Source: a virus. From it: DNA of 46,802 bases. Under the pieces are notes generated by a model. The model had not been told where the DNA came from. It was given only the letters and a program-made list of their open reading frames with translations, and did not search any database. The DNA is taken from positions 1 to 46,802 of the IMG/VR virus record IMGVR_UViG_3300045974_000591. The stretch is one strand, 5' to 3'. The translations under genes and the position numbers were made by a program. Shown here piece after piece: positions 1-46,802 of this stretch. Position 1 is the first letter of the stretch; each line of letters begins with the position of its first letter.

Positions 1-2
1 TA

Positions 3-290
3 ATAAATATATATGAGGCATTCAAGTTGATGGGAACCTCCGCTACTTTTTCTTTAAGTGGTACTAGTACAATGATAAATAAAAGTGGCGCACCCTTGTC
101 AATGCCATATACTATCCCAGGTAATTCTAGTTTTGCAATTGCATTGTATGGTCCTCCTATATACTTGTTACGAGCAAATAACTTTAAGTTTACACCCACT
201 TACGCCAATCAAAGAGCATTAAAATATGGCCCACGTAATGAGAGAAGAGAATCATATAGAAGGATGAGAGGTAATCCATGTCAGAGATAA
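3..290 (+). CDS. C-terminal part of a virion-type protein, cut by the window edge
   Basis: The reading frame is open from the first bases of the window to a stop at 290, so this is probably the end of a longer gene. An in-frame TTG-ATG pair at 27-32 could instead be a start, with GAGG at 15-18. The visible 96 or so residues are rich in Ser, Thr, Gly and Ala and end in an Arg-rich tail (RNERRESYRRMRGN). It overlaps the next gene by 13 bases, which suggests translational coupling. I do not recognise the family. Its position at the head of a block of small structural-looking genes suggests a virion protein, but that is only context. Confidence 0.5.
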   Translation: MNIYEAFKLMGTSATFSLSGTSTMINKSGAPLSMPYTIPGNSSFAIALYGPPIYLLRANNFKFTPTYANQRALKYGPRNERRESYRRMRGNPCQR

Positions 291-757
291 GACAAGAACT
301 TGTGGCAACTACCGGCCAATTTCAGGGGGCAGTTGACCTACGCAACATAGACTCAGGAGCGGCTAAAGCCCTGATGGGTACGTTCTCCAACAAGAAAGAT
401 ACGCTTCCGACTTCGGCTGGTAAGTGGACGTTGACTGCCATGACTGGTGCTGATTTAACCAACGCACCATACACTGCTTTGGATGTGGGCAATTCCATCC
501 ACTGTTTAATTACGGTAGAAACCACAGCATCTTCAGGCACCAACTTAATTGGCTGGGCATTGTACGACAGTGCTAACGCCTTAATTGGTTTAATAGAACC
601 CAAGGCTTTCATTCCTTCCACATATAGACGTGGAGCAGCCGGTCGTTATCAATGTCCTATTCTTATAGAGGACATATCATATGCCAGCAAGATAGCACCT
701 GTGTGTTCTGTTTATGTTGCTGGTGCTGACCTAATAGTTTATGCAATGCCACTATAA
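278..757 (+). CDS. Hypothetical virion-type protein, 159 aa
   Basis: The start ATG follows GAGG at a good distance inside the end of the preceding gene. The protein is rich in Ala, Thr and Gly with alternating hydrophobic residues, as in beta-sandwich virion proteins, and has no signal peptide or membrane segment. The base composition is clearly richer in G+C than most of the window, with many GCC, GGC and ACC codons. The strong SD of the next gene directly follows its stop. I do not recognise the family; a capsid decoration or tail-surface protein is possible, and a structural role is inferred only from sequence character and neighbours. Confidence 0.5.
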   Translation: MSEIRQELVATTGQFQGAVDLRNIDSGAAKALMGTFSNKKDTLPTSAGKWTLTAMTGADLTNAPYTALDVGNSIHCLITVETTASSGTNLIGWALYDSANALIGLIEPKAFIPSTYRRGAAGRYQCPILIEDISYASKIAPVCSVYVAGADLIVYAMPL

Positions 758-766
758 GGAGGTGCC

Positions 767-1249
767 ATGTTCGCCTTCTTTCCATATTTTGCTTATGAAG
801 GGCAAATTGCTTCAACTAGTAAATTCTGTCCTGCGCTTTATAAAGGAGTAACACCTATGGCCATCAAAAATCAAGCACTTGTCTTATCCTATCTTGCATG
901 GGATACTGTTAACAGTGTAGGCAAGACAGGAGATGCTGCCAATCACACTATTAAGATATTAGCAGATGGGTCTTTAATTACTCCTGCTGCCTCTCCTATA
1001 CAAGCTGATATAGGATTACCTGGAGTATACAAGATTAGCTTGACTAATGCTGAAATGAACTATAATTGTATTACTTTGGGAGGGCTATCTAGTACAGCCG
1101 GAGTGTCTTTGATTCCAGTTACAATAGTTACAGAGAGAGGAGTTCTTGCTAATATTGCTGGTACAACTTTTGATACAACTACTGATTCATTAGAAGCAAT
1201 TAGAAATCACGGTGATGTTGCTTGGGTCACTGGAGAAACTTGGAGTTAA
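767..1249 (+). CDS. Virion protein with a beta-rich domain seen in phage structural proteins
   Basis: Two starts are credible. The ATG at 767 follows a strong AAGGAGG. An in-frame ATG at 857 follows AAAGGAG with eight bases between, and would give a 130-residue product beginning MAIKNQALVL. The segment around residues 40-65 (AWDTVN..KTGDAANHTI) resembles a beta-rich module I recall from other phage structural proteins. The 30 residues before the second start (MFAFFPYFAYEG...) look unrelated, so either two forms are made or 767-856 is partly leader. The C-terminus (SLEAIRNHGDVAWVTGETWS) resembles the closing motif of phage fibre or adaptor modules. Family memory only; no search was done. Confidence 0.55.
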   Translation: MFAFFPYFAYEGQIASTSKFCPALYKGVTPMAIKNQALVLSYLAWDTVNSVGKTGDAANHTIKILADGSLITPAASPIQADIGLPGVYKISLTNAEMNYNCITLGGLSSTAGVSLIPVTIVTERGVLANIAGTTFDTTTDSLEAIRNHGDVAWVTGETWS

Positions 1250-1277
1250 AACAAAAATAAAAGGAGATTCACAAAAA

Positions 1278-1496
1278 ATGTCTAAAGAAATTAAACTGAA
1301 CGAAAAGACACAAGAGAAGGTTAAACAACTCTACAGTATCATGAAACAATCTGAAGCACAATTAGTGGGTTTATTAGAAACGTATTTGGATGCTATCGGT
1401 GAAAAGGGAAAGTGGCAAATCACTGAAGACTTAACCAAAGTTATTGTACAGGAAGCAGCCGTTGAAGATGATACTACCCAGGAGGGTACTGAATAA
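1278..1496 (+). CDS. Small charged helical protein, 72 aa
   Basis: The start ATG at 1278 was chosen because AAGGAG lies about 11 bases upstream; a longer in-frame extension to 1212 runs back through the previous gene and has no ribosome binding site. The product begins MSKEIKLNEK, is mostly Lys, Glu and Gln, looks helical throughout, and ends in an acidic tail (VEDDTTQEGTE). Its stop overlaps the next start by one base (TAATG), so translation is probably coupled. There is no recognisable domain. A small structural or chaperone-like protein is possible. Confidence 0.6.
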   Translation: MSKEIKLNEKTQEKVKQLYSIMKQSEAQLVGLLETYLDAIGEKGKWQITEDLTKVIVQEAAVEDDTTQEGTE

Positions 1497-1888
1497 TGGA
1501 ATTTTTCCTTTATAAACCAGAAGAAGTAAAAATTGGGGATACCGTTATTGGTAATGCTAGAACTAGATTTAGGGATACTGTCTTTTCAGCACATTCTAAT
1601 CAAATACCAACCCTAAATATTTATCCTGAAAAGGTTACAACATATTTAGATGGTAGAGATTTTTCGGAAGGCCTTGATGTGTTAAACGCATCAGTGGATG
1701 CAACAGAGTTAGGTAGATCCATAGATCTCTATCATCCTATTTTAGGAACAGTGGTTGGTACCATCACCATCGGAGAAATTATTGGTATTGTCTATTCACT
1801 CTGTATTGATACTGATAAGAGAAATGAAGAACGAATTGCTGCGGAATTAGCCGCGCAAGAAACAACAACTACGACAACTGTGTCGTAA
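1496..1888 (+). CDS. Hypothetical structural protein with a Thr-rich C-terminus, 130 aa
   Basis: The start overlaps the stop of the preceding gene (TAATG). The first 105 residues alternate beta-like hydrophobic stretches with charged turns and include a Gly/Ile/Val-rich segment near residues 80-100. The C-terminus is Ala/Glu-rich and finishes in six consecutive threonines (ETTTTTTVS). The same poly-Thr feature occurs at 21466-23256 and 43290-43360, which suggests a common kind of surface tail or linker in this virion. The function is unknown. Confidence 0.6.
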   Translation: MEFFLYKPEEVKIGDTVIGNARTRFRDTVFSAHSNQIPTLNIYPEKVTTYLDGRDFSEGLDVLNASVDATELGRSIDLYHPILGTVVGTITIGEIIGIVYSLCIDTDKRNEERIAAELAAQETTTTTTVS

Positions 1889-1904
1889 TAAAGGAGAAAT
1901 TAAA

Positions 1905-2405
1905 ATGCAAGAACAATTTACAAAAGGATCATTAAATGATTGGAATCTAGAACTTAATGTATGTTCGCTTAATGGGACACAGTATCCAGCACGCCCGGTT
2001 GCTGATCCTCCTTCATTCAGTTTTCCAACTATGCCATCTGGTAAACCGGGATTGAAAGTGCATCCCGGAAAATATTGGATGCTTGAAAATGGGCCCACTA
2101 GCCCTGCTCATAATGAGACAAATAAATACTTCCTTAGTGCGATGATTAATACTAAGGGTGGTGAAGTATCTTTGAAAACTTTGTGCCAGAAAGCTAATAA
2201 TGGATATATTACTATCTATCTTAAGACAGATAAATTTAATGAATTAGGAACAGGCAAAGGAGTAGCTACAGGATACACTACAAATTGGATGCCTTTGAAA
2301 TTCAATATTCCAGCTGGGCAATGTTTGATTACTATCTTCCTTTCAGGCGACGCTATGCAAACTGGTGCCGATATTAGTATTGATTCATTTGTGTTGCCAG
2401 ACTAA
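1905..2405 (+). CDS. Beta-rich protein, possibly carbohydrate-binding virion decoration, 166 aa
   Basis: The start ATG follows AAAGGAG. The protein begins with a polar segment (QEQFTKGSLNDWNLE) and continues as alternating beta strands. It ends in the pattern ISIDSFVLPD after an Asp/Gly-containing strand (SGDAMQTGADISID), which resembles the last strands of jelly-roll carbohydrate-binding modules. This is an impression from strand pattern, not a recognised family. It is the last gene of the left block; the composition becomes much more AT-rich directly after it, where a candidate promoter lies. Confidence 0.5.
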   Translation: MQEQFTKGSLNDWNLELNVCSLNGTQYPARPVADPPSFSFPTMPSGKPGLKVHPGKYWMLENGPTSPAHNETNKYFLSAMINTKGGEVSLKTLCQKANNGYITIYLKTDKFNELGTGKGVATGYTTNWMPLKFNIPAGQCLITIFLSGDAMQTGADISIDSFVLPD

Positions 2406-2409
2406 AAAT

Positions 2410-2433
2410 TTCTAATAATACATAGAAATAATA
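2410..2433 (+). promoter_or_regulatory. Candidate phage promoter, TTCTA-N7-ATAGAAATAATA
   Basis: The 65-base gap before the glycosyltransferase gene holds TTCTA (2410-2414) followed seven bases later by ATAGAAATAATA (2422-2433). The same arrangement occurs at 27634-27657 and, on the minus strand, at 20044-20069, each ahead of a gene in the matching direction. It does not look like a standard sigma-70 -35/-10 pair. Activity is inferred from recurrence and placement only. Confidence 0.45.
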
Positions 2434-2470
2434 TTTTAAAGTCGTTAAATATAAATAAAAAGGAAAGTAA

Positions 2471-3736
2471 ATGAACATTTCGATCTATACACCAACTCAC
2501 AATACTGAATATTTAAGAGATTTATATGATAGTATTAAAGATCAAAATTTTTTTGAGTGGGTAATAGTTCCTAATAATATGGCTGGATTTAATGATATTT
2601 ATTCTTTATTACATTATGATAAACGTATAAAAATATATCCATATGAAGGACCTAATTCTACTTGGGTTGGTGCATTGAAGAAATTTGCTGTATCAAAATG
2701 TCTAGGTGATGTTTATTTAGAAGTTGATCATGATGATTTATTAACTAGCAATACTATAGCACAAGTTGATGCTGTTTTTACTCAGCGTTCTGAAGTTGGT
2801 TTTGTTTATTCTAATACTGTTGAATTTAGAGAAGCTGACGGTGGAATGATTCCTAATAATGAGTATCCTTCTGCCGCTGGCTTCTTATATCGGGATTTTG
2901 AGTATAATGGATTTCATTTAAAAGAAATGTTATCATTTCCGCCGAATCACATCAGTATATCTCAAATATGGTATGCTCCAAATCATTTACGGGCTTGGCG
3001 ACGCGATGTATATCATGCAGCTGGTGGATATAATGAAAATATGAGAATATTAGATGATTTAGATTTAATGTGCAGAACATATTTTGTAACAGATTTTTAT
3101 CTCATTAATGAGCCACTTTATTTATATCGAATTACCGGCAAAAATTCTTGGTTAAATCCTGAAATAAATGCAGAAATTCAAATTAATGTTCCTCGTATTT
3201 TTAATATGTATATTCGGGATATGGCGGCAAAATGGTCTGATTCTCATTCACTTTTTAAATTAGATCTTGGTGGTGCCTTTAATTGTCATAATGGATATAC
3301 GTCAGTTGATTTAAAAGATGCTGATGTAATAACAGATTTAAATCAACCTTGGCCCTTTGAGGACAATTCAGTTGGTGTTATTATAGCTAATGATATTCTT
3401 GAACATCTCGCCGTTAAACTTCATGTAATAAAAGAAATATATCGAGTTTTAGTACATGGTGGTTTATTATTAGCACAAGTGCCTTCAACTGATGGTAGAG
3501 GGGCATTTCAAGATCCAACACATATTTCATATTATAATGAAAATAGTTTTTGGTACTATATCAATTCTGATTTAGCAAAATATATTGACACTCCAGTGAG
3601 ATTTCAAAAGATATTCTTATCAACTGAATTTCCAACAGAATGGCATAAACAAAATAATATTTCTTATACGAGGGCTCAATTATTAGCTCTTAAAGATGAA
3701 AATGGAGTTCGATATCCAGGATTAATTCAGATATAA
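2471..3736 (+). CDS. Bifunctional GT2-type glycosyltransferase / SAM methyltransferase, 421 aa
   Basis: The N-terminal half is a GT-A fold glycosyltransferase: it opens MNISIYTPTHN, has the metal/nucleotide-sugar motif VDHDD at residues 85-89, and an acceptor-region motif AWRRDVYHAAGGY near 175-187. The C-terminal half is a class I SAM-dependent methyltransferase: LDLGGAF (264-270) is motif I, VDL (279-281) is the acidic strand end, and PWPFEDNSVGVIIANDILEH (293-312) followed by EIYRVLVHGG (322-331) is typical of Methyltransf_11. It probably adds and then methylates a sugar. Likely targets are host surface polymer or phage virion proteins (the Thr-rich tails are candidates); the sequence does not settle this. 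It follows a candidate promoter and heads a new gene block. Confidence 0.8.
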   Translation: MNISIYTPTHNTEYLRDLYDSIKDQNFFEWVIVPNNMAGFNDIYSLLHYDKRIKIYPYEGPNSTWVGALKKFAVSKCLGDVYLEVDHDDLLTSNTIAQVDAVFTQRSEVGFVYSNTVEFREADGGMIPNNEYPSAAGFLYRDFEYNGFHLKEMLSFPPNHISISQIWYAPNHLRAWRRDVYHAAGGYNENMRILDDLDLMCRTYFVTDFYLINEPLYLYRITGKNSWLNPEINAEIQINVPRIFNMYIRDMAAKWSDSHSLFKLDLGGAFNCHNGYTSVDLKDADVITDLNQPWPFEDNSVGVIIANDILEHLAVKLHVIKEIYRVLVHGGLLLAQVPSTDGRGAFQDPTHISYYNENSFWYYINSDLAKYIDTPVRFQKIFLSTEFPTEWHKQNNISYTRAQLLALKDENGVRYPGLIQI

Positions 3737-3751
3737 CAGCAGTGAGGTCTT

Positions 3752-4129
3752 ATGGATTTTAATATTATTGATATTACTAATAAATTTGAACATATGTTAA
3801 AAGAGGGATTGTTAACAGTTGAAAAAGATATTGATGACATTAATGATAAAATGCATAAACATAATTTAGAATATATGGAATTTAAAACAAAAGCCGATAT
3901 AAAAGTTGCTTTAATTGATAAATTATTTGATGATTTAAAAACAGTTCAAACTTCGGTTTCTGAATTAAATAAAAAAATGGTTGAATATAATACTAAAATG
4001 ACCATATATATTTCTATTTTCAGTATTATTGCAACAACAGCTGGTGGCTTATGTGCTTATTCATTAGATAAAATTATTATGATTAGTAATTTATTAGGTA
4101 GAGCGGGAATTATATTAATTTCAAAATAA
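3752..4129 (+). CDS. Coiled-coil membrane-anchored protein, 125 aa
   Basis: SD is GAGG before the ATG. Residues 10-80 are heptad-like and charged (EKDIDDINDKMHKHN, LFDDLKTVQTSVSELNKKM), predicting a coiled coil. Residues 83-104 are a membrane segment (MTIYISIFSIIATTAGGL), followed by a short Ile-rich tail. The layout, a cytoplasmic coiled coil followed by one transmembrane helix, is found in phage membrane proteins of lysis or superinfection-exclusion modules, but no family is recognisable. It lies next to other membrane/coiled-coil genes at 4946-5750. Confidence 0.6.
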   Translation: MDFNIIDITNKFEHMLKEGLLTVEKDIDDINDKMHKHNLEYMEFKTKADIKVALIDKLFDDLKTVQTSVSELNKKMVEYNTKMTIYISIFSIIATTAGGLCAYSLDKIIMISNLLGRAGIILISK

Positions 4130-4153
4130 ACTTAAATTATAGGTGTTATATAT

Positions 4154-4933
4154 ATGTCAATAGAAGATGGATTTAATCAGCCGAAAAAAAGCAGATTAAA
4201 AGAGTGGATGGAAAAAAATCATCAAGATATTTCCCAATTAAAAACTTTAGCCATTGGCATTCAAGAAAAAGAGTTAGCATTTCAAAATGAATTTAGAAAT
4301 ATTAAAACAATATTCCACACTTGTCCTATGCCATTATTTATTAAAAATAAAGGACATCAATATATTGAAGTAAATAAAGCTTTTGAAATATTTCTAAATA
4401 TGACTAATGAACAAATTATTAATCGAACAAACGAAGAAATATTTACTGATAAAAAACTGAATGAACAATTATTTGAAATAGAAAAGAAATTATTTGAAAA
4501 TGGTGGGATTGATTGTTTACATGTTTGTCATATTAAAGAATATCAATTTCGTTATTGGACAATACATGAAACAACTTATCGTAATATAACTACTTCAGTT
4601 TCTGGTATTGTTGGATATATACAAAATACAACTAAATTTATTAAACAATATAAAATTTATAAAAAAATTATGAATATTTCACCAGTTCCAATGATTCTAA
4701 TTTCAAAAAATAATAAAATATTAGATATAAATCAATCTGCATTAACTTTATTAGAATATAACCCATTAGATTATAACAATCATAATTTTTATAATTTAGA
4801 TATTATACATGAAAATAAAGATACTCATGAAATTGAAATTAAATATAGCAGTGGCGAAAAAATAAAAAATAATATTGTATTTAGTCCATTTATTGTAACT
4901 GATTGTGAATATACATTAATTAGTATTTTATAA
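4154..4933 (+). CDS. Protein with two PAS-like sensor domains, 259 aa
   Basis: After a charged helical start (residues 1-50) come two PAS-like units. The first begins IFHTCPMPLFIKN (53-65) and continues with EVNKAFEIFLNMTNEQIINR. The second begins IMNISPVPMILISKNN (172-187) and continues ILDINQSALTLLEY. The repeated pattern hydrophobic-x-x-x-P-x-P followed by a strand and then N-x-A/S-helix is characteristic of PAS folds, which bind small ligands or mediate protein contacts. No histidine kinase, GGDEF or helix-turn-helix output domain follows; the protein ends just after the second PAS. It could modulate a host sensor or signalling complex. The assignment rests on motif pattern alone. Confidence 0.65.
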   Translation: MSIEDGFNQPKKSRLKEWMEKNHQDISQLKTLAIGIQEKELAFQNEFRNIKTIFHTCPMPLFIKNKGHQYIEVNKAFEIFLNMTNEQIINRTNEEIFTDKKLNEQLFEIEKKLFENGGIDCLHVCHIKEYQFRYWTIHETTYRNITTSVSGIVGYIQNTTKFIKQYKIYKKIMNISPVPMILISKNNKILDINQSALTLLEYNPLDYNNHNFYNLDIIHENKDTHEIEIKYSSGEKIKNNIVFSPFIVTDCEYTLISIL

Positions 4934-4945
4934 CGAGGGATAAAA

Positions 4946-5344
4946 ATGGAAGAAATAAAAACACCATTTACTGATTTTATTAATAATATAAAAAATTCAT
5001 CTTTAACAACAAAAACTATTGTTGGTGCTATATTATTTGTAATTATAGTAGTAGTTATAAATGTGACATTTGCCAAAAAATATGTCGAAGCCCAAATAGT
5101 TCAAACAACAACTACACAAGTTCAAAAAGCTATCGATAAATCAACGAAAGGCCAAATTCAAACATTACAAGATCAAATTACAGCATTAAATAAAACTATA
5201 TCTGAAAATGATAAAAAAAGAAAAGAACTCGATACTAAATTAGCGGGTATTAATAAAAGAAAAGCTGCAGTTAAGAAACCACAAAATAATGCTGAAATAG
5301 TTGGTCGGTTGGGAGGTCATGGTTATGAAGTTATTAGTGAGTAA
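4946..5344 (+). CDS. Membrane-anchored coiled-coil protein, possible inner-membrane spanin, 132 aa
   Basis: One N-terminal transmembrane helix (residues 24-43, IVGAILFVIIVVVINVTF) follows a 23-residue charged head. A long coiled coil then covers about 45-112 (TQVQKAIDKSTKGQ, LNKTISENDKKRKEL). This topology, N-in with a periplasmic coiled coil, matches Rz-like inner-membrane spanins. The next gene starts inside its 3' end, like Rz/Rz1 overlaps. There is no sequence signature that proves a spanin, and a coiled-coil membrane protein of another kind remains possible. Confidence 0.5.
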   Translation: MEEIKTPFTDFINNIKNSSLTTKTIVGAILFVIIVVVINVTFAKKYVEAQIVQTTTTQVQKAIDKSTKGQIQTLQDQITALNKTISENDKKRKELDTKLAGINKRKAAVKKPQNNAEIVGRLGGHGYEVISE

Positions 5345-5750
5345 TTTATTACTTATTTTTTTATTACTTAATATTATCTCTCCATCATTAGTATCCGCAA
5401 AAACAATTGCACCATTATCTCCTAAAGTATGTTTTACAGAAGAAACAGCTGCACAATTAACTGTTGATCTTGATCAATGTGAAATACAAAAAGAAGAAAT
5501 TGAAGTAGTTAAACAACAGAATGTTTTATTAATACAAAATATTGAATTATATAAAAAAGAAATTGAATTACAAAAGCAACAAATTGAAGTATTATTACAG
5601 ACGGTTAATGATTATAAAGGATTAGTTAAAACTCAACAAGAACAATATACAAAAATAATTGAAGATAATAAACCATCAACCATCAAAACTATAATTAATT
5701 ACATTGCAATTGCTGCAGGTGGATTTGTTATGGGAATGCTACTACACTAA
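5325..5750 (+). CDS. Exported coiled-coil protein with C-terminal membrane helix, possible spanin partner, 141 aa
   Basis: The ATG at 5325 was chosen because GGGAGG sits eight bases upstream; the ATG at 5319 would be only two bases from the SD. The product begins with a signal peptide (MKLLVSNLLLIFLLLNII) with a likely cut after VSA at residue 25. A coiled coil covers about 40-115 (IEVVKQQNVLLIQNIEL), and a C-terminal membrane helix covers 123-140. It overlaps the upstream coiled-coil gene by 20 bases. There is no lipobox cysteine at the signal-peptide end, which argues against a classical outer-membrane spanin. The pair may span the envelope, but function is inference. Confidence 0.5.
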   Translation: MKLLVSNLLLIFLLLNIISPSLVSAKTIAPLSPKVCFTEETAAQLTVDLDQCEIQKEEIEVVKQQNVLLIQNIELYKKEIELQKQQIEVLLQTVNDYKGLVKTQQEQYTKIIEDNKPSTIKTIINYIAIAAGGFVMGMLLH

Positions 5751-5776
5751 AAATACAAAAGTGAGGATTTAAGAAA

Positions 5777-5959
5777 ATGGCAAATGTAGAAAACAAAAAA
5801 TTGGTATGTAAAGATTGTAATTCTGAATTTGAATTTGCTGCTGGAGAACAATTATTCTATACAGAGCGACAATTTCCCGATCCTGTTCGATGTACTGTTT
5901 GTCGTAAAGCTAAAAAGAGCAAGCAGGAAAAAACACAACAACAAGCAGCATCTGCTTAA
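5777..5959 (+). CDS. Probable zinc-ribbon protein, 60 aa
   Basis: The sequence contains C-x2-C near residues 11-14 (CKDC) and C-x2-C near 39-42 (CTVC), separated by EFAAGEQLFYTERQF. This is the pattern of the small 'probable zinc-ribbon' family (zf-trcl type), found in bacteria and phages. The tail is Lys/Gln/Ala-rich. SD is GTGAGG upstream. Such proteins usually bind nucleic acid or protein through the zinc site. It is followed after three bases by an endonuclease gene with no SD of its own. Confidence 0.75.
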   Translation: MANVENKKLVCKDCNSEFEFAAGEQLFYTERQFPDPVRCTVCRKAKKSKQEKTQQQAASA

Positions 5960-5962
5960 TAC

Positions 5963-6340
5963 ATGCCAAGAAAAAGATGTTACATTGGTTCTAAAAGATG
6001 TTCAAAAGGTGAAAAAAGAATATCTGATTTTCTATTAGAATATAATATCGTTCATAAAAAAGAACAGACTTTTTCTACATGCCTAAGTAAAAAAGGTAAT
6101 CCATTGAGGTTTGATTTTTATTTGAATGATTATAATATTTTAATAGAATATCAAGGACAACACCACTATAAACCCATAAATAAATATCGCCGAGCAAAAA
6201 CAGTTCATAATCAGACTGTGATTCATGATAATATTAAAAAAGAATTTATAGGACTTCATAATCTAACATTAATTGAAATACATTATTCTGATTATGATAA
6301 AATTGAAAGTATCTTAAAAGAGAAGTTAAACCTAATTTAA
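5963..6340 (+). CDS. PD-(D/E)XK (Vsr/DUF559-like) endonuclease, possibly a free-standing homing enzyme, 125 aa
   Basis: Key motifs are GEKRISDFLLEYNI (residues 15-28), a helix with the conserved E; RFDFYLNDYNILIEYQGQHH (48-67), containing the D and the E-x-Q of the nuclease core; and an Ile/Glu strand near the end (LTLIEIHYSD). This layout occurs in small Vsr-like nucleases often found in phages as mobile, free-standing endonucleases. The start lies three bases after the zinc-ribbon stop with no clear SD, so it is probably translated by coupling. A role in mobility is an inference; DNA repair or recombination is an alternative. Confidence 0.7.
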   Translation: MPRKRCYIGSKRCSKGEKRISDFLLEYNIVHKKEQTFSTCLSKKGNPLRFDFYLNDYNILIEYQGQHHYKPINKYRRAKTVHNQTVIHDNIKKEFIGLHNLTLIEIHYSDYDKIESILKEKLNLI

Positions 6341-6352
6341 GGAGAATCTATT

Positions 6353-6541
6353 ATGTTTGGACCGGACGAATTAACTGAAGTAAGTTCTAAAGATATGGGG
6401 GATTTCGATAGTCCTACTGAAGGTCATTCAGTTGCTACTATTTATGGTATCCCTAACGATTTAGATCAGGCATTTGATAATGTTGGTGGTAATGTTGAAA
6501 CTATTGAGATTGACGGCAAATTTGAACCATTCTTTAAATAA
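6353..6541 (+). CDS. Small acidic hypothetical protein, 62 aa
   Basis: The ATG follows AAGGAG at a good distance. The product is strongly acidic (Asp/Glu with few Lys) and rich in Gly, Val and Thr, with no membrane segment. It begins MFGPDELTEVSSKDMGD. A 32-base near-palindrome follows 10 bases after the stop. No family is recognised. Acidic small phage proteins can be DNA mimics or structural; nothing here distinguishes these. Confidence 0.55.
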   Translation: MFGPDELTEVSSKDMGDFDSPTEGHSVATIYGIPNDLDQAFDNVGGNVETIEIDGKFEPFFK

Positions 6542-6551
6542 ACATAAACAT

Positions 6552-6583
6552 GGGGAGATATAATCAATTGATCATATCTCCCC
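6552..6583. other. 32-base near-palindromic hairpin between genes
   Basis: GGGGAGATAT (6552-6561) pairs with ATATCTCCCC (6574-6583), and the inner ATCAATTGAT also pairs, leaving one A-C mismatch. No T-run follows on the plus strand, so it is not a typical intrinsic terminator. It could be an RNA processing site, a weak terminator or an operator. It lies between the stop at 6541 and the SD of the gene starting at 6607. Confidence 0.6.
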
Positions 6584-6606
6584 AAAATAAAAAGGAACAT
6601 AAAAAA

Positions 6607-7227
6607 ATGCAAACAGAAATTATAGATGAAATTAATGAAATGCCTAAACTTAATGGGAATTCAACAATACCGAATATTAATGAAATTAGATCGAGACAAC
6701 AAAATCGGAATGAAGAACGAGAAAAACAAAAAGAATTAGAAAAAAGAAAAAAATATTTAAATTCTTATGTTCCTCGTTATGAGTTAATGGCTTTAGTTAA
6801 AATTTTAGAATCCATTAAACAAAGATTATTTCAATCGGAAATTCTTAATGCAGCATTAGAAAGAATTATTGTTGATAATAAAATTGCGACAAGAGATGAA
6901 ATTAATAATGCGTTTACATTTGAAGCAAAACGATCACAAATATTTACTGAAATAAATAATAATACTAATAATTATGATGATCGAATTACTCAATGTACTG
7001 AATATGAAATTGATATAAATGTCACTTCAATTCCACAACAAATTTTAGATGATGCTATATTAACAGATGAGCAAAAAATTTCATATGCATTAAGTAATAA
7101 TATTCAAATTCTTTTAGATCATTTTTCCGATAAAATAAATTCACAAGAACAATCTAATCTTATTTTATTCCCGGATAAAAAGATCATTTTAATGGAACAA
7201 CAACCTGCGAAAGAATTGATTTTATAA
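6607..7227 (+). CDS. Hypothetical helical protein, 206 aa
   Basis: The start ATG at 6607 follows AAAAAGGA; an in-frame ATG at 6550 lies at the edge of the hairpin, has no SD, and was rejected. The protein begins MQTEIIDEINEMPK, has a highly charged helical stretch about residues 30-50 (RNEEREKQKELEKRKKY), then mixed helices, and ends acidic/hydrophobic. No membrane segment or catalytic motif was recognised. A good hairpin terminator follows the stop. Confidence 0.55.
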   Translation: MQTEIIDEINEMPKLNGNSTIPNINEIRSRQQNRNEEREKQKELEKRKKYLNSYVPRYELMALVKILESIKQRLFQSEILNAALERIIVDNKIATRDEINNAFTFEAKRSQIFTEINNNTNNYDDRITQCTEYEIDINVTSIPQQILDDAILTDEQKISYALSNNIQILLDHFSDKINSQEQSNLILFPDKKIILMEQQPAKELIL

Positions 7228-7231
7228 AAAT

Positions 7232-7267
7232 AAAGATGATATAGTTAAAACCTATATCATCTTTTTT
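7232..7267 (+). terminator. Rho-independent terminator
   Basis: AAAGATGATATAG (7232-7244) pairs perfectly with CTATATCATCTTT (7252-7264) around a seven-base loop, and the T-run extends to 7267. It lies five bases after a stop codon and just before the SD of the next gene. Confidence 0.8.
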
Positions 7268-7278
7268 AAGGAGTATAT

Positions 7279-8082
7279 ATGTCTAATTTTTTGCCGGGAA
7301 ATCTAAATTCACGAGTACATAATGCATTTGAAAATTTAAAAGTAACTGCTCAGAAAATACCAAATTTAACAGTTAATATTTCACCTGGTGGTTTTTGGAA
7401 TTTATCAGACATAGATTCTGTTTATATTAAATTTAATGGAACTACAACTAATGCTATTGAAGCTCCATTATTTCATAATAGGTGGTCAGTAATTTGTTTA
7501 ACAGTAGAAGGATTAATAACTATTATTCATGGTGAAGAATTAAATCAACCAATTTTGCCGCATCTCCCTATTAATCAAATTCCTTTAGCCGCAATTTATT
7601 TTACTCAAGATACAATAGCTATAACTTCAGACAATATTTATGACATTAGATCTTTTTTAGCTAATCCTTCACCTTCAACAAAATCTAAAATTAATATTGC
7701 TGTTAATAATACATCTGTTGGTGTAGTTCATAATATAAATTTTAAAACTGGTGATAATATAACTTTTACAACAGAATATCATGAAGAAACAGATAACTTA
7801 GATTTAATTTTTACTACTATAGATACTGTTGCTCAATCTTCAGATACTGTTGTTGAATTTAATTCTTTTAATTTAAACCACACTGCAGGATCATCACAAG
7901 AATTTTCTAGAGGTGACCATTCACATGGATCACCAGAAAATCCTATAATTCCACATTTAGAATCATATAATCATGAATATCTTGCCGATATTCCCAACAT
8001 ATTAAGTGAATTATCTTTTATTAAATTGACTCTAACTAATATTTTAGGTGGTATTAATGGGGGACATGCAAATACTATCTAA
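7279..8082 (+). CDS. Fibre/adhesin-type virion protein, 267 aa
   Basis: SD is AAGGAG, five bases before the ATG. The N-terminal 130 residues form a beta-rich domain (KVTAQKIPNLTVNISPGGFW; IPLAAIYFTQDTIAITSDNI) that is clearly repeated in the protein at 8984-9694. Near residue 210 is FSRGDHSHGS, a His/Asp motif common in phage tail fibres and often linked to trimerisation or attachment elements. The C-terminus is helical and Leu/Asn-rich. The duplicated domain and fibre motif place it in a receptor-binding or tail-appendage module. Confidence 0.65.
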   Translation: MSNFLPGNLNSRVHNAFENLKVTAQKIPNLTVNISPGGFWNLSDIDSVYIKFNGTTTNAIEAPLFHNRWSVICLTVEGLITIIHGEELNQPILPHLPINQIPLAAIYFTQDTIAITSDNIYDIRSFLANPSPSTKSKINIAVNNTSVGVVHNINFKTGDNITFTTEYHEETDNLDLIFTTIDTVAQSSDTVVEFNSFNLNHTAGSSQEFSRGDHSHGSPENPIIPHLESYNHEYLADIPNILSELSFIKLTLTNILGGINGGHANTI

Positions 8083-8101
8083 AATATATGAGGTAAATGA
8101 C

Positions 8102-8638
8102 ATGATTAAATGTAAATTTATATATGGGGAAACAACATTTGAATTACAAAAATTAGATATTATAACTGTTGATGGTAAATTATTTAATCCATTGCATTGG
8201 GTAATTCAATGGAGAGGATTAGATTCTGCCGTTCATAATTTAACTGCTTTGGATTCCAATGGTAATTGTTTAAGCCCCCAAATAGGCGGAACAAAAATAG
8301 AACACATTAGTGAATATTTTAATAGAAATATTACAATACATCGATTTAAATATTTAACATCAGAAATAGAAAATACCTTTAATGAGATACAGAAAAATAA
8401 CAAAGGTTATGATTTAAAATTATGGATTTTAGGCGGTATTTTTGGTTTAACTTGTAAAAAATGGGTAAACGAATCTAAACAATATATATGTTCTGAATTA
8501 CCATATTGGGCAATTCAAGAAAATTTTAAATTAACTCCAAAAGATGAAACTTTGCCGATGCCCAGATTTTTTAGATATAATCCATTTTTTGAAAAGATTT
8601 ATGAAGGGAATTGTGGAGCACATTTATTTCTAGATTGA
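8102..8638 (+). CDS. Permuted papain-like (YiiX/NlpC-P60-type) hydrolase, 178 aa
   Basis: The ATG at 8102 follows GAGG with eight bases between; the longer frame from 8048 overlaps the previous gene. The candidate catalytic His is in DSAVHNLTAL (H45) and the Cys is in QYICSELPYWA (C130). His before Cys, with CSE and aromatic residues after it, is the order of circularly permuted NlpC/P60 enzymes such as YiiX. These cut amide bonds in peptidoglycan or related substrates. Its place among fibre genes suggests a virion-associated or host-surface-directed enzyme. The sequence is divergent, so this is a moderate call. Confidence 0.6.
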   Translation: MIKCKFIYGETTFELQKLDIITVDGKLFNPLHWVIQWRGLDSAVHNLTALDSNGNCLSPQIGGTKIEHISEYFNRNITIHRFKYLTSEIENTFNEIQKNNKGYDLKLWILGGIFGLTCKKWVNESKQYICSELPYWAIQENFKLTPKDETLPMPRFFRYNPFFEKIYEGNCGAHLFLD

Positions 8639-8714
8639 ATATATAAATTTTTATGAACCCTTGGGCGATTCAGTTTGTTATAAAAACAATAACTATATTT
8701 ATAGGGATTAAAAC

Positions 8715-8975
8715 ATGGAAATACTTAAATTAAAGGGTGATATTATGCCGGAATTAGCGAAAATAAAACAATTAGAAGAACAATTTTTTTCTAATGTTAT
8801 TGATTTATTAGATACTCAACAAAAAACTTTAATTGAAATGATAGAACAAACAAAAATTGAAACTATAAATGAAATAAAAGACGAACTTGCCGATATTAAA
8901 AATTTTATAAACAATCTACACCCATGTACTATTATGTTAGAAAGAATAATTAATGAGATTAAATTAGTAAAATAG
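8715..8975 (+). CDS. Coiled-coil hypothetical protein, 86 aa
   Basis: Two starts are possible: ATG at 8715 after AGGGATTAAAAC, or ATG at 8745 after AAAGGGTGA, giving a product starting MPELAKIKQL. The protein is almost wholly alpha-helical and charged, with a heptad-like pattern (QLEEQFFSNVIDLLDTQQ) and a single Cys near residue 70. It may be a small trimeric or dimeric coiled-coil connector or chaperone for the adjacent fibre genes. No family is recognised. Confidence 0.5.
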   Translation: MEILKLKGDIMPELAKIKQLEEQFFSNVIDLLDTQQKTLIEMIEQTKIETINEIKDELADIKNFINNLHPCTIMLERIINEIKLVK

Positions 8976-8983
8976 GAGTAAAT

Positions 8984-9694
8984 ATGAATAACCCACTATA
9001 TGGAGATGAATATAGAAAAATATTATCTAATTTTGCAACTTTAAAGGTAGAAGCTTTAAATATGCCAAATATGGTAGTTCAAATAAGTGCTGGTGGTTTT
9101 TGGAGATATACTATTGATGGTGCTAAATATATTGAATTTCCTGGTGGTTATTCACCAATAATAACTGCCCCATTAACTGGTGCAAAGTGGGTTATTATAG
9201 CAATAACAGAATCAGGATTAATTATTAATTTAGATGGAACAAATATTGATTTTCCTAGCATACCTAGATACAGAACTCCATTAGCAGCAATTTATGTACA
9301 ATCAACTACACAAAAAATTACTAACGATATGATTTGTGATATTCGACCATTGTTTGATATGATTATAAGATTTCATGATGATTTATTCGGTCGAGAAGAA
9401 GTGGGGTGTCATCCAATTGAAGCAGTAGTTGGATTAACTGAAATATTAGATTCTTTAATAAATAATGAAACATTTCAATTAAATTTAGATGAAAAAGCAG
9501 ATGTTGATGGAACAACTTCAACTACTTTTACTTTAAATAAAGATCAAACCGGCACACCCTCTAGTAATGTATTAATAGAAGTAGAAAGAGGGGATGAAAA
9601 TAATGTATCAATTCAATGGAATGAAACAGCAAAATCTTGGCAATTTACTAATGATGGTGTTGATTGGTATAATTTAACAGGTACTCTAGTTTAA
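8984..9694 (+). CDS. Fibre/adhesin-type virion protein, paralogue of the 7279 gene product, 236 aa
   Basis: Residues 14-125 are homologous to the N-terminal domain of the 7279-8082 product: TLKVEALNMPNMVVQISAGG against NLKVTAQKIPNLTVNISPGG, and TPLAAIYVQSTTQKITND against IPLAAIYFTQDTIAITSD. The C-terminal part differs and carries a fibre-like Thr/Asn-rich segment (TTSTTFTLNKDQTGTPSSN) ending VDWYNLTGTLV. SD is AGGAG. The two genes probably encode related parts of the same tail appendage or alternative adhesins. Confidence 0.65.
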   Translation: MNNPLYGDEYRKILSNFATLKVEALNMPNMVVQISAGGFWRYTIDGAKYIEFPGGYSPIITAPLTGAKWVIIAITESGLIINLDGTNIDFPSIPRYRTPLAAIYVQSTTQKITNDMICDIRPLFDMIIRFHDDLFGREEVGCHPIEAVVGLTEILDSLINNETFQLNLDEKADVDGTTSTTFTLNKDQTGTPSSNVLIEVERGDENNVSIQWNETAKSWQFTNDGVDWYNLTGTLV

Positions 9695-9708
9695 TTTTGG
9701 AGTAAAAT

Positions 9709-10209
9709 ATGTCTGATACTAATTTATATAATACGCCAGAAAATTGGCGTCAGCTCAATCCTATTTTAGAAAAAGATGAAATTGGTTATGAAGTAAATTA
9801 TGATGGAGTTTCAAATAGATGTAAAATTGGTAATGGAATAATGCCCTGGAATTTTTTACCATATTACAGGTCAGTGGTTCCCGTTGGTAGTTCACAAGGA
9901 GTACAAGGTCCTCCTGGAGTACAAGGTCCACAAGGTGCCGGAACTCAAGGTCCACAAGGCGCGTATGGTGGTCCACAAGGAGAAATAGGTTTCCAGGGGT
10001 TTCCAGGGGAAATTGGTAACCAAGGACCACAAGGAGATATAGGTTTACCAGGACCACAAGGCTCTCAAGGAGCACTCACAAGACAAATTCCACCAACATC
10101 CGCGACTGCCACTGGTGTAGCTGGAACTACTTTTATAGGAACTGATAATTATTTATATCATTGTTCAGCAACTAATACTTGGGTCAGAACTTTAATGTCA
10201 ACATGGTAA
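9709..10209 (+). CDS. Collagen-like tail fibre protein, 166 aa
   Basis: Residues about 10-52 ([18 protein letters not shown] ... [15 protein letters not shown]) resemble the N-terminal domain of the Bordetella phage tropism determinant (Mtd_N-like), which appears in many fibre proteins. Residues about 62-123 are Gly-X-Y repeats rich in Pro and Gln ([23 protein letters not shown]), predicting a collagen-like triple helix with short interruptions. The last 40 residues form a small globular end with [16 protein letters not shown]. Trimeric fibres of this kind are common in phage tails. Neighbouring fibre genes support that role. Confidence 0.8.
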
Positions 10210-10230
10210 TAAAATTTAGAGGAGAAATAT

Positions 10231-10572
10231 ATGTCTGATCAACTTAAATTACAAACAGCAGTTACGTTTGTGCAACAAAGTCCACCAGAAACCGTTCGGT
10301 TAATTGATACTGAAAGAGTTTGCATGCCTACTGGTTATGCCAATGGTATGTTAACTTTAAATAGTAATGATGTTGATGTTATGATTGTTGATGGTGCTAA
10401 TATTTTTATTATGACTGCATGCAAAGGTATTACTCTTAAGATTGGCACAACTACAGCATTGCCACTATTAAATCTTACTGAATTTTCTTATCGTGGACAA
10501 AAAACCGTATTCTTTATTTCTAATCCAACTACAGAGGCGATTGCTGTTAAATATGCATCAGCGAGTGAATAA
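10231..10572 (+). CDS. Small beta-rich virion-type protein, 113 aa
   Basis: SD is GAGGAG. The product is beta-rich and has no membrane segment. It contains alternating strands (MLTLNSNDVDVMIVDGANIF) and ends in a strand NPTTEAIAVKYASASE. It sits directly after the collagen-like fibre gene and two bases before the first leader-bearing small gene. It may be a fibre tip, decoration or head/tail accessory protein. I do not recognise a family. Confidence 0.5.
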   Translation: MSDQLKLQTAVTFVQQSPPETVRLIDTERVCMPTGYANGMLTLNSNDVDVMIVDGANIFIMTACKGITLKIGTTTALPLLNLTEFSYRGQKTVFFISNPTTEAIAVKYASASE

Positions 10573-10574
10573 TT

Positions 10575-10913
10575 ATGATATCTATTTCATCTTTATTTGA
10601 AATATCATTTGGATTATTAACTAACTTTGCAAATAAAAACCAAGAGAATGCAAAACAAGGTCAATATATTAGAGATAACGCGATTAAAGGTTTATCAAAT
10701 ATAGATAATAGATCAAATACTGCAGAAATGGATCATTCAATACATAAAAATAATCTATCATTTGGAAATGGTTTACTTAATACTACAACCAGAAATAATC
10801 AACGAATGGACGAAATAAAAAATAGATTAAATATGAGATCACAACCTAATTATAAATCTTCACCTGAATATGAAAAAAGTAAGTATATAACTTCAAATAT
10901 TAAAGGTATGTAA
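10575..10913 (+). CDS. Leader-bearing small protein, candidate capsid cargo, 112 aa
   Basis: The N-terminus MISISSLFE matches the shared leader described in the findings, with Glu at residue 9. The rest is polar and Asn/Lys-rich, low in hydrophobic core, and likely extended or helical (RDNAIKGLSNIDNRSNT). The start follows the previous stop by two bases and has no clear SD, so coupling is likely. No catalytic motif is seen. The small, basic, low-complexity character fits a T4-type internal protein, but that is inference. Confidence 0.5.
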   Translation: MISISSLFEISFGLLTNFANKNQENAKQGQYIRDNAIKGLSNIDNRSNTAEMDHSIHKNNLSFGNGLLNTTTRNNQRMDEIKNRLNMRSQPNYKSSPEYEKSKYITSNIKGM

Positions 10914-10963
10914 AGAGAGTAAGATAAAGAATTTGGAAAAATAAAATATAGGAGATTAATTAT

Positions 10964-11185
10964 ATGCTTTCAATATGTGAAAGTTTTTTTGACGATGCAA
11001 AGCAAAGATTTAAAAATTTTGCCGATACTACTGTTATTAAAACTAATGATGCTATTGCTAAAGGTGTAACTGCTGGATTACCAGTTTATAATAAATTAAA
11101 AGAAGATGCTAAAGTTAAAAGTATGGAGTATGTGCAAAAAGGTAAACAAGCATATAATACAGGATTGGATCGATTAAAAGTATAG
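10964..11185 (+). CDS. Leader-bearing small basic protein, 73 aa
   Basis: SD is AGGAG. The product begins MLSICESFFDDAKQRF. Its first nine residues closely match the 17068 gene product (MVSICESLF), though the rest differs. It is Lys/Ala-rich and helical (AIAKGVTAGLPVYNKLKEDA) with no membrane segment. The ICE tripeptide at residues 4-6 fits the (I/L)-x-E form of a prohead protease site. The function is unknown; candidate DNA-associated internal protein. Confidence 0.5.
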   Translation: MLSICESFFDDAKQRFKNFADTTVIKTNDAIAKGVTAGLPVYNKLKEDAKVKSMEYVQKGKQAYNTGLDRLKV

Positions 11186-11198
11186 GAGAGAAAATTAT

Positions 11199-11573
11199 AT
11201 GATTAGTTTATATGAAATATTTAGTGATACAGCACCAACTACTATTAATTATCCGGGTATGAAAAAAGAGAACTCTGAAACATCTATACATACCCATGGG
11301 AAAAAGAAAAAGAAGATTATATCTGAATACAGCAATTCTTTCTTTGATGGTATGGCAAATAAAAATAAACAAGATTATATTTATAATAATCACGAATCAG
11401 AAAAATTAGGTACACCAGCACAAAAAACAGAATATGCTAATAAAAGAGAAATTGCTCTTAGAAATTTACCACGAGTAGAAAATTTAAGAAAACGAGAAGA
11501 AGAAAATAGAAAAACTCGAATACTCAATAAAGTTAATAAACCTTTTTATTTTGCTCAAAATAAACCTGTTTAA
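11199..11573 (+). CDS. Leader-bearing basic protein, 124 aa
   Basis: SD is AGGAG. It begins MISLYEIFSD, a variant of the shared leader with Glu at residue 6. The body is very basic and disordered-looking, with a Lys run (HGKKKKKIISEYSN) and Arg/Glu-rich helices (RVENLRKREEENRKTRILNK). There is no membrane segment. High positive charge and small size fit packaging with DNA. I see no enzyme motif. Confidence 0.5.
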   Translation: MISLYEIFSDTAPTTINYPGMKKENSETSIHTHGKKKKKIISEYSNSFFDGMANKNKQDYIYNNHESEKLGTPAQKTEYANKREIALRNLPRVENLRKREEENRKTRILNKVNKPFYFAQNKPV

Positions 11574-11591
11574 TTTAAATAGGAGTTCATA

Positions 11592-13232
11592 ATGTATGTT
11601 CATAACTTCTATGCTGATCTCCTTTTATCTATACGAATGTTATATGATAAATATGTTTTTGAAAATGATAAATATATTAAGAGATATGAATTCAATATTG
11701 GAAATAGAACATTTCAATTACCTTATGACTTAAAGCCAAATTTTGAATTTCCTAATATGATAGTAACTCTTAATGATGAAAATTCAGCATTTGGTCAGAA
11801 ACCAGAAGTTTCCCAAAATATAAAAGGTTGGAATATTGATCAAGTTCCAGTATTATGGAATGAAACAAATAATAGTATTATTTATGTTCAAGAAGAAATG
11901 ATTTTAGTGCCAATTACTTCTTCTATTAATTGTGAATCACAACTACAAGCTAAAGAAGTAGCTAATGTAATTAAACGTTGGTTACCTAATAACAAGTTTA
12001 TACAATTTTTGGAATTTGTATCATTTTTAGAATTATCTAAAGATTTTCTTTCCATTAATGATTTTAATCCCGATATACAAAAAATCAATAATATCTATCA
12101 AAAGATTAATAAAAGAAGTGGAGATTTGGAATATTGTTTTGGAATGCATTATAAACCTTTTATTAGATTGGATTCGATTTCAACTACAATTCCAGATTCT
12201 TCACAACGATCATATCAAGTAACATCAGAAGTTACATATATGATACAAGAACCTTTATATTTATATAATGATCAACTTCCTAATAGTCCTGTTGAAAGAA
12301 TTAATTTTGCCTTAGGTGTTTCATCTGGATTTGAACCGATATCCACTATACCTGCTTTTAAAATTTTAACTAATACTACTGCTGATGATAGTGGCTTTAT
12401 TAAGAAAAAAATAATTTTTTATGAAGACTTATCTATTTTAGATAATCGTCTTATTGATATGGTTGTTTTATTAAAAAATGAAACATATAAAAAATCTGAT
12501 AACTTTACAGTCTATAAAAAAGTAGATGATATTTTTTATATACGAATTAATGATAAAAAATATCAGATAGCTCTTTCCGCATTATCCGAAACTCCATCTA
12601 AAATTTCTATAAATGATGATGATACTTTATCTATTACAATGGATAGTAATTATAATATTACAGTTTATCTGCATCGGAAGTTAAAAATCTTTCCGGTAAT
12701 ATTTAATACTAATGATTTTATTTTAACAACTGATTATGAATATGATATTATAACAACAGATATTAATACGGGAAAATCAAATATTGTATATAATTTTAAA
12801 GATTATATTTTAGATGAAGAAAAGAATAGTATTAGTATTTCTTTTTTAAATAGTGAATGGAATAAGATTTTTCCAACTTTATTAAGACCATTTATCATTC
12901 AATTTTATACGAAACAATATCCAGAAAAATCTAATTCTGATTTAGCTAGTTCGGATATATTAAATGTTAAAATTATTAACAATCAAGAAACATTAGTAGT
13001 AATTACATGGGCTACTATTCCATTAACAACTTCACAAATTGAATATGGAATAGATGAAACGTATGGATTATTTTCTAATAAAGATGAAAAGTTTACTAAA
13101 GTTCACAGAGTTATGTTATGTGGATTAACTCCTAATACCCAATATCATTATCGTGTTAATACTATTGGGCAAAATTATCAACCTATAGTATCTAATGATA
13201 TAATATTTACGACAATCGGGAGTTCTGTATGA
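11592..13232 (+). CDS. Large virion protein with C-terminal fibronectin type III domain, 546 aa
   Basis: SD is AGGAG. The N-terminal region (about 1-200) is mixed helix/strand with aromatic residues; the middle is beta-rich. Residues about 458-545 resemble a fibronectin type III or purple-acid-phosphatase N-terminal-like domain: TLVVITWATIPLTTSQIEYG, then LCGLTPNTQYHYRVNTIG, then a last strand IIFTT. Such domains occur on phage tails and capsids and bind surfaces weakly. It overlaps the next gene by four bases (ATGA). It is probably a tail or baseplate-associated structural protein; no family is recognised for the N-terminal part. Confidence 0.6.
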   Translation: MYVHNFYADLLLSIRMLYDKYVFENDKYIKRYEFNIGNRTFQLPYDLKPNFEFPNMIVTLNDENSAFGQKPEVSQNIKGWNIDQVPVLWNETNNSIIYVQEEMILVPITSSINCESQLQAKEVANVIKRWLPNNKFIQFLEFVSFLELSKDFLSINDFNPDIQKINNIYQKINKRSGDLEYCFGMHYKPFIRLDSISTTIPDSSQRSYQVTSEVTYMIQEPLYLYNDQLPNSPVERINFALGVSSGFEPISTIPAFKILTNTTADDSGFIKKKIIFYEDLSILDNRLIDMVVLLKNETYKKSDNFTVYKKVDDIFYIRINDKKYQIALSALSETPSKISINDDDTLSITMDSNYNITVYLHRKLKIFPVIFNTNDFILTTDYEYDIITTDINTGKSNIVYNFKDYILDEEKNSISISFLNSEWNKIFPTLLRPFIIQFYTKQYPEKSNSDLASSDILNVKIINNQETLVVITWATIPLTTSQIEYGIDETYGLFSNKDEKFTKVHRVMLCGLTPNTQYHYRVNTIGQNYQPIVSNDIIFTTIGSSV

Positions 13233-13771
13233 TTTCAATAATGAAAATTTTAAGTGAAGCAGATGCCTATTATCAACCAGGAACAAAAATCCCATTACCA
13301 CCAAGACCAACTTATGCACCACGTCAAGGAACAGTAGCTCAACAACCAATGATTGCACAACCACAACAAGTTCAACAACCACATGTTGTGACAGTTACTA
13401 CACCACAACCAGTGCAACAACCAGTTTTGCAACCACCACCGATTGCAATACCTCCCCAAGTTGCTCCACAACCACTTATTGTTCAACCACCAAGAGCCGC
13501 TGGTATGCCTGCAACTAATGTTGGACAACAAGTAGCAGATAAAGCAAAACAACAAGTTGAATTAATTAAGCCAATACAGAAAAATTTAACTGCTGGTGAA
13601 CATGCTGCTGCATTGGCTGAAAAAGGTGTTCGCGGAGCAGGTCAAGTTGCTGGTGATTTAACACATGGTATTGGCGATGTAGCAAATGCTCATCCAGGTG
13701 TAGCCACGGCAGTAACTGGTGCATTGGCGGCATTGGGAATAAATAAATATCTGAAGAGAAATAATCAATAA
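13229..13771 (+). CDS. Leader-bearing Pro/Gln-rich protein with Gly/Ala-rich helix and basic tail, 180 aa
   Basis: It begins MISIMKILSEADAY, with LSE at residues 8-10. Residues about 20-95 are dominated by Pro, Gln and Val (PQQVQQPHVVTVTTPQPVQQ), an extended linker. The C-terminal 58 residues (from GEHAAALAEKGVRG to the end) match the 13786 gene product and contain a hydrophobic helix HPGVATAVTGALAALG followed by a basic tail (INKYLKRNNQ). It overlaps the previous gene by four bases. It is the first of a run of proteins with this C-terminal helix. A role in membrane interaction or cargo anchoring is inferred. Confidence 0.55.
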   Translation: MISIMKILSEADAYYQPGTKIPLPPRPTYAPRQGTVAQQPMIAQPQQVQQPHVVTVTTPQPVQQPVLQPPPIAIPPQVAPQPLIVQPPRAAGMPATNVGQQVADKAKQQVELIKPIQKNLTAGEHAAALAEKGVRGAGQVAGDLTHGIGDVANAHPGVATAVTGALAALGINKYLKRNNQ

Positions 13772-13785
13772 GGAGAATTTTGATC

Positions 13786-14277
13786 ATGGCTTTTGAATTT
13801 GCAAAAAATGGTGTTTTAGAAGAGGGTTGGAAAGGCAAAGCTGCAGTGGGTGCTGCTGGATTAGGAGCTTCTTTATATGCTGCTAAAAAATTAGGTGATA
13901 TGGCAAGTGATGCTGCTGATGGTGCTGGTAAATTTGCTCTTAAGAAAACTGGATTAACTACACAGACAGCAGCTGATGCAGCAGCTAATCAAAAGTTTAC
14001 AGAAGGTCAAATTGCGGGGAAAAATGCAGCAGCGGCAGCAGCTAAAAAAGCAGCAGAAGAAAAAGCTAATGTAGTAACACACACTGATACTAATGGTACT
14101 GGTGAACATGTAAATGCAATAGCACAAAAAGGAATAAAAGGTGCTGCTTCAGTTGCTAGTGATGCAACAACTGCTATTGGTCATGGAATTGATACTCATC
14201 CTGGTGTAGCAGCGTTAGCAGCAGGCGCAGTTCTAGGCGCAGTTCTTCGTCGCCGTAGACAAAATCAGGGTCAATAA
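13786..14277 (+). CDS. Ala/Lys-rich protein with two Gly/Ala helices and basic tail, 163 aa
   Basis: The ATG at 13786 has AGGAG ten bases upstream; a TTG at 13780 is too close to the SD. The sequence begins MAFEFAKNGVLEEGWKGKAA and contains a first hydrophobic stretch AAVGAAGLGASLYAAKKLG, a long Ala/Lys helix (NAAAAAAKKAAEEKAN), and a C-terminal unit homologous to the previous gene (GEHVNAIAQKGIKGAASVAS ... HPGVAALAAGAVLGAVLRRRR). VLEE near residues 11-14 could be an (I/L)-x-E cut site. It is probably a capsid-internal or membrane-active protein. Confidence 0.55.
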   Translation: MAFEFAKNGVLEEGWKGKAAVGAAGLGASLYAAKKLGDMASDAADGAGKFALKKTGLTTQTAADAAANQKFTEGQIAGKNAAAAAAKKAAEEKANVVTHTDTNGTGEHVNAIAQKGIKGAASVASDATTAIGHGIDTHPGVAALAAGAVLGAVLRRRRQNQGQ

Positions 14278-14306
14278 AAATAGAAAATATCTTGGAGGAT
14301 TTTTAA

Positions 14307-15109
14307 ATGTTTAATACCTTATATCAAACGTTAGGTCCAGTTTTATTTGAACAAATTATTATTGAATCTGTTTGTGACTATTGTTTATATGAAAATAAAT
14401 TAGAAGAAACAGTACAATCATTTGAAGCCCAAACATTTGATGATGTATTCTTCTCTAATATTACTCCTTATTTTATGAAAAATTTAGGTATTTATAAACC
14501 TGAATTATTAGAAGAAACAGCAAATCATGCATTTCCCGCTGATCGTTATGGATTAAATAATGTAGCCAGTACTAATGTTCGAACTGGACAAATTAATGCG
14601 AAAAGTAGTCCAGCTAGTAAAAATACACAAAACAATAATACTGGCAATACTGTATCATCTCCTAAAAAAGATAATCCGGATACTGCAATTCCCACAATTA
14701 ATCCTACACACGAAGCAATAACAGAAAATCTTTTCTATTTTGATGCAAAAGATAAAGTTATTAGTGGGGAAAATAAAATAATCCCAATTCGTATTACTCC
14801 GGAAGTATCTACAGCAAAACCAGGTTCTACAGCTGTATTTCTTTGTGAAGCAATTGCTAATGGTATTAACCAAGCAATTGATGTATTAGAAGAAGCTCGT
14901 TGTAGTAAAATGAATAAAGCAGTTAAAGCTGCTGCTATTGCTGGTGGTTTGAAAAAAAAAGTTTAAATGAATCAATAGATCCAGAATCAAAAGAACAACT
15001 TAATAAATTATTAACAATAAATGCTGGGCTTAGTGTTGCTGGTATGGCAACATTAGGAACTGCAGCATTATTAGCAAAATTAAAAAATAAAAAGAAGAAA
15101 AATAACTAA
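14307..15109 (+). CDS. Protein probably completed by a -1 frameshift, 219 aa (0 frame) or 267 aa (shifted)
   Basis: The 0-frame product starts at 14307 after GGAGG and stops at 14966 right after AAA AAA AAA GTT TAA. Nine As run from 14952 to 14960. Shifting back one base there gives an open frame to 15109 that adds SLNESIDPESKEQLNKLL, a hydrophobic helix (INAGLSVAGMATLGTAALLA) and a basic end (KLKNKKKKNN). That helix plus tail is the hallmark of the neighbouring proteins, so the extension looks real. The framing A_AAA_AAA (14954-14960) is a permitted bacterial slippery sequence. The N-terminus includes VLFEQIIIES, with (L/I)-x-E sites. A sequencing or assembly indel is the alternative. The central part is Asn/Ser/Thr-rich. 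Confidence 0.6.
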
Positions 15110-15152
15110 ATTTACTCATAGAGTAAAAACATCAATCTAAGAGGAGTTACAA

Positions 15153-15659
15153 ATGGACATCAACAAAATCATCGAAGAATCAATCAATGCCGTTATTGGT
15201 GAAACTACCATCATGGAAAGTTCTGAAGTAGTTGAAGAATCAGTAGCTTCGAAAGTTAAAGAAGCCGCAGATAATGCTGGTATTGCTACTCATCTTAAAG
15301 ATGTCGACCCGGCTAAAACTGGTGCATTAGCTGCTGCGTTAGCAGCTGGTGTTGGTGCGGTTGCCCTTGCTAAGAAACTTCGTTCTTCTGGTCAGAGGAA
15401 GCGAATTCAAGGTAATTCTCCTTCTGCTGGTGTTGTTCCTGGATTGAATGCTGCCGAAGCAGCAGTAGAAAAAGCAGCAGCAGTACCTGGTAAAGCAGCT
15501 AAAGCAGCTAGAGCTGCTGGTACAAAATTAAAAACTCGTGCACAACATGCTGCAAGAACTGCCGATTTAAATTATAATTTTGCTAAAGGTGTATTGAAAG
15601 ATAAAGCCAACCAAGCGTTAGATAAAGGCTACGGTACATTAAAAGCCAAAATGAAATAA
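15153..15659 (+). CDS. Histone-H1-like Ala/Lys-rich protein with Gly/Ala helix, 168 aa
   Basis: SD is GAGGAG. The acidic N-terminus (MDINKIIEESINAVIGETTI) precedes a unit HLKDVDPAKTGALAAALAAG (47-66) with a hydrophobic helix at 57-73. It continues KKLRSSGQRKRIQG, then an Ala/Lys/Arg-rich tail (KAAKAARAAGTKLKTRAQHA) like histone H1 or DNA-packing proteins. HLKD-x-D followed by the helix is shared with the 15674 gene product. It probably binds DNA inside the capsid or during delivery. The unit's helix may insert in or line a membrane; both roles are inference. Confidence 0.6.
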   Translation: MDINKIIEESINAVIGETTIMESSEVVEESVASKVKEAADNAGIATHLKDVDPAKTGALAAALAAGVGAVALAKKLRSSGQRKRIQGNSPSAGVVPGLNAAEAAVEKAAAVPGKAAKAARAAGTKLKTRAQHAARTADLNYNFAKGVLKDKANQALDKGYGTLKAKMK

Positions 15660-15673
15660 TTAATGAGGTAATT

Positions 15674-16120
15674 ATGTGGAATTTTATTACCGAAATTAAA
15701 ACAATTGATGATGCAGAAAGAGAATTAAATAATAGAAATTATGATAAAATAGTTAATTTTAAAAAAAATAAAGATGATGATTCTAGAATTCGGGCATATA
15801 AAAAAGGTATGAAGGCTGCTAATAAAGATGATGATTCTAGAATTCGGGCATATAAAAAAGGTTTGGCTGCTGCCGATAAAGAGGATTTAAAAAAACGAAC
15901 TTCGAAAACATTTAAACAGGGGTATGAAAGCGAACGAGAACATTTAAATCCTTCTTTAAAAGTCATTAAAAAATCAGCAAATGAGCAAATGTTTACTACC
16001 CATCTTAAAGATATAGATCTACATAAAACAGCAACATTGGTAGCTGCATTAACTGCTGGAGCAGGAGCTGTTCATCTTGCTAGAAAATTTTATAAAGCAA
16101 AACATCATAAAGAAGAATGA
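15674..16120 (+). CDS. Leader-bearing protein with a tandem repeat and C-terminal Gly/Ala helix, 148 aa
   Basis: It begins MWNFITEIK, with ITE at 5-7, like the T4 internal protein leader ending FIAE. The SD and first codons (GAGGTAATT then ATGTGGAATTTTAT) are nearly repeated at the next gene. Residues 33-68 are two 18-residue repeats (KDDDSRIRAYKKGMKAAN and KDDDSRIRAYKKGLAAAD). The C-terminal unit HLKDIDLHKTATLVAALTAG ... HLARKFYKAKHHKEE matches those at 15153 and 16131. Very basic overall, as expected for a DNA-associated internal protein. Confidence 0.6.
   Translation: MWNFITEIKTIDDAERELNNRNYDKIVNFKKNKDDDSRIRAYKKGMKAANKDDDSRIRAYKKGLAAADKEDLKKRTSKTFKQGYESEREHLNPSLKVIKKSANEQMFTTHLKDIDLHKTATLVAALTAGAGAVHLARKFYKAKHHKEE
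15770..15877 (+). repeat. Two 54-bp in-frame tandem repeats
   Basis: Units at 15770-15823 and 15824-15877 begin with the same 42 bases (start AAAGATGATGATTCTAGAAT) and differ only near their 3' ends. Each encodes 18 residues of a charged helix, KDDDSRIRAYKKG followed by five variable residues. It looks like a recent in-gene duplication. Confidence 0.9.
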
Positions 16121-16130
16121 GGTAATTAAC

Positions 16131-16472
16131 ATGTGGAATTTTATAACTGAAGGTATAAAAGAAAATCTTGAAAAAGCAGCAGAAAATTTACAAAATCCAG
16201 ATGTTGTAACCGCATTACAAGATGAACAAGCTGAAAAAATAAATCATATTGCACGTAAAGTTAGTGAAAATGTAAGACATGCCACGACTCCATCTTCTGA
16301 TTTATTTGAACCAATTAGACATGGAGGAGCTGTTGCAGGTGAAGAATATAGACATTTTACTACATCTCATGGTTTAGATCCTCAAAAAACAGCGGCATTA
16401 TCTGCAGCTATAGCAGCTGGAGCTGGAGCTGTTCATCTTGTTAGAAAATTACGTAAAGCAAAACATAAGTAA
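16131..16472 (+). CDS. Leader-bearing protein with C-terminal Gly/Ala helix, 113 aa
   Basis: The ATG at 16131 was chosen for its SD (GAGG, 10-14 bases upstream) and because MWNFITEGIKEN repeats the leader of the 15674 gene; an in-frame extension back to 16077 lies in the previous gene. A helical middle (NLEKAAENLQNPDVVTALQD) leads to SHGLDPQKTAALSAAIAAGA and HLVRKLRKAKHK, the shared helix and basic tail. ITE at residues 5-7 is a candidate protease site. It is a paralogue of its upstream neighbour at both ends but not in the middle. Confidence 0.6.
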   Translation: MWNFITEGIKENLEKAAENLQNPDVVTALQDEQAEKINHIARKVSENVRHATTPSSDLFEPIRHGGAVAGEEYRHFTTSHGLDPQKTAALSAAIAAGAGAVHLVRKLRKAKHK

Positions 16473-16515
16473 TTTTTACAAAACTATTTTAAACAAACTA
16501 TTGGAGGAAGTAAAA

Positions 16516-16815
16516 ATGGCTACACGAGTCGATGCAATTCTTGAAGCAATGGGCGAAGATGTATTTACTGAAAACGAAGAAGTGATCAGTGAAATGATCG
16601 AAGAAGTAAATGAATTTCCTAAATATTTAAAAGCATTCGTTTTAAATAACCCAACTGAATTCATTGGTGAATCAGTTGAAGAGACTTTCAAAAATGTTCG
16701 TCTCTTTTCGGAAATTTCAACTGCTCAATATATGACTGAGCTTTCTCATATTTATGCAGCTGATGTTGAAGAAACTGAAGTTGTTGAAGAATCAAAAATC
16801 GAAGATTATCTGTAA
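16516..16815 (+). CDS. Small acidic helical protein, 99 aa
   Basis: The ATG at 16516 follows TTGGAGGAAGTAAAA, a strong SD; the frame upstream belongs to the previous gene. The product is acidic (GEDVFTENEEVISEMIEEVN) and helical, without a membrane segment. The beginning MATRVDAILEAMGED contains ILE followed by Ala, another possible (I/L)-x-E site. It contrasts with its basic neighbours, so it may be a partner or scaffold for them. No family is recognised. Confidence 0.55.
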   Translation: MATRVDAILEAMGEDVFTENEEVISEMIEEVNEFPKYLKAFVLNNPTEFIGESVEETFKNVRLFSEISTAQYMTELSHIYAADVEETEVVEESKIEDYL

Positions 16816-16837
16816 TTTTTGTAAAAGGGAAGATAAT

Positions 16838-17068
16838 ATGATCGACAAAACAGATCTTCCACATTTAGTTACTGCTGCTGTTGTAGCTGGTCTAGCTATA
16901 ACAGCAGCTAAAAAATATCATGATCATGTGAAGAAAAATAAGATACTTAAAAAGCAAGGGTTTAAAATTCATAATCATTCTTATATCCCTTCAATTGATC
17001 AAGTTGTTGATGTATCTACTAATATAATAGATACTCTTGCGCACTCTAAATTTAGAGGTAAAAAATAA
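16838..17068 (+). CDS. Small protein with one hydrophobic helix and basic tail, 76 aa
   Basis: The ATG at 16838 follows AAGGGAAG. Residues 8-24 (HLVTAAVVAGLAITAAKKY) form an Ala/Val-rich helix, then a basic segment (HDHVKKNKILKKQGFKIHNH). This is the same helix-plus-basic-tail plan as the genes at 13229-16472, here placed at the N-terminus. The stop overlaps the next start by one base (TAATG). It may be a membrane-associated or DNA-binding small protein. No family is recognised. Confidence 0.55.
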   Translation: MIDKTDLPHLVTAAVVAGLAITAAKKYHDHVKKNKILKKQGFKIHNHSYIPSIDQVVDVSTNIIDTLAHSKFRGKK

Positions 17069-17256
17069 TGGTATCTATATGCGAAAGTTTATTTAGAAAT
17101 AGTGTTGCTAATATTTTGCCGAAATTAGCAAAAACTCATACTAATATTGATACTAAAGCTAATCAAGCTGTTAACGTTGCTGCAGTTTCTAATCGGAAAA
17201 CTATTGTTAATGGTGATCCAAATTTTGGTAAAAGACGATTTAGATTTAAATATTAA
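17068..17256 (+). CDS. Leader-bearing small basic protein, 62 aa
   Basis: It begins MVSICESLFRN, closely matching the leader of the 10964 gene (MLSICESFF), with ICE at residues 4-6. The rest is basic, ending GKRRFRFKY. Its start overlaps the previous stop. It is the last plus-strand gene before the convergent minus-strand operon, and the bidirectional hairpin at 17269 follows it. Probably DNA-associated, by charge alone. Confidence 0.5.
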   Translation: MVSICESLFRNSVANILPKLAKTHTNIDTKANQAVNVAAVSNRKTIVNGDPNFGKRRFRFKY

Positions 17257-17268
17257 AAACAAAAAAAG

Positions 17269-17302
17269 CACCGGTAAGATTCAATTACGAATCTTACCGG
17301 TG
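17269..17302. terminator. Hairpin terminator between convergent genes
   Basis: CACCGGTAAGATTC (17269-17282) pairs perfectly with GAATCTTACCGGTG (17289-17302) around a six-base loop. On the minus strand the stem is followed by C then seven Ts, a strong intrinsic terminator for the 17308-19979 operon. On the plus strand the following AAAGTTTAATTTT is weaker, but the hairpin may also stop the 10-17 kb transcript. Confidence 0.85.
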
Positions 17303-17307
17303 AAAGT

Positions 17308-17454
17308 TTAATTTTCTTCATATTCAATTAAGTAATGATATTCATTCAATAATTCAATTAATACTGGACATTGGATTGGATCTTTTTTAAATAAACAAAT
17401 TGGACAACTTTCTAAATGAGCTTCTATTATAGATGGAATATATTTAATTTTCAT
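17308..17454 (-). CDS. Small Cys protein with CPIC motif, 48 aa
   Basis: This is a short minus-strand frame starting at 17454, two bases after the stop of the VWA gene. The product begins MKIKYIPSIIEAHLESCPIC and continues LFKKDPIQCPVLIEL, with an acidic aromatic end (EYHYLIEYEEN). The C-x2-C plus a third Cys eight residues later could bind a metal, although a fourth ligand would have to be His or come from a partner. Tight spacing at the end of the MoxR/VWA operon suggests a third component. It is short, so coding status is moderate. Confidence 0.55.
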   Translation of the reverse strand: MKIKYIPSIIEAHLESCPICLFKKDPIQCPVLIELLNEYHYLIEYEEN

Positions 17455-17456
17455 AT

Positions 17457-18776
17457 TTAGTTCATTTTAATGTTAAGTATATTACCAATTGCATTATCAA
17501 TAGCTGGTAACTTACCACCTTTAGTAATGATGAATGTTAATGGGGTATTATTTTTAATCCAATCATATCTAGAAATAATATTTTCAATATCAGAATAACC
17601 ATCTGTTAATGATATTACCATACTTAGATCATCTTTTTTCTCTTTCCAAAATTCTTCTTCAATTTTAGTAAAAACTGGTTTGTGTGATGTTCCACCACGA
17701 CCATGATATCCTTCTTTTTTAATAAATTCATAAAACTGATATATATTATCTTTAGTAAAAATTTTATGTTGTTGTACATTTACATCGTGTACGAGAAGAT
17801 GTATTTCTTTAAAATATTTCATACTCATTTCAATTATATGAGAAAATTTTTTAAGTTCACTAGTATTAACAGAACCTGAAGAATCTGCCGTTATAATTAA
17901 CATACCTACGCCTTCGACATCTTCGGTCATTGTGTACCCAGGTAATGTTAAATCAAGAGCAATATAAAATTTATTAAGTACTCTCCAACTACGATCATCT
18001 GGTTTCATTATAACATTTGTTTTAATTGATCGTTCAACTAAAACATGCCAAGGAATTTCAACTTTAAGAATATTATCTAAATACTCCTTAATAAAAGACG
18101 ACACAGCACCTTTTTCTTTTAAATTTTCAAATACTGCTCTTGATTCGGCAACAAATTGTTCAATTAATGATTGTTCACCAGGATCTAATTGACCTTCAAG
18201 ACCTTGAACTTCTGGATTAGTAATAAATAATTCGTTATCATTTTTATCAGAAACATGAATACCACTTTCTGAATCTGGTCTATGATAATTAAAATTTTGT
18301 TTAGCACTACTATTTATAATCCAATCATACGCTTGTTCAGTTGTACAATTTGGTAATTCTTTTTCTAATTGATCTATTATATTGTAAATATTTTGATATG
18401 GTTGGAGTTTATTTATATTTTTTAGAAATCGGTCAATAGTATGATCACCAGCAATATTAAATGCATCATGATTTCTATCACCTACCCGAAGTCCATGTTT
18501 ATTTAATATATGCATTAGTTCGTGACATATAAGAAATGCAAGATTGGCAAAATTATAATCTTCTTTTTCTATAAAATATTGATTGATAATAATTTCACCA
18601 CTTTCCACTTTATTCATATCATTTTGAGCAAATAAAACTTGACCTTCAATTTCTGGACGATTTAAATCTCTAATAACCCAATTGAATTTATTTGCCGACA
18701 TACCAAAAAATATTAACTCATTTGTAAATAATAATAGTTTACATTTTCTAATTTTAAGATCTATTGTATCTCCCAT
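17457..18776 (-). CDS. Metallopeptidase-like / VWA-domain protein (DUF2201 type), 439 aa
   Basis: The N-terminal half contains HELMH at residues 85-89 followed by FNIAGDHTID (106-115), the zinc-site pattern of the predicted metallopeptidase domain (DUF2201_N). The C-terminal half is a VWA-like domain with a MIDAS motif DSSGS at 298-302, a conserved Thr in GRGGTSHKPVF and a third Asp in SLTDGYSD. This two-domain protein is characteristically paired with a MoxR ATPase, which is the gene immediately upstream (three-base gap). Such pairs act as chaperone or metal-insertase-like remodelling machines. Whether the HExxH is catalytic is unknown. The target in this phage is unknown. Confidence 0.8.
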   Translation of the reverse strand: MGDTIDLKIRKCKLLLFTNELIFFGMSANKFNWVIRDLNRPEIEGQVLFAQNDMNKVESGEIIINQYFIEKEDYNFANLAFLICHELMHILNKHGLRVGDRNHDAFNIAGDHTIDRFLKNINKLQPYQNIYNIIDQLEKELPNCTTEQAYDWIINSSAKQNFNYHRPDSESGIHVSDKNDNELFITNPEVQGLEGQLDPGEQSLIEQFVAESRAVFENLKEKGAVSSFIKEYLDNILKVEIPWHVLVERSIKTNVIMKPDDRSWRVLNKFYIALDLTLPGYTMTEDVEGVGMLIITADSSGSVNTSELKKFSHIIEMSMKYFKEIHLLVHDVNVQQHKIFTKDNIYQFYEFIKKEGYHGRGGTSHKPVFTKIEEEFWKEKKDDLSMVISLTDGYSDIENIISRYDWIKNNTPLTFIITKGGKLPAIDNAIGNILNIKMN

Positions 18777-18779
18777 AAA

Positions 18780-19979
18780 TTAACTTCCAAAATCAAGATT
18801 TAATTCAGAAACATCTTTTAAAACACTTCTAACCAATATTGGATCTATTTTTTGAATTTGGGCAATAATATTTCTAACAATATTTTTCTTACCCAATGAT
18901 TTTTCTAATTGAGACATTTCTTTAATCATCATAACAGATAAATCTGGTGAATTATTCATAAACAATGAAATTAAATATGCCATAGCATTTAATGATTTTT
19001 CTCTTTCTTCTTTGCCTATATAGAAGTTAGTTAAAGCAAAAGCTAATGCATATTTTCTTACACTTTCAGATGGTAATTCGTATGTAGAATAATTATTAAA
19101 GATATGTTCAATATCAAATTCAGAATAAATTTTATAATAAGTAATAAATTCTGAAGCTGCTTCTTTTCCTACATAACCAGTACCAAGATATAAACAAGTA
19201 TCAGTACTCATATTCTTTTTATACCAATTTTCTCGACTAGTAATTTCACTAGCAAAACGTGTCCAAGATCTTGGTGATCCCCATGCTTTATCAACTTGTT
19301 CTTCTTCATGGAAGAATTTTTGATACTGAAGATTACTCAAGAATGAAAGAATCGCTGGATGAAGATTATTTTTAATTGCATAATTAATTTTCCAATTATT
19401 AAAATCAGTATAAACTGGCATTAAACAACATCGATTAACAATAGCACTAAACATAGTTTTGGCACCAGATTTATTGCTAGTATTACCAGCCATTACAATT
19501 GCACAATTATTTGGTAATTTATAACTCCTCAATGTTCGTTCTGTTAAGAGTTCATATAGTAATGCCATATGAACTGCACTTAATAAATGAGAATCATCTA
19601 ATAACCAAATCACACAACCTTGTTCTTTACCATCGACAATTTTAGAATATTTTTCTGACATTTCAAATAAAGTTTTCATAATATCAGGAAATGACCAAAC
19701 CGTTCCTAAAATATCTTGTCCATTAATTTTAATTCGTTCAAATTGTGGAATGCCTCCTGTTTCTTCAAGAGGTTTAAGTGCCAAGTGAGTAGATAAAACG
19801 CCGAATCCATAAGTATCACATAAACTCTGAATACTGGCCGTTTTTCCACCACCCGGTGCGCCACATATAAATGGAATACCAACATCTACGTTATGTGTTT
19901 GTAAAACACAATTTTCTACAACTAATCTAATTACCTCATTTAACGGTTTTGAATCTTTTAACTCATCACTCATCAACAT
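18780..19979 (-). CDS. MoxR-type AAA+ ATPase, 399 aa
   Basis: Walker A is GAPGGGKT at residues 40-47. Walker B is VIWLLDDSH at 123-131, with Asp-Asp in place of the usual Asp-Glu. Sensor 1 is in IVMAGNTSNK (161-170). The segment LALKPLEETGGIP (67-79) is typical of MoxR/RavA-like ATPases. The start is the first ATG, nine bases after AAGGAG; the third codon is also ATG but is too far from the SD. It is the first gene of the minus-strand operon, preceded by a candidate promoter at 20044-20069, and should work with the adjacent VWA protein to remodel a target complex. Confidence 0.8.
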   Translation of the reverse strand: MLMSDELKDSKPLNEVIRLVVENCVLQTHNVDVGIPFICGAPGGGKTASIQSLCDTYGFGVLSTHLALKPLEETGGIPQFERIKINGQDILGTVWSFPDIMKTLFEMSEKYSKIVDGKEQGCVIWLLDDSHLLSAVHMALLYELLTERTLRSYKLPNNCAIVMAGNTSNKSGAKTMFSAIVNRCCLMPVYTDFNNWKINYAIKNNLHPAILSFLSNLQYQKFFHEEEQVDKAWGSPRSWTRFASEITSRENWYKKNMSTDTCLYLGTGYVGKEAASEFITYYKIYSEFDIEHIFNNYSTYELPSESVRKYALAFALTNFYIGKEEREKSLNAMAYLISLFMNNSPDLSVMMIKEMSQLEKSLGKKNIVRNIIAQIQKIDPILVRSVLKDVSELNLDFGS

Positions 19980-20043
19980 GCTTTTGATCTCCTTTTGTTT
20001 TGATGTTAAAATAAAAAACTTTTACGAAAAAATAATATACTTT

Positions 20044-20069
20044 TATTATTTCTATATGAAAAAATAGAA
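20044..20069 (-). promoter_or_regulatory. Candidate promoter for the minus-strand MoxR/VWA operon
   Basis: Read on the minus strand, TTCTA lies nine bases before ATAGAAATAATA, the arrangement seen at 2410 and 27634 on the plus strand. It lies about 65 bases before the AAA+ start. The 113-base divergent gap also holds a weaker plus-strand match, ATAGAAAATTA at 20064, before the gene at 20093. Confidence 0.5.
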
Positions 20070-20092
20070 AATTAAAACTAAAGGTGATGATT

Positions 20093-20464
20093 ATGTCTAA
20101 AGGCAATGATACATCAATATTATCTAATTTTTTTAATAATCAATCTCTTAACATACAAAGAATTTTTACAGAGTTTAAAAAACCACGGGTGCAAAATGTA
20201 TTTTTTACTAATTTAATATTATTAAAATCAAATAGTGATTATTATGATTTTGTTAGTGATAGTTGGTATCAGCGACCAACAGTTTTCTGTTTAGATGTTT
20301 ATAATGAACCACAAATTTTTCCGGTAATCATGATGGTTAATAATATAAAAACATTCTTTGAGTTTACTCCTACAAATTTTAATCAAATGTCGGATGGTCG
20401 CCGAATAATAATATCGCCACATTATAGTACAATTTTAGAAATTTTAAATACGTCTAAATCATAA
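20093..20464 (+). CDS. Possible gp53-like baseplate wedge protein, 123 aa
   Basis: The ATG at 20093 follows AAGGTGATGATT; GTG and ATG codons inside that SD were rejected as starts. The protein is compact, with aromatic residues (SDYYDFVSDSWYQRPTVFCL) and a segment EPQIFPVIMMVNNIKTFFEF that resembles the 'YW..LL.IN.I' segment of T4 gp53 (baseplate wedge/LysM-like). This resemblance is weak and the call is tentative. It starts a new plus-strand block leading to structural genes. Confidence 0.4.
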   Translation: MSKGNDTSILSNFFNNQSLNIQRIFTEFKKPRVQNVFFTNLILLKSNSDYYDFVSDSWYQRPTVFCLDVYNEPQIFPVIMMVNNIKTFFEFTPTNFNQMSDGRRIIISPHYSTILEILNTSKS

Positions 20465-20497
20465 TAAATTGCTATTTATAGTTAGAGGAGAGTTGGT

Positions 20498-21454
20498 ATG
20501 TTTACCCTTGATAAGATTTCAAAACAATCGACATTTTTTTCTGATTCACAAGCAAATAAAACATTTCAATCAGACGAAGAAAAAATGTTATGTATTATTA
20601 GAAATAATAAATCAATAAATCAATATAATAGATTTGATTCTGATTTTTCAACATATTTACAAAAGTTACCTTCTGGAATAGTTAAAAATAAAGTTTCAGA
20701 TATTATAACTCGTAAAATAATTTATTTAGCAGTAGCTAAAAATAAATTAGATAATGTTTTTAGTAAAGTGGTTATAACTGATAATAAATTATCTCAAATA
20801 CTTTTATCTACCCAACAATTAAATATAGATCCTGAAACAGGAATAACTAAAAGTATTGATGAATGTGTTTATTCAACTTATTTTTCTTTAATTAGAGCAG
20901 CTATTATTATTAATAAAAAAGAAATAAGACAAGATATTAATCTCCATAAATTACTAACTACATATCTATATTTATTATTTTTAAAAGCAATAGGTTCTGA
21001 TAAATTATATAATGATAAACAGAAAACTTTTGTTCATATACTATCAATCTATTTATTTTATAAATGTTATCTTAAAGAAAAACATGATTTCATTTTATCA
21101 ATTATTCGAAGAGATTATGGATCATTTGTCAATAAAACTTTTTTTGAAGAATTTGTTCCAACTTTAGATGAATTAAAAAATTACGATTCTATTAAAGATT
21201 TTCCAAAAATGTTAATTGATGCAAAGATACTAAATATTCACCCTAATATTATAATCATTCAATTGCTCAAAATGTTAAATCCCATGGGGTTTTATTGTTT
21301 AATTGGTCCATTTGATTATTTTATAGCAATGGTAATTTTAAGTAAATATCCAATTGAATTTATATCAAAGGGTGCATTAATAAATGAAAAACTTCAAACT
21401 TCAATAGAAGAACTCATAATTAAATATATTGATAAAATTAATTATGAAATTTAA
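20498..21454 (+). CDS. Large helical protein of unknown function, 318 aa
   Basis: SD is GAGGAG. The product is strongly alpha-helical with many Ile, Leu, Asn and Lys and several hydrophobic clusters (TTYLYLLFLKAIG; LLKMLNPMGFYCLIGPFDYF) that could be core helices or weakly membrane-active. No catalytic motif or recognised domain. Comparable large helical proteins of this phage lie at 27698 and 37806. It is adjacent to structural genes, so a virion role is plausible. Confidence 0.5.
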   Translation: MFTLDKISKQSTFFSDSQANKTFQSDEEKMLCIIRNNKSINQYNRFDSDFSTYLQKLPSGIVKNKVSDIITRKIIYLAVAKNKLDNVFSKVVITDNKLSQILLSTQQLNIDPETGITKSIDECVYSTYFSLIRAAIIINKKEIRQDINLHKLLTTYLYLLFLKAIGSDKLYNDKQKTFVHILSIYLFYKCYLKEKHDFILSIIRRDYGSFVNKTFFEEFVPTLDELKNYDSIKDFPKMLIDAKILNIHPNIIIIQLLKMLNPMGFYCLIGPFDYFIAMVILSKYPIEFISKGALINEKLQTSIEELIIKYIDKINYEI

Positions 21455-21465
21455 GGAGTTGAATT

Positions 21466-21921
21466 ATGGCAACTACTACAGTGGCAACTACCACCACTAC
21501 GACTTCAAGGTATAATTTTTTATTACCTATGAATAAACATGATTATGATCAATATTTATTATCAAATGAATATAGTGTTGAAACAGCTGAATTATTATTA
21601 ATTGGTTTAGATTTTGATCCATTGTATAATATTGATGAACAAATTGATGTCAATTCTATATTGTTGAGTTTACCCGGAAATACTAATTTATCATTACCAA
21701 CTGAAACAAAAATTGCGTTTAAAACTAATGAAATTGATTTTGGAGATAAAGTTATTTTAACATTATTTTCTACGATTGCTTTTATTTGGAAATGCACTGA
21801 TAGTAATAGTTCAGTTAAATATGTTCTAGATCCTATAAATCAACATTTTGATATTAGTTCACTTGAATCTTTAATATTACCTGGTCATATTACTACCACT
21901 ACAACTATTGCAGTAACATAA
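21466..21921 (+). CDS. Thr-tailed virion-type protein, paralogue of the 21952 C-terminal domain, 151 aa
   Basis: It starts MATTTVATTTTTTSR and ends HITTTTTIAVT, so poly-Thr segments flank a single globular domain. That domain (about residues 22-130, LLIGLDFDP; LLSLPGNTNLSLP; IWKCTDSNSSVKYVLDP) is homologous to the C-terminal domain of the next gene product (LCLYGLESYP; LLTLPGNSNLTLP; IWRCVDSDLNTKYVLSP). SD is AAGGAG. Probably an appendage or surface protein built from a repeated module with flexible Thr linkers. Confidence 0.6.
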   Translation: MATTTVATTTTTTSRYNFLLPMNKHDYDQYLLSNEYSVETAELLLIGLDFDPLYNIDEQIDVNSILLSLPGNTNLSLPTETKIAFKTNEIDFGDKVILTLFSTIAFIWKCTDSNSSVKYVLDPINQHFDISSLESLILPGHITTTTTIAVT

Positions 21922-21951
21922 TAGTTTTAAAATTTTAGGAGGATTTTTTAA

Positions 21952-23256
21952 ATGTCACAACTACAGTATAATAATAAACAGTGTAATGATTTTTATTTTG
22001 AAGTTTCGCGAGGTGATGTAGTTCCATATACTAATCGATGGTTAGTAGGAAAATTGCGACAAACATCAGGTCTTCAACAAATTTGGAGTAGTAATTCTGG
22101 ATCATTAGTAAGAGCAACTGCTGAACATATTTTAATGATTTCCTCAACCTCTACAGAAGATACTACTCAATCATTATTAATTGAAGGTGTTGATGAAAAT
22201 TATACATATATAGCAGAAAATATTACATTAAATGGAAAAACTCCGGTTCTCACTCAAAAACTTTTCTTTCGAGTTAATTTTATATCTTTAAATAATCCAA
22301 CTATTGGTAGTGTTTATATTTATTATCCATTAACGGGAAATACTGTCACCAATGGTATTCCAAGTATGGCGTCTGCGATTCAGGGAATTATACATCCTGG
22401 TGATTTATCAGCTTTTAATGCATTTTTTACTTGTCCTCGAGATAAGAAAGTTTATATGTCTAATATTTGCTATTCCGCAACTGGTGGAGTAGATGCATTG
22501 GGCAATAATTCAAATGTAGTAGTTTTAACTGGTAAAATTTATTATTATTTAAAATTATTAGGTGAGAGTGAATTTAAAAGTCAGTTAGAAATTAGATTTT
22601 TAGTTAGCAGTACTGGGCAATGGGATGTAACAAATAAACCTTTTTATATTCCACCTTGTGCTGAAATTGAGTTTAATTTTGATCTTTCACCAACTGGTGC
22701 ACATGATGTTGATATAGATTTATATTCTGTTTTAATATTTGATACTAATGATGGTCCTCCATTGATGACAAATATTATAACAAAGCCCGAATATGCAAAT
22801 TATTTAACCACCAACAGTTTAACTACAACTTCTGCACAATTATGTTTATATGGATTAGAATCTTATCCGACACAAAATCCGACACAAATTAATAAAGATA
22901 ATCTTTTATTAACTTTGCCAGGTAATTCAAATTTGACCTTACCAAATTCTGTAAATGTTGCATTTTCTAAAGATGTATCGACTCCATTTAATAAATTAGT
23001 AAATACTAGTTTTCCAGCAGTTTGTTCTATTTGGCGATGTGTTGATAGTGATTTAAATACTAAATATGTTTTATCACCAACATCAAATGCTATAGTTAAT
23101 ATAACAGCAACAAAATCAATTACAATTTATGGATATACACCAACTACTACAACTACAACTTCTACTATTGCTCCAACTACTACAACTACTACAAGAGCAG
23201 CAACCACCACTACCACTACCAGAGCAGCAACCACTACTACTACAACTACGCCTTAA
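21952..23256 (+). CDS. Virion appendage-type protein with long poly-Thr tail, 434 aa
   Basis: SD is AGGAGG. Residues about 1-270 form a beta-rich domain with unremarkable strands (PYTNRWLVGKLRQTSGLQQI). A second domain (about 275-385) is shared with the 21466 product. The last 45 residues are almost pure Thr broken by APTT and RAA (TTTRAATTTTTTRAA). Thr-rich tails of this sort are likely extended and could be O-glycosylated, which would fit the glycosyltransferase at 2471. A hairpin lies just after the stop. Confidence 0.6.
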   Translation: MSQLQYNNKQCNDFYFEVSRGDVVPYTNRWLVGKLRQTSGLQQIWSSNSGSLVRATAEHILMISSTSTEDTTQSLLIEGVDENYTYIAENITLNGKTPVLTQKLFFRVNFISLNNPTIGSVYIYYPLTGNTVTNGIPSMASAIQGIIHPGDLSAFNAFFTCPRDKKVYMSNICYSATGGVDALGNNSNVVVLTGKIYYYLKLLGESEFKSQLEIRFLVSSTGQWDVTNKPFYIPPCAEIEFNFDLSPTGAHDVDIDLYSVLIFDTNDGPPLMTNIITKPEYANYLTTNSLTTTSAQLCLYGLESYPTQNPTQINKDNLLLTLPGNSNLTLPNSVNVAFSKDVSTPFNKLVNTSFPAVCSIWRCVDSDLNTKYVLSPTSNAIVNITATKSITIYGYTPTTTTTTSTIAPTTTTTTRAATTTTTTRAATTTTTTTP

Positions 23257-23263
23257 TTAATAA

Positions 23264-23305
23264 AAATATGAAGAGTTAATATATTAATATTAACTCTTCA
23301 TATTT
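23264..23305 (+). terminator. AT-rich hairpin, weak terminator
   Basis: ATATGAAGAGTTA (23266-23278) pairs with TAACTCTTCATAT (23291-23303), and the intervening ATATTAATAT extends the pairing. Only three Ts follow before the SD GGGAG of the next gene, so it may be a weak terminator or processing site. Confidence 0.55.
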
Positions 23306-23317
23306 GGGAGTTTGTAT

Positions 23318-24103
23318 ATGGTTATATTGTCACCTTTATTTGAAGAACATTATTATCAAACTGAATTAGAAAAATTTGGTTATGAAATATCTATTAATGA
23401 AGAAATATATCTTGAACAAGATGACTATAATATATTTTTTGAATATCTATCTGAAGGATTTACACTAGATCAAAATGCTAAAATTAAATTAGCTGGTAAT
23501 AATAAAGTAAAAGAAGCAAAAAGTCGATTACAAGATAATTTAAAAACAAAAACATATGAACCAGGATTTTTGCGTAGATCAATAGACAAATTTGGAGCAA
23601 CTACTACTGGTGGTTTTATTAATAGGGGATTAAATTCTGATTTATTAAAACCGGTTGTTAATAGAATTAAATATGGCATAGCTGATAGAGTAGCAAAAAA
23701 TAGTGGTCTCAGAATAGGCAAAAATCTTACTAATATTAAAAAACAGCAAGAAGAAGCTGTGGGTAATGCATTTAATAAGAAAAAATTTAATACAAATTTT
23801 GATAAACATATAACAAAATTAGATAAAAATTCTAATAAATTAACATGGGCATTACAATATCGAAGAGCCCATGAAAGTGAAGAATCGTCTGCAGCTCGAA
23901 CAGAGCGAGAGAAAAAAGCAGAGGCTTTAAAAACTGCTAATACACCACCACCTAATACACCACCACCTATTAATAAAGTTAAAACACGCCGGAAAAAACA
24001 AACTTTTGATCCACAACAAAATCCACCACCTGTAATTCCACAAACAAATACAACTGCTCAAAATATTAGTAACTCCATAAATAAACATTTTGTTAAATAT
24101 TAG
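23318..24103 (+). CDS. Leader-bearing basic protein, 261 aa
   Basis: The ATG at 23318 lies seven bases after GGGAG and gives MVILSPLFEEHYYQ, the classic leader with Glu at residue 9; an upstream TTG was rejected. The body is basic and helical (KIKLAGNNKVKEAKSRLQDN; RRSIDKFGATTTGGFINRG), with a Pro/Thr/Asn linker (TPPPNTPPPINKVKTRRKKQ) near residue 213. No enzymatic motif is visible. Charge and leader fit a DNA-associated capsid cargo protein. Confidence 0.55.
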   Translation: MVILSPLFEEHYYQTELEKFGYEISINEEIYLEQDDYNIFFEYLSEGFTLDQNAKIKLAGNNKVKEAKSRLQDNLKTKTYEPGFLRRSIDKFGATTTGGFINRGLNSDLLKPVVNRIKYGIADRVAKNSGLRIGKNLTNIKKQQEEAVGNAFNKKKFNTNFDKHITKLDKNSNKLTWALQYRRAHESEESSAARTEREKKAEALKTANTPPPNTPPPINKVKTRRKKQTFDPQQNPPPVIPQTNTTAQNISNSINKHFVKY

Positions 24104-24111
24104 CATATTTA

Positions 24112-24133
24112 TAAGTGAGGAAAATATGATAGC
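24112..24133 (+). repeat. 22-base direct repeat carrying SD and first codons, copy 1
   Basis: This stretch (start TAAGTGAGGAAAATATGATA) holds the SD GTGAGG and the first codons ATG ATA GC. It is identical to 24581-24602, although the downstream coding sequences are unrelated. Duplication of a leader-plus-SD cassette is the simplest reading. Confidence 0.85.
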
Positions 24134-24326
24134 TCTAACACAAGCACTAACTGAAACAATACATTCTGGATACGTTTTAGATGGTCGATTAGGAGTAGAA
24201 AATTTTGGTAAAGAAATTAAATATGACGAATCTTCTGGTAATATTGGAGAAGATACTGATCCTACTACCGAAGATAATGATTTCACCCCTGGTCAATCTT
24301 CAATATTTAAATTTACTGGAAAGTAA
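24126..24326 (+). CDS. Leader-bearing small acidic protein, 66 aa
   Basis: The ATG at 24126 follows GTGAGGAAAAT; the frame open from 24090 overlaps the previous gene. It begins MIALTQALTETIHSG, with LTE at residues 8-10. The rest is acidic (EIKYDESSGNIGEDTDPTTE) and probably disordered. The SD and first codons (24112-24133) are identical to those of the gene at 24595, evidence of a copied leader cassette. Function unknown. Confidence 0.55.
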   Translation: MIALTQALTETIHSGYVLDGRLGVENFGKEIKYDESSGNIGEDTDPTTEDNDFTPGQSSIFKFTGK

Positions 24327-24329
24327 AAT

Positions 24330-24587
24330 ATGATAATATTATCTCCTTTATTTGAAAATAATATTAATGGAAAATGTTTAAAACGTTCTATAAGTGAAAT
24401 TAATAAAAATGGTGGAAATTTAATAATGGGGCCATCTGGACAAAAAGGGGACACCGCTCATTTTTGGGTAGAAAGAAATGGCAAAATTATTGATCGAACT
24501 AAAGAAGCAGTAAGTTCTAATTATGAATATAATGGAAGACTTGTTAATATGTCTAATGTTTTGAAAGAATTAAAATCATCTAAGTGA
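24330..24587 (+). CDS. Leader-bearing small protein with a Cys/His hydrolase-like motif, 85 aa
   Basis: It begins MIILSPLFENNINGKCLK, with leader Glu at 9 and Cys at 16. Further on is GDTAHFWVERNGKIIDRT (residues 40-57). A Cys at a helix start and a later H-x-W-V-E then D pattern is found in small phage papain-like or transglutaminase-like proteins, where HAWVE and a nearby Asp form the catalytic set. At 85 residues it would be a minimal version; whether it is active is unclear. It sits between two other leader-bearing genes. Confidence 0.5.
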   Translation: MIILSPLFENNINGKCLKRSISEINKNGGNLIMGPSGQKGDTAHFWVERNGKIIDRTKEAVSSNYEYNGRLVNMSNVLKELKSSK

Positions 24588-24602
24588 GGAAAATATGATA
24601 GC
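24581..24602 (+). repeat. 22-base direct repeat carrying SD and first codons, copy 2
   Basis: It is identical to 24112-24133. Here it covers the last codons and stop of the 24330 gene and the start of the 24595 gene. Confidence 0.85.
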
Positions 24603-25098
24603 ACTATCTCCATTATTTGAAATTAAAATTCCATTTAGTGATAATCTTGCCGAAATTCTTAAAAATCCAAAAGTTCAAGAATTTATCCATCTTTCTAAAA
24701 AATTAGTAGATAGTGGAGAAGAAGCTTTAACTTCACAACAACAAACTAAATATCGAGGAATGTTCGAAGATGAAGCGGTAAAAGATTATATAACTGCTAC
24801 TGCTAAAACTGGAGAACGTGATGGTTGGATACGTGGTGGAATTTTAGGATTTTTAACAGGTTCAGCGACTTCTTTATCTGCGTTTGCTAATGACGTTGGT
24901 GGATTACCTTTAGCTGCATTAACTTTATTAGGAGGAATAGCTGGGGGATTTATTGTTGGTTATCCAGTTTCCAAATTACTCTCTATTTTAAGGAAATGGC
25001 GAGCAGAAGATAATGTTGTTAAGTTGGCTAAAGTGGGTGGGAAAATCGGTGGAACTGTACCATTTGTTACCACCAATTCTAATATAAGTACTTTTTAA
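24595..25098 (+). CDS. Leader-bearing protein with Gly-rich membrane hairpin, 167 aa
   Basis: It begins MIALSPLFEIKIPF (leader Glu at 9). Residues 10-80 are helical and charged. Residues about 80-133 contain two hydrophobic Gly/Ala-rich segments (GGILGFLTGSATSLSAFAND and ALTLLGGIAGGFIVGYPVSK), a likely membrane hairpin. A basic segment follows (RKWRAEDNVVKLAKVGGKIG). Such glycine-zipper hairpins are typical of channel- or pore-forming or membrane-inserting proteins. No family name can be given. Confidence 0.55.
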   Translation: MIALSPLFEIKIPFSDNLAEILKNPKVQEFIHLSKKLVDSGEEALTSQQQTKYRGMFEDEAVKDYITATAKTGERDGWIRGGILGFLTGSATSLSAFANDVGGLPLAALTLLGGIAGGFIVGYPVSKLLSILRKWRAEDNVVKLAKVGGKIGGTVPFVTTNSNISTF

Positions 25099-25108
25099 AG
25101 GATCTATT

Positions 25109-25861
25109 ATGATCTCTGTTATTAATTTTTTTGAAAATCAAGAATATCCTTTATATGAATCTGAATTTATTAAAAATACCACTAAAGATATTGTTAAACA
25201 GTATAAAATAAAAATGAATGAATTAACTCAGAAATTAATTGAAGCGAAAATTGATTTAAATAAAACAAATAAAATAATTAAAAATCATAGTAATAAATTA
25301 AAAGAAGAAATTGGAAGTGGAAATATTAATTCTTTAAGAACACATTTTATTCAAATTTTAGATGAAATAAAAGAGTCATCAATATTTTTACAATTAACTA
25401 AATCTATATTATTGATATATTTAGTTTATATTTTAAATACATTTTTAATTAATTCAATGATAGAATTTGGAATTGAGCCTACAATATCTTTTATTATTGG
25501 AGCAATTTTTATTTTTCCTTTAATTGAAGAAACTAGTAAATTCTTTTCTATTAAACAAAAAATGACTGGTATTTATTATTTTGTTTTTAATTTTTTTGAA
25601 TATTCTTTATATTTATGTAAATATTTATCATTAGGAGCAATGCCAATTGCTTTAATTATTAGTAGAATAACATCAATGATAATGCATGCTGTTACCACTG
25701 GAATCCAATGGAGTCATAAAAATACTTCTCCAAAATTAGGTTTACTATTAGGAATTATTGTACATTCATTATGGAATTTTTTTGCAGTGTTACCACAAAT
25801 ACTATCATCATTTTTAATAGATGAAAAACAATTAGGAAATAAAAATGGAATTAATCAATAA
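25109..25861 (+). CDS. PrsW-like intramembrane protease with leader peptide, 250 aa
   Basis: It begins MISVINFFENQEYP, the shared leader (Glu at 9). After a charged helical region (residues 20-90) come several membrane helices. Conserved elements fit the PrsW family: FPLIEETSKF with E-E-x-x-K at 140-144, MIMHAVTTG with His 193, and IVHSLWNFFA with His 219 and WN. PrsW enzymes cut membrane substrates such as anti-sigma factors in Gram-positive bacteria. A phage version could cleave a host membrane protein or process phage proteins. It overlaps the gp5-like gene by 17 bases. Confidence 0.65.
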   Translation: MISVINFFENQEYPLYESEFIKNTTKDIVKQYKIKMNELTQKLIEAKIDLNKTNKIIKNHSNKLKEEIGSGNINSLRTHFIQILDEIKESSIFLQLTKSILLIYLVYILNTFLINSMIEFGIEPTISFIIGAIFIFPLIEETSKFFSIKQKMTGIYYFVFNFFEYSLYLCKYLSLGAMPIALIISRITSMIMHAVTTGIQWSHKNTSPKLGLLLGIIVHSLWNFFAVLPQILSSFLIDEKQLGNKNGINQ

Positions 25862-26729
25862 AGAATTTATAGGGAAGGTCTTACCAGATAAAGACATACT
25901 TAATCAAGGTCGATATTATGTTCATATACCAGAATTACAAACTAATGTAGCTGAAAATATTGGTATTCCAGTTAAGAATCATGTTCATAATTATAGAGTA
26001 ACACCTTCACAAGATGGAATTTATGGTTCTTATTTTCCCTTACATGCCAATACTATTGTAGTAGTTAAATTCTTTATCAATCATTTAAATTCTGGATATG
26101 TTGATCGAATAATATCTGATGTTGATCCTCAATGTTTACCATTTAAAATAGTTGATCGTGATAACTATTATCAGATTATTAGAACTCCTAAAAAAGATAA
26201 TCTCTTTGTAATTTATGAAAGTGATACAGAAGCAAATATACCAAAAAATTCAATTCATCTTTATTTTAATGATAAAAGAACTGTAATTGTTATTGATGAA
26301 GAAGGAGTTACATTTAAGACAGAAGATAATTTGCGATTCAAAGCAAAAAAGAATATAGAATTTATTTCTGATCAAGAAATAAAAACATATGCAAAGAAAA
26401 ATATTTCAACTTTAAGTGATCAAGAAATAAAATTATATGGAAAAACTGGAGTTGAACAAAAATCTGATATTATGATTAATTTAGAAGCTGTAACTATATC
26501 ATCATTAGCAACTGCTAACAATAAAGTTCAAGGTAATGCTGGTGTACATTTATTAGGAGCTGTCATTCATCAACAGGGCGCTTTTGATGTTTATTGTTCT
26601 TGCCATGGTATGCCATTATCTCCAGGAGTTTCTGTACCAGCAGATCCTGTGCCTGCCATATCTAGTTTTGAAATAACGCCGAAATTAATTACTAAAAAAG
26701 AATATCCATATTTTGAAACAACGGGATAA
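25845..26729 (+). CDS. Baseplate central spike protein, gp5/VgrG-like, 294 aa
   Basis: The N-terminus (FIGKVLPDKDILNQGRYYVH) is the OB-fold start seen in T4 gp5 and related spikes. After about residue 135 come repeated short strands (LRFKAKKNIEFISDQEIKTY; NISTLSDQEIKLYGKTGVEQ), the intertwined beta-helix of the spike. The C-terminal region (AVIHQQGAFDVYCSCHGMPL) is less clear. T4 gp5 carries an internal lysozyme domain, but no lysozyme motif is visible here. The spike pierces the outer membrane during contraction. It starts inside the end of the PrsW-like gene. Confidence 0.75.
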   Translation: MELINKEFIGKVLPDKDILNQGRYYVHIPELQTNVAENIGIPVKNHVHNYRVTPSQDGIYGSYFPLHANTIVVVKFFINHLNSGYVDRIISDVDPQCLPFKIVDRDNYYQIIRTPKKDNLFVIYESDTEANIPKNSIHLYFNDKRTVIVIDEEGVTFKTEDNLRFKAKKNIEFISDQEIKTYAKKNISTLSDQEIKLYGKTGVEQKSDIMINLEAVTISSLATANNKVQGNAGVHLLGAVIHQQGAFDVYCSCHGMPLSPGVSVPADPVPAISSFEITPKLITKKEYPYFETTG

Positions 26730-26731
26730 TT

Positions 26732-27385
26732 ATGTTTATCGATACTATAACAACTTATTCGATTTTAGAAGAAACTGAATCTTTATCATTAGATCAATTA
26801 GTTAAACTTGGTCGAATAGATATGAATAGTGATAAACAATCTTTGATAAATAAAATTTTTCCAAGACCATTGGGAGTTTTAATTCAAGATTCCTATAATA
26901 ATCCATTCTTTCCTATTCGACCCACACCAAGATTAGATACTTCAACAATGAATCTTTTAGAAATATATAAAAGATTTAAAACCCTTTATTCAGGTTCTTT
27001 TACTGATACATTTTTGCCTTGGCATTACTGTATTGAATTTGTAGGTAATACATATCAAGTATTTGCAACTCGGCCTATTGATATGAAATTTCCACTTTCC
27101 TCTATCCAAGCACAAAATAGAAAAGATTTTTGGAATGAAGCAACACAACAATTTATGACTGATAATATCTTTGATATAAACATGGCCATCCATGTATTAG
27201 TAATTGGTGATTCAAACTTTGATGTTTATCCGAATCCTTTTTATAATAAATTGTCAAGAACTTGTGTTGTTCCTTTTATTAGATATTTTAAATTACCCAA
27301 TGCAGGATTACAACGAATCTTTTCATTGAATATGGGCAAGAACTTTGATTTTACTTATTTGTTAAATTATGTTGTTAAAGGATAA
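26732..27385 (+). CDS. Probable baseplate/tail protein, 217 aa
   Basis: It starts two bases after the spike stop. It begins MFIDTITTYSILEETESLSL, with ILE and a following Glu at residues 11-14. The product is globular, with aromatic and Pro-rich turns (RPTPRLDTSTMNLLEIYKRF; YPNPFYNKLSRTCVVPFIRY) and no membrane segment. Immediate proximity to the spike gene suggests a baseplate hub or wedge subunit. No family is recognised. Confidence 0.5.
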   Translation: MFIDTITTYSILEETESLSLDQLVKLGRIDMNSDKQSLINKIFPRPLGVLIQDSYNNPFFPIRPTPRLDTSTMNLLEIYKRFKTLYSGSFTDTFLPWHYCIEFVGNTYQVFATRPIDMKFPLSSIQAQNRKDFWNEATQQFMTDNIFDINMAIHVLVIGDSNFDVYPNPFYNKLSRTCVVPFIRYFKLPNAGLQRIFSLNMGKNFDFTYLLNYVVKG

Positions 27386-27409
27386 AAATTCTTAAGGAGA
27401 CTATATAAT

Positions 27410-27604
27410 ATGATTAGTATTGGTGCAATGTTTGAGTTATCTACGAAGATGGCACGTGCTTTAGAACACACAGGGCATAATTATCTTTATGATTCTAAAT
27501 TTAAAACTGGTGAGGATAAAGCTACTGCGTTAAAAAAGGCTAGTCAAGCATATTCACTTGGTATTAGAATTAATAAAAAATTTAATGAAAAGGAAATAAA
27601 ATAA
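27410..27604 (+). CDS. Leader-bearing small basic protein, 64 aa
   Basis: SD is AAGGAG. It begins MISIGAMFELSTKMARALEH (leader Glu at 9), followed by a helical Lys/Ala-rich remainder (KATALKKASQAYSLGIRINK). No membrane segment or catalytic motif. It lies between baseplate genes and a candidate promoter. Candidate capsid cargo by leader only. Confidence 0.5.
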   Translation: MISIGAMFELSTKMARALEHTGHNYLYDSKFKTGEDKATALKKASQAYSLGIRINKKFNEKEIK

Positions 27605-27633
27605 ATTATTACCAGCATTAAGAAAATAAAAAA

Positions 27634-27657
27634 TTCTACTTTTATATAGAAATAATA
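27634..27657 (+). promoter_or_regulatory. Candidate phage promoter, TTCTA-N7-ATAGAAATAATA
   Basis: TTCTA (27634-27638) and ATAGAAATAATA (27646-27657) are seven bases apart, exactly as at 2410-2433. It lies about 40 bases before the GTG start at 27698, in a 93-base intergenic gap. Confidence 0.5.
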
Positions 27658-27697
27658 TTTACAATTGCATTTCAATAAAATAAAAGGAGGCGGAAAA

Positions 27698-28942
27698 GTG
27701 TTCTTAGGATATGCTTTAAAAAATTACAACCCCAGTTCTGATAATACTTTTGACGTCTCATATAAATTATTACATTGTCATGCTTATAAAGATTTAGAAA
27801 AAGCTGCCGCTACCGATAACATTTCTATTTCAACAAAAACAATTAATTCCTATTGGGAAGACTTAAAGAAACATCATTTTGAAACTATCAATGGCAAAAC
27901 TAATATTGTTAAAGGTTTATATTTATTATATCAAACTGCTAATGCTTTAGAAATTCACAATGATAGTGTATTACATTTAAAACAAAAACAGTTTAGAAAT
28001 AAAATTCTATATCCTAATTTAGTATATATTTTAACTCAACATATACCTGAGACTAGAAAATTCTTACAAGCAACAATGTTATATATGTATAATTTTATCA
28101 AAAAGAAATCACCAAAACTAGTTAATTTATATGTGAATACTTTTTATTTAGATGAAGATATTATAAAACATCATGTTTTATATGAATTTTTAGGAAATGG
28201 ATTAAAGAAATTTGATCCAATTATTATTGATAATGTTAATAGTTTTTATAGAACAATGTTCGGTAATATATTTCATTATTTTTTTATGAAGAAGCAGCAA
28301 AATTCAGTAATGGTTTCTAATTTCTGGAATATGGAAAGTTCTATAACTGCTACTTCATCTACTAGATTAAATATTTATCGAAATGTTTTATATGATTTAC
28401 AAGTTGATAAATTTTATGAATCTTCGCCGGTATATTTACAATTAGGATATAACTATAGAATTTTTAGAAACATTATTGTTAATAATGAACTTCAAGATGT
28501 TTATATGAGTTCTGGAGCAAAAGATTCTTTTTCTATGAACAATAATGAATATAAATTACTTAAGATATTTAATGATGATATTATCAATACTGTATTATTA
28601 ACGGAAATCAAAAAATTACCAATCATATTTAAATTACTTAAATGTGTACATTTAGCTAATCCAAAAATTAAACCATATAATGAAATGTTAATTAATCAAG
28701 AATTGGTCAAAGTTATAGTATATGAAGAACTATTATTTCCTTTCAAAAATGTATTTTCTGAAGGATATATACAGCCCATTTTAACTAAAATTTCTAATAA
28801 TTTTGTAGATTCCATTTTATCTGGAGAGTATATAAATTTATTGACATTATCAAATGTTAGAATAGATCAAGTTAGTTTTATTGATCAATTAAGAAAATTT
28901 GTACGCATTTGTCTTAAACAAATGGATACATTAAATGTTTAA
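27698..28942 (+). CDS. Large helical protein, probable virion structural protein, 414 aa
   Basis: The start is GTG at 27698, seven bases after a strong AAAAGGAGG; an upstream in-frame TTG was rejected because it lies before the SD. The product is alpha-helical, with many Ile/Leu/Asn/Lys and aromatic residues (LKYALKN-type start FLGYALKNYN, then FLQATMLYMYNFIKKKSPKL). No recognised domain. The size and lack of catalytic motifs fit the large helical virion proteins of jumbo phages. It opens a new transcription unit after the candidate promoter. Confidence 0.5.
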   Translation: MFLGYALKNYNPSSDNTFDVSYKLLHCHAYKDLEKAAATDNISISTKTINSYWEDLKKHHFETINGKTNIVKGLYLLYQTANALEIHNDSVLHLKQKQFRNKILYPNLVYILTQHIPETRKFLQATMLYMYNFIKKKSPKLVNLYVNTFYLDEDIIKHHVLYEFLGNGLKKFDPIIIDNVNSFYRTMFGNIFHYFFMKKQQNSVMVSNFWNMESSITATSSTRLNIYRNVLYDLQVDKFYESSPVYLQLGYNYRIFRNIIVNNELQDVYMSSGAKDSFSMNNNEYKLLKIFNDDIINTVLLTEIKKLPIIFKLLKCVHLANPKIKPYNEMLINQELVKVIVYEELLFPFKNVFSEGYIQPILTKISNNFVDSILSGEYINLLTLSNVRIDQVSFIDQLRKFVRICLKQMDTLNV

Positions 28943-28961
28943 TAAAAAGGATGTGATCTTA

Positions 28962-29432
28962 ATGGAAGATATGACACAAAGTCAAATAGAAAATGATCAA
29001 ATTGTTAAAGACATTGGACAAAGAACATTAACATTAGAAAGAGAAATTGATGGAATTAATAATTTGATTATGGATTTGAAAAAACATAAATTGAATATGG
29101 AAAGTGCTAATACATTAATTGATTCAATGATTAAAGGTGAAACCGATAAATTAAAAAAGATGAAATTATATGGGGTCATTAAAACTAATGTTGAATTATT
29201 AACTAAAATATATAGCACAATTGCTGAATTTGAAAATATTAAATTCAGATATCATAAAGAAATTGATGACGTCATATTAAACAAATATAGATTACTTAAA
29301 GATAAGATTAATAATAACAATGGATCTATTGAAGAATTTTTAGAAAAATTAGGCAATACATACGTTAATAAAAAAGATGCCGTTGCGGCATGTCAAGACG
29401 AAGTTTCTAAAGATAGTAAATATTCGCTATAA
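28962..29432 (+). CDS. Coiled-coil protein, 156 aa
   Basis: The ATG at 28962 follows AAAAAGG by about 11 bases; an earlier in-frame ATG at 28935 overlaps the previous stop without an SD. The product has a clear coiled coil (residues 20-120; LEREIDGINNLIMDLKKHKL), a charged middle and an acidic C-terminus. It may be a scaffold or chaperone. No family is recognised. Confidence 0.5.
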   Translation: MEDMTQSQIENDQIVKDIGQRTLTLEREIDGINNLIMDLKKHKLNMESANTLIDSMIKGETDKLKKMKLYGVIKTNVELLTKIYSTIAEFENIKFRYHKEIDDVILNKYRLLKDKINNNNGSIEEFLEKLGNTYVNKKDAVAACQDEVSKDSKYSL

Positions 29433-29458
29433 CAAATTCTATTTAAGGAGAAATAAAA

Positions 29459-29734
29459 ATGAGTGAAGAGTACGATGAAAATATTGATCTTGATGATGTA
29501 GAAGGTGACGTTCCCGATGACATTGATGATTTTGATCATACTTCTGACGAAAATGCACATCTCGCGCATATTCCTGATGGATTTGATATTGATGAAGATG
29601 AGATCGATATGATTCCTGATGACGAAGGTGATTTTAAAGAATTATTGGCTCGATTAGAAGGTGATGAAGAATCCGAAGATGATGAAGGTTCTGATGAAGA
29701 AACAGACGAAACAGATGAATTAGACGATCTATAA
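29459..29734 (+). CDS. Very acidic protein, 91 aa
   Basis: SD is AAGGAG. Nearly half the residues are Asp or Glu (DEYDENIDLDDVEGDVPDDI-like start, and a C-terminal run EGDEESEDDEGSDEETDETD), with no hydrophobic core. Such proteins may mimic DNA, act as scaffolds or histone-like chaperones, or neutralise the basic internal proteins. The next gene starts one base after its stop. A minus-strand ORF across it is a shadow. Confidence 0.6.
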   Translation: MSEEYDENIDLDDVEGDVPDDIDDFDHTSDENAHLAHIPDGFDIDEDEIDMIPDDEGDFKELLARLEGDEESEDDEGSDEETDETDELDDL

Positions 29735-29735
29735 T

Positions 29736-29882
29736 ATGGAAGAGAAAATTGATCTTGATAAAATAATTCGAGAATTTTTAGAATTGAATGAATCTGATTC
29801 CACTGAAACAACTACACGTAAACTTATACGTGATGAAAATGATTGTCCTTGTTGTAATTTAAAAGGTTTATTTGAAAAATAA
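29736..29882 (+). CDS. Small Cys protein with CPCC motif, 48 aa
   Basis: This short frame runs from ATG 29736, one base after the previous stop, to TAA at 29882. The product begins MEEKIDLDKIIREFLELNES and ends IRDENDCPCCNLKGLFEK. Three cysteines (C-x-C-C) could bind a metal, but there is no obvious fourth ligand. There is no clear SD, so it is probably translated by coupling. It resembles the 48-residue CPIC protein at 17308-17454 in size and Cys content. Short ORF, so the call is moderate. Confidence 0.5.
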   Translation: MEEKIDLDKIIREFLELNESDSTETTTRKLIRDENDCPCCNLKGLFEK

Positions 29883-29903
29883 AAAGTGTGAGGCGAAATA
29901 AAA

Positions 29904-31292
29904 ATGGCAAGAGCAAAAACAGAACAGACTATAATTCAAAGTTCTGCCGAATATGAAGCAGCAGATTCTAGTATTGCGGAAAAATTATCATTGGCCTTTG
30001 ATGCTGTTATAACTAAGAATTTTGGATTTGCTCGAGCACCGGCACCTTATTTAACTCCATTTGGTATTAAACATTTGGATGCATTATTAGGTGGGGGTTT
30101 TGTATCATCTGCTCCCATCGTGCTCACATCAACTCCCGAAACTGGTAAGAGCACTCTAGCCTTCCAATTCAGTTCTATTTTTCAAGCATTATATGCAAAT
30201 TCAATTGTTGTCTATATTGATATAGAAGCTTCGGGAAATACATCTCTCGCTCAATCTGGTTTATCCCGGGTGAGAATATTTGGAATTGATGATAAACGTT
30301 TTCGGTATGAGCCAGTACTTTTAAATGTCCAACAGTTATTTGCACTAATAGAAAATTTATGCCAAGTTAAACAATTATTTGAACAAAAAACACAGAAAGA
30401 GTTTAAGCTCTGTATATGTTGGGATTCAATAGCTGCAACTCCATCTAGTAAAACAGAGGCCGCTGAAGATCATAATAAAATTATTGGTTTTAAAGCTAGA
30501 GAACTATCATTTTGTCTTGAAAAGTATTCTCCTCTTTTTGCCCATAATAGAGTAACATTCTTATGTATTGATCAAGTTCGAGCGAATTTGCAACTCGAAG
30601 GTCAATATGTAGCTAAAGAAAAATCCGTTGGTACTTTTAATGATTATAAAACTGCATCATCAATAGCTGCTCTCAATCATAAAGTTTCACAATGGCTATA
30701 TCTCTCTAAACGCGCAGCTATTACTCCAGATGATAATATGTCGATCAATGGTTGGTTTTTATCGATCTTCACAGAAAAGAATAAAATAGCGCCGAGTCAG
30801 GAATCGATTACTTGTGTATTTGATAAACGAACTGGGCTACATCCATTTTGGAGTGAATTTACTTTCTTAAGTGAAATGACACGTTCTGAAATGAAATATT
30901 TTAAGAAAGATGAGAAAAAATTGCCGTATCCATTAGCAATTTCCAAAGCAACAGCACAACAATATCAATTAGAACTTGTAGATCCTTCTTCTGGTGCTGT
31001 TCAATGGACTTCTGATAAGTTTTTTAAGAAGGATGCTTATAAGAAATATCAAACTGATGAAAACTTCAAAAAAGCATTCGATGCTATTATGACAATTTCT
31101 GTAGATCAACGAATCAAAAAAGGTATATTTGAAATCTCTCTTTTGGCCGAACGACAAGGAATTAAAAAACCTGAAGTTTTACCAGATGAGGATTTAGATA
31201 ATTTTAATGATATTGATATTCCTGAGGAAAGTAATCAACCATTACAAGATCCTGAAGGTGATGAAGAAATTGTAGAATCTCTTATCGAGTAA
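29904..31292 (+). CDS. RecA/UvsX-like recombinase, 462 aa
   Basis: The ATP-binding loop is TSTPETGKST (75-84), a Walker A with Ser where the first Gly is usual, a departure also seen in T4 UvsX. Conserved YIDIEAS (104-110) carries the catalytic Glu, and LCICWDSIAATP (169-180) is Walker B. The tail is acidic (EGDEEIVESLIE), as in UvsX and RecA. It should catalyse strand exchange in recombination and recombination-dependent replication. SD is GAGGCGA. The composition is somewhat richer in G+C than the neighbours. The nuclease at 32665 is a likely partner. Confidence 0.85.
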   Translation: MARAKTEQTIIQSSAEYEAADSSIAEKLSLAFDAVITKNFGFARAPAPYLTPFGIKHLDALLGGGFVSSAPIVLTSTPETGKSTLAFQFSSIFQALYANSIVVYIDIEASGNTSLAQSGLSRVRIFGIDDKRFRYEPVLLNVQQLFALIENLCQVKQLFEQKTQKEFKLCICWDSIAATPSSKTEAAEDHNKIIGFKARELSFCLEKYSPLFAHNRVTFLCIDQVRANLQLEGQYVAKEKSVGTFNDYKTASSIAALNHKVSQWLYLSKRAAITPDDNMSINGWFLSIFTEKNKIAPSQESITCVFDKRTGLHPFWSEFTFLSEMTRSEMKYFKKDEKKLPYPLAISKATAQQYQLELVDPSSGAVQWTSDKFFKKDAYKKYQTDENFKKAFDAIMTISVDQRIKKGIFEISLLAERQGIKKPEVLPDEDLDNFNDIDIPEESNQPLQDPEGDEEIVESLIE

Positions 31293-31305
31293 AGGATTAT
31301 TATAT

Positions 31306-32295
31306 ATGAACTTTCCATTTTTAAAAATTATTAGCGAATCGTATGTTTTAGATAATCCTGGAATTAATGTTACTCAAGAACAAGTTTTCAATGAATTAAC
31401 TTATATAGCAAAAACAATACAACAAGAAGACCCAGGGTTATATAATGAAATATATGAATTAGAAAAAGTTAGACAACAACAATTATTAAAATGTTATATT
31501 GACAATATTTGTGAATCTTCTGATTTAATAACAAATGATGCTTATATAACAGAAGATCTTGATGAAGCAATTAATGAATTTGTAGATCTTACTATAGTTT
31601 TAGATTATCAAACAATTTTAATTTCATTATCAGCTATAATAACAATGCTCTCTGCTAAACCTTTGACAAAGTATATTTTTAAAGCCGCTTCTATTGTTGG
31701 TAAAGGATTAACATCATTAGGAAAATCATTATCTAAACAAGGTAAGTACGCTACATTACGGTATTCAATTATTCAAGAAAATTCTCGTCGTTGTTATGTT
31801 AAATGTGGTTTAACTGATATGTCAAAATTACATTTAACTGCTTATATGGGGATTAAACAAAAAACAGATTTAATTCCAGCAGTTTCAAGAGAACAAGCTT
31901 GGTGTTTACGAGATTGTTTTCTTGATAGTGTAATTGAAATAATTGCTTTACATATGGAAAACTATTTTGCTTGTCTTAAAAAGACTGGTGGTAGTGCGGC
32001 AATATCTCAAACAGATTCTGATGATATAATGAGAATGATATCTAATGTAAATTTATCAACTGCTTGCGAAGGTTTTTATAAAGAGGCTAAAAAAGGATTA
32101 GATGATTTTTATTCAACTATAGATTTAGTATTTGATAAAGCAGATGATGATAAAAAATTACTTTGGGTAAATAAATTAAGATCTAGAATATATGATGCAA
32201 GAAATGAAGTAAAAAAGCCTTCATTTCCACAATCAAATAATCAACCACAATTTCAACAAAAATCAAATCAACCATTTCAAAAATATTCTAAATAA
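31306..32295 (+). CDS. Leader-bearing Cys-containing protein, 329 aa
   Basis: It begins MNFPFLKIISESYVL, with ISE at residues 9-11, a variant of the shared leader. Residues 90-150 include hydrophobic segments (TILISLSAIITMLSAKPLTK; IVGKGLTSLGKSLSKQGK) that could be one or two membrane helices. The middle carries several Cys (RRCYVKCGLTD; AWCLRDCF). The C-terminus is Gln/Pro/Ser-rich. No family is recognised. It may be a virion-associated membrane protein. Confidence 0.5.
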   Translation: MNFPFLKIISESYVLDNPGINVTQEQVFNELTYIAKTIQQEDPGLYNEIYELEKVRQQQLLKCYIDNICESSDLITNDAYITEDLDEAINEFVDLTIVLDYQTILISLSAIITMLSAKPLTKYIFKAASIVGKGLTSLGKSLSKQGKYATLRYSIIQENSRRCYVKCGLTDMSKLHLTAYMGIKQKTDLIPAVSREQAWCLRDCFLDSVIEIIALHMENYFACLKKTGGSAAISQTDSDDIMRMISNVNLSTACEGFYKEAKKGLDDFYSTIDLVFDKADDDKKLLWVNKLRSRIYDARNEVKKPSFPQSNNQPQFQQKSNQPFQKYSK

Positions 32296-32319
32296 CTATT
32301 TTTAGGGGGAATTTTAACA

Positions 32320-32547
32320 ATGTTATCTACTTCAACTCTTCGTATGACCAAACAGAGTAAATTTAATATGCTTGCTGGCTCTTTTGCTATTCATATTGCT
32401 CGACAGAAAAAAGATCCTCTTTATGAAAAACTTATTCGCTTTAAGAAAGCATATCGTTTAGTTAAAAAACAACTTATTTCTAAATATGGTAGTCGTGGTC
32501 AGCAGGCTGCACGTCAAGCAGCAATGCATACTGGTGAAACTAAGTAA
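32320..32547 (+). CDS. Small basic protein, 75 aa
   Basis: SD is GGGGGA. The protein is short and rich in Lys, Arg and Ala, helical (RFKKAYRLVKKQLISKYGSR), with no membrane segment. It ends QQAARQAAMHTGETK. A strong terminator follows. It may bind nucleic acid; the charge is the only evidence. No shared leader is present. Confidence 0.55.
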   Translation: MLSTSTLRMTKQSKFNMLAGSFAIHIARQKKDPLYEKLIRFKKAYRLVKKQLISKYGSRGQQAARQAAMHTGETK

Positions 32548-32565
32548 AATTTTAAGAAATTTAAG

Positions 32566-32600
32566 AAAATGGGAAGGTACTTTTACCTTCCCATTTTTCT
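32566..32600 (+). terminator. Rho-independent terminator
   Basis: AAAATGGGAAGGTA (32566-32579) pairs with TACCTTCCCATTTT (32584-32597) around a four-base loop and continues into a T-run. It lies 18 bases after a stop, and a candidate promoter follows, so a transcription unit boundary is likely. Confidence 0.85.
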
Positions 32601-32610
32601 TATAGTCAAG

Positions 32611-32628
32611 TTATATATAGAAATTATA
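32611..32628 (+). promoter_or_regulatory. Candidate phage promoter, weaker match
   Basis: ATAGAAATTATA (32617-32628) matches the ATAGAAATAATA motif at 11 of 12 bases. A TTCT lies upstream but at a longer spacing (about 15 bases). It sits right after a strong terminator and about 40 bases before the Cas4-like gene. Confidence 0.4.
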
Positions 32629-32664
32629 ATTTTGCCGTTAAAAAATAAAAAATGAGGAGTGAAG

Positions 32665-33624
32665 ATGAGTGACCTGAATAATCTGATGGACATGCTTAAA
32701 TTACCAAATACTGAAGAAATTATTAATAAACCACAGGTTGATTCTTTTTCACAAATACCTCCTAAATTACAAACACCAACTATTTATAAACCATTTGACA
32801 TTTCAGTATTTCATAAAGAATTACAATCCAAATCTTCTATTAAAAATAAATTATATAGAGAAACATCAGAGAATATTAATGCTTATGATATATCAACTAA
32901 TTGTATCATGGATATAGTATATAAACTATCAAATAGACCAGTTGAATGTTTTGCTGACAAATGGTTGCCAATATTACTAAGGGGAACTATTGGAACAGCA
33001 ATTCACGAATTCATACAGACAAATAGCGATCAATTTACAGAAAATGAAATATCTATTAAAATACCATCAATAAGATTTTCTGGTCGTATGGATAATTTAA
33101 TAGGACCAGAAATACTTGTTGAAATTAAAAGTTGTCCATATGTAGAATATCAAAAGATCATTAAATCAAAAAAACCAAGACCTGCTGATTTTTATCAGGC
33201 TATAACATATAAATATATATTAAAAAATTATTTAACAGAAGCAAAAAACCCATCTATTAAAATTAGAGAAGGATCAAGAAAACCTAATTTAGATTATTAT
33301 GATATTCGCAAAGTACAATTTATTTATGTTGCTCATGACATAACAGCAACAGATGTTGAAAGTTTTGCCGAGATGATACAAAGAGTAAAGGATATTAAAA
33401 AAGCATTAAATTCTAAATCAGATAGCTTCTTTTTTATGACAACATTAGTTGTTGATATTCCAGATGAAATATCAAAACCATATGAAGATTATATAGAACA
33501 AAAAATCAAAAGAATTAATTGGTATTTAGATAATAATAAATTTCCATTAAATGATGATCCTTATATAGATAAAACAAAATGTTACTTTTGTTTATATAAG
33601 AAAAACTGCGACTTATTGAAATGA
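32665..33624 (+). CDS. Cas4/RecB-like PD-(D/E)XK exonuclease with predicted Fe-S cluster, 319 aa
   Basis: The ATG at 32665 follows GAGGAG; a GTG at 32659 lies right against the SD. The nuclease motifs are GTAIHEF (110-116, His 114), GRMDNL (140-145, Asp 143), LVEIKS (151-156, Glu 153 and Lys 155), and FYQAITYKY (176-184, Gln and Tyr). Cys 80 plus the C-terminal CYFC (306-309) and Cys 315 give the four-Cys pattern of Cas4 iron-sulphur nucleases. These degrade or resect DNA ends. No cas genes or CRISPR are present, so it probably serves phage recombination with the RecA-like protein. Confidence 0.8.
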   Translation: MSDLNNLMDMLKLPNTEEIINKPQVDSFSQIPPKLQTPTIYKPFDISVFHKELQSKSSIKNKLYRETSENINAYDISTNCIMDIVYKLSNRPVECFADKWLPILLRGTIGTAIHEFIQTNSDQFTENEISIKIPSIRFSGRMDNLIGPEILVEIKSCPYVEYQKIIKSKKPRPADFYQAITYKYILKNYLTEAKNPSIKIREGSRKPNLDYYDIRKVQFIYVAHDITATDVESFAEMIQRVKDIKKALNSKSDSFFFMTTLVVDIPDEISKPYEDYIEQKIKRINWYLDNNKFPLNDDPYIDKTKCYFCLYKKNCDLLK

Positions 33625-33631
33625 GGTTAGT

Positions 33632-33874
33632 ATGCTAGTTATTTGTGAAATTTATAAACAATTAAAACGTGCAAATGGAATTATTAAAACTCATGGTAAA
33701 CATTTATATAATACGGAACAAAGTATTAATTATAAACATAAAATCAAATCTCCTAAATTAAAATTATCAAAAAAAGATTTTCATCATGTCATTAAAAATA
33801 CAGTACGTGAACTCAGTCCAGAAGGTGTGACTAGTATATTAGTACCAAAGATTATTAGTGCAATTAAACATTGA
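33632..33874 (+). CDS. Leader-bearing small basic protein, 80 aa
   Basis: It begins MLVICEIYKQLKR, with ICE at residues 4-6 (compare MLSICESFF and MVSICESLF). The body is Lys/His-rich (NYKHKIKSPKLKLSKKDFHH). No membrane segment. The SD is GAGG. A terminator follows. Fits a DNA-associated internal protein by charge and leader; no family is recognised. Confidence 0.5.
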   Translation: MLVICEIYKQLKRANGIIKTHGKHLYNTEQSINYKHKIKSPKLKLSKKDFHHVIKNTVRELSPEGVTSILVPKIISAIKH

Positions 33875-33875
33875 C

Positions 33876-33915
33876 ATACTAATGGAGATTAATTTCTCCA
33901 TTAGTATTTTATTTT
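33876..33915 (+). terminator. Rho-independent terminator
   Basis: ATACTAATGGAGA (33876-33888) pairs with TCTCCATTAGTAT (33895-33907) around a six-base loop, followed by TTTATTTT. It lies directly after the stop at 33874. Confidence 0.8.
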
Positions 33916-33925
33916 GGGGGTTTTG

Positions 33926-34822
33926 ATGGATATATTATGTTTAGAGCATTATGAACTTCCTTTATTTGAAGTTTCGCCATATCGAAGTTCTATTTTAAAA
34001 AAGATTGATAAAGATTTTGCCGAATTAAAAAAAGATAATAGAAATGTACAAATAAAAAAAGATATAATTTCTAATATTAAAGAATTTACTGGTATTAAAT
34101 CCGTATTATTTAGTGTTAAAAAAGATTATTTCAATGCTAGTGTTATTCCAGTTTATAATAGAGCTTTATCATTAGATTTATTAACTGTATGTAAAAAATT
34201 TGAAGCTGGTGAATCAATTTCAGATTTAAATGTAGTTGAAGAACCATCTAAATATATTGATAAGTTAGTTATTATTTTTGGTAATACCTTAATAAAGCAA
34301 TTTACACCTCGAGAGTTAACTGCTATCTTATTACATGAATTAGGACATGGTTATATACATACATCAAATTTACCTCGATTATTAGTTACTTTATTTGATA
34401 AAGTTGGAAGAGTTGGGGGATTAATTACTAACTCTATTTTGTGGTTTTTAAAAATACTAACATTCAACGTTAGTCTTTTTTTTACTATGATTTTTGCTTT
34501 AATAACAAGAACAGCTACTTTTTTTGAACATCAAGGTGAATTTAAAGCAGATCAATTTGCTGCTAAATATGGTTATGGCGATGAAATGATTAAAATATTA
34601 TATAAATTTCATAACTTTTCAAAAAAAGAAAAAGATAAACAAAATTGGTTAGTTAAAATTTTAAATTATTTATCAGAAGTATTAAGACCTTCTAGTCATC
34701 CAGAAGACATTAAAAGAATTATTAAAATATCAGAAGTAATGATGACTGATTATAAGAAAATGTATCCCCAATTATCTGATGAATTATCTATTATTTTAAC
34801 GGATATTAAAAAACAAATATAG
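33926..34822 (+). CDS. M48-like membrane metallopeptidase, 298 aa
   Basis: The ATG at 33926 lies five bases after GGGGG. The zinc motif is HELGH at residues 137-141 and the third ligand region is GEFKADQFAAKYG (204-216, Glu 205 and Asp 209), the M48 (HtpX/Ste24) pattern. Residues about 164-195 between these are hydrophobic and may be one or two membrane helices. The N-terminus contains LPLFEVSP (11-18), matching the shared leader but shifted 6 residues. M48 enzymes cleave membrane or periplasmic proteins. A cytoplasmic-membrane role after injection or in virion maturation is possible. Confidence 0.75.
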   Translation: MDILCLEHYELPLFEVSPYRSSILKKIDKDFAELKKDNRNVQIKKDIISNIKEFTGIKSVLFSVKKDYFNASVIPVYNRALSLDLLTVCKKFEAGESISDLNVVEEPSKYIDKLVIIFGNTLIKQFTPRELTAILLHELGHGYIHTSNLPRLLVTLFDKVGRVGGLITNSILWFLKILTFNVSLFFTMIFALITRTATFFEHQGEFKADQFAAKYGYGDEMIKILYKFHNFSKKEKDKQNWLVKILNYLSEVLRPSSHPEDIKRIIKISEVMMTDYKKMYPQLSDELSIILTDIKKQI

Positions 34823-34846
34823 TTTAAGTAAGAGCGAGGTGATCTT

Positions 34847-37048
34847 GTGAATGTTACAGGAATGAGATTATATTCTTCTGCTGTATCTGGTATAAGGCAA
34901 CCAGAAAAATTATTAGATAGTAGTGATCGTTTAGTTTTTATTTTTCCAATTTTAATTGCTAATAAAACATCAGCTACAACTAGTATGCCTTTAGAAACAA
35001 TATTAAGAGATTTTATTTCTATTACATTTTTAAAAGAACTATTTGTACAAAATACAATTAGTATTATTAAAATGGCTAATGAAATTCAACCATTGGCTGA
35101 TGATAGAGATGATTTATTTAATGCAAATTCAACACACAATAAAGTAGCAAATTCTATGAATACTGCATCTGGGCAAGTTCAAATAAATCAATCTGGATTA
35201 ACTTTTCTTCCTAGTTTTGGTGATCCAAAACATCCCGACTATAAAATTAGTCCACAACATGCAGGATCAATTCAACAAAAGATTAGAGAAAAGACAGCAA
35301 TTATTACTAGACATATTAAAACTGATCCGAAATTAGCTCCATTAAGGCCTGTTGTAGAAATGATTACTTTAGGTAATTTAATTGATGTTCCAGTGATTGT
35401 TGGTACAAAAATTCAACAACTTGATACATTGACATTACTTCATATTTTGATGGTTTCTATTAGTTTAAAAAAGCCTATATATGAAAATGGAAAAGATAAT
35501 CTTGATGAAATATGTCTGAAACTAGAAAATTTAAAAACAGAAGATTATTGGAAATTATTAAACGAATTATTGCCTAAAGAAAAAGAACCGGAACATAAAA
35601 TGAGAGAAAGAATGACAGAATTTATTGATCGTCATAGTTCTCTCAAAACAATAAAAACAACTACGACAAAAGTTGCGACAAAAATTTTTAGTCCTATAAA
35701 AAGCATATCTACTAAAGCTGATAACTATACAAATTCCGATCCAGAATATTCAAGAAGCTTTGATATTTTAAATACTATAAAGAGTAAATTAAATGAAACT
35801 AAATTATTTTTACGATTTAGTTTAGATGAAAGATTATTAAAAAGTCAATATGGTATTAAAACTTCATCTGAAAGAAGTCATATTTCTGAGATGGTCAATA
35901 TAAAAATTTCACCACATTTAGATAAAATGTTAATGTTAACAATATCAAATTTTTCAAGATCTTTAGAATCTACAGGATCAATACCATTACATTCATTATT
36001 TAATATTTTATATCCAATTCAATCTGGTAGTTTTGGTTTACCCCCAGAAGATTTAAGTTTTACTAAATTAAAAGCTGATATTTTTGATGATGATTTATTA
36101 ACTACTATTGAAAAATTAACAACTCAAAATATTGGAAGTGCATTAATTCATTCTCTTAGTTCATCAACTCCAGATACTACGAAACTAAAAATGTTTAAAA
36201 ACTTATCAGGTATTGATTTAAGTGATGATTTAAATAAAATGAATTCATTATTTCAAGAAATGGATTTAAGTTCAAGAAATTTTAGTTGGCAACATTTTGA
36301 AATATTTAATACTAATTTAGATAAAATATCTTCAAATTGCAATGGATCAAATGTTAAATTTGAAAAAATCATTGGTGAATTATCACCGGAAATAAGAAGT
36401 ATACTTCAATCTATAAAAGCTCATATATCAGATTCATTAAGAACATTTTTTAATAAAATAACTGAACAATACACTCCTGATATTCAACCAAGAATATTAT
36501 TTGTCGGAAATGCCCAGAAGATAGATGGTGAAGATTTTTCAAGATTTAATTCAAATGTTGAAAATGTTAGAACTCAAATGATTCCAGCAAATGTTGATTA
36601 TTTGACTAACATTTTTTATTTTTTATTTTTATATCAATTTCAACATACTTTATTTAATATTGTACGGGCAACTGATATTGAATTAGAAACAACAACTAAT
36701 GATGTTACTACTTGGCCAAATTTTACTTTAGTTCTTCCAGTAGAAATTGTTGTTGCTTTACATGCGGCATTAATGTCCAAGACTTGGGATACTATATTAA
36801 GAACAGCTGATAATAAATTATTAACTAATGAAGAAATCGGCAAAAAAACTATACTTGCCCCAAACGATACTTATATTAAAGGTGTTGTTAAATATGTAGG
36901 TAGATTATTAAATATTCCTAATCTTATTGTAGTTGATAGTAAAAAGAATGATATCTATTATAAATTAATGTGTAACTCTTCAATTAATAAAACAAAAATA
37001 ACTACATTGGAAACTTTTGTAAAATCTAATTTAGATATTCAATTTTAA
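34847..37048 (+). CDS. Large virion-type protein, 733 aa
   Basis: Translation probably starts at the GTG at 34847, with GAGGTGA just upstream. The protein is long, mixed helix and strand, and low in recognisable motifs. It contains stretches such as YWKLLNELLPKEKEPEHKMR and DLSSRNFSWQHFEIFNTNLD; the end is alpha/beta-rich. Only context (large gene between the M48-like gene and baseplate/tail genes, no enzymatic motif) suggests a structural protein. No family is recognised. Confidence 0.5.
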   Translation: MNVTGMRLYSSAVSGIRQPEKLLDSSDRLVFIFPILIANKTSATTSMPLETILRDFISITFLKELFVQNTISIIKMANEIQPLADDRDDLFNANSTHNKVANSMNTASGQVQINQSGLTFLPSFGDPKHPDYKISPQHAGSIQQKIREKTAIITRHIKTDPKLAPLRPVVEMITLGNLIDVPVIVGTKIQQLDTLTLLHILMVSISLKKPIYENGKDNLDEICLKLENLKTEDYWKLLNELLPKEKEPEHKMRERMTEFIDRHSSLKTIKTTTTKVATKIFSPIKSISTKADNYTNSDPEYSRSFDILNTIKSKLNETKLFLRFSLDERLLKSQYGIKTSSERSHISEMVNIKISPHLDKMLMLTISNFSRSLESTGSIPLHSLFNILYPIQSGSFGLPPEDLSFTKLKADIFDDDLLTTIEKLTTQNIGSALIHSLSSSTPDTTKLKMFKNLSGIDLSDDLNKMNSLFQEMDLSSRNFSWQHFEIFNTNLDKISSNCNGSNVKFEKIIGELSPEIRSILQSIKAHISDSLRTFFNKITEQYTPDIQPRILFVGNAQKIDGEDFSRFNSNVENVRTQMIPANVDYLTNIFYFLFLYQFQHTLFNIVRATDIELETTTNDVTTWPNFTLVLPVEIVVALHAALMSKTWDTILRTADNKLLTNEEIGKKTILAPNDTYIKGVVKYVGRLLNIPNLIVVDSKKNDIYYKLMCNSSINKTKITTLETFVKSNLDIQF

Positions 37049-37059
37049 GGAGAATTAAA

Positions 37060-37782
37060 ATGCTGCAAGTAATTAACGAACAAGAACAATATGATGTTAT
37101 GACCGCCTCTAGACGAGCATTAGAACAAATTCAATCAGAACGGGAAAAGAAACCATTATTTGACGTATTAAATGAGTCATATCAAAAGGCAAGTGTAGGT
37201 GCGCAACTTTTTGAACCTTATGATCAACTTATTTGGGAAGGTAAAGTAAAGGTCGATATGTTATATTTCGATCAGTTTATTCAGAAACTTGAAGAGACTG
37301 AAACACTACAAAAAGCTTTTGGTGCTTATTTTAAAAATATTCGAGAAATTTATGAATTTGTTAACATTCGACCAGAAATTTATGGCAATGGTTTAACTTA
37401 TGCTATTTTTGAAAAATCTAATGAACAAATTAAACAGAAAGTATCTGGTATTATCTATGAATATTTTGATAAGAATTTTTATAAATTAGATACTACTCAA
37501 CGAAAGAATAAATATTTTGATTTAAGTAGCGAATATTGCAAAACTTTAATATCTGAAGGTGTTAATCCAGACGAGGCTATTTCTTTTAGTGTTAAAACTG
37601 TAATTGTTGAAGGCTTATTGACTAAGATTGCATTTCCATTTTCTGCGTGGTCTCGTGTAAAATATCTTACTGAATCACCTGATTATGGTCTTATTTTTGA
37701 TCAACATGAATTGGTTAGTCTTGTTGAATCATTTGAAAATAAAACAAAGGCATTTTCTAAAGTTATAGCCGCAACAATTTAA
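37060..37782 (+). CDS. Helical hypothetical protein, 240 aa
   Basis: SD is AAGGAG. The product begins MLQVINEQEQYDVMTASRRA and is rich in Glu, Lys, Phe and Tyr. LFDVLNESYQKA (38-49) carries LNE, a typical prohead protease site form, about 43 residues in. No membrane segment. Its G+C is slightly above that of the neighbours. It could be a head/neck or scaffold-type protein; not recognised. Confidence 0.5.
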   Translation: MLQVINEQEQYDVMTASRRALEQIQSEREKKPLFDVLNESYQKASVGAQLFEPYDQLIWEGKVKVDMLYFDQFIQKLEETETLQKAFGAYFKNIREIYEFVNIRPEIYGNGLTYAIFEKSNEQIKQKVSGIIYEYFDKNFYKLDTTQRKNKYFDLSSEYCKTLISEGVNPDEAISFSVKTVIVEGLLTKIAFPFSAWSRVKYLTESPDYGLIFDQHELVSLVESFENKTKAFSKVIAATI

Positions 37783-37805
37783 TAAATTAATTGAGGAGTA
37801 TAATC

Positions 37806-39038
37806 GTGTCTATAACGGATCTATATAAGCAGATTGATAAGGAAATGACATCTGATCCAACATTATCTAATAAAGTACATTTGGAACTAAGTAAATTAGT
37901 TTCTGCCGCATACTCCCAATCAATGACATCTGATGAAGGATATTGTTTTAAATTTCTTTTACCTATGACGGCAGTGAGTAATTTAATTACTTTATTAAAA
38001 ATAGATGAACCAACAATGAAGGAAACTTTTGCTAAAGAATGGAGTTTTCCTGCACATGCTATAATGTATAATGATCCATATTATCAAGTTTTATTATTGT
38101 TAATGTATTATGGTATGAAAAAGAATGATACACAATTAATAAATAATAGTTTTTTAATTCTGCTTCTTAAGTTATGGAATGGTCGAAAATATTTATATTT
38201 TAAGTATTGTGATAAAAAGATTATGAATTATGTTGTGACACATATGGTTAATAAAAAACACAATGTGTCTAAATATGATAGTCCATTAGCATTATTAAAA
38301 GATTATTTTGCACCAACACTTTTAAAAAAATATCAACCTGAGATTTTACATAATCCTTTGAGATTAAAACAATTATTTATGCAAAGTTGGTGTAGAATAG
38401 ATCAAATGTTTGCTTTTAATCCAAAAACAAATATTGATACTGGAGAAAAAGAAAATCAAGGGGGATTACTTCCTCTGTATATGAAGGCCAAAGAACAAGG
38501 TTTATATGTATCACCACCTTCTATTATGAAATCTGATGATGATGAATCTTCTTCTGGTTTTGAACAATATGCTACAGTTCATAAAAGAGATGAAATAGTA
38601 TCTTCAACAGCAGATTATATAACGATGAATATTAAACCACAATATACAACAGGTTTTATTTCTGATGTTAATACTAGTACAAAAGTATCTAGTAAAGTTA
38701 TTGATAAAATTTTATCTAGTTTACATAATCATAATTATTATGATTTAATTCAAGATATTATTATTATGATTTTATCTAGAACAAATGTTAATGATAAAAA
38801 TGATATATGTCAAGCTGATTTTAATATCAATGTTAAAAAGAATATTGTTTCTTCTAAAAATAATGATGATGTTAAAAGAATTCAGACATTATTAAATTTA
38901 TTAGCTAATAAAGTATTTGAAAATGATCTTAAATTAGAGTATAATAAATATAGTAATGCACAAAAAATGCAAATATGTAATGTTATTCTTTATGGAATTA
39001 TATTCAATTTAAGAAAACATAACTGTCAAGGACTTTAA
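37806..39038 (+). CDS. Large helical protein, probable virion structural protein, 410 aa
   Basis: Starts at GTG 37806, seven bases after GAGGAG; an ATG-less extension was rejected. The protein is helical and Lys/Asn/Ile/Tyr-rich (FLILLLKLWNGRKYLYFKYC), with an acidic Ser segment (SDDDESSSGFEQ) near residue 245. A terminator follows the stop. Character is similar to the 27698 product. No family recognised. Confidence 0.5.
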   Translation: MSITDLYKQIDKEMTSDPTLSNKVHLELSKLVSAAYSQSMTSDEGYCFKFLLPMTAVSNLITLLKIDEPTMKETFAKEWSFPAHAIMYNDPYYQVLLLLMYYGMKKNDTQLINNSFLILLLKLWNGRKYLYFKYCDKKIMNYVVTHMVNKKHNVSKYDSPLALLKDYFAPTLLKKYQPEILHNPLRLKQLFMQSWCRIDQMFAFNPKTNIDTGEKENQGGLLPLYMKAKEQGLYVSPPSIMKSDDDESSSGFEQYATVHKRDEIVSSTADYITMNIKPQYTTGFISDVNTSTKVSSKVIDKILSSLHNHNYYDLIQDIIIMILSRTNVNDKNDICQADFNINVKKNIVSSKNNDDVKRIQTLLNLLANKVFENDLKLEYNKYSNAQKMQICNVILYGIIFNLRKHNCQGL

Positions 39039-39041
39039 TAT

Positions 39042-39080
39042 AATATCGGCAAGATCTTTATAGGTCTTGCCGATATTTTT
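39042..39080 (+). terminator. Rho-independent terminator
   Basis: AATATCGGCAAGA (39042-39054) pairs with TCTTGCCGATATT (39065-39077), extended by one G-T and one C-G pair, around a six-base loop and followed by a run of Ts. It lies four bases after the stop. Confidence 0.9.
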
Positions 39081-39103
39081 AAAATGAAAAAGAGGTGATT
39101 AAT

Positions 39104-40099
39104 TTGAGCTTATTATCAGCATATAATACCGTCAATAACGTTATTGGTGCTTTAGATGATTTTATGGGCATACAAGTTCAGACATTAAGTGATTATGTTA
39201 ATATGACATTTCCTGCTGATGATTTTATTTCAACTCCAGCAGTTAATTATTTTAATCAACAACTATATAGAGATTTTAATCCAGATATAAATGGTTATAC
39301 ATTATGTTTTTTAGTACCTCCTGATTTATCAGGTTATAGAATGAATAGAAATGGAAATCAAAATAATATATATAGTCAAACTGATCCAACAAGTTTTGTT
39401 AGTAGAATGGGAAAATTAATGTGCTTTGCAGCTATCGATTATACTCCACCACAAAGTCAAGTAACATCTGATACTATTAAAGCAAGAACCGGTGGAATTG
39501 CATATGCTAGTGAAGTTAATGAATCAGAATCAGTTTCTATTACACTTTTAGATAATGCGGATTTGGAAATTTATGGGTTTCACCATTTATGGATAGAATA
39601 TATTAGAGAAATATTAGAAGGTTCATTAGGACCAGATCCTCAATATTATCAAAACACAGATGAAAATTATTCATCTTATTATTCTATTGATTATGCTGCT
39701 TCATTATATATCGTTAAATTTTTTCCTTCAATGAAACAAATGAAATTTATGGCAAAATGTACAGGTATATATCCACAATCAATGCCTTCGAAAGAATTAA
39801 TAGGTTCACGTGGAGCAAATGAATTAACAACTTTGCCGTTTACTTATTTTTGTTCTAATTATAGAGAAGTTATGATTCAAGAAGCCCATGCAGGTGAACC
39901 AAATCAAGTTTTTTGGATTATAGAAGAATTGGCAAATATAATTTGGCCAAGATTTACTCAACCACAACAACTTATGCCAAATGGCGTTAATATGATTAAT
40001 GGTGCATTAAATTCTTTTGCTAATATGTATAATAAAGCAAGTACTATAGTTAAAATGGGTAGTAATATCACTGGTTTTAAACTTCCTATTTTTAAATAA
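39104..40099 (+). CDS. Tail-tube/baseplate-tube-like protein, 331 aa
   Basis: The start is TTG 39104, six bases after AGAGGTG. A GTG at 39095 lies within the SD. The arrangement of SVSITLLDNADLEIYGFHHL (a charged strand with a helix) and KFMAKCTGIYPQSMPSKELI followed by LPFTYFCSNYREV resembles the tail-tube fold of T4 gp19 and the related baseplate tube proteins gp54/gp48. It directly precedes the gp6-like gene. The resemblance is by pattern only. Confidence 0.5.
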   Translation: MSLLSAYNTVNNVIGALDDFMGIQVQTLSDYVNMTFPADDFISTPAVNYFNQQLYRDFNPDINGYTLCFLVPPDLSGYRMNRNGNQNNIYSQTDPTSFVSRMGKLMCFAAIDYTPPQSQVTSDTIKARTGGIAYASEVNESESVSITLLDNADLEIYGFHHLWIEYIREILEGSLGPDPQYYQNTDENYSSYYSIDYAASLYIVKFFPSMKQMKFMAKCTGIYPQSMPSKELIGSRGANELTTLPFTYFCSNYREVMIQEAHAGEPNQVFWIIEELANIIWPRFTQPQQLMPNGVNMINGALNSFANMYNKASTIVKMGSNITGFKLPIFK

Positions 40100-40120
40100 A
40101 ATGATTGGACGAGGATAAAT

Positions 40121-43100
40121 ATGTCTTTACCTTACACTACACCACAAGAATTTGTATCTCATTATTTAAAATTATTACAACAAGATCTTGGTACTTATAA
40201 TATTCAAGTTAGTAAAGTTGGTTTTGTTGGATATTTATTAAATATTCTCGGTTATACTAATTTTGATATTAAAAATTATTATGATTCACTTTTTATTGAT
40301 GCTTTCGTTGCAACAGCACAAGATGATGAAAGTTTATTTATACATTCATCTATTTATGGTTATTATCCAACTTATGCTACACCAGCTACAGCTACAGGAA
40401 CATTAAATTTTGACATATCAAATGCATTACCGCAAAAACAAGCAACAACAAGAAAAAGAGAAATACTCATTGGATATTATATTGATAAAAATAAAGGTGC
40501 GATTAGTTATACACCATCTTTTAATATTAATGGTTATGCTTTTGATATTAACACTACTTTTTATAAATTTGTAGCAGAATATGATAGTGCTGATAATGCT
40601 AAATATTATGCAGAAGTTTTAACAAATGGTGGAATTACAATTATTCCTTCACCAACTTCAAATATTTCTGTACCCTTATTTTCAACAATACAAGAACAAT
40701 TACAACAAACAATATTTACTATACCAAATTATTCGTTTGGTTCTTTTTATACATATTCATTTACTATTAATGTTGGCCAATTTTTATCTGGATTGGATGT
40801 TTCTATTTCAACAGATGGAAAAACTTGGACTCCTTATGAAGTAAAATATGTAAAATATTTAGAATCAGGTTCTTCTAAATGTGTTTTTTTAAGAAAAATT
40901 ACTTCACAACAGTTTATGTTAGAATTTGGTTCAGGTAATAATGGGCAGTGGGTAGCTAATACTCAAGTTAAATTATCTATTCATTATTCACAAGGATCAG
41001 CTGGCAATTTGATAAATAAAACAAATACACAATCTTTACTATTGACTGATTATACTGTATTATATACTGATTATAATTCTGATCTTGAATCTTCACAAAT
41101 GAGTTCAGTTTTACAAAATCCAATTGTATTATTAGATTATTCATCTGGTGGTAAAGATCCATTAAGTGGAGAAAATTTAAGAGATGAAATTATACGGTTT
41201 ATTCAAACAAGAAATAATTTAATAAGTGAAATAGATTTTTATAATATAGCAACAACATTTTTAACTGATTTTAAATTTTTATTTAAGAAAGTTCAAGTTG
41301 TTGATAATACTTTTTATTTATGTAGAAGTTTTAGAGATAAAATGCAAGAATTATGCTTAACAACTACTTTAACTCAAGAAATTATGAATATAGATTCTAT
41401 AATGCGATCTGATACTCTTAGTATTAATTTAACTAATGTTGGTTTGCAACCAAACTCATTCTATTATTATATGTTAGCTTGTAAAAATGAAAATGGATCT
41501 ATAGTTCAATCACATATAATAGAATGTAATCCAGGGTCTAATTTAGCAATTGCCACTTTTTGGTTATCTGTAGATAATATTTATTCATATCGTTTATATT
41601 CTGGAACAACAGAAGATAATTTAACACAATACTGGGATTTCCGTTATCCAGATACTTGTTATGTTGATTCAGGTGTTTCTGGAAGTAACAATGAAGATGA
41701 AATAATTTATGTTAATGCCTCTACTACTTTAGATGATATTGATGGTACAATTTCAACTGGTGAATATGAATATATTATTGTTGCTAAAAATGAAGAAAAT
41801 GAAGATATTAGAGTAGTTTTAACAACAGTAACTATTGGTACTGATGAAAATAAATCTATTACTCTTACTTGGAACCATATAAGTGGAGCAATTTCTTATA
41901 TTTTATATAGAAATTCTGCCGCTACAATAATGTATTGGATTGTGCCTCCTCTTGGAAATATTGTTTCATATAAAGATAATGGAACTTTAGGAATATTAAT
42001 AAATTCAGTTCCATATTCATTACCAAAATTACATGCAATTCCTTGTAATGTTGGTTTTAATTCATCTGAAACTTGTTCTTATAAAGTTGTTGCTTATGAT
42101 CAATGGGGAAAAACTAAACCTTCTGATGTATTAACAATTTCACTTAATCCATTTTGTAATGCAATAACTTTAAATTGGCAATATATAGAGAATGCTGTTT
42201 TTTATAGAATTTATGGAAGAGATTTTATTAGTTCGACTAACTATTTTTGGGATGTATATGCGCCGATAACCACATTCACCGATATTAATTATAATTTAGA
42301 TATTGATCAAATAAAAACAATTTTACCAGAATTTATTTATACTCCTAATATTGAACAAATAAATTATAATTCAGGATTAAGTACATTAGTTTATAATCCA
42401 ACATTTGAAATAAATAGTAAGGTTTTTATAAGTCCTTTCTTATTTATGGGTAATAATAATTTGGGTTATTTCAATAGTTATATTTTAAAAGAAAGTGCTC
42501 AATTATTATTTAATAGTATTATTCCGGGTATGCCCAATGATGAAGCTAGTGTAACTAAAACTTTATCAAGTGGATATATTATACCTAATATATATTTAAA
42601 TATATTATATGATACAACTTTAATGATAACAGATATACAAATTTTATCATATCAAGATATTAGCACTATTGAATTTACAATTTTTATTCCAGGAATAACT
42701 GCAACTGCAGAAATAATGACAGTGCAAAGAGAAAATCCAAATATTTTTGAATTTCATTATTCTAATCCAAATACATATGGTTTATTTTTAAAAGAAATAA
42801 CTATACAATGTATTGGTGTAGAGAAAAAATCATCTTGGGCCACGATTGTAAATGGAAAAACAATTTATCCAACATTTACAGCAATAACTTCAGCACATTC
42901 ACAATTGCTAGATATAAGTGATCAATTAATTTTATATAAGTATCGAGATTTTAATAAAGAAAATCAGATCAAGGATTATTTAATTTGTATTCCAGCAATA
43001 TCTTCAACACTATTTAATACTGATAAAAATTATTATATTGATAAAATTTATAATTTTATTAGTAGTGCACAATTAACTGGCAATAGAATGATTTCAGATA

Positions 43101-43921
43101 CGGTACATTGTAGTTTTTTAAATACTAATTTAATTTCTTCGCCGGATATAGAATCTATTTTTTTACAAGGTGGTAATATTTATTCTTCTTTTAATTATAA
43201 AAGATTATTAAATTGTCAATCAGTAATTGATTTTCCACCATTTTCTAATACTGATGGTGTTAGATATGTAATTTCTATTAATATACCACAAATTACTTCA
43301 ACTACAACTATTGATGGTACTACAACAGATGGCACTACTACAACAACTACAGTTATACCTAATTTAAATACACCAGATGTGTTTAATGGAAGAGTTAATC
43401 AAATAGCTACTTATATTAGTCAAACTAATTCATGGGATTTTTATATCCCACAAATTAATGATGTTTATTTAAATCTTGAAGAAAATATAACTTATACTTG
43501 GGATGGAGTTAACTGGGTGAATATGCCACCAATACAACTTCCTCTTAAATTAAAAGTTGATATTATTATTGATTCAAGTTATGTTCATCGATATGCTATT
43601 AATATAGCAATAGAAATTGAAAAAATTAAATTAATGTTAGCACAATATTTACAACAAATGAAAACAGGAACCAATGTTAAATTTTATAATAGTCAAGTGG
43701 CAGAAATAATACATATAAATAGACAGTATATTAAATCAGTAGAAGTTTTTATAACTGATTCAAATATTTTACCTAATGAATTAAATAATGGAATTGAAAT
43801 TAAAAGTGATGATAATGCAATTTTATTATCTTTTAAGAATAAGATTGACGTTGTTAAATATGTACCAGTTTTAATTTATTGGGATATTAATAATATTTTA
43901 TTAACTACTACAATGATTTAG
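40121..43921 (+). CDS. Baseplate wedge protein, gp6/baseplate-J-like with FN3-like insertions, 1266 aa
   Basis: The N-terminus (PQEFVSHYLKLLQQDLGTYN; LLNILGYTNFDIKNYYDSLF) and the C-terminus (LPLKLKVDIIIDSSYVHRYA; NSQVAEIIHINRQYIKSVEV) match T4 gp6-like/baseplate-J wedge proteins, which form the ring around the hub. The middle carries at least three fibronectin type III-like units near residues 433, 543 and 652 (SYILYRNSA, FYRIYGRDF). A Thr-rich stretch (TTDGTTTTTTVIP) near 1060-1080 precedes a YTWDGVNWVN motif common in phage appendages. It is longer than T4 gp6 because of these insertions. SD is ACGAGGA. Confidence 0.7.
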   Translation: MSLPYTTPQEFVSHYLKLLQQDLGTYNIQVSKVGFVGYLLNILGYTNFDIKNYYDSLFIDAFVATAQDDESLFIHSSIYGYYPTYATPATATGTLNFDISNALPQKQATTRKREILIGYYIDKNKGAISYTPSFNINGYAFDINTTFYKFVAEYDSADNAKYYAEVLTNGGITIIPSPTSNISVPLFSTIQEQLQQTIFTIPNYSFGSFYTYSFTINVGQFLSGLDVSISTDGKTWTPYEVKYVKYLESGSSKCVFLRKITSQQFMLEFGSGNNGQWVANTQVKLSIHYSQGSAGNLINKTNTQSLLLTDYTVLYTDYNSDLESSQMSSVLQNPIVLLDYSSGGKDPLSGENLRDEIIRFIQTRNNLISEIDFYNIATTFLTDFKFLFKKVQVVDNTFYLCRSFRDKMQELCLTTTLTQEIMNIDSIMRSDTLSINLTNVGLQPNSFYYYMLACKNENGSIVQSHIIECNPGSNLAIATFWLSVDNIYSYRLYSGTTEDNLTQYWDFRYPDTCYVDSGVSGSNNEDEIIYVNASTTLDDIDGTISTGEYEYIIVAKNEENEDIRVVLTTVTIGTDENKSITLTWNHISGAISYILYRNSAATIMYWIVPPLGNIVSYKDNGTLGILINSVPYSLPKLHAIPCNVGFNSSETCSYKVVAYDQWGKTKPSDVLTISLNPFCNAITLNWQYIENAVFYRIYGRDFISSTNYFWDVYAPITTFTDINYNLDIDQIKTILPEFIYTPNIEQINYNSGLSTLVYNPTFEINSKVFISPFLFMGNNNLGYFNSYILKESAQLLFNSIIPGMPNDEASVTKTLSSGYIIPNIYLNILYDTTLMITDIQILSYQDISTIEFTIFIPGITATAEIMTVQRENPNIFEFHYSNPNTYGLFLKEITIQCIGVEKKSSWATIVNGKTIYPTFTAITSAHSQLLDISDQLILYKYRDFNKENQIKDYLICIPAISSTLFNTDKNYYIDKIYNFISSAQLTGNRMISDTVHCSFLNTNLISSPDIESIFLQGGNIYSSFNYKRLLNCQSVIDFPPFSNTDGVRYVISINIPQITSTTTIDGTTTDGTTTTTTVIPNLNTPDVFNGRVNQIATYISQTNSWDFYIPQINDVYLNLEENITYTWDGVNWVNMPPIQLPLKLKVDIIIDSSYVHRYAINIAIEIEKIKLMLAQYLQQMKTGTNVKFYNSQVAEIIHINRQYIKSVEVFITDSNILPNELNNGIEIKSDDNAILLSFKNKIDVVKYVPVLIYWDINNILLTTTMI

Positions 43922-43928
43922 AAAATAT

Positions 43929-43962
43929 GATTACTGGTAGTGTTAATTCACTACCAGTAATC
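43929..43962. other. 14-bp perfect hairpin before the terminase gene
   Basis: GATTACTGGTAGTG (43929-43942) pairs perfectly with CACTACCAGTAATC (43949-43962) around a six-base loop. No T-run follows, and the SD AAAAAGGAAG comes directly after. It could be an RNA processing site, a weak terminator or a protein-binding site. Confidence 0.7.
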
Positions 43963-43977
43963 TAAAAAGGAAGATAA

Positions 43978-44634
43978 ATGTTAAGACAACAAGTTATAGT
44001 ACCAAATAAACAATTAATATTACCAGATAAACAAATTATAATTCCCTTTACTGATCCAACTTTAAAAAAAGATGATGTTCAAATTTTAAATACAATTCAG
44101 AAAAATAATCATGTAGACATTAATGATTATCGCGTAAGTGAGTGGGTGAAATGTAGAGCAAACCCCTTATATTTCATACTTAATTATGTATATCTTCAAG
44201 AAATTGGTGGTAAGATAAAATATGATGATAAGAATTTGCATTTAAAACTTAGACGAGTTGTTCGTATAATTTTTAATTTTAAAATGTGTTTGTTTATGGC
44301 TAGTAGACAATTAGGAAAATCTAGTATAGCTGCAGCGATCTTAGCTTGGGCATCTATATTTTTTCCTAATAATCGAATTGTTATTCTTAACTTTCAAAAA
44401 TCAGCAGCACAAGAAAATCTTAAGAAAATTAAATTTATTATAAAACATCTTCCTTTATGGATGCAAGTTAAAGATGCATCACGCAGTGAGATGAAAACAT
44501 ATTTAGAATTACAGAATGGTTCAAGAATAGATACATTTTATCCAAGTTCAACTACTCCACCAGCAACATTAGCTCGTTCATTGACCATACCTATTCTTTA
44601 TATCGATGAACTCGGGTTTATTCCACACATTGAT
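43978..44634 (+). CDS. terL: Large terminase subunit, exon 1 (ATPase part), gp17-like
   Basis: The start follows AAAAAGGAAG. Residues about 126-133 are SRQLGKSS, the T4 gp17-type Walker A (SRQLGKT in T4). ILYIDELGF near 208-216 is Walker B with the catalytic Glu. The intact frame ends with a stop at 44635, right after PHID. Sequence matching the rest of the enzyme resumes at 45724, so a group I intron interrupts the gene 3' of the Walker B codons. The spliced protein drives DNA into the prohead and cuts concatemers. Confidence 0.9.
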
Positions 44635-45723
44635 TAAATTTAGTCACTTTCTAGAGCAATCTAGATCGAATAATTGGGTGAATTCGGTGGATCTCCGACC
44701 GTTTAAAGACGAGGATAATACCGAGCCAAGCTTCTAAGTTATCCGCGAAATAACTTAGTTGAAGGTGTAACGACTATTCCGTAAGGAAGTAGGTTCAAGC
44801 GAACCGAAGCGCCCAACATCCTTAGAATATTTTAAACATCTAAAATGAAAAGGAAATAAAAATGTTAGAACAAATAAATATTAAACCAAATAATAATGAT
44901 GGTTATAATAAACAAAATTATTCACAAAATATTTTAGATCGATTTTGGTCAAAAGTAATATTCCCAATTAATTTAATAGACTCTTGTTGGATTTGGGATG
45001 CAGCTAAAAATTCTAATAAATTAAATCGAGATTATGGAATTTTTTATGTAAATTCTAATATTGGAAATCAAAGAGCCCATAGATTTGCTTATGAATATTT
45101 TTATGGATTAATATTGCCAAATTTGGAAGTTTTACATAAATGTGATACTCCAAGTTGTGTTAATCCTAATCATTTAAGACCAGGAACACAACAAGATAAT
45201 ATTAATGATATGATAAATAAAAATCGTGATAATAAAGCGGTTGGTGGTAATAATGGAAATTCTGTATTAAATGATGATCAAGTTAAAGAGATAATTACTA
45301 AAGTTTATAATAATCAATATTCTTCGGTACAACAAATATGTAAAATATATAATTGTTCTGAAATGGTAATTCATAATATTTTTCATCGAAAATTTTGGAC
45401 ACATATAACTGAATATATAACAGATATTGAACTAACTCAATTGAGGTGCAAAATTAATAGTAGAAATAAATTAACTGGTGATGATATTAAAAATATAAAA
45501 ATAGATTTAAAAAACAATATTACATTTGGACAAATTTCTCAAAAATATAATATTAGTAGGACTATGATTGGTAATATTAAGCATGGAAGAAATTATGCAA
45601 ATATAACTATTTAAATAATAAATAACCTAAGGATGATGAGATAGTCTATTCTGTATAGTAATATACAGCAGCTTAGAATTTATAAGCGGATAAGGAAGTC
45701 GCGAACCTTATCGAATGAAAAAG
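44635..45723 (+). ncRNA. Group I intron within the terminase gene
   Basis: The 5' exon ends in T (GAT) and the intron ends in G (AAAAG), as group I introns require; joining gives ATTGAT-GAAATTTATGGC and restores a continuous frame. GACTA (44772-44776, in a GTAACGACTA box like the R element) pairs with TAGTC (45642-45646, in GAGATAGTC like the S element) to form P7. CATCCTTAG (44817-44825) pairs with CTAAGGATG (45627-45635) as P8, with the HNH gene in its loop. Other hairpins are at 44734-44758 and 45689-45712. I did not resolve P1. It is 1089 bases and presumably self-splicing. Confidence 0.85.
44862..45614 (+). CDS. HNH homing endonuclease inside the group I intron, 250 aa
   Basis: The HNH domain (HNH_3 type) covers AHRFAYEYFYG ... 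LEVLHKCDTPSCVNPNHLRP (residues about 73-107), with the conserved His-Asn-His residues and two Cys. The C-terminal part has two helix-turn-helix-like repeats, LNDDQVKEIITKVYNN and LTGDDIKNIKIDLKNN, each followed by an I-C/Y-N-hydrophobic helix (NUMOD/IENR1-like DNA-binding). SD is AAAAGGAAATAAAA. It should cut intronless terminase genes to spread the intron. It lies in the P8 loop. Confidence 0.9.
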   Translation: MLEQINIKPNNNDGYNKQNYSQNILDRFWSKVIFPINLIDSCWIWDAAKNSNKLNRDYGIFYVNSNIGNQRAHRFAYEYFYGLILPNLEVLHKCDTPSCVNPNHLRPGTQQDNINDMINKNRDNKAVGGNNGNSVLNDDQVKEIITKVYNNQYSSVQQICKIYNCSEMVIHNIFHRKFWTHITEYITDIELTQLRCKINSRNKLTGDDIKNIKIDLKNNITFGQISQKYNISRTMIGNIKHGRNYANITI

Positions 45724-46802
45724 GAAATTTATGGCTCAGCCCAACCGACCTTATCTACTGCACGGGAACAAGCTCTTAAGAATGGTTATCCATATATGAT
45801 ATTTGGTACGAGTACACCAAATGGAGTAGAGGGAGATGGTAAATTCTTTAGTGACCTTTGGGATAGAGCAGTAGAATCTGATAATTTATTTGATTTTGAT
45901 GAAGAAACTGGAATTGAAAATTGGATAGATGATCCTAAAGTAATAATAAATGATGAATCAAAAAACAGTTTTATAAGAGTAAGATATCATTGGAGTGAAA
46001 ATGAAAATAAAACACTTGAATGGTATGAACAACAAAAGAAAGAACTTAACTTTGATAAACGAAAAATAAATCAAGAATTAGATCTATTATTTATTGGTGG
46101 TTCTAATTGTATTTTTGATGATGAAACAATACAAAGATTTGTTTATGTCAAATGGGATAATCAAATTGAATTATCAAATCAAACAAAATTAGATATTTAC
46201 ACTAATAATATTGATCCTCAAGATTATTATTTAGTAGGAGTTGATACTGCTTCATCTATTAAAGGATGTTTTAATGCTATCGAAATTTTTTCATATAAAA
46301 ATTTTGAACAAGTAGCAGAAATGAATGTGCGACTTGCATCACTTACTAAATATGGTCAGACTCTTGATTCTCTATTTAGATGGTTATATAAAATTGTTGG
46401 ATCTAGAATTATTTTGTGTATTGAGAATAATTCAATAGGCAAAGCAATTGTAGAACACTTGCTATATCATGTAACAGATATTGATTATACATCATATATT
46501 TATCGAGAAAAGGATAAAGAAGGTAAATTAAAAGATGAATTTGGAGTTGCAACAACTGCTGGTTCTAAGGAATTGATGGTTTCATTATTATATGATGCTA
46601 TTAAAGATAAACCAGAATCATTACATTCGCAGAATTTTATTGCGCAATTAAGTGGAATTATTCGTACTGCTCGTGGTACTATTAAGAGCAGCGGCTTTAG
46701 CGATATGTTCATGGCTGCGGCTTTTTGTGCTTATGTTCGTAAACTAACTACTCTAGATATTTTGCCGCAGTTAAATTATAGTAACGCACAATTACAACAA
46801 GG
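45724..46802 (+). CDS. terL: Large terminase subunit, exon 2 (rest of the ATPase and nuclease domain), cut by the window end
   Basis: Exon 2 opens EIYGSAQPTLSTAREQALKN and continues through FGTSTPNGVEGDG (coupling motif region). The nuclease domain has the gp17 acidic residues in LVGVDTASS, ILCIENNSIG and SGFSDMFMAAAF, corresponding by pattern to the metal-binding Asp, Glu and Asp. The frame is open to the end of the window, so the C-terminus is missing. Joined to exon 1 at 44634/45724 it gives one continuous frame. Confidence 0.9.

Follow-up and report, generated by a model that had tools for sequence, protein, structure and literature searches.

Otherwise unrelated proteins of the virus analysed here and of its uncultured relatives begin with a common short leader, which is likely to be a capsid targeting sequence (CTS) resembling that of phage T4, greatly expanded in use. 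The tag and its statistics, selection at the peptide level, the protease and capsid of the relatives, the matching motif, the basic bodies, and the turnover of cargo in fixed slots are established; that the tag targets proteins to the head, is cut off there, and leads to packaging and injection is inferred, as are the roles of individual cargo proteins. The (L/I)-x-E motif at the end of the leader, the basic cargo, peptide-level selection, and slot-wise turnover fit a T4-like CTS. The original prediction, namely T4-like capsid targeting of an arsenal packed in the head and injected with the DNA, is supported, with virion content, cleavage, and injection remaining inferences.

The leader in the window and its relatives

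The window, the whole stretch of DNA that was analysed, spans all 46,802 bases of a virus record and is probably a piece of a larger genome. Encoded on it are UvsX (29904), proteins resembling those of the tail tube and wedge, and a MoxR-like ATPase next to its partner gene (17457-19979). At its right end the fragment stops at the terminase; head genes come next in relatives, and the head module with its protease and capsid genes is not within the fragment. The tagged genes of the window sit among tail and baseplate genes and are as follows, together with one possible further protease substrate, 26732 (a slash marks the end of the leader):

10575..10913, + strand: leader protein MISISSLFE/I, 112 aa; strict leader
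10964..11185, + strand: short-leader protein MLSICE/S, 73 aa; loose leader; slot as G001 40160-40929
11199..11573, + strand: short-leader protein MISLYE/I, 124 aa; loose leader
13229..13771, + strand: leader protein MISIMKILSE/A, 180 aa; loose leader; body related to 13786
15674..16120, + strand: MWNFITE/I, 148 aa; loose leader; C-terminal Ala/Gly-rich hydrophobic helix and basic tail
16131..16472, + strand: MWNFITE/G, 113 aa; loose leader; C-terminal module as in 15674
17068..17256, + strand: short-leader protein MVSICE/S, 62 aa; loose leader
23318..24103, + strand: leader protein MVILSPLFE/E, 261 aa; strict leader
24126..24326, + strand: MIALTQALTE/T, 66 aa; loose leader
24330..24587, + strand: leader protein MIILSPLFE/N, 85 aa; strict leader
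24595..25098, + strand: leader protein MIALSPLFE/I, 167 aa; strict leader; hydrophobic Ala/Gly-rich segment
25109..25861, + strand: leader protein MISVINFFE/N, 250 aa; strict leader; weak PrsW-like intramembrane protease match
26732..27385, + strand: conserved 217-aa protein, N-terminus ending YSILE (relatives: KIIAE, KLLTE, KILTE); possibly a further protease substrate
27410..27604, + strand: leader protein MISIGAMFE/L, 64 aa; strict leader
31306..32295, + strand: conserved protein MNFPFLKIISE/S, 329 aa; leader end kept in homologues from three relatives (FLKEISE/A, FLKGISE/A)
33632..33874, + strand: short-leader protein MLVICE/I, 80 aa; loose leader
33926..34822, + strand: M48 metallopeptidase with a longer leader, MDILCLEHYELPLFE/VS; Pfam M48 E 2.3e-10, over cut-off

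The starts listed in the original prediction are genuine ATG-started ORFs with a Shine-Dalgarno-like sequence on their 5' side, and its claim of a short leader shared across unrelated proteins was confirmed. That the remaining sequences are unrelated held by BLAST with one exception, the bodies of 13229 and 13786, which are related to each other; 15674 and 16131 share, as judged by eye, both the leader and a C-terminal Ala/Gly-rich segment. The proteases said to be among the leader proteins come down to one clear M48 enzyme and one sub-threshold match of the 25109 protein to PF13367 (PrsW-like; E 6.1e-4, 19.8 bits, Pfam cut-off 23.5). The leader of the M48 gene, which aligns with that of its homologue in the relative G003 (MDNFEIQELIFE/VS), had been overlooked.

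The form M-[IV]-x-[ILV]-x-x-[LMF]-F-E begins six window genes (10575, 23318, 24330, 24595, 25109, and 27410). The strict scan pattern, M-[ILVM]-x-[ILVM]-x-x-[LMIF]-[FY]-E, is met by 6 of 69 window genes vs 0.01 expected on average when residues 2-14 of each protein are shuffled. If both strands are scanned and gene calls ignored, seven matches are obtained where dinucleotide shuffles predict 0.07; six of them coincide with gene starts, and the seventh (21084) lies out of frame within 20498-21454 and looks like chance. The loose leader set yields 16 matches vs 4.0 expected, so a minority of the short leaders may be due to chance. The forms MLSICE, MVSICE, MISLYE, MISIMKILSE, MIALTQALTE, MWNFITE, and MLVICE are individually weaker, those of six residues being less certain; they gain support because these short forms come up again in relatives (MISICE, MISIVE, MISVIAE).

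Relatives were obtained via IMG/VR scans: G001 (285,572 bp; 17457-type protein 52% and UvsX 60% identical to those of the window), G002 (87,836 bp), and G003 (68,671 bp). No relative emerged when IMG/VR was scanned with a single protein, the hub-like 25845, and a search with UvsX returned distant phages only. Strict leaders begin 20 genes in G001 (plus one after start correction), 10 of 119 in G002, and 1 of 83 in G003, with about 0.01 expected by shuffling in each. In G001 they are found on 17 of 143 genes of the late/structural region vs 3 of 320 in the early region, and about 36 proteins are tagged if short forms are included. Gene starts were taken from a simple caller and two had to be corrected; G001 66680, considered as a leaderless homologue, was rejected, its start having been miscalled and the leader lying upstream at 66632. 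An IMG/VR query with the leader DNA pattern retrieved 21 stretches, mostly G001 and G002, plus new contigs, of which G006 and G007 hold many leaders of slightly altered form (MIPISYLFE, MITISWLFE). When 14 records were scanned for the strict form irrespective of strand, all 24 matches fell in G001, G002, G006, and G007, and the reversed pattern gave none. The strict leader is absent from nine other phages (Goe21, S6, phiR1-37, immuto, T4, YerA41, NCTB, and two metagenomic huge phages). No paper on the leader of these phages was found in the open literature searched, subscription literature not being covered.

An alignment of 71 tagged proteins gives the consensus MISIxxLFE, followed by no consensus at all; class A leaders have L at position 7 in 52/56 and F at position 8 in 55/56, Glu9 being a condition of the pattern used. 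Codons at Ile2, Ser3, Phe8, and Glu9 follow background usage, with Ser3 encoded in both the TCN and AGY blocks, and the sole common element upstream of leader genes is the Shine-Dalgarno sequence; therefore, selection acts on the peptide. The Leu7 codon is skewed to TTA (31/34 vs 19 expected, p 0.003).

Two particular occurrences of the leader may be noted. On the opposite strand of G001 (184851-189559, -), in an otherwise early-gene region, the leader begins three genes, of which one encodes an HD domain. At G002 71499 (L027:11499) the leader frame has ATA where a relative has an ATG start, possibly a mutation, an assembly error, or a non-standard start.

Head protease, cut-site motif and tagged bodies

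The lack of any prohead protease had been named as an outcome that would refute the prediction. Looked for in the relatives, this outcome was not met: G001, G002, and G003 each encode a head maturation protease of the S80 family between a portal-like gene and the major capsid gene, and an S80-type head protease is also present in G007.

G001 94957-95721: S80 head protease (Pfam PF20034 3.6e-6, 26.8 bits vs cut-off 23.4; PHROG 3.3e-15)

An alignment of this protein with T4 gp21 shows His85, Ser151, and Asp178 conserved (IDHP and LNHP, GFSLRALG and GVSSRGLG, respectively). By Pfam scores, however, it is S80 (phiKZ type) and not S77 (T4 gp21 type). Peptidase S77 (PF03420) had no match in the window, a fragment that stops at the terminase, or in G001, the controls of the window search giving no signal, and a PDB sequence search with the protease returned nothing. 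The head genes of G001 are arranged as portal-like (92377, portal assigned from position alone), 94488 (MLLVEVLFE...), protease, and capsid (95750-97357), an order like gp20-67-68-21-22-23 of T4. The protein in the portal/protease interval, the position of gp67/68 in T4, starts with MLLVEVLFE, MFLVEVLFE, or MFLCEILTE in the relatives.

For the G001 capsid protein, a PDB match was obtained with 7x30 ('Major structural protein ORF12', 1.6e-9), and a tblastn search with the capsid protein against isolated phages found nothing. The N-terminus of the major capsid protein contains LLTE/[SA]ANVPGS in G001, G002, and G003 and FLTE/AEIGG in T4 gp23; given the resemblance of LLTE to FLTE, the leader ends in the motif that a capsid cut site should have. 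This capsid site was read independently of the leader and is located in relatives, not in the window. The leader ends at a site of the prohead-protease type, (L/I)-x-E, as far as the motif goes; cleavage is inferred. Relative to shuffled sequences, tagged bodies contain [LI]xE at 0.87 and Ex[LI], its reverse, at 1.27 of the expected frequency, and in other proteins both lie at 1.09-1.26 ([LI]xE vs Ex[LI] 53/78 in tagged bodies, 862/875 elsewhere; Fisher p 0.046). Since this value is uncorrected for the several motifs tried, the depletion is weak and suggestive only, and some [LI]xE sites persist inside tagged bodies. Separately, [LI]xD is strongly enriched inside tagged proteins of the window and G001-G003 (92 vs 52 expected), an unexplained finding to which undetected paralogy might contribute.

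Behind the leader, BLAST sorts the tagged bodies into 17 clusters and 39 singletons, i.e. about 56 families, a number that could shrink through remote paralogues. The bodies are basic, with a median pI of 9.8 and 79% above pI 9 vs 32% of length-matched proteins (maximum 51% in about 1000 resamples). A transmembrane-like segment is found in 7% of them vs 12% of other proteins, and the idea that the cargo as a whole is transmembrane was set aside as unsupported. Tagged genes occupy conserved slots between structural genes, and the cargo in them differs between relatives: the slot between the 10231 and 11592 genes holds three tagged genes in the window, four in G001, and one in G002. In the close pair G001/G002, a body may stay while its leader is remodelled (MISITE... 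vs MKSIREQLFE...). Homologues in G001-G003 were found for 0/10 leader proteins of the window vs 19/40 other short proteins (p 0.008), a comparison which is supporting only because short proteins are harder to match.

Most tagged proteins match no Pfam or PHROG family. Domains over cut-off in tagged proteins of the relatives are Tad6, HD, DUF5661, DUF5662, and NT5C, and a LigD-type domain was found as well:

G003 57640-58092, - strand: Tad6 homologue with leader MLSLYYLFE (E 1.6e-16)
G007 89533-89997, - strand: Tad6 homologue with leader MITISWLFE (E 5.2e-14)
G001 17576-18013, + strand: leader fused to a LigD-type 3'-phosphoesterase domain (E 2.1e-19; PDB 3.9e-22)

Tad6 (PF25188) is a type I Thoeris inhibitor; tagged Tad6 occurs in two lineages and is not found in the window, and the matches leave the N-terminal third of the profile uncovered. 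The Tad6 homologue of Yersinia phage YerA41 has no leader, though its record calls it a structural protein. The LigD-type protein would be a DNA end-repair enzyme among the presumed virion cargo, an inference from sequence alone. A primase/polymerase-like domain guessed in G001 15856 was supported by no search and was dropped.

Known systems, proposed mechanism and alternatives

The T4 internal proteins IPI, IPII, IPIII, and Alt share a CTS of 10-20 residues through which they reach the prohead core and which gp21 then cleaves off (Mullaney and Black 1996, cited in PMC3012670, PMC5694885). Foreign proteins bearing it get packaged, IPI* once injected inhibits a restriction enzyme, and T-even internal proteins are diverse outside the CTS (PMC3012670, PMC5694885). 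As in T4, the leader described here is short, N-terminal, and carried by otherwise unrelated, mostly basic proteins; it ends at Glu after a hydrophobic residue (T4: MKTYQEFIAE, MELITELFDE); the head protease adjoins portal and capsid genes; and the cargo varies between relatives (for T4, PMC3012670). Unlike in T4, the leader sequence is a different one, about 36 proteins are tagged in one 285-kb genome vs four (about nine-fold), domains of the Tad6, LigD phosphoesterase, and M48 kinds are represented in the cargo, and the protease scores as S80 and not S77. In phiKZ and SPN3US, inner-body and ejection proteins are cut by the S80 proteases gp175/gp245 (PMC5694885, PMC10052503). Both systems have an S80-family protease and N-terminal propeptides and belong to large phages with numerous head proteins, but those propeptides mostly comprise 111-254 residues and are cut at A-x-E or S-x-E (PMC5694885, PMC10052503), whereas the leaders here have 6-10 residues, end in L/I-x-E, and are common to many unrelated proteins. 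The N-terminal signal of P1 DarB is comparable in that it suffices to bring a foreign protein into the head; no common sequence was found among the Dar proteins (PMC9024508), whereas the tag here is plainly shared. The present system would work in the manner of the T4 CTS, with a different leader, a far larger number of tagged proteins, and an S80-scoring protease; packaging, cleavage, and injection are inferred.

In the proposed mechanism, the tag M-I-S-[IV]-x-x-L-F-E would make proteins bind the prohead core during head building. An S80/gp21-like prohead protease, encoded beside the portal and capsid genes outside the fragment, would then cut after Glu, at a site of the same (L/I)-x-E type as in the major capsid protein. 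The mature proteins, mostly basic, would remain with the packaged DNA, enter the host alongside it, and act before any phage gene expression, the presumed activities being anti-defence, DNA end repair, proteolysis, and nucleotide hydrolysis. Against this reading it must be held that no virion proteomics exists for these uncultured phages, that the protease of the window is inferred from relatives, that the leaderless YerA41 homologue of Tad6 is labelled structural, and that six-residue leaders are shorter than the T4 CTS.

Among the alternatives, the one closest to this mechanism accepts prohead targeting and cutting and takes the proteins for core, scaffold, or DNA-condensing parts of the head instead of injected effectors. 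Many bodies are indeed small and basic, and the core-position protein (G001 94488) also has the leader; however, fast cargo turnover between relatives and domains with an enzymatic or anti-defence role (Tad6, LigD phosphoesterase, HD, M48) would be unusual for structural parts, which makes this explanation unlikely. Less likely still is a leader that directs proteins elsewhere, be it the tail tube lumen, the baseplate, the cell membrane, or a phage-made compartment. N-terminal cargo signals are used by other injection systems, and the tagged genes of the window lie among tail and baseplate genes; yet the leader ends in a capsid-type cleavage motif and also begins the core-position head protein, and transmembrane-like segments are uncommon among tagged bodies (7% vs 12% of others).

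Two further explanations can be all but dismissed. If the leader stretch were a DNA or RNA element (promoter, translation enhancer, or recombination site) translated only incidentally, the TTA bias at Leu7 would be accounted for, but the remaining codons at background use, the presence of both serine blocks, and the lack of any common upstream element other than the Shine-Dalgarno sequence largely refute it. Chance or a gene-calling artefact could be argued from the one out-of-frame match (21084) among seven in the window; it is already refuted by 6-7 matches where 0.01-0.07 are expected, by reversed-pattern controls without a single match, and by the lack of strict matches in nine other phage records.

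The preferred reading, T4-like capsid targeting, can be extended to a jumbo phage clade with a universal plug-in tag: any gene gaining the tag would become virion cargo, and dozens of such proteins, with anti-defence and DNA-repair proteins among them, would be delivered before phage transcription and swapped in fixed slots as host defences change. The balance of evidence tips only slightly towards this bolder view. If dozens of proteins carry a recognisable tag, virion-delivered effectors could be listed by sequence only. Since most tagged proteins belong to no Pfam or PHROG family, they form a candidate set for new anti-defence proteins, and tagged Tad6 in two lineages is a first concrete hint of anti-defence cargo. 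How large phages withstand defences acting ahead of early gene expression also becomes a testable question.

Other elements of these genomes

The large terminase subunit of the window is in two parts (43978-44637 and 45715-46800) with an ORF (44862-45614) between them. An HNH-like ORF interrupts the terminase here (44638-45714) and at a similar place in G002 (48289-49314), not in G001; the portal and capsid genes of G002 also appear interrupted, by introns or inteins.

In G004/G005 (L073-L081, L063-L068), phages with a gp21-like protease, other N-termini end in [LI]xE (MENFDLKKYLSE, MNNDFNLKQFLTE, MDNFDIKKYLIE), which may be a targeting tag of their own; one MISI(N/S)KLFE protein, a nucleotidase, is found there too.

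About 20 proteins, several of which also have the leader, share a second module at the C-terminus, consisting of a hydrophobic Ala/Gly-rich segment and, after it, a Lys/Arg tail. Most of them are encoded in the slot that has the 11592-type tail gene on one side and the 17457-type gene on the other, and the module might represent a membrane-inserting helix:

window 13229-17068: Ala/Gly-rich module region
G001 42587-45266: Ala/Gly-rich module region
G002 13514-16356: Ala/Gly-rich module region
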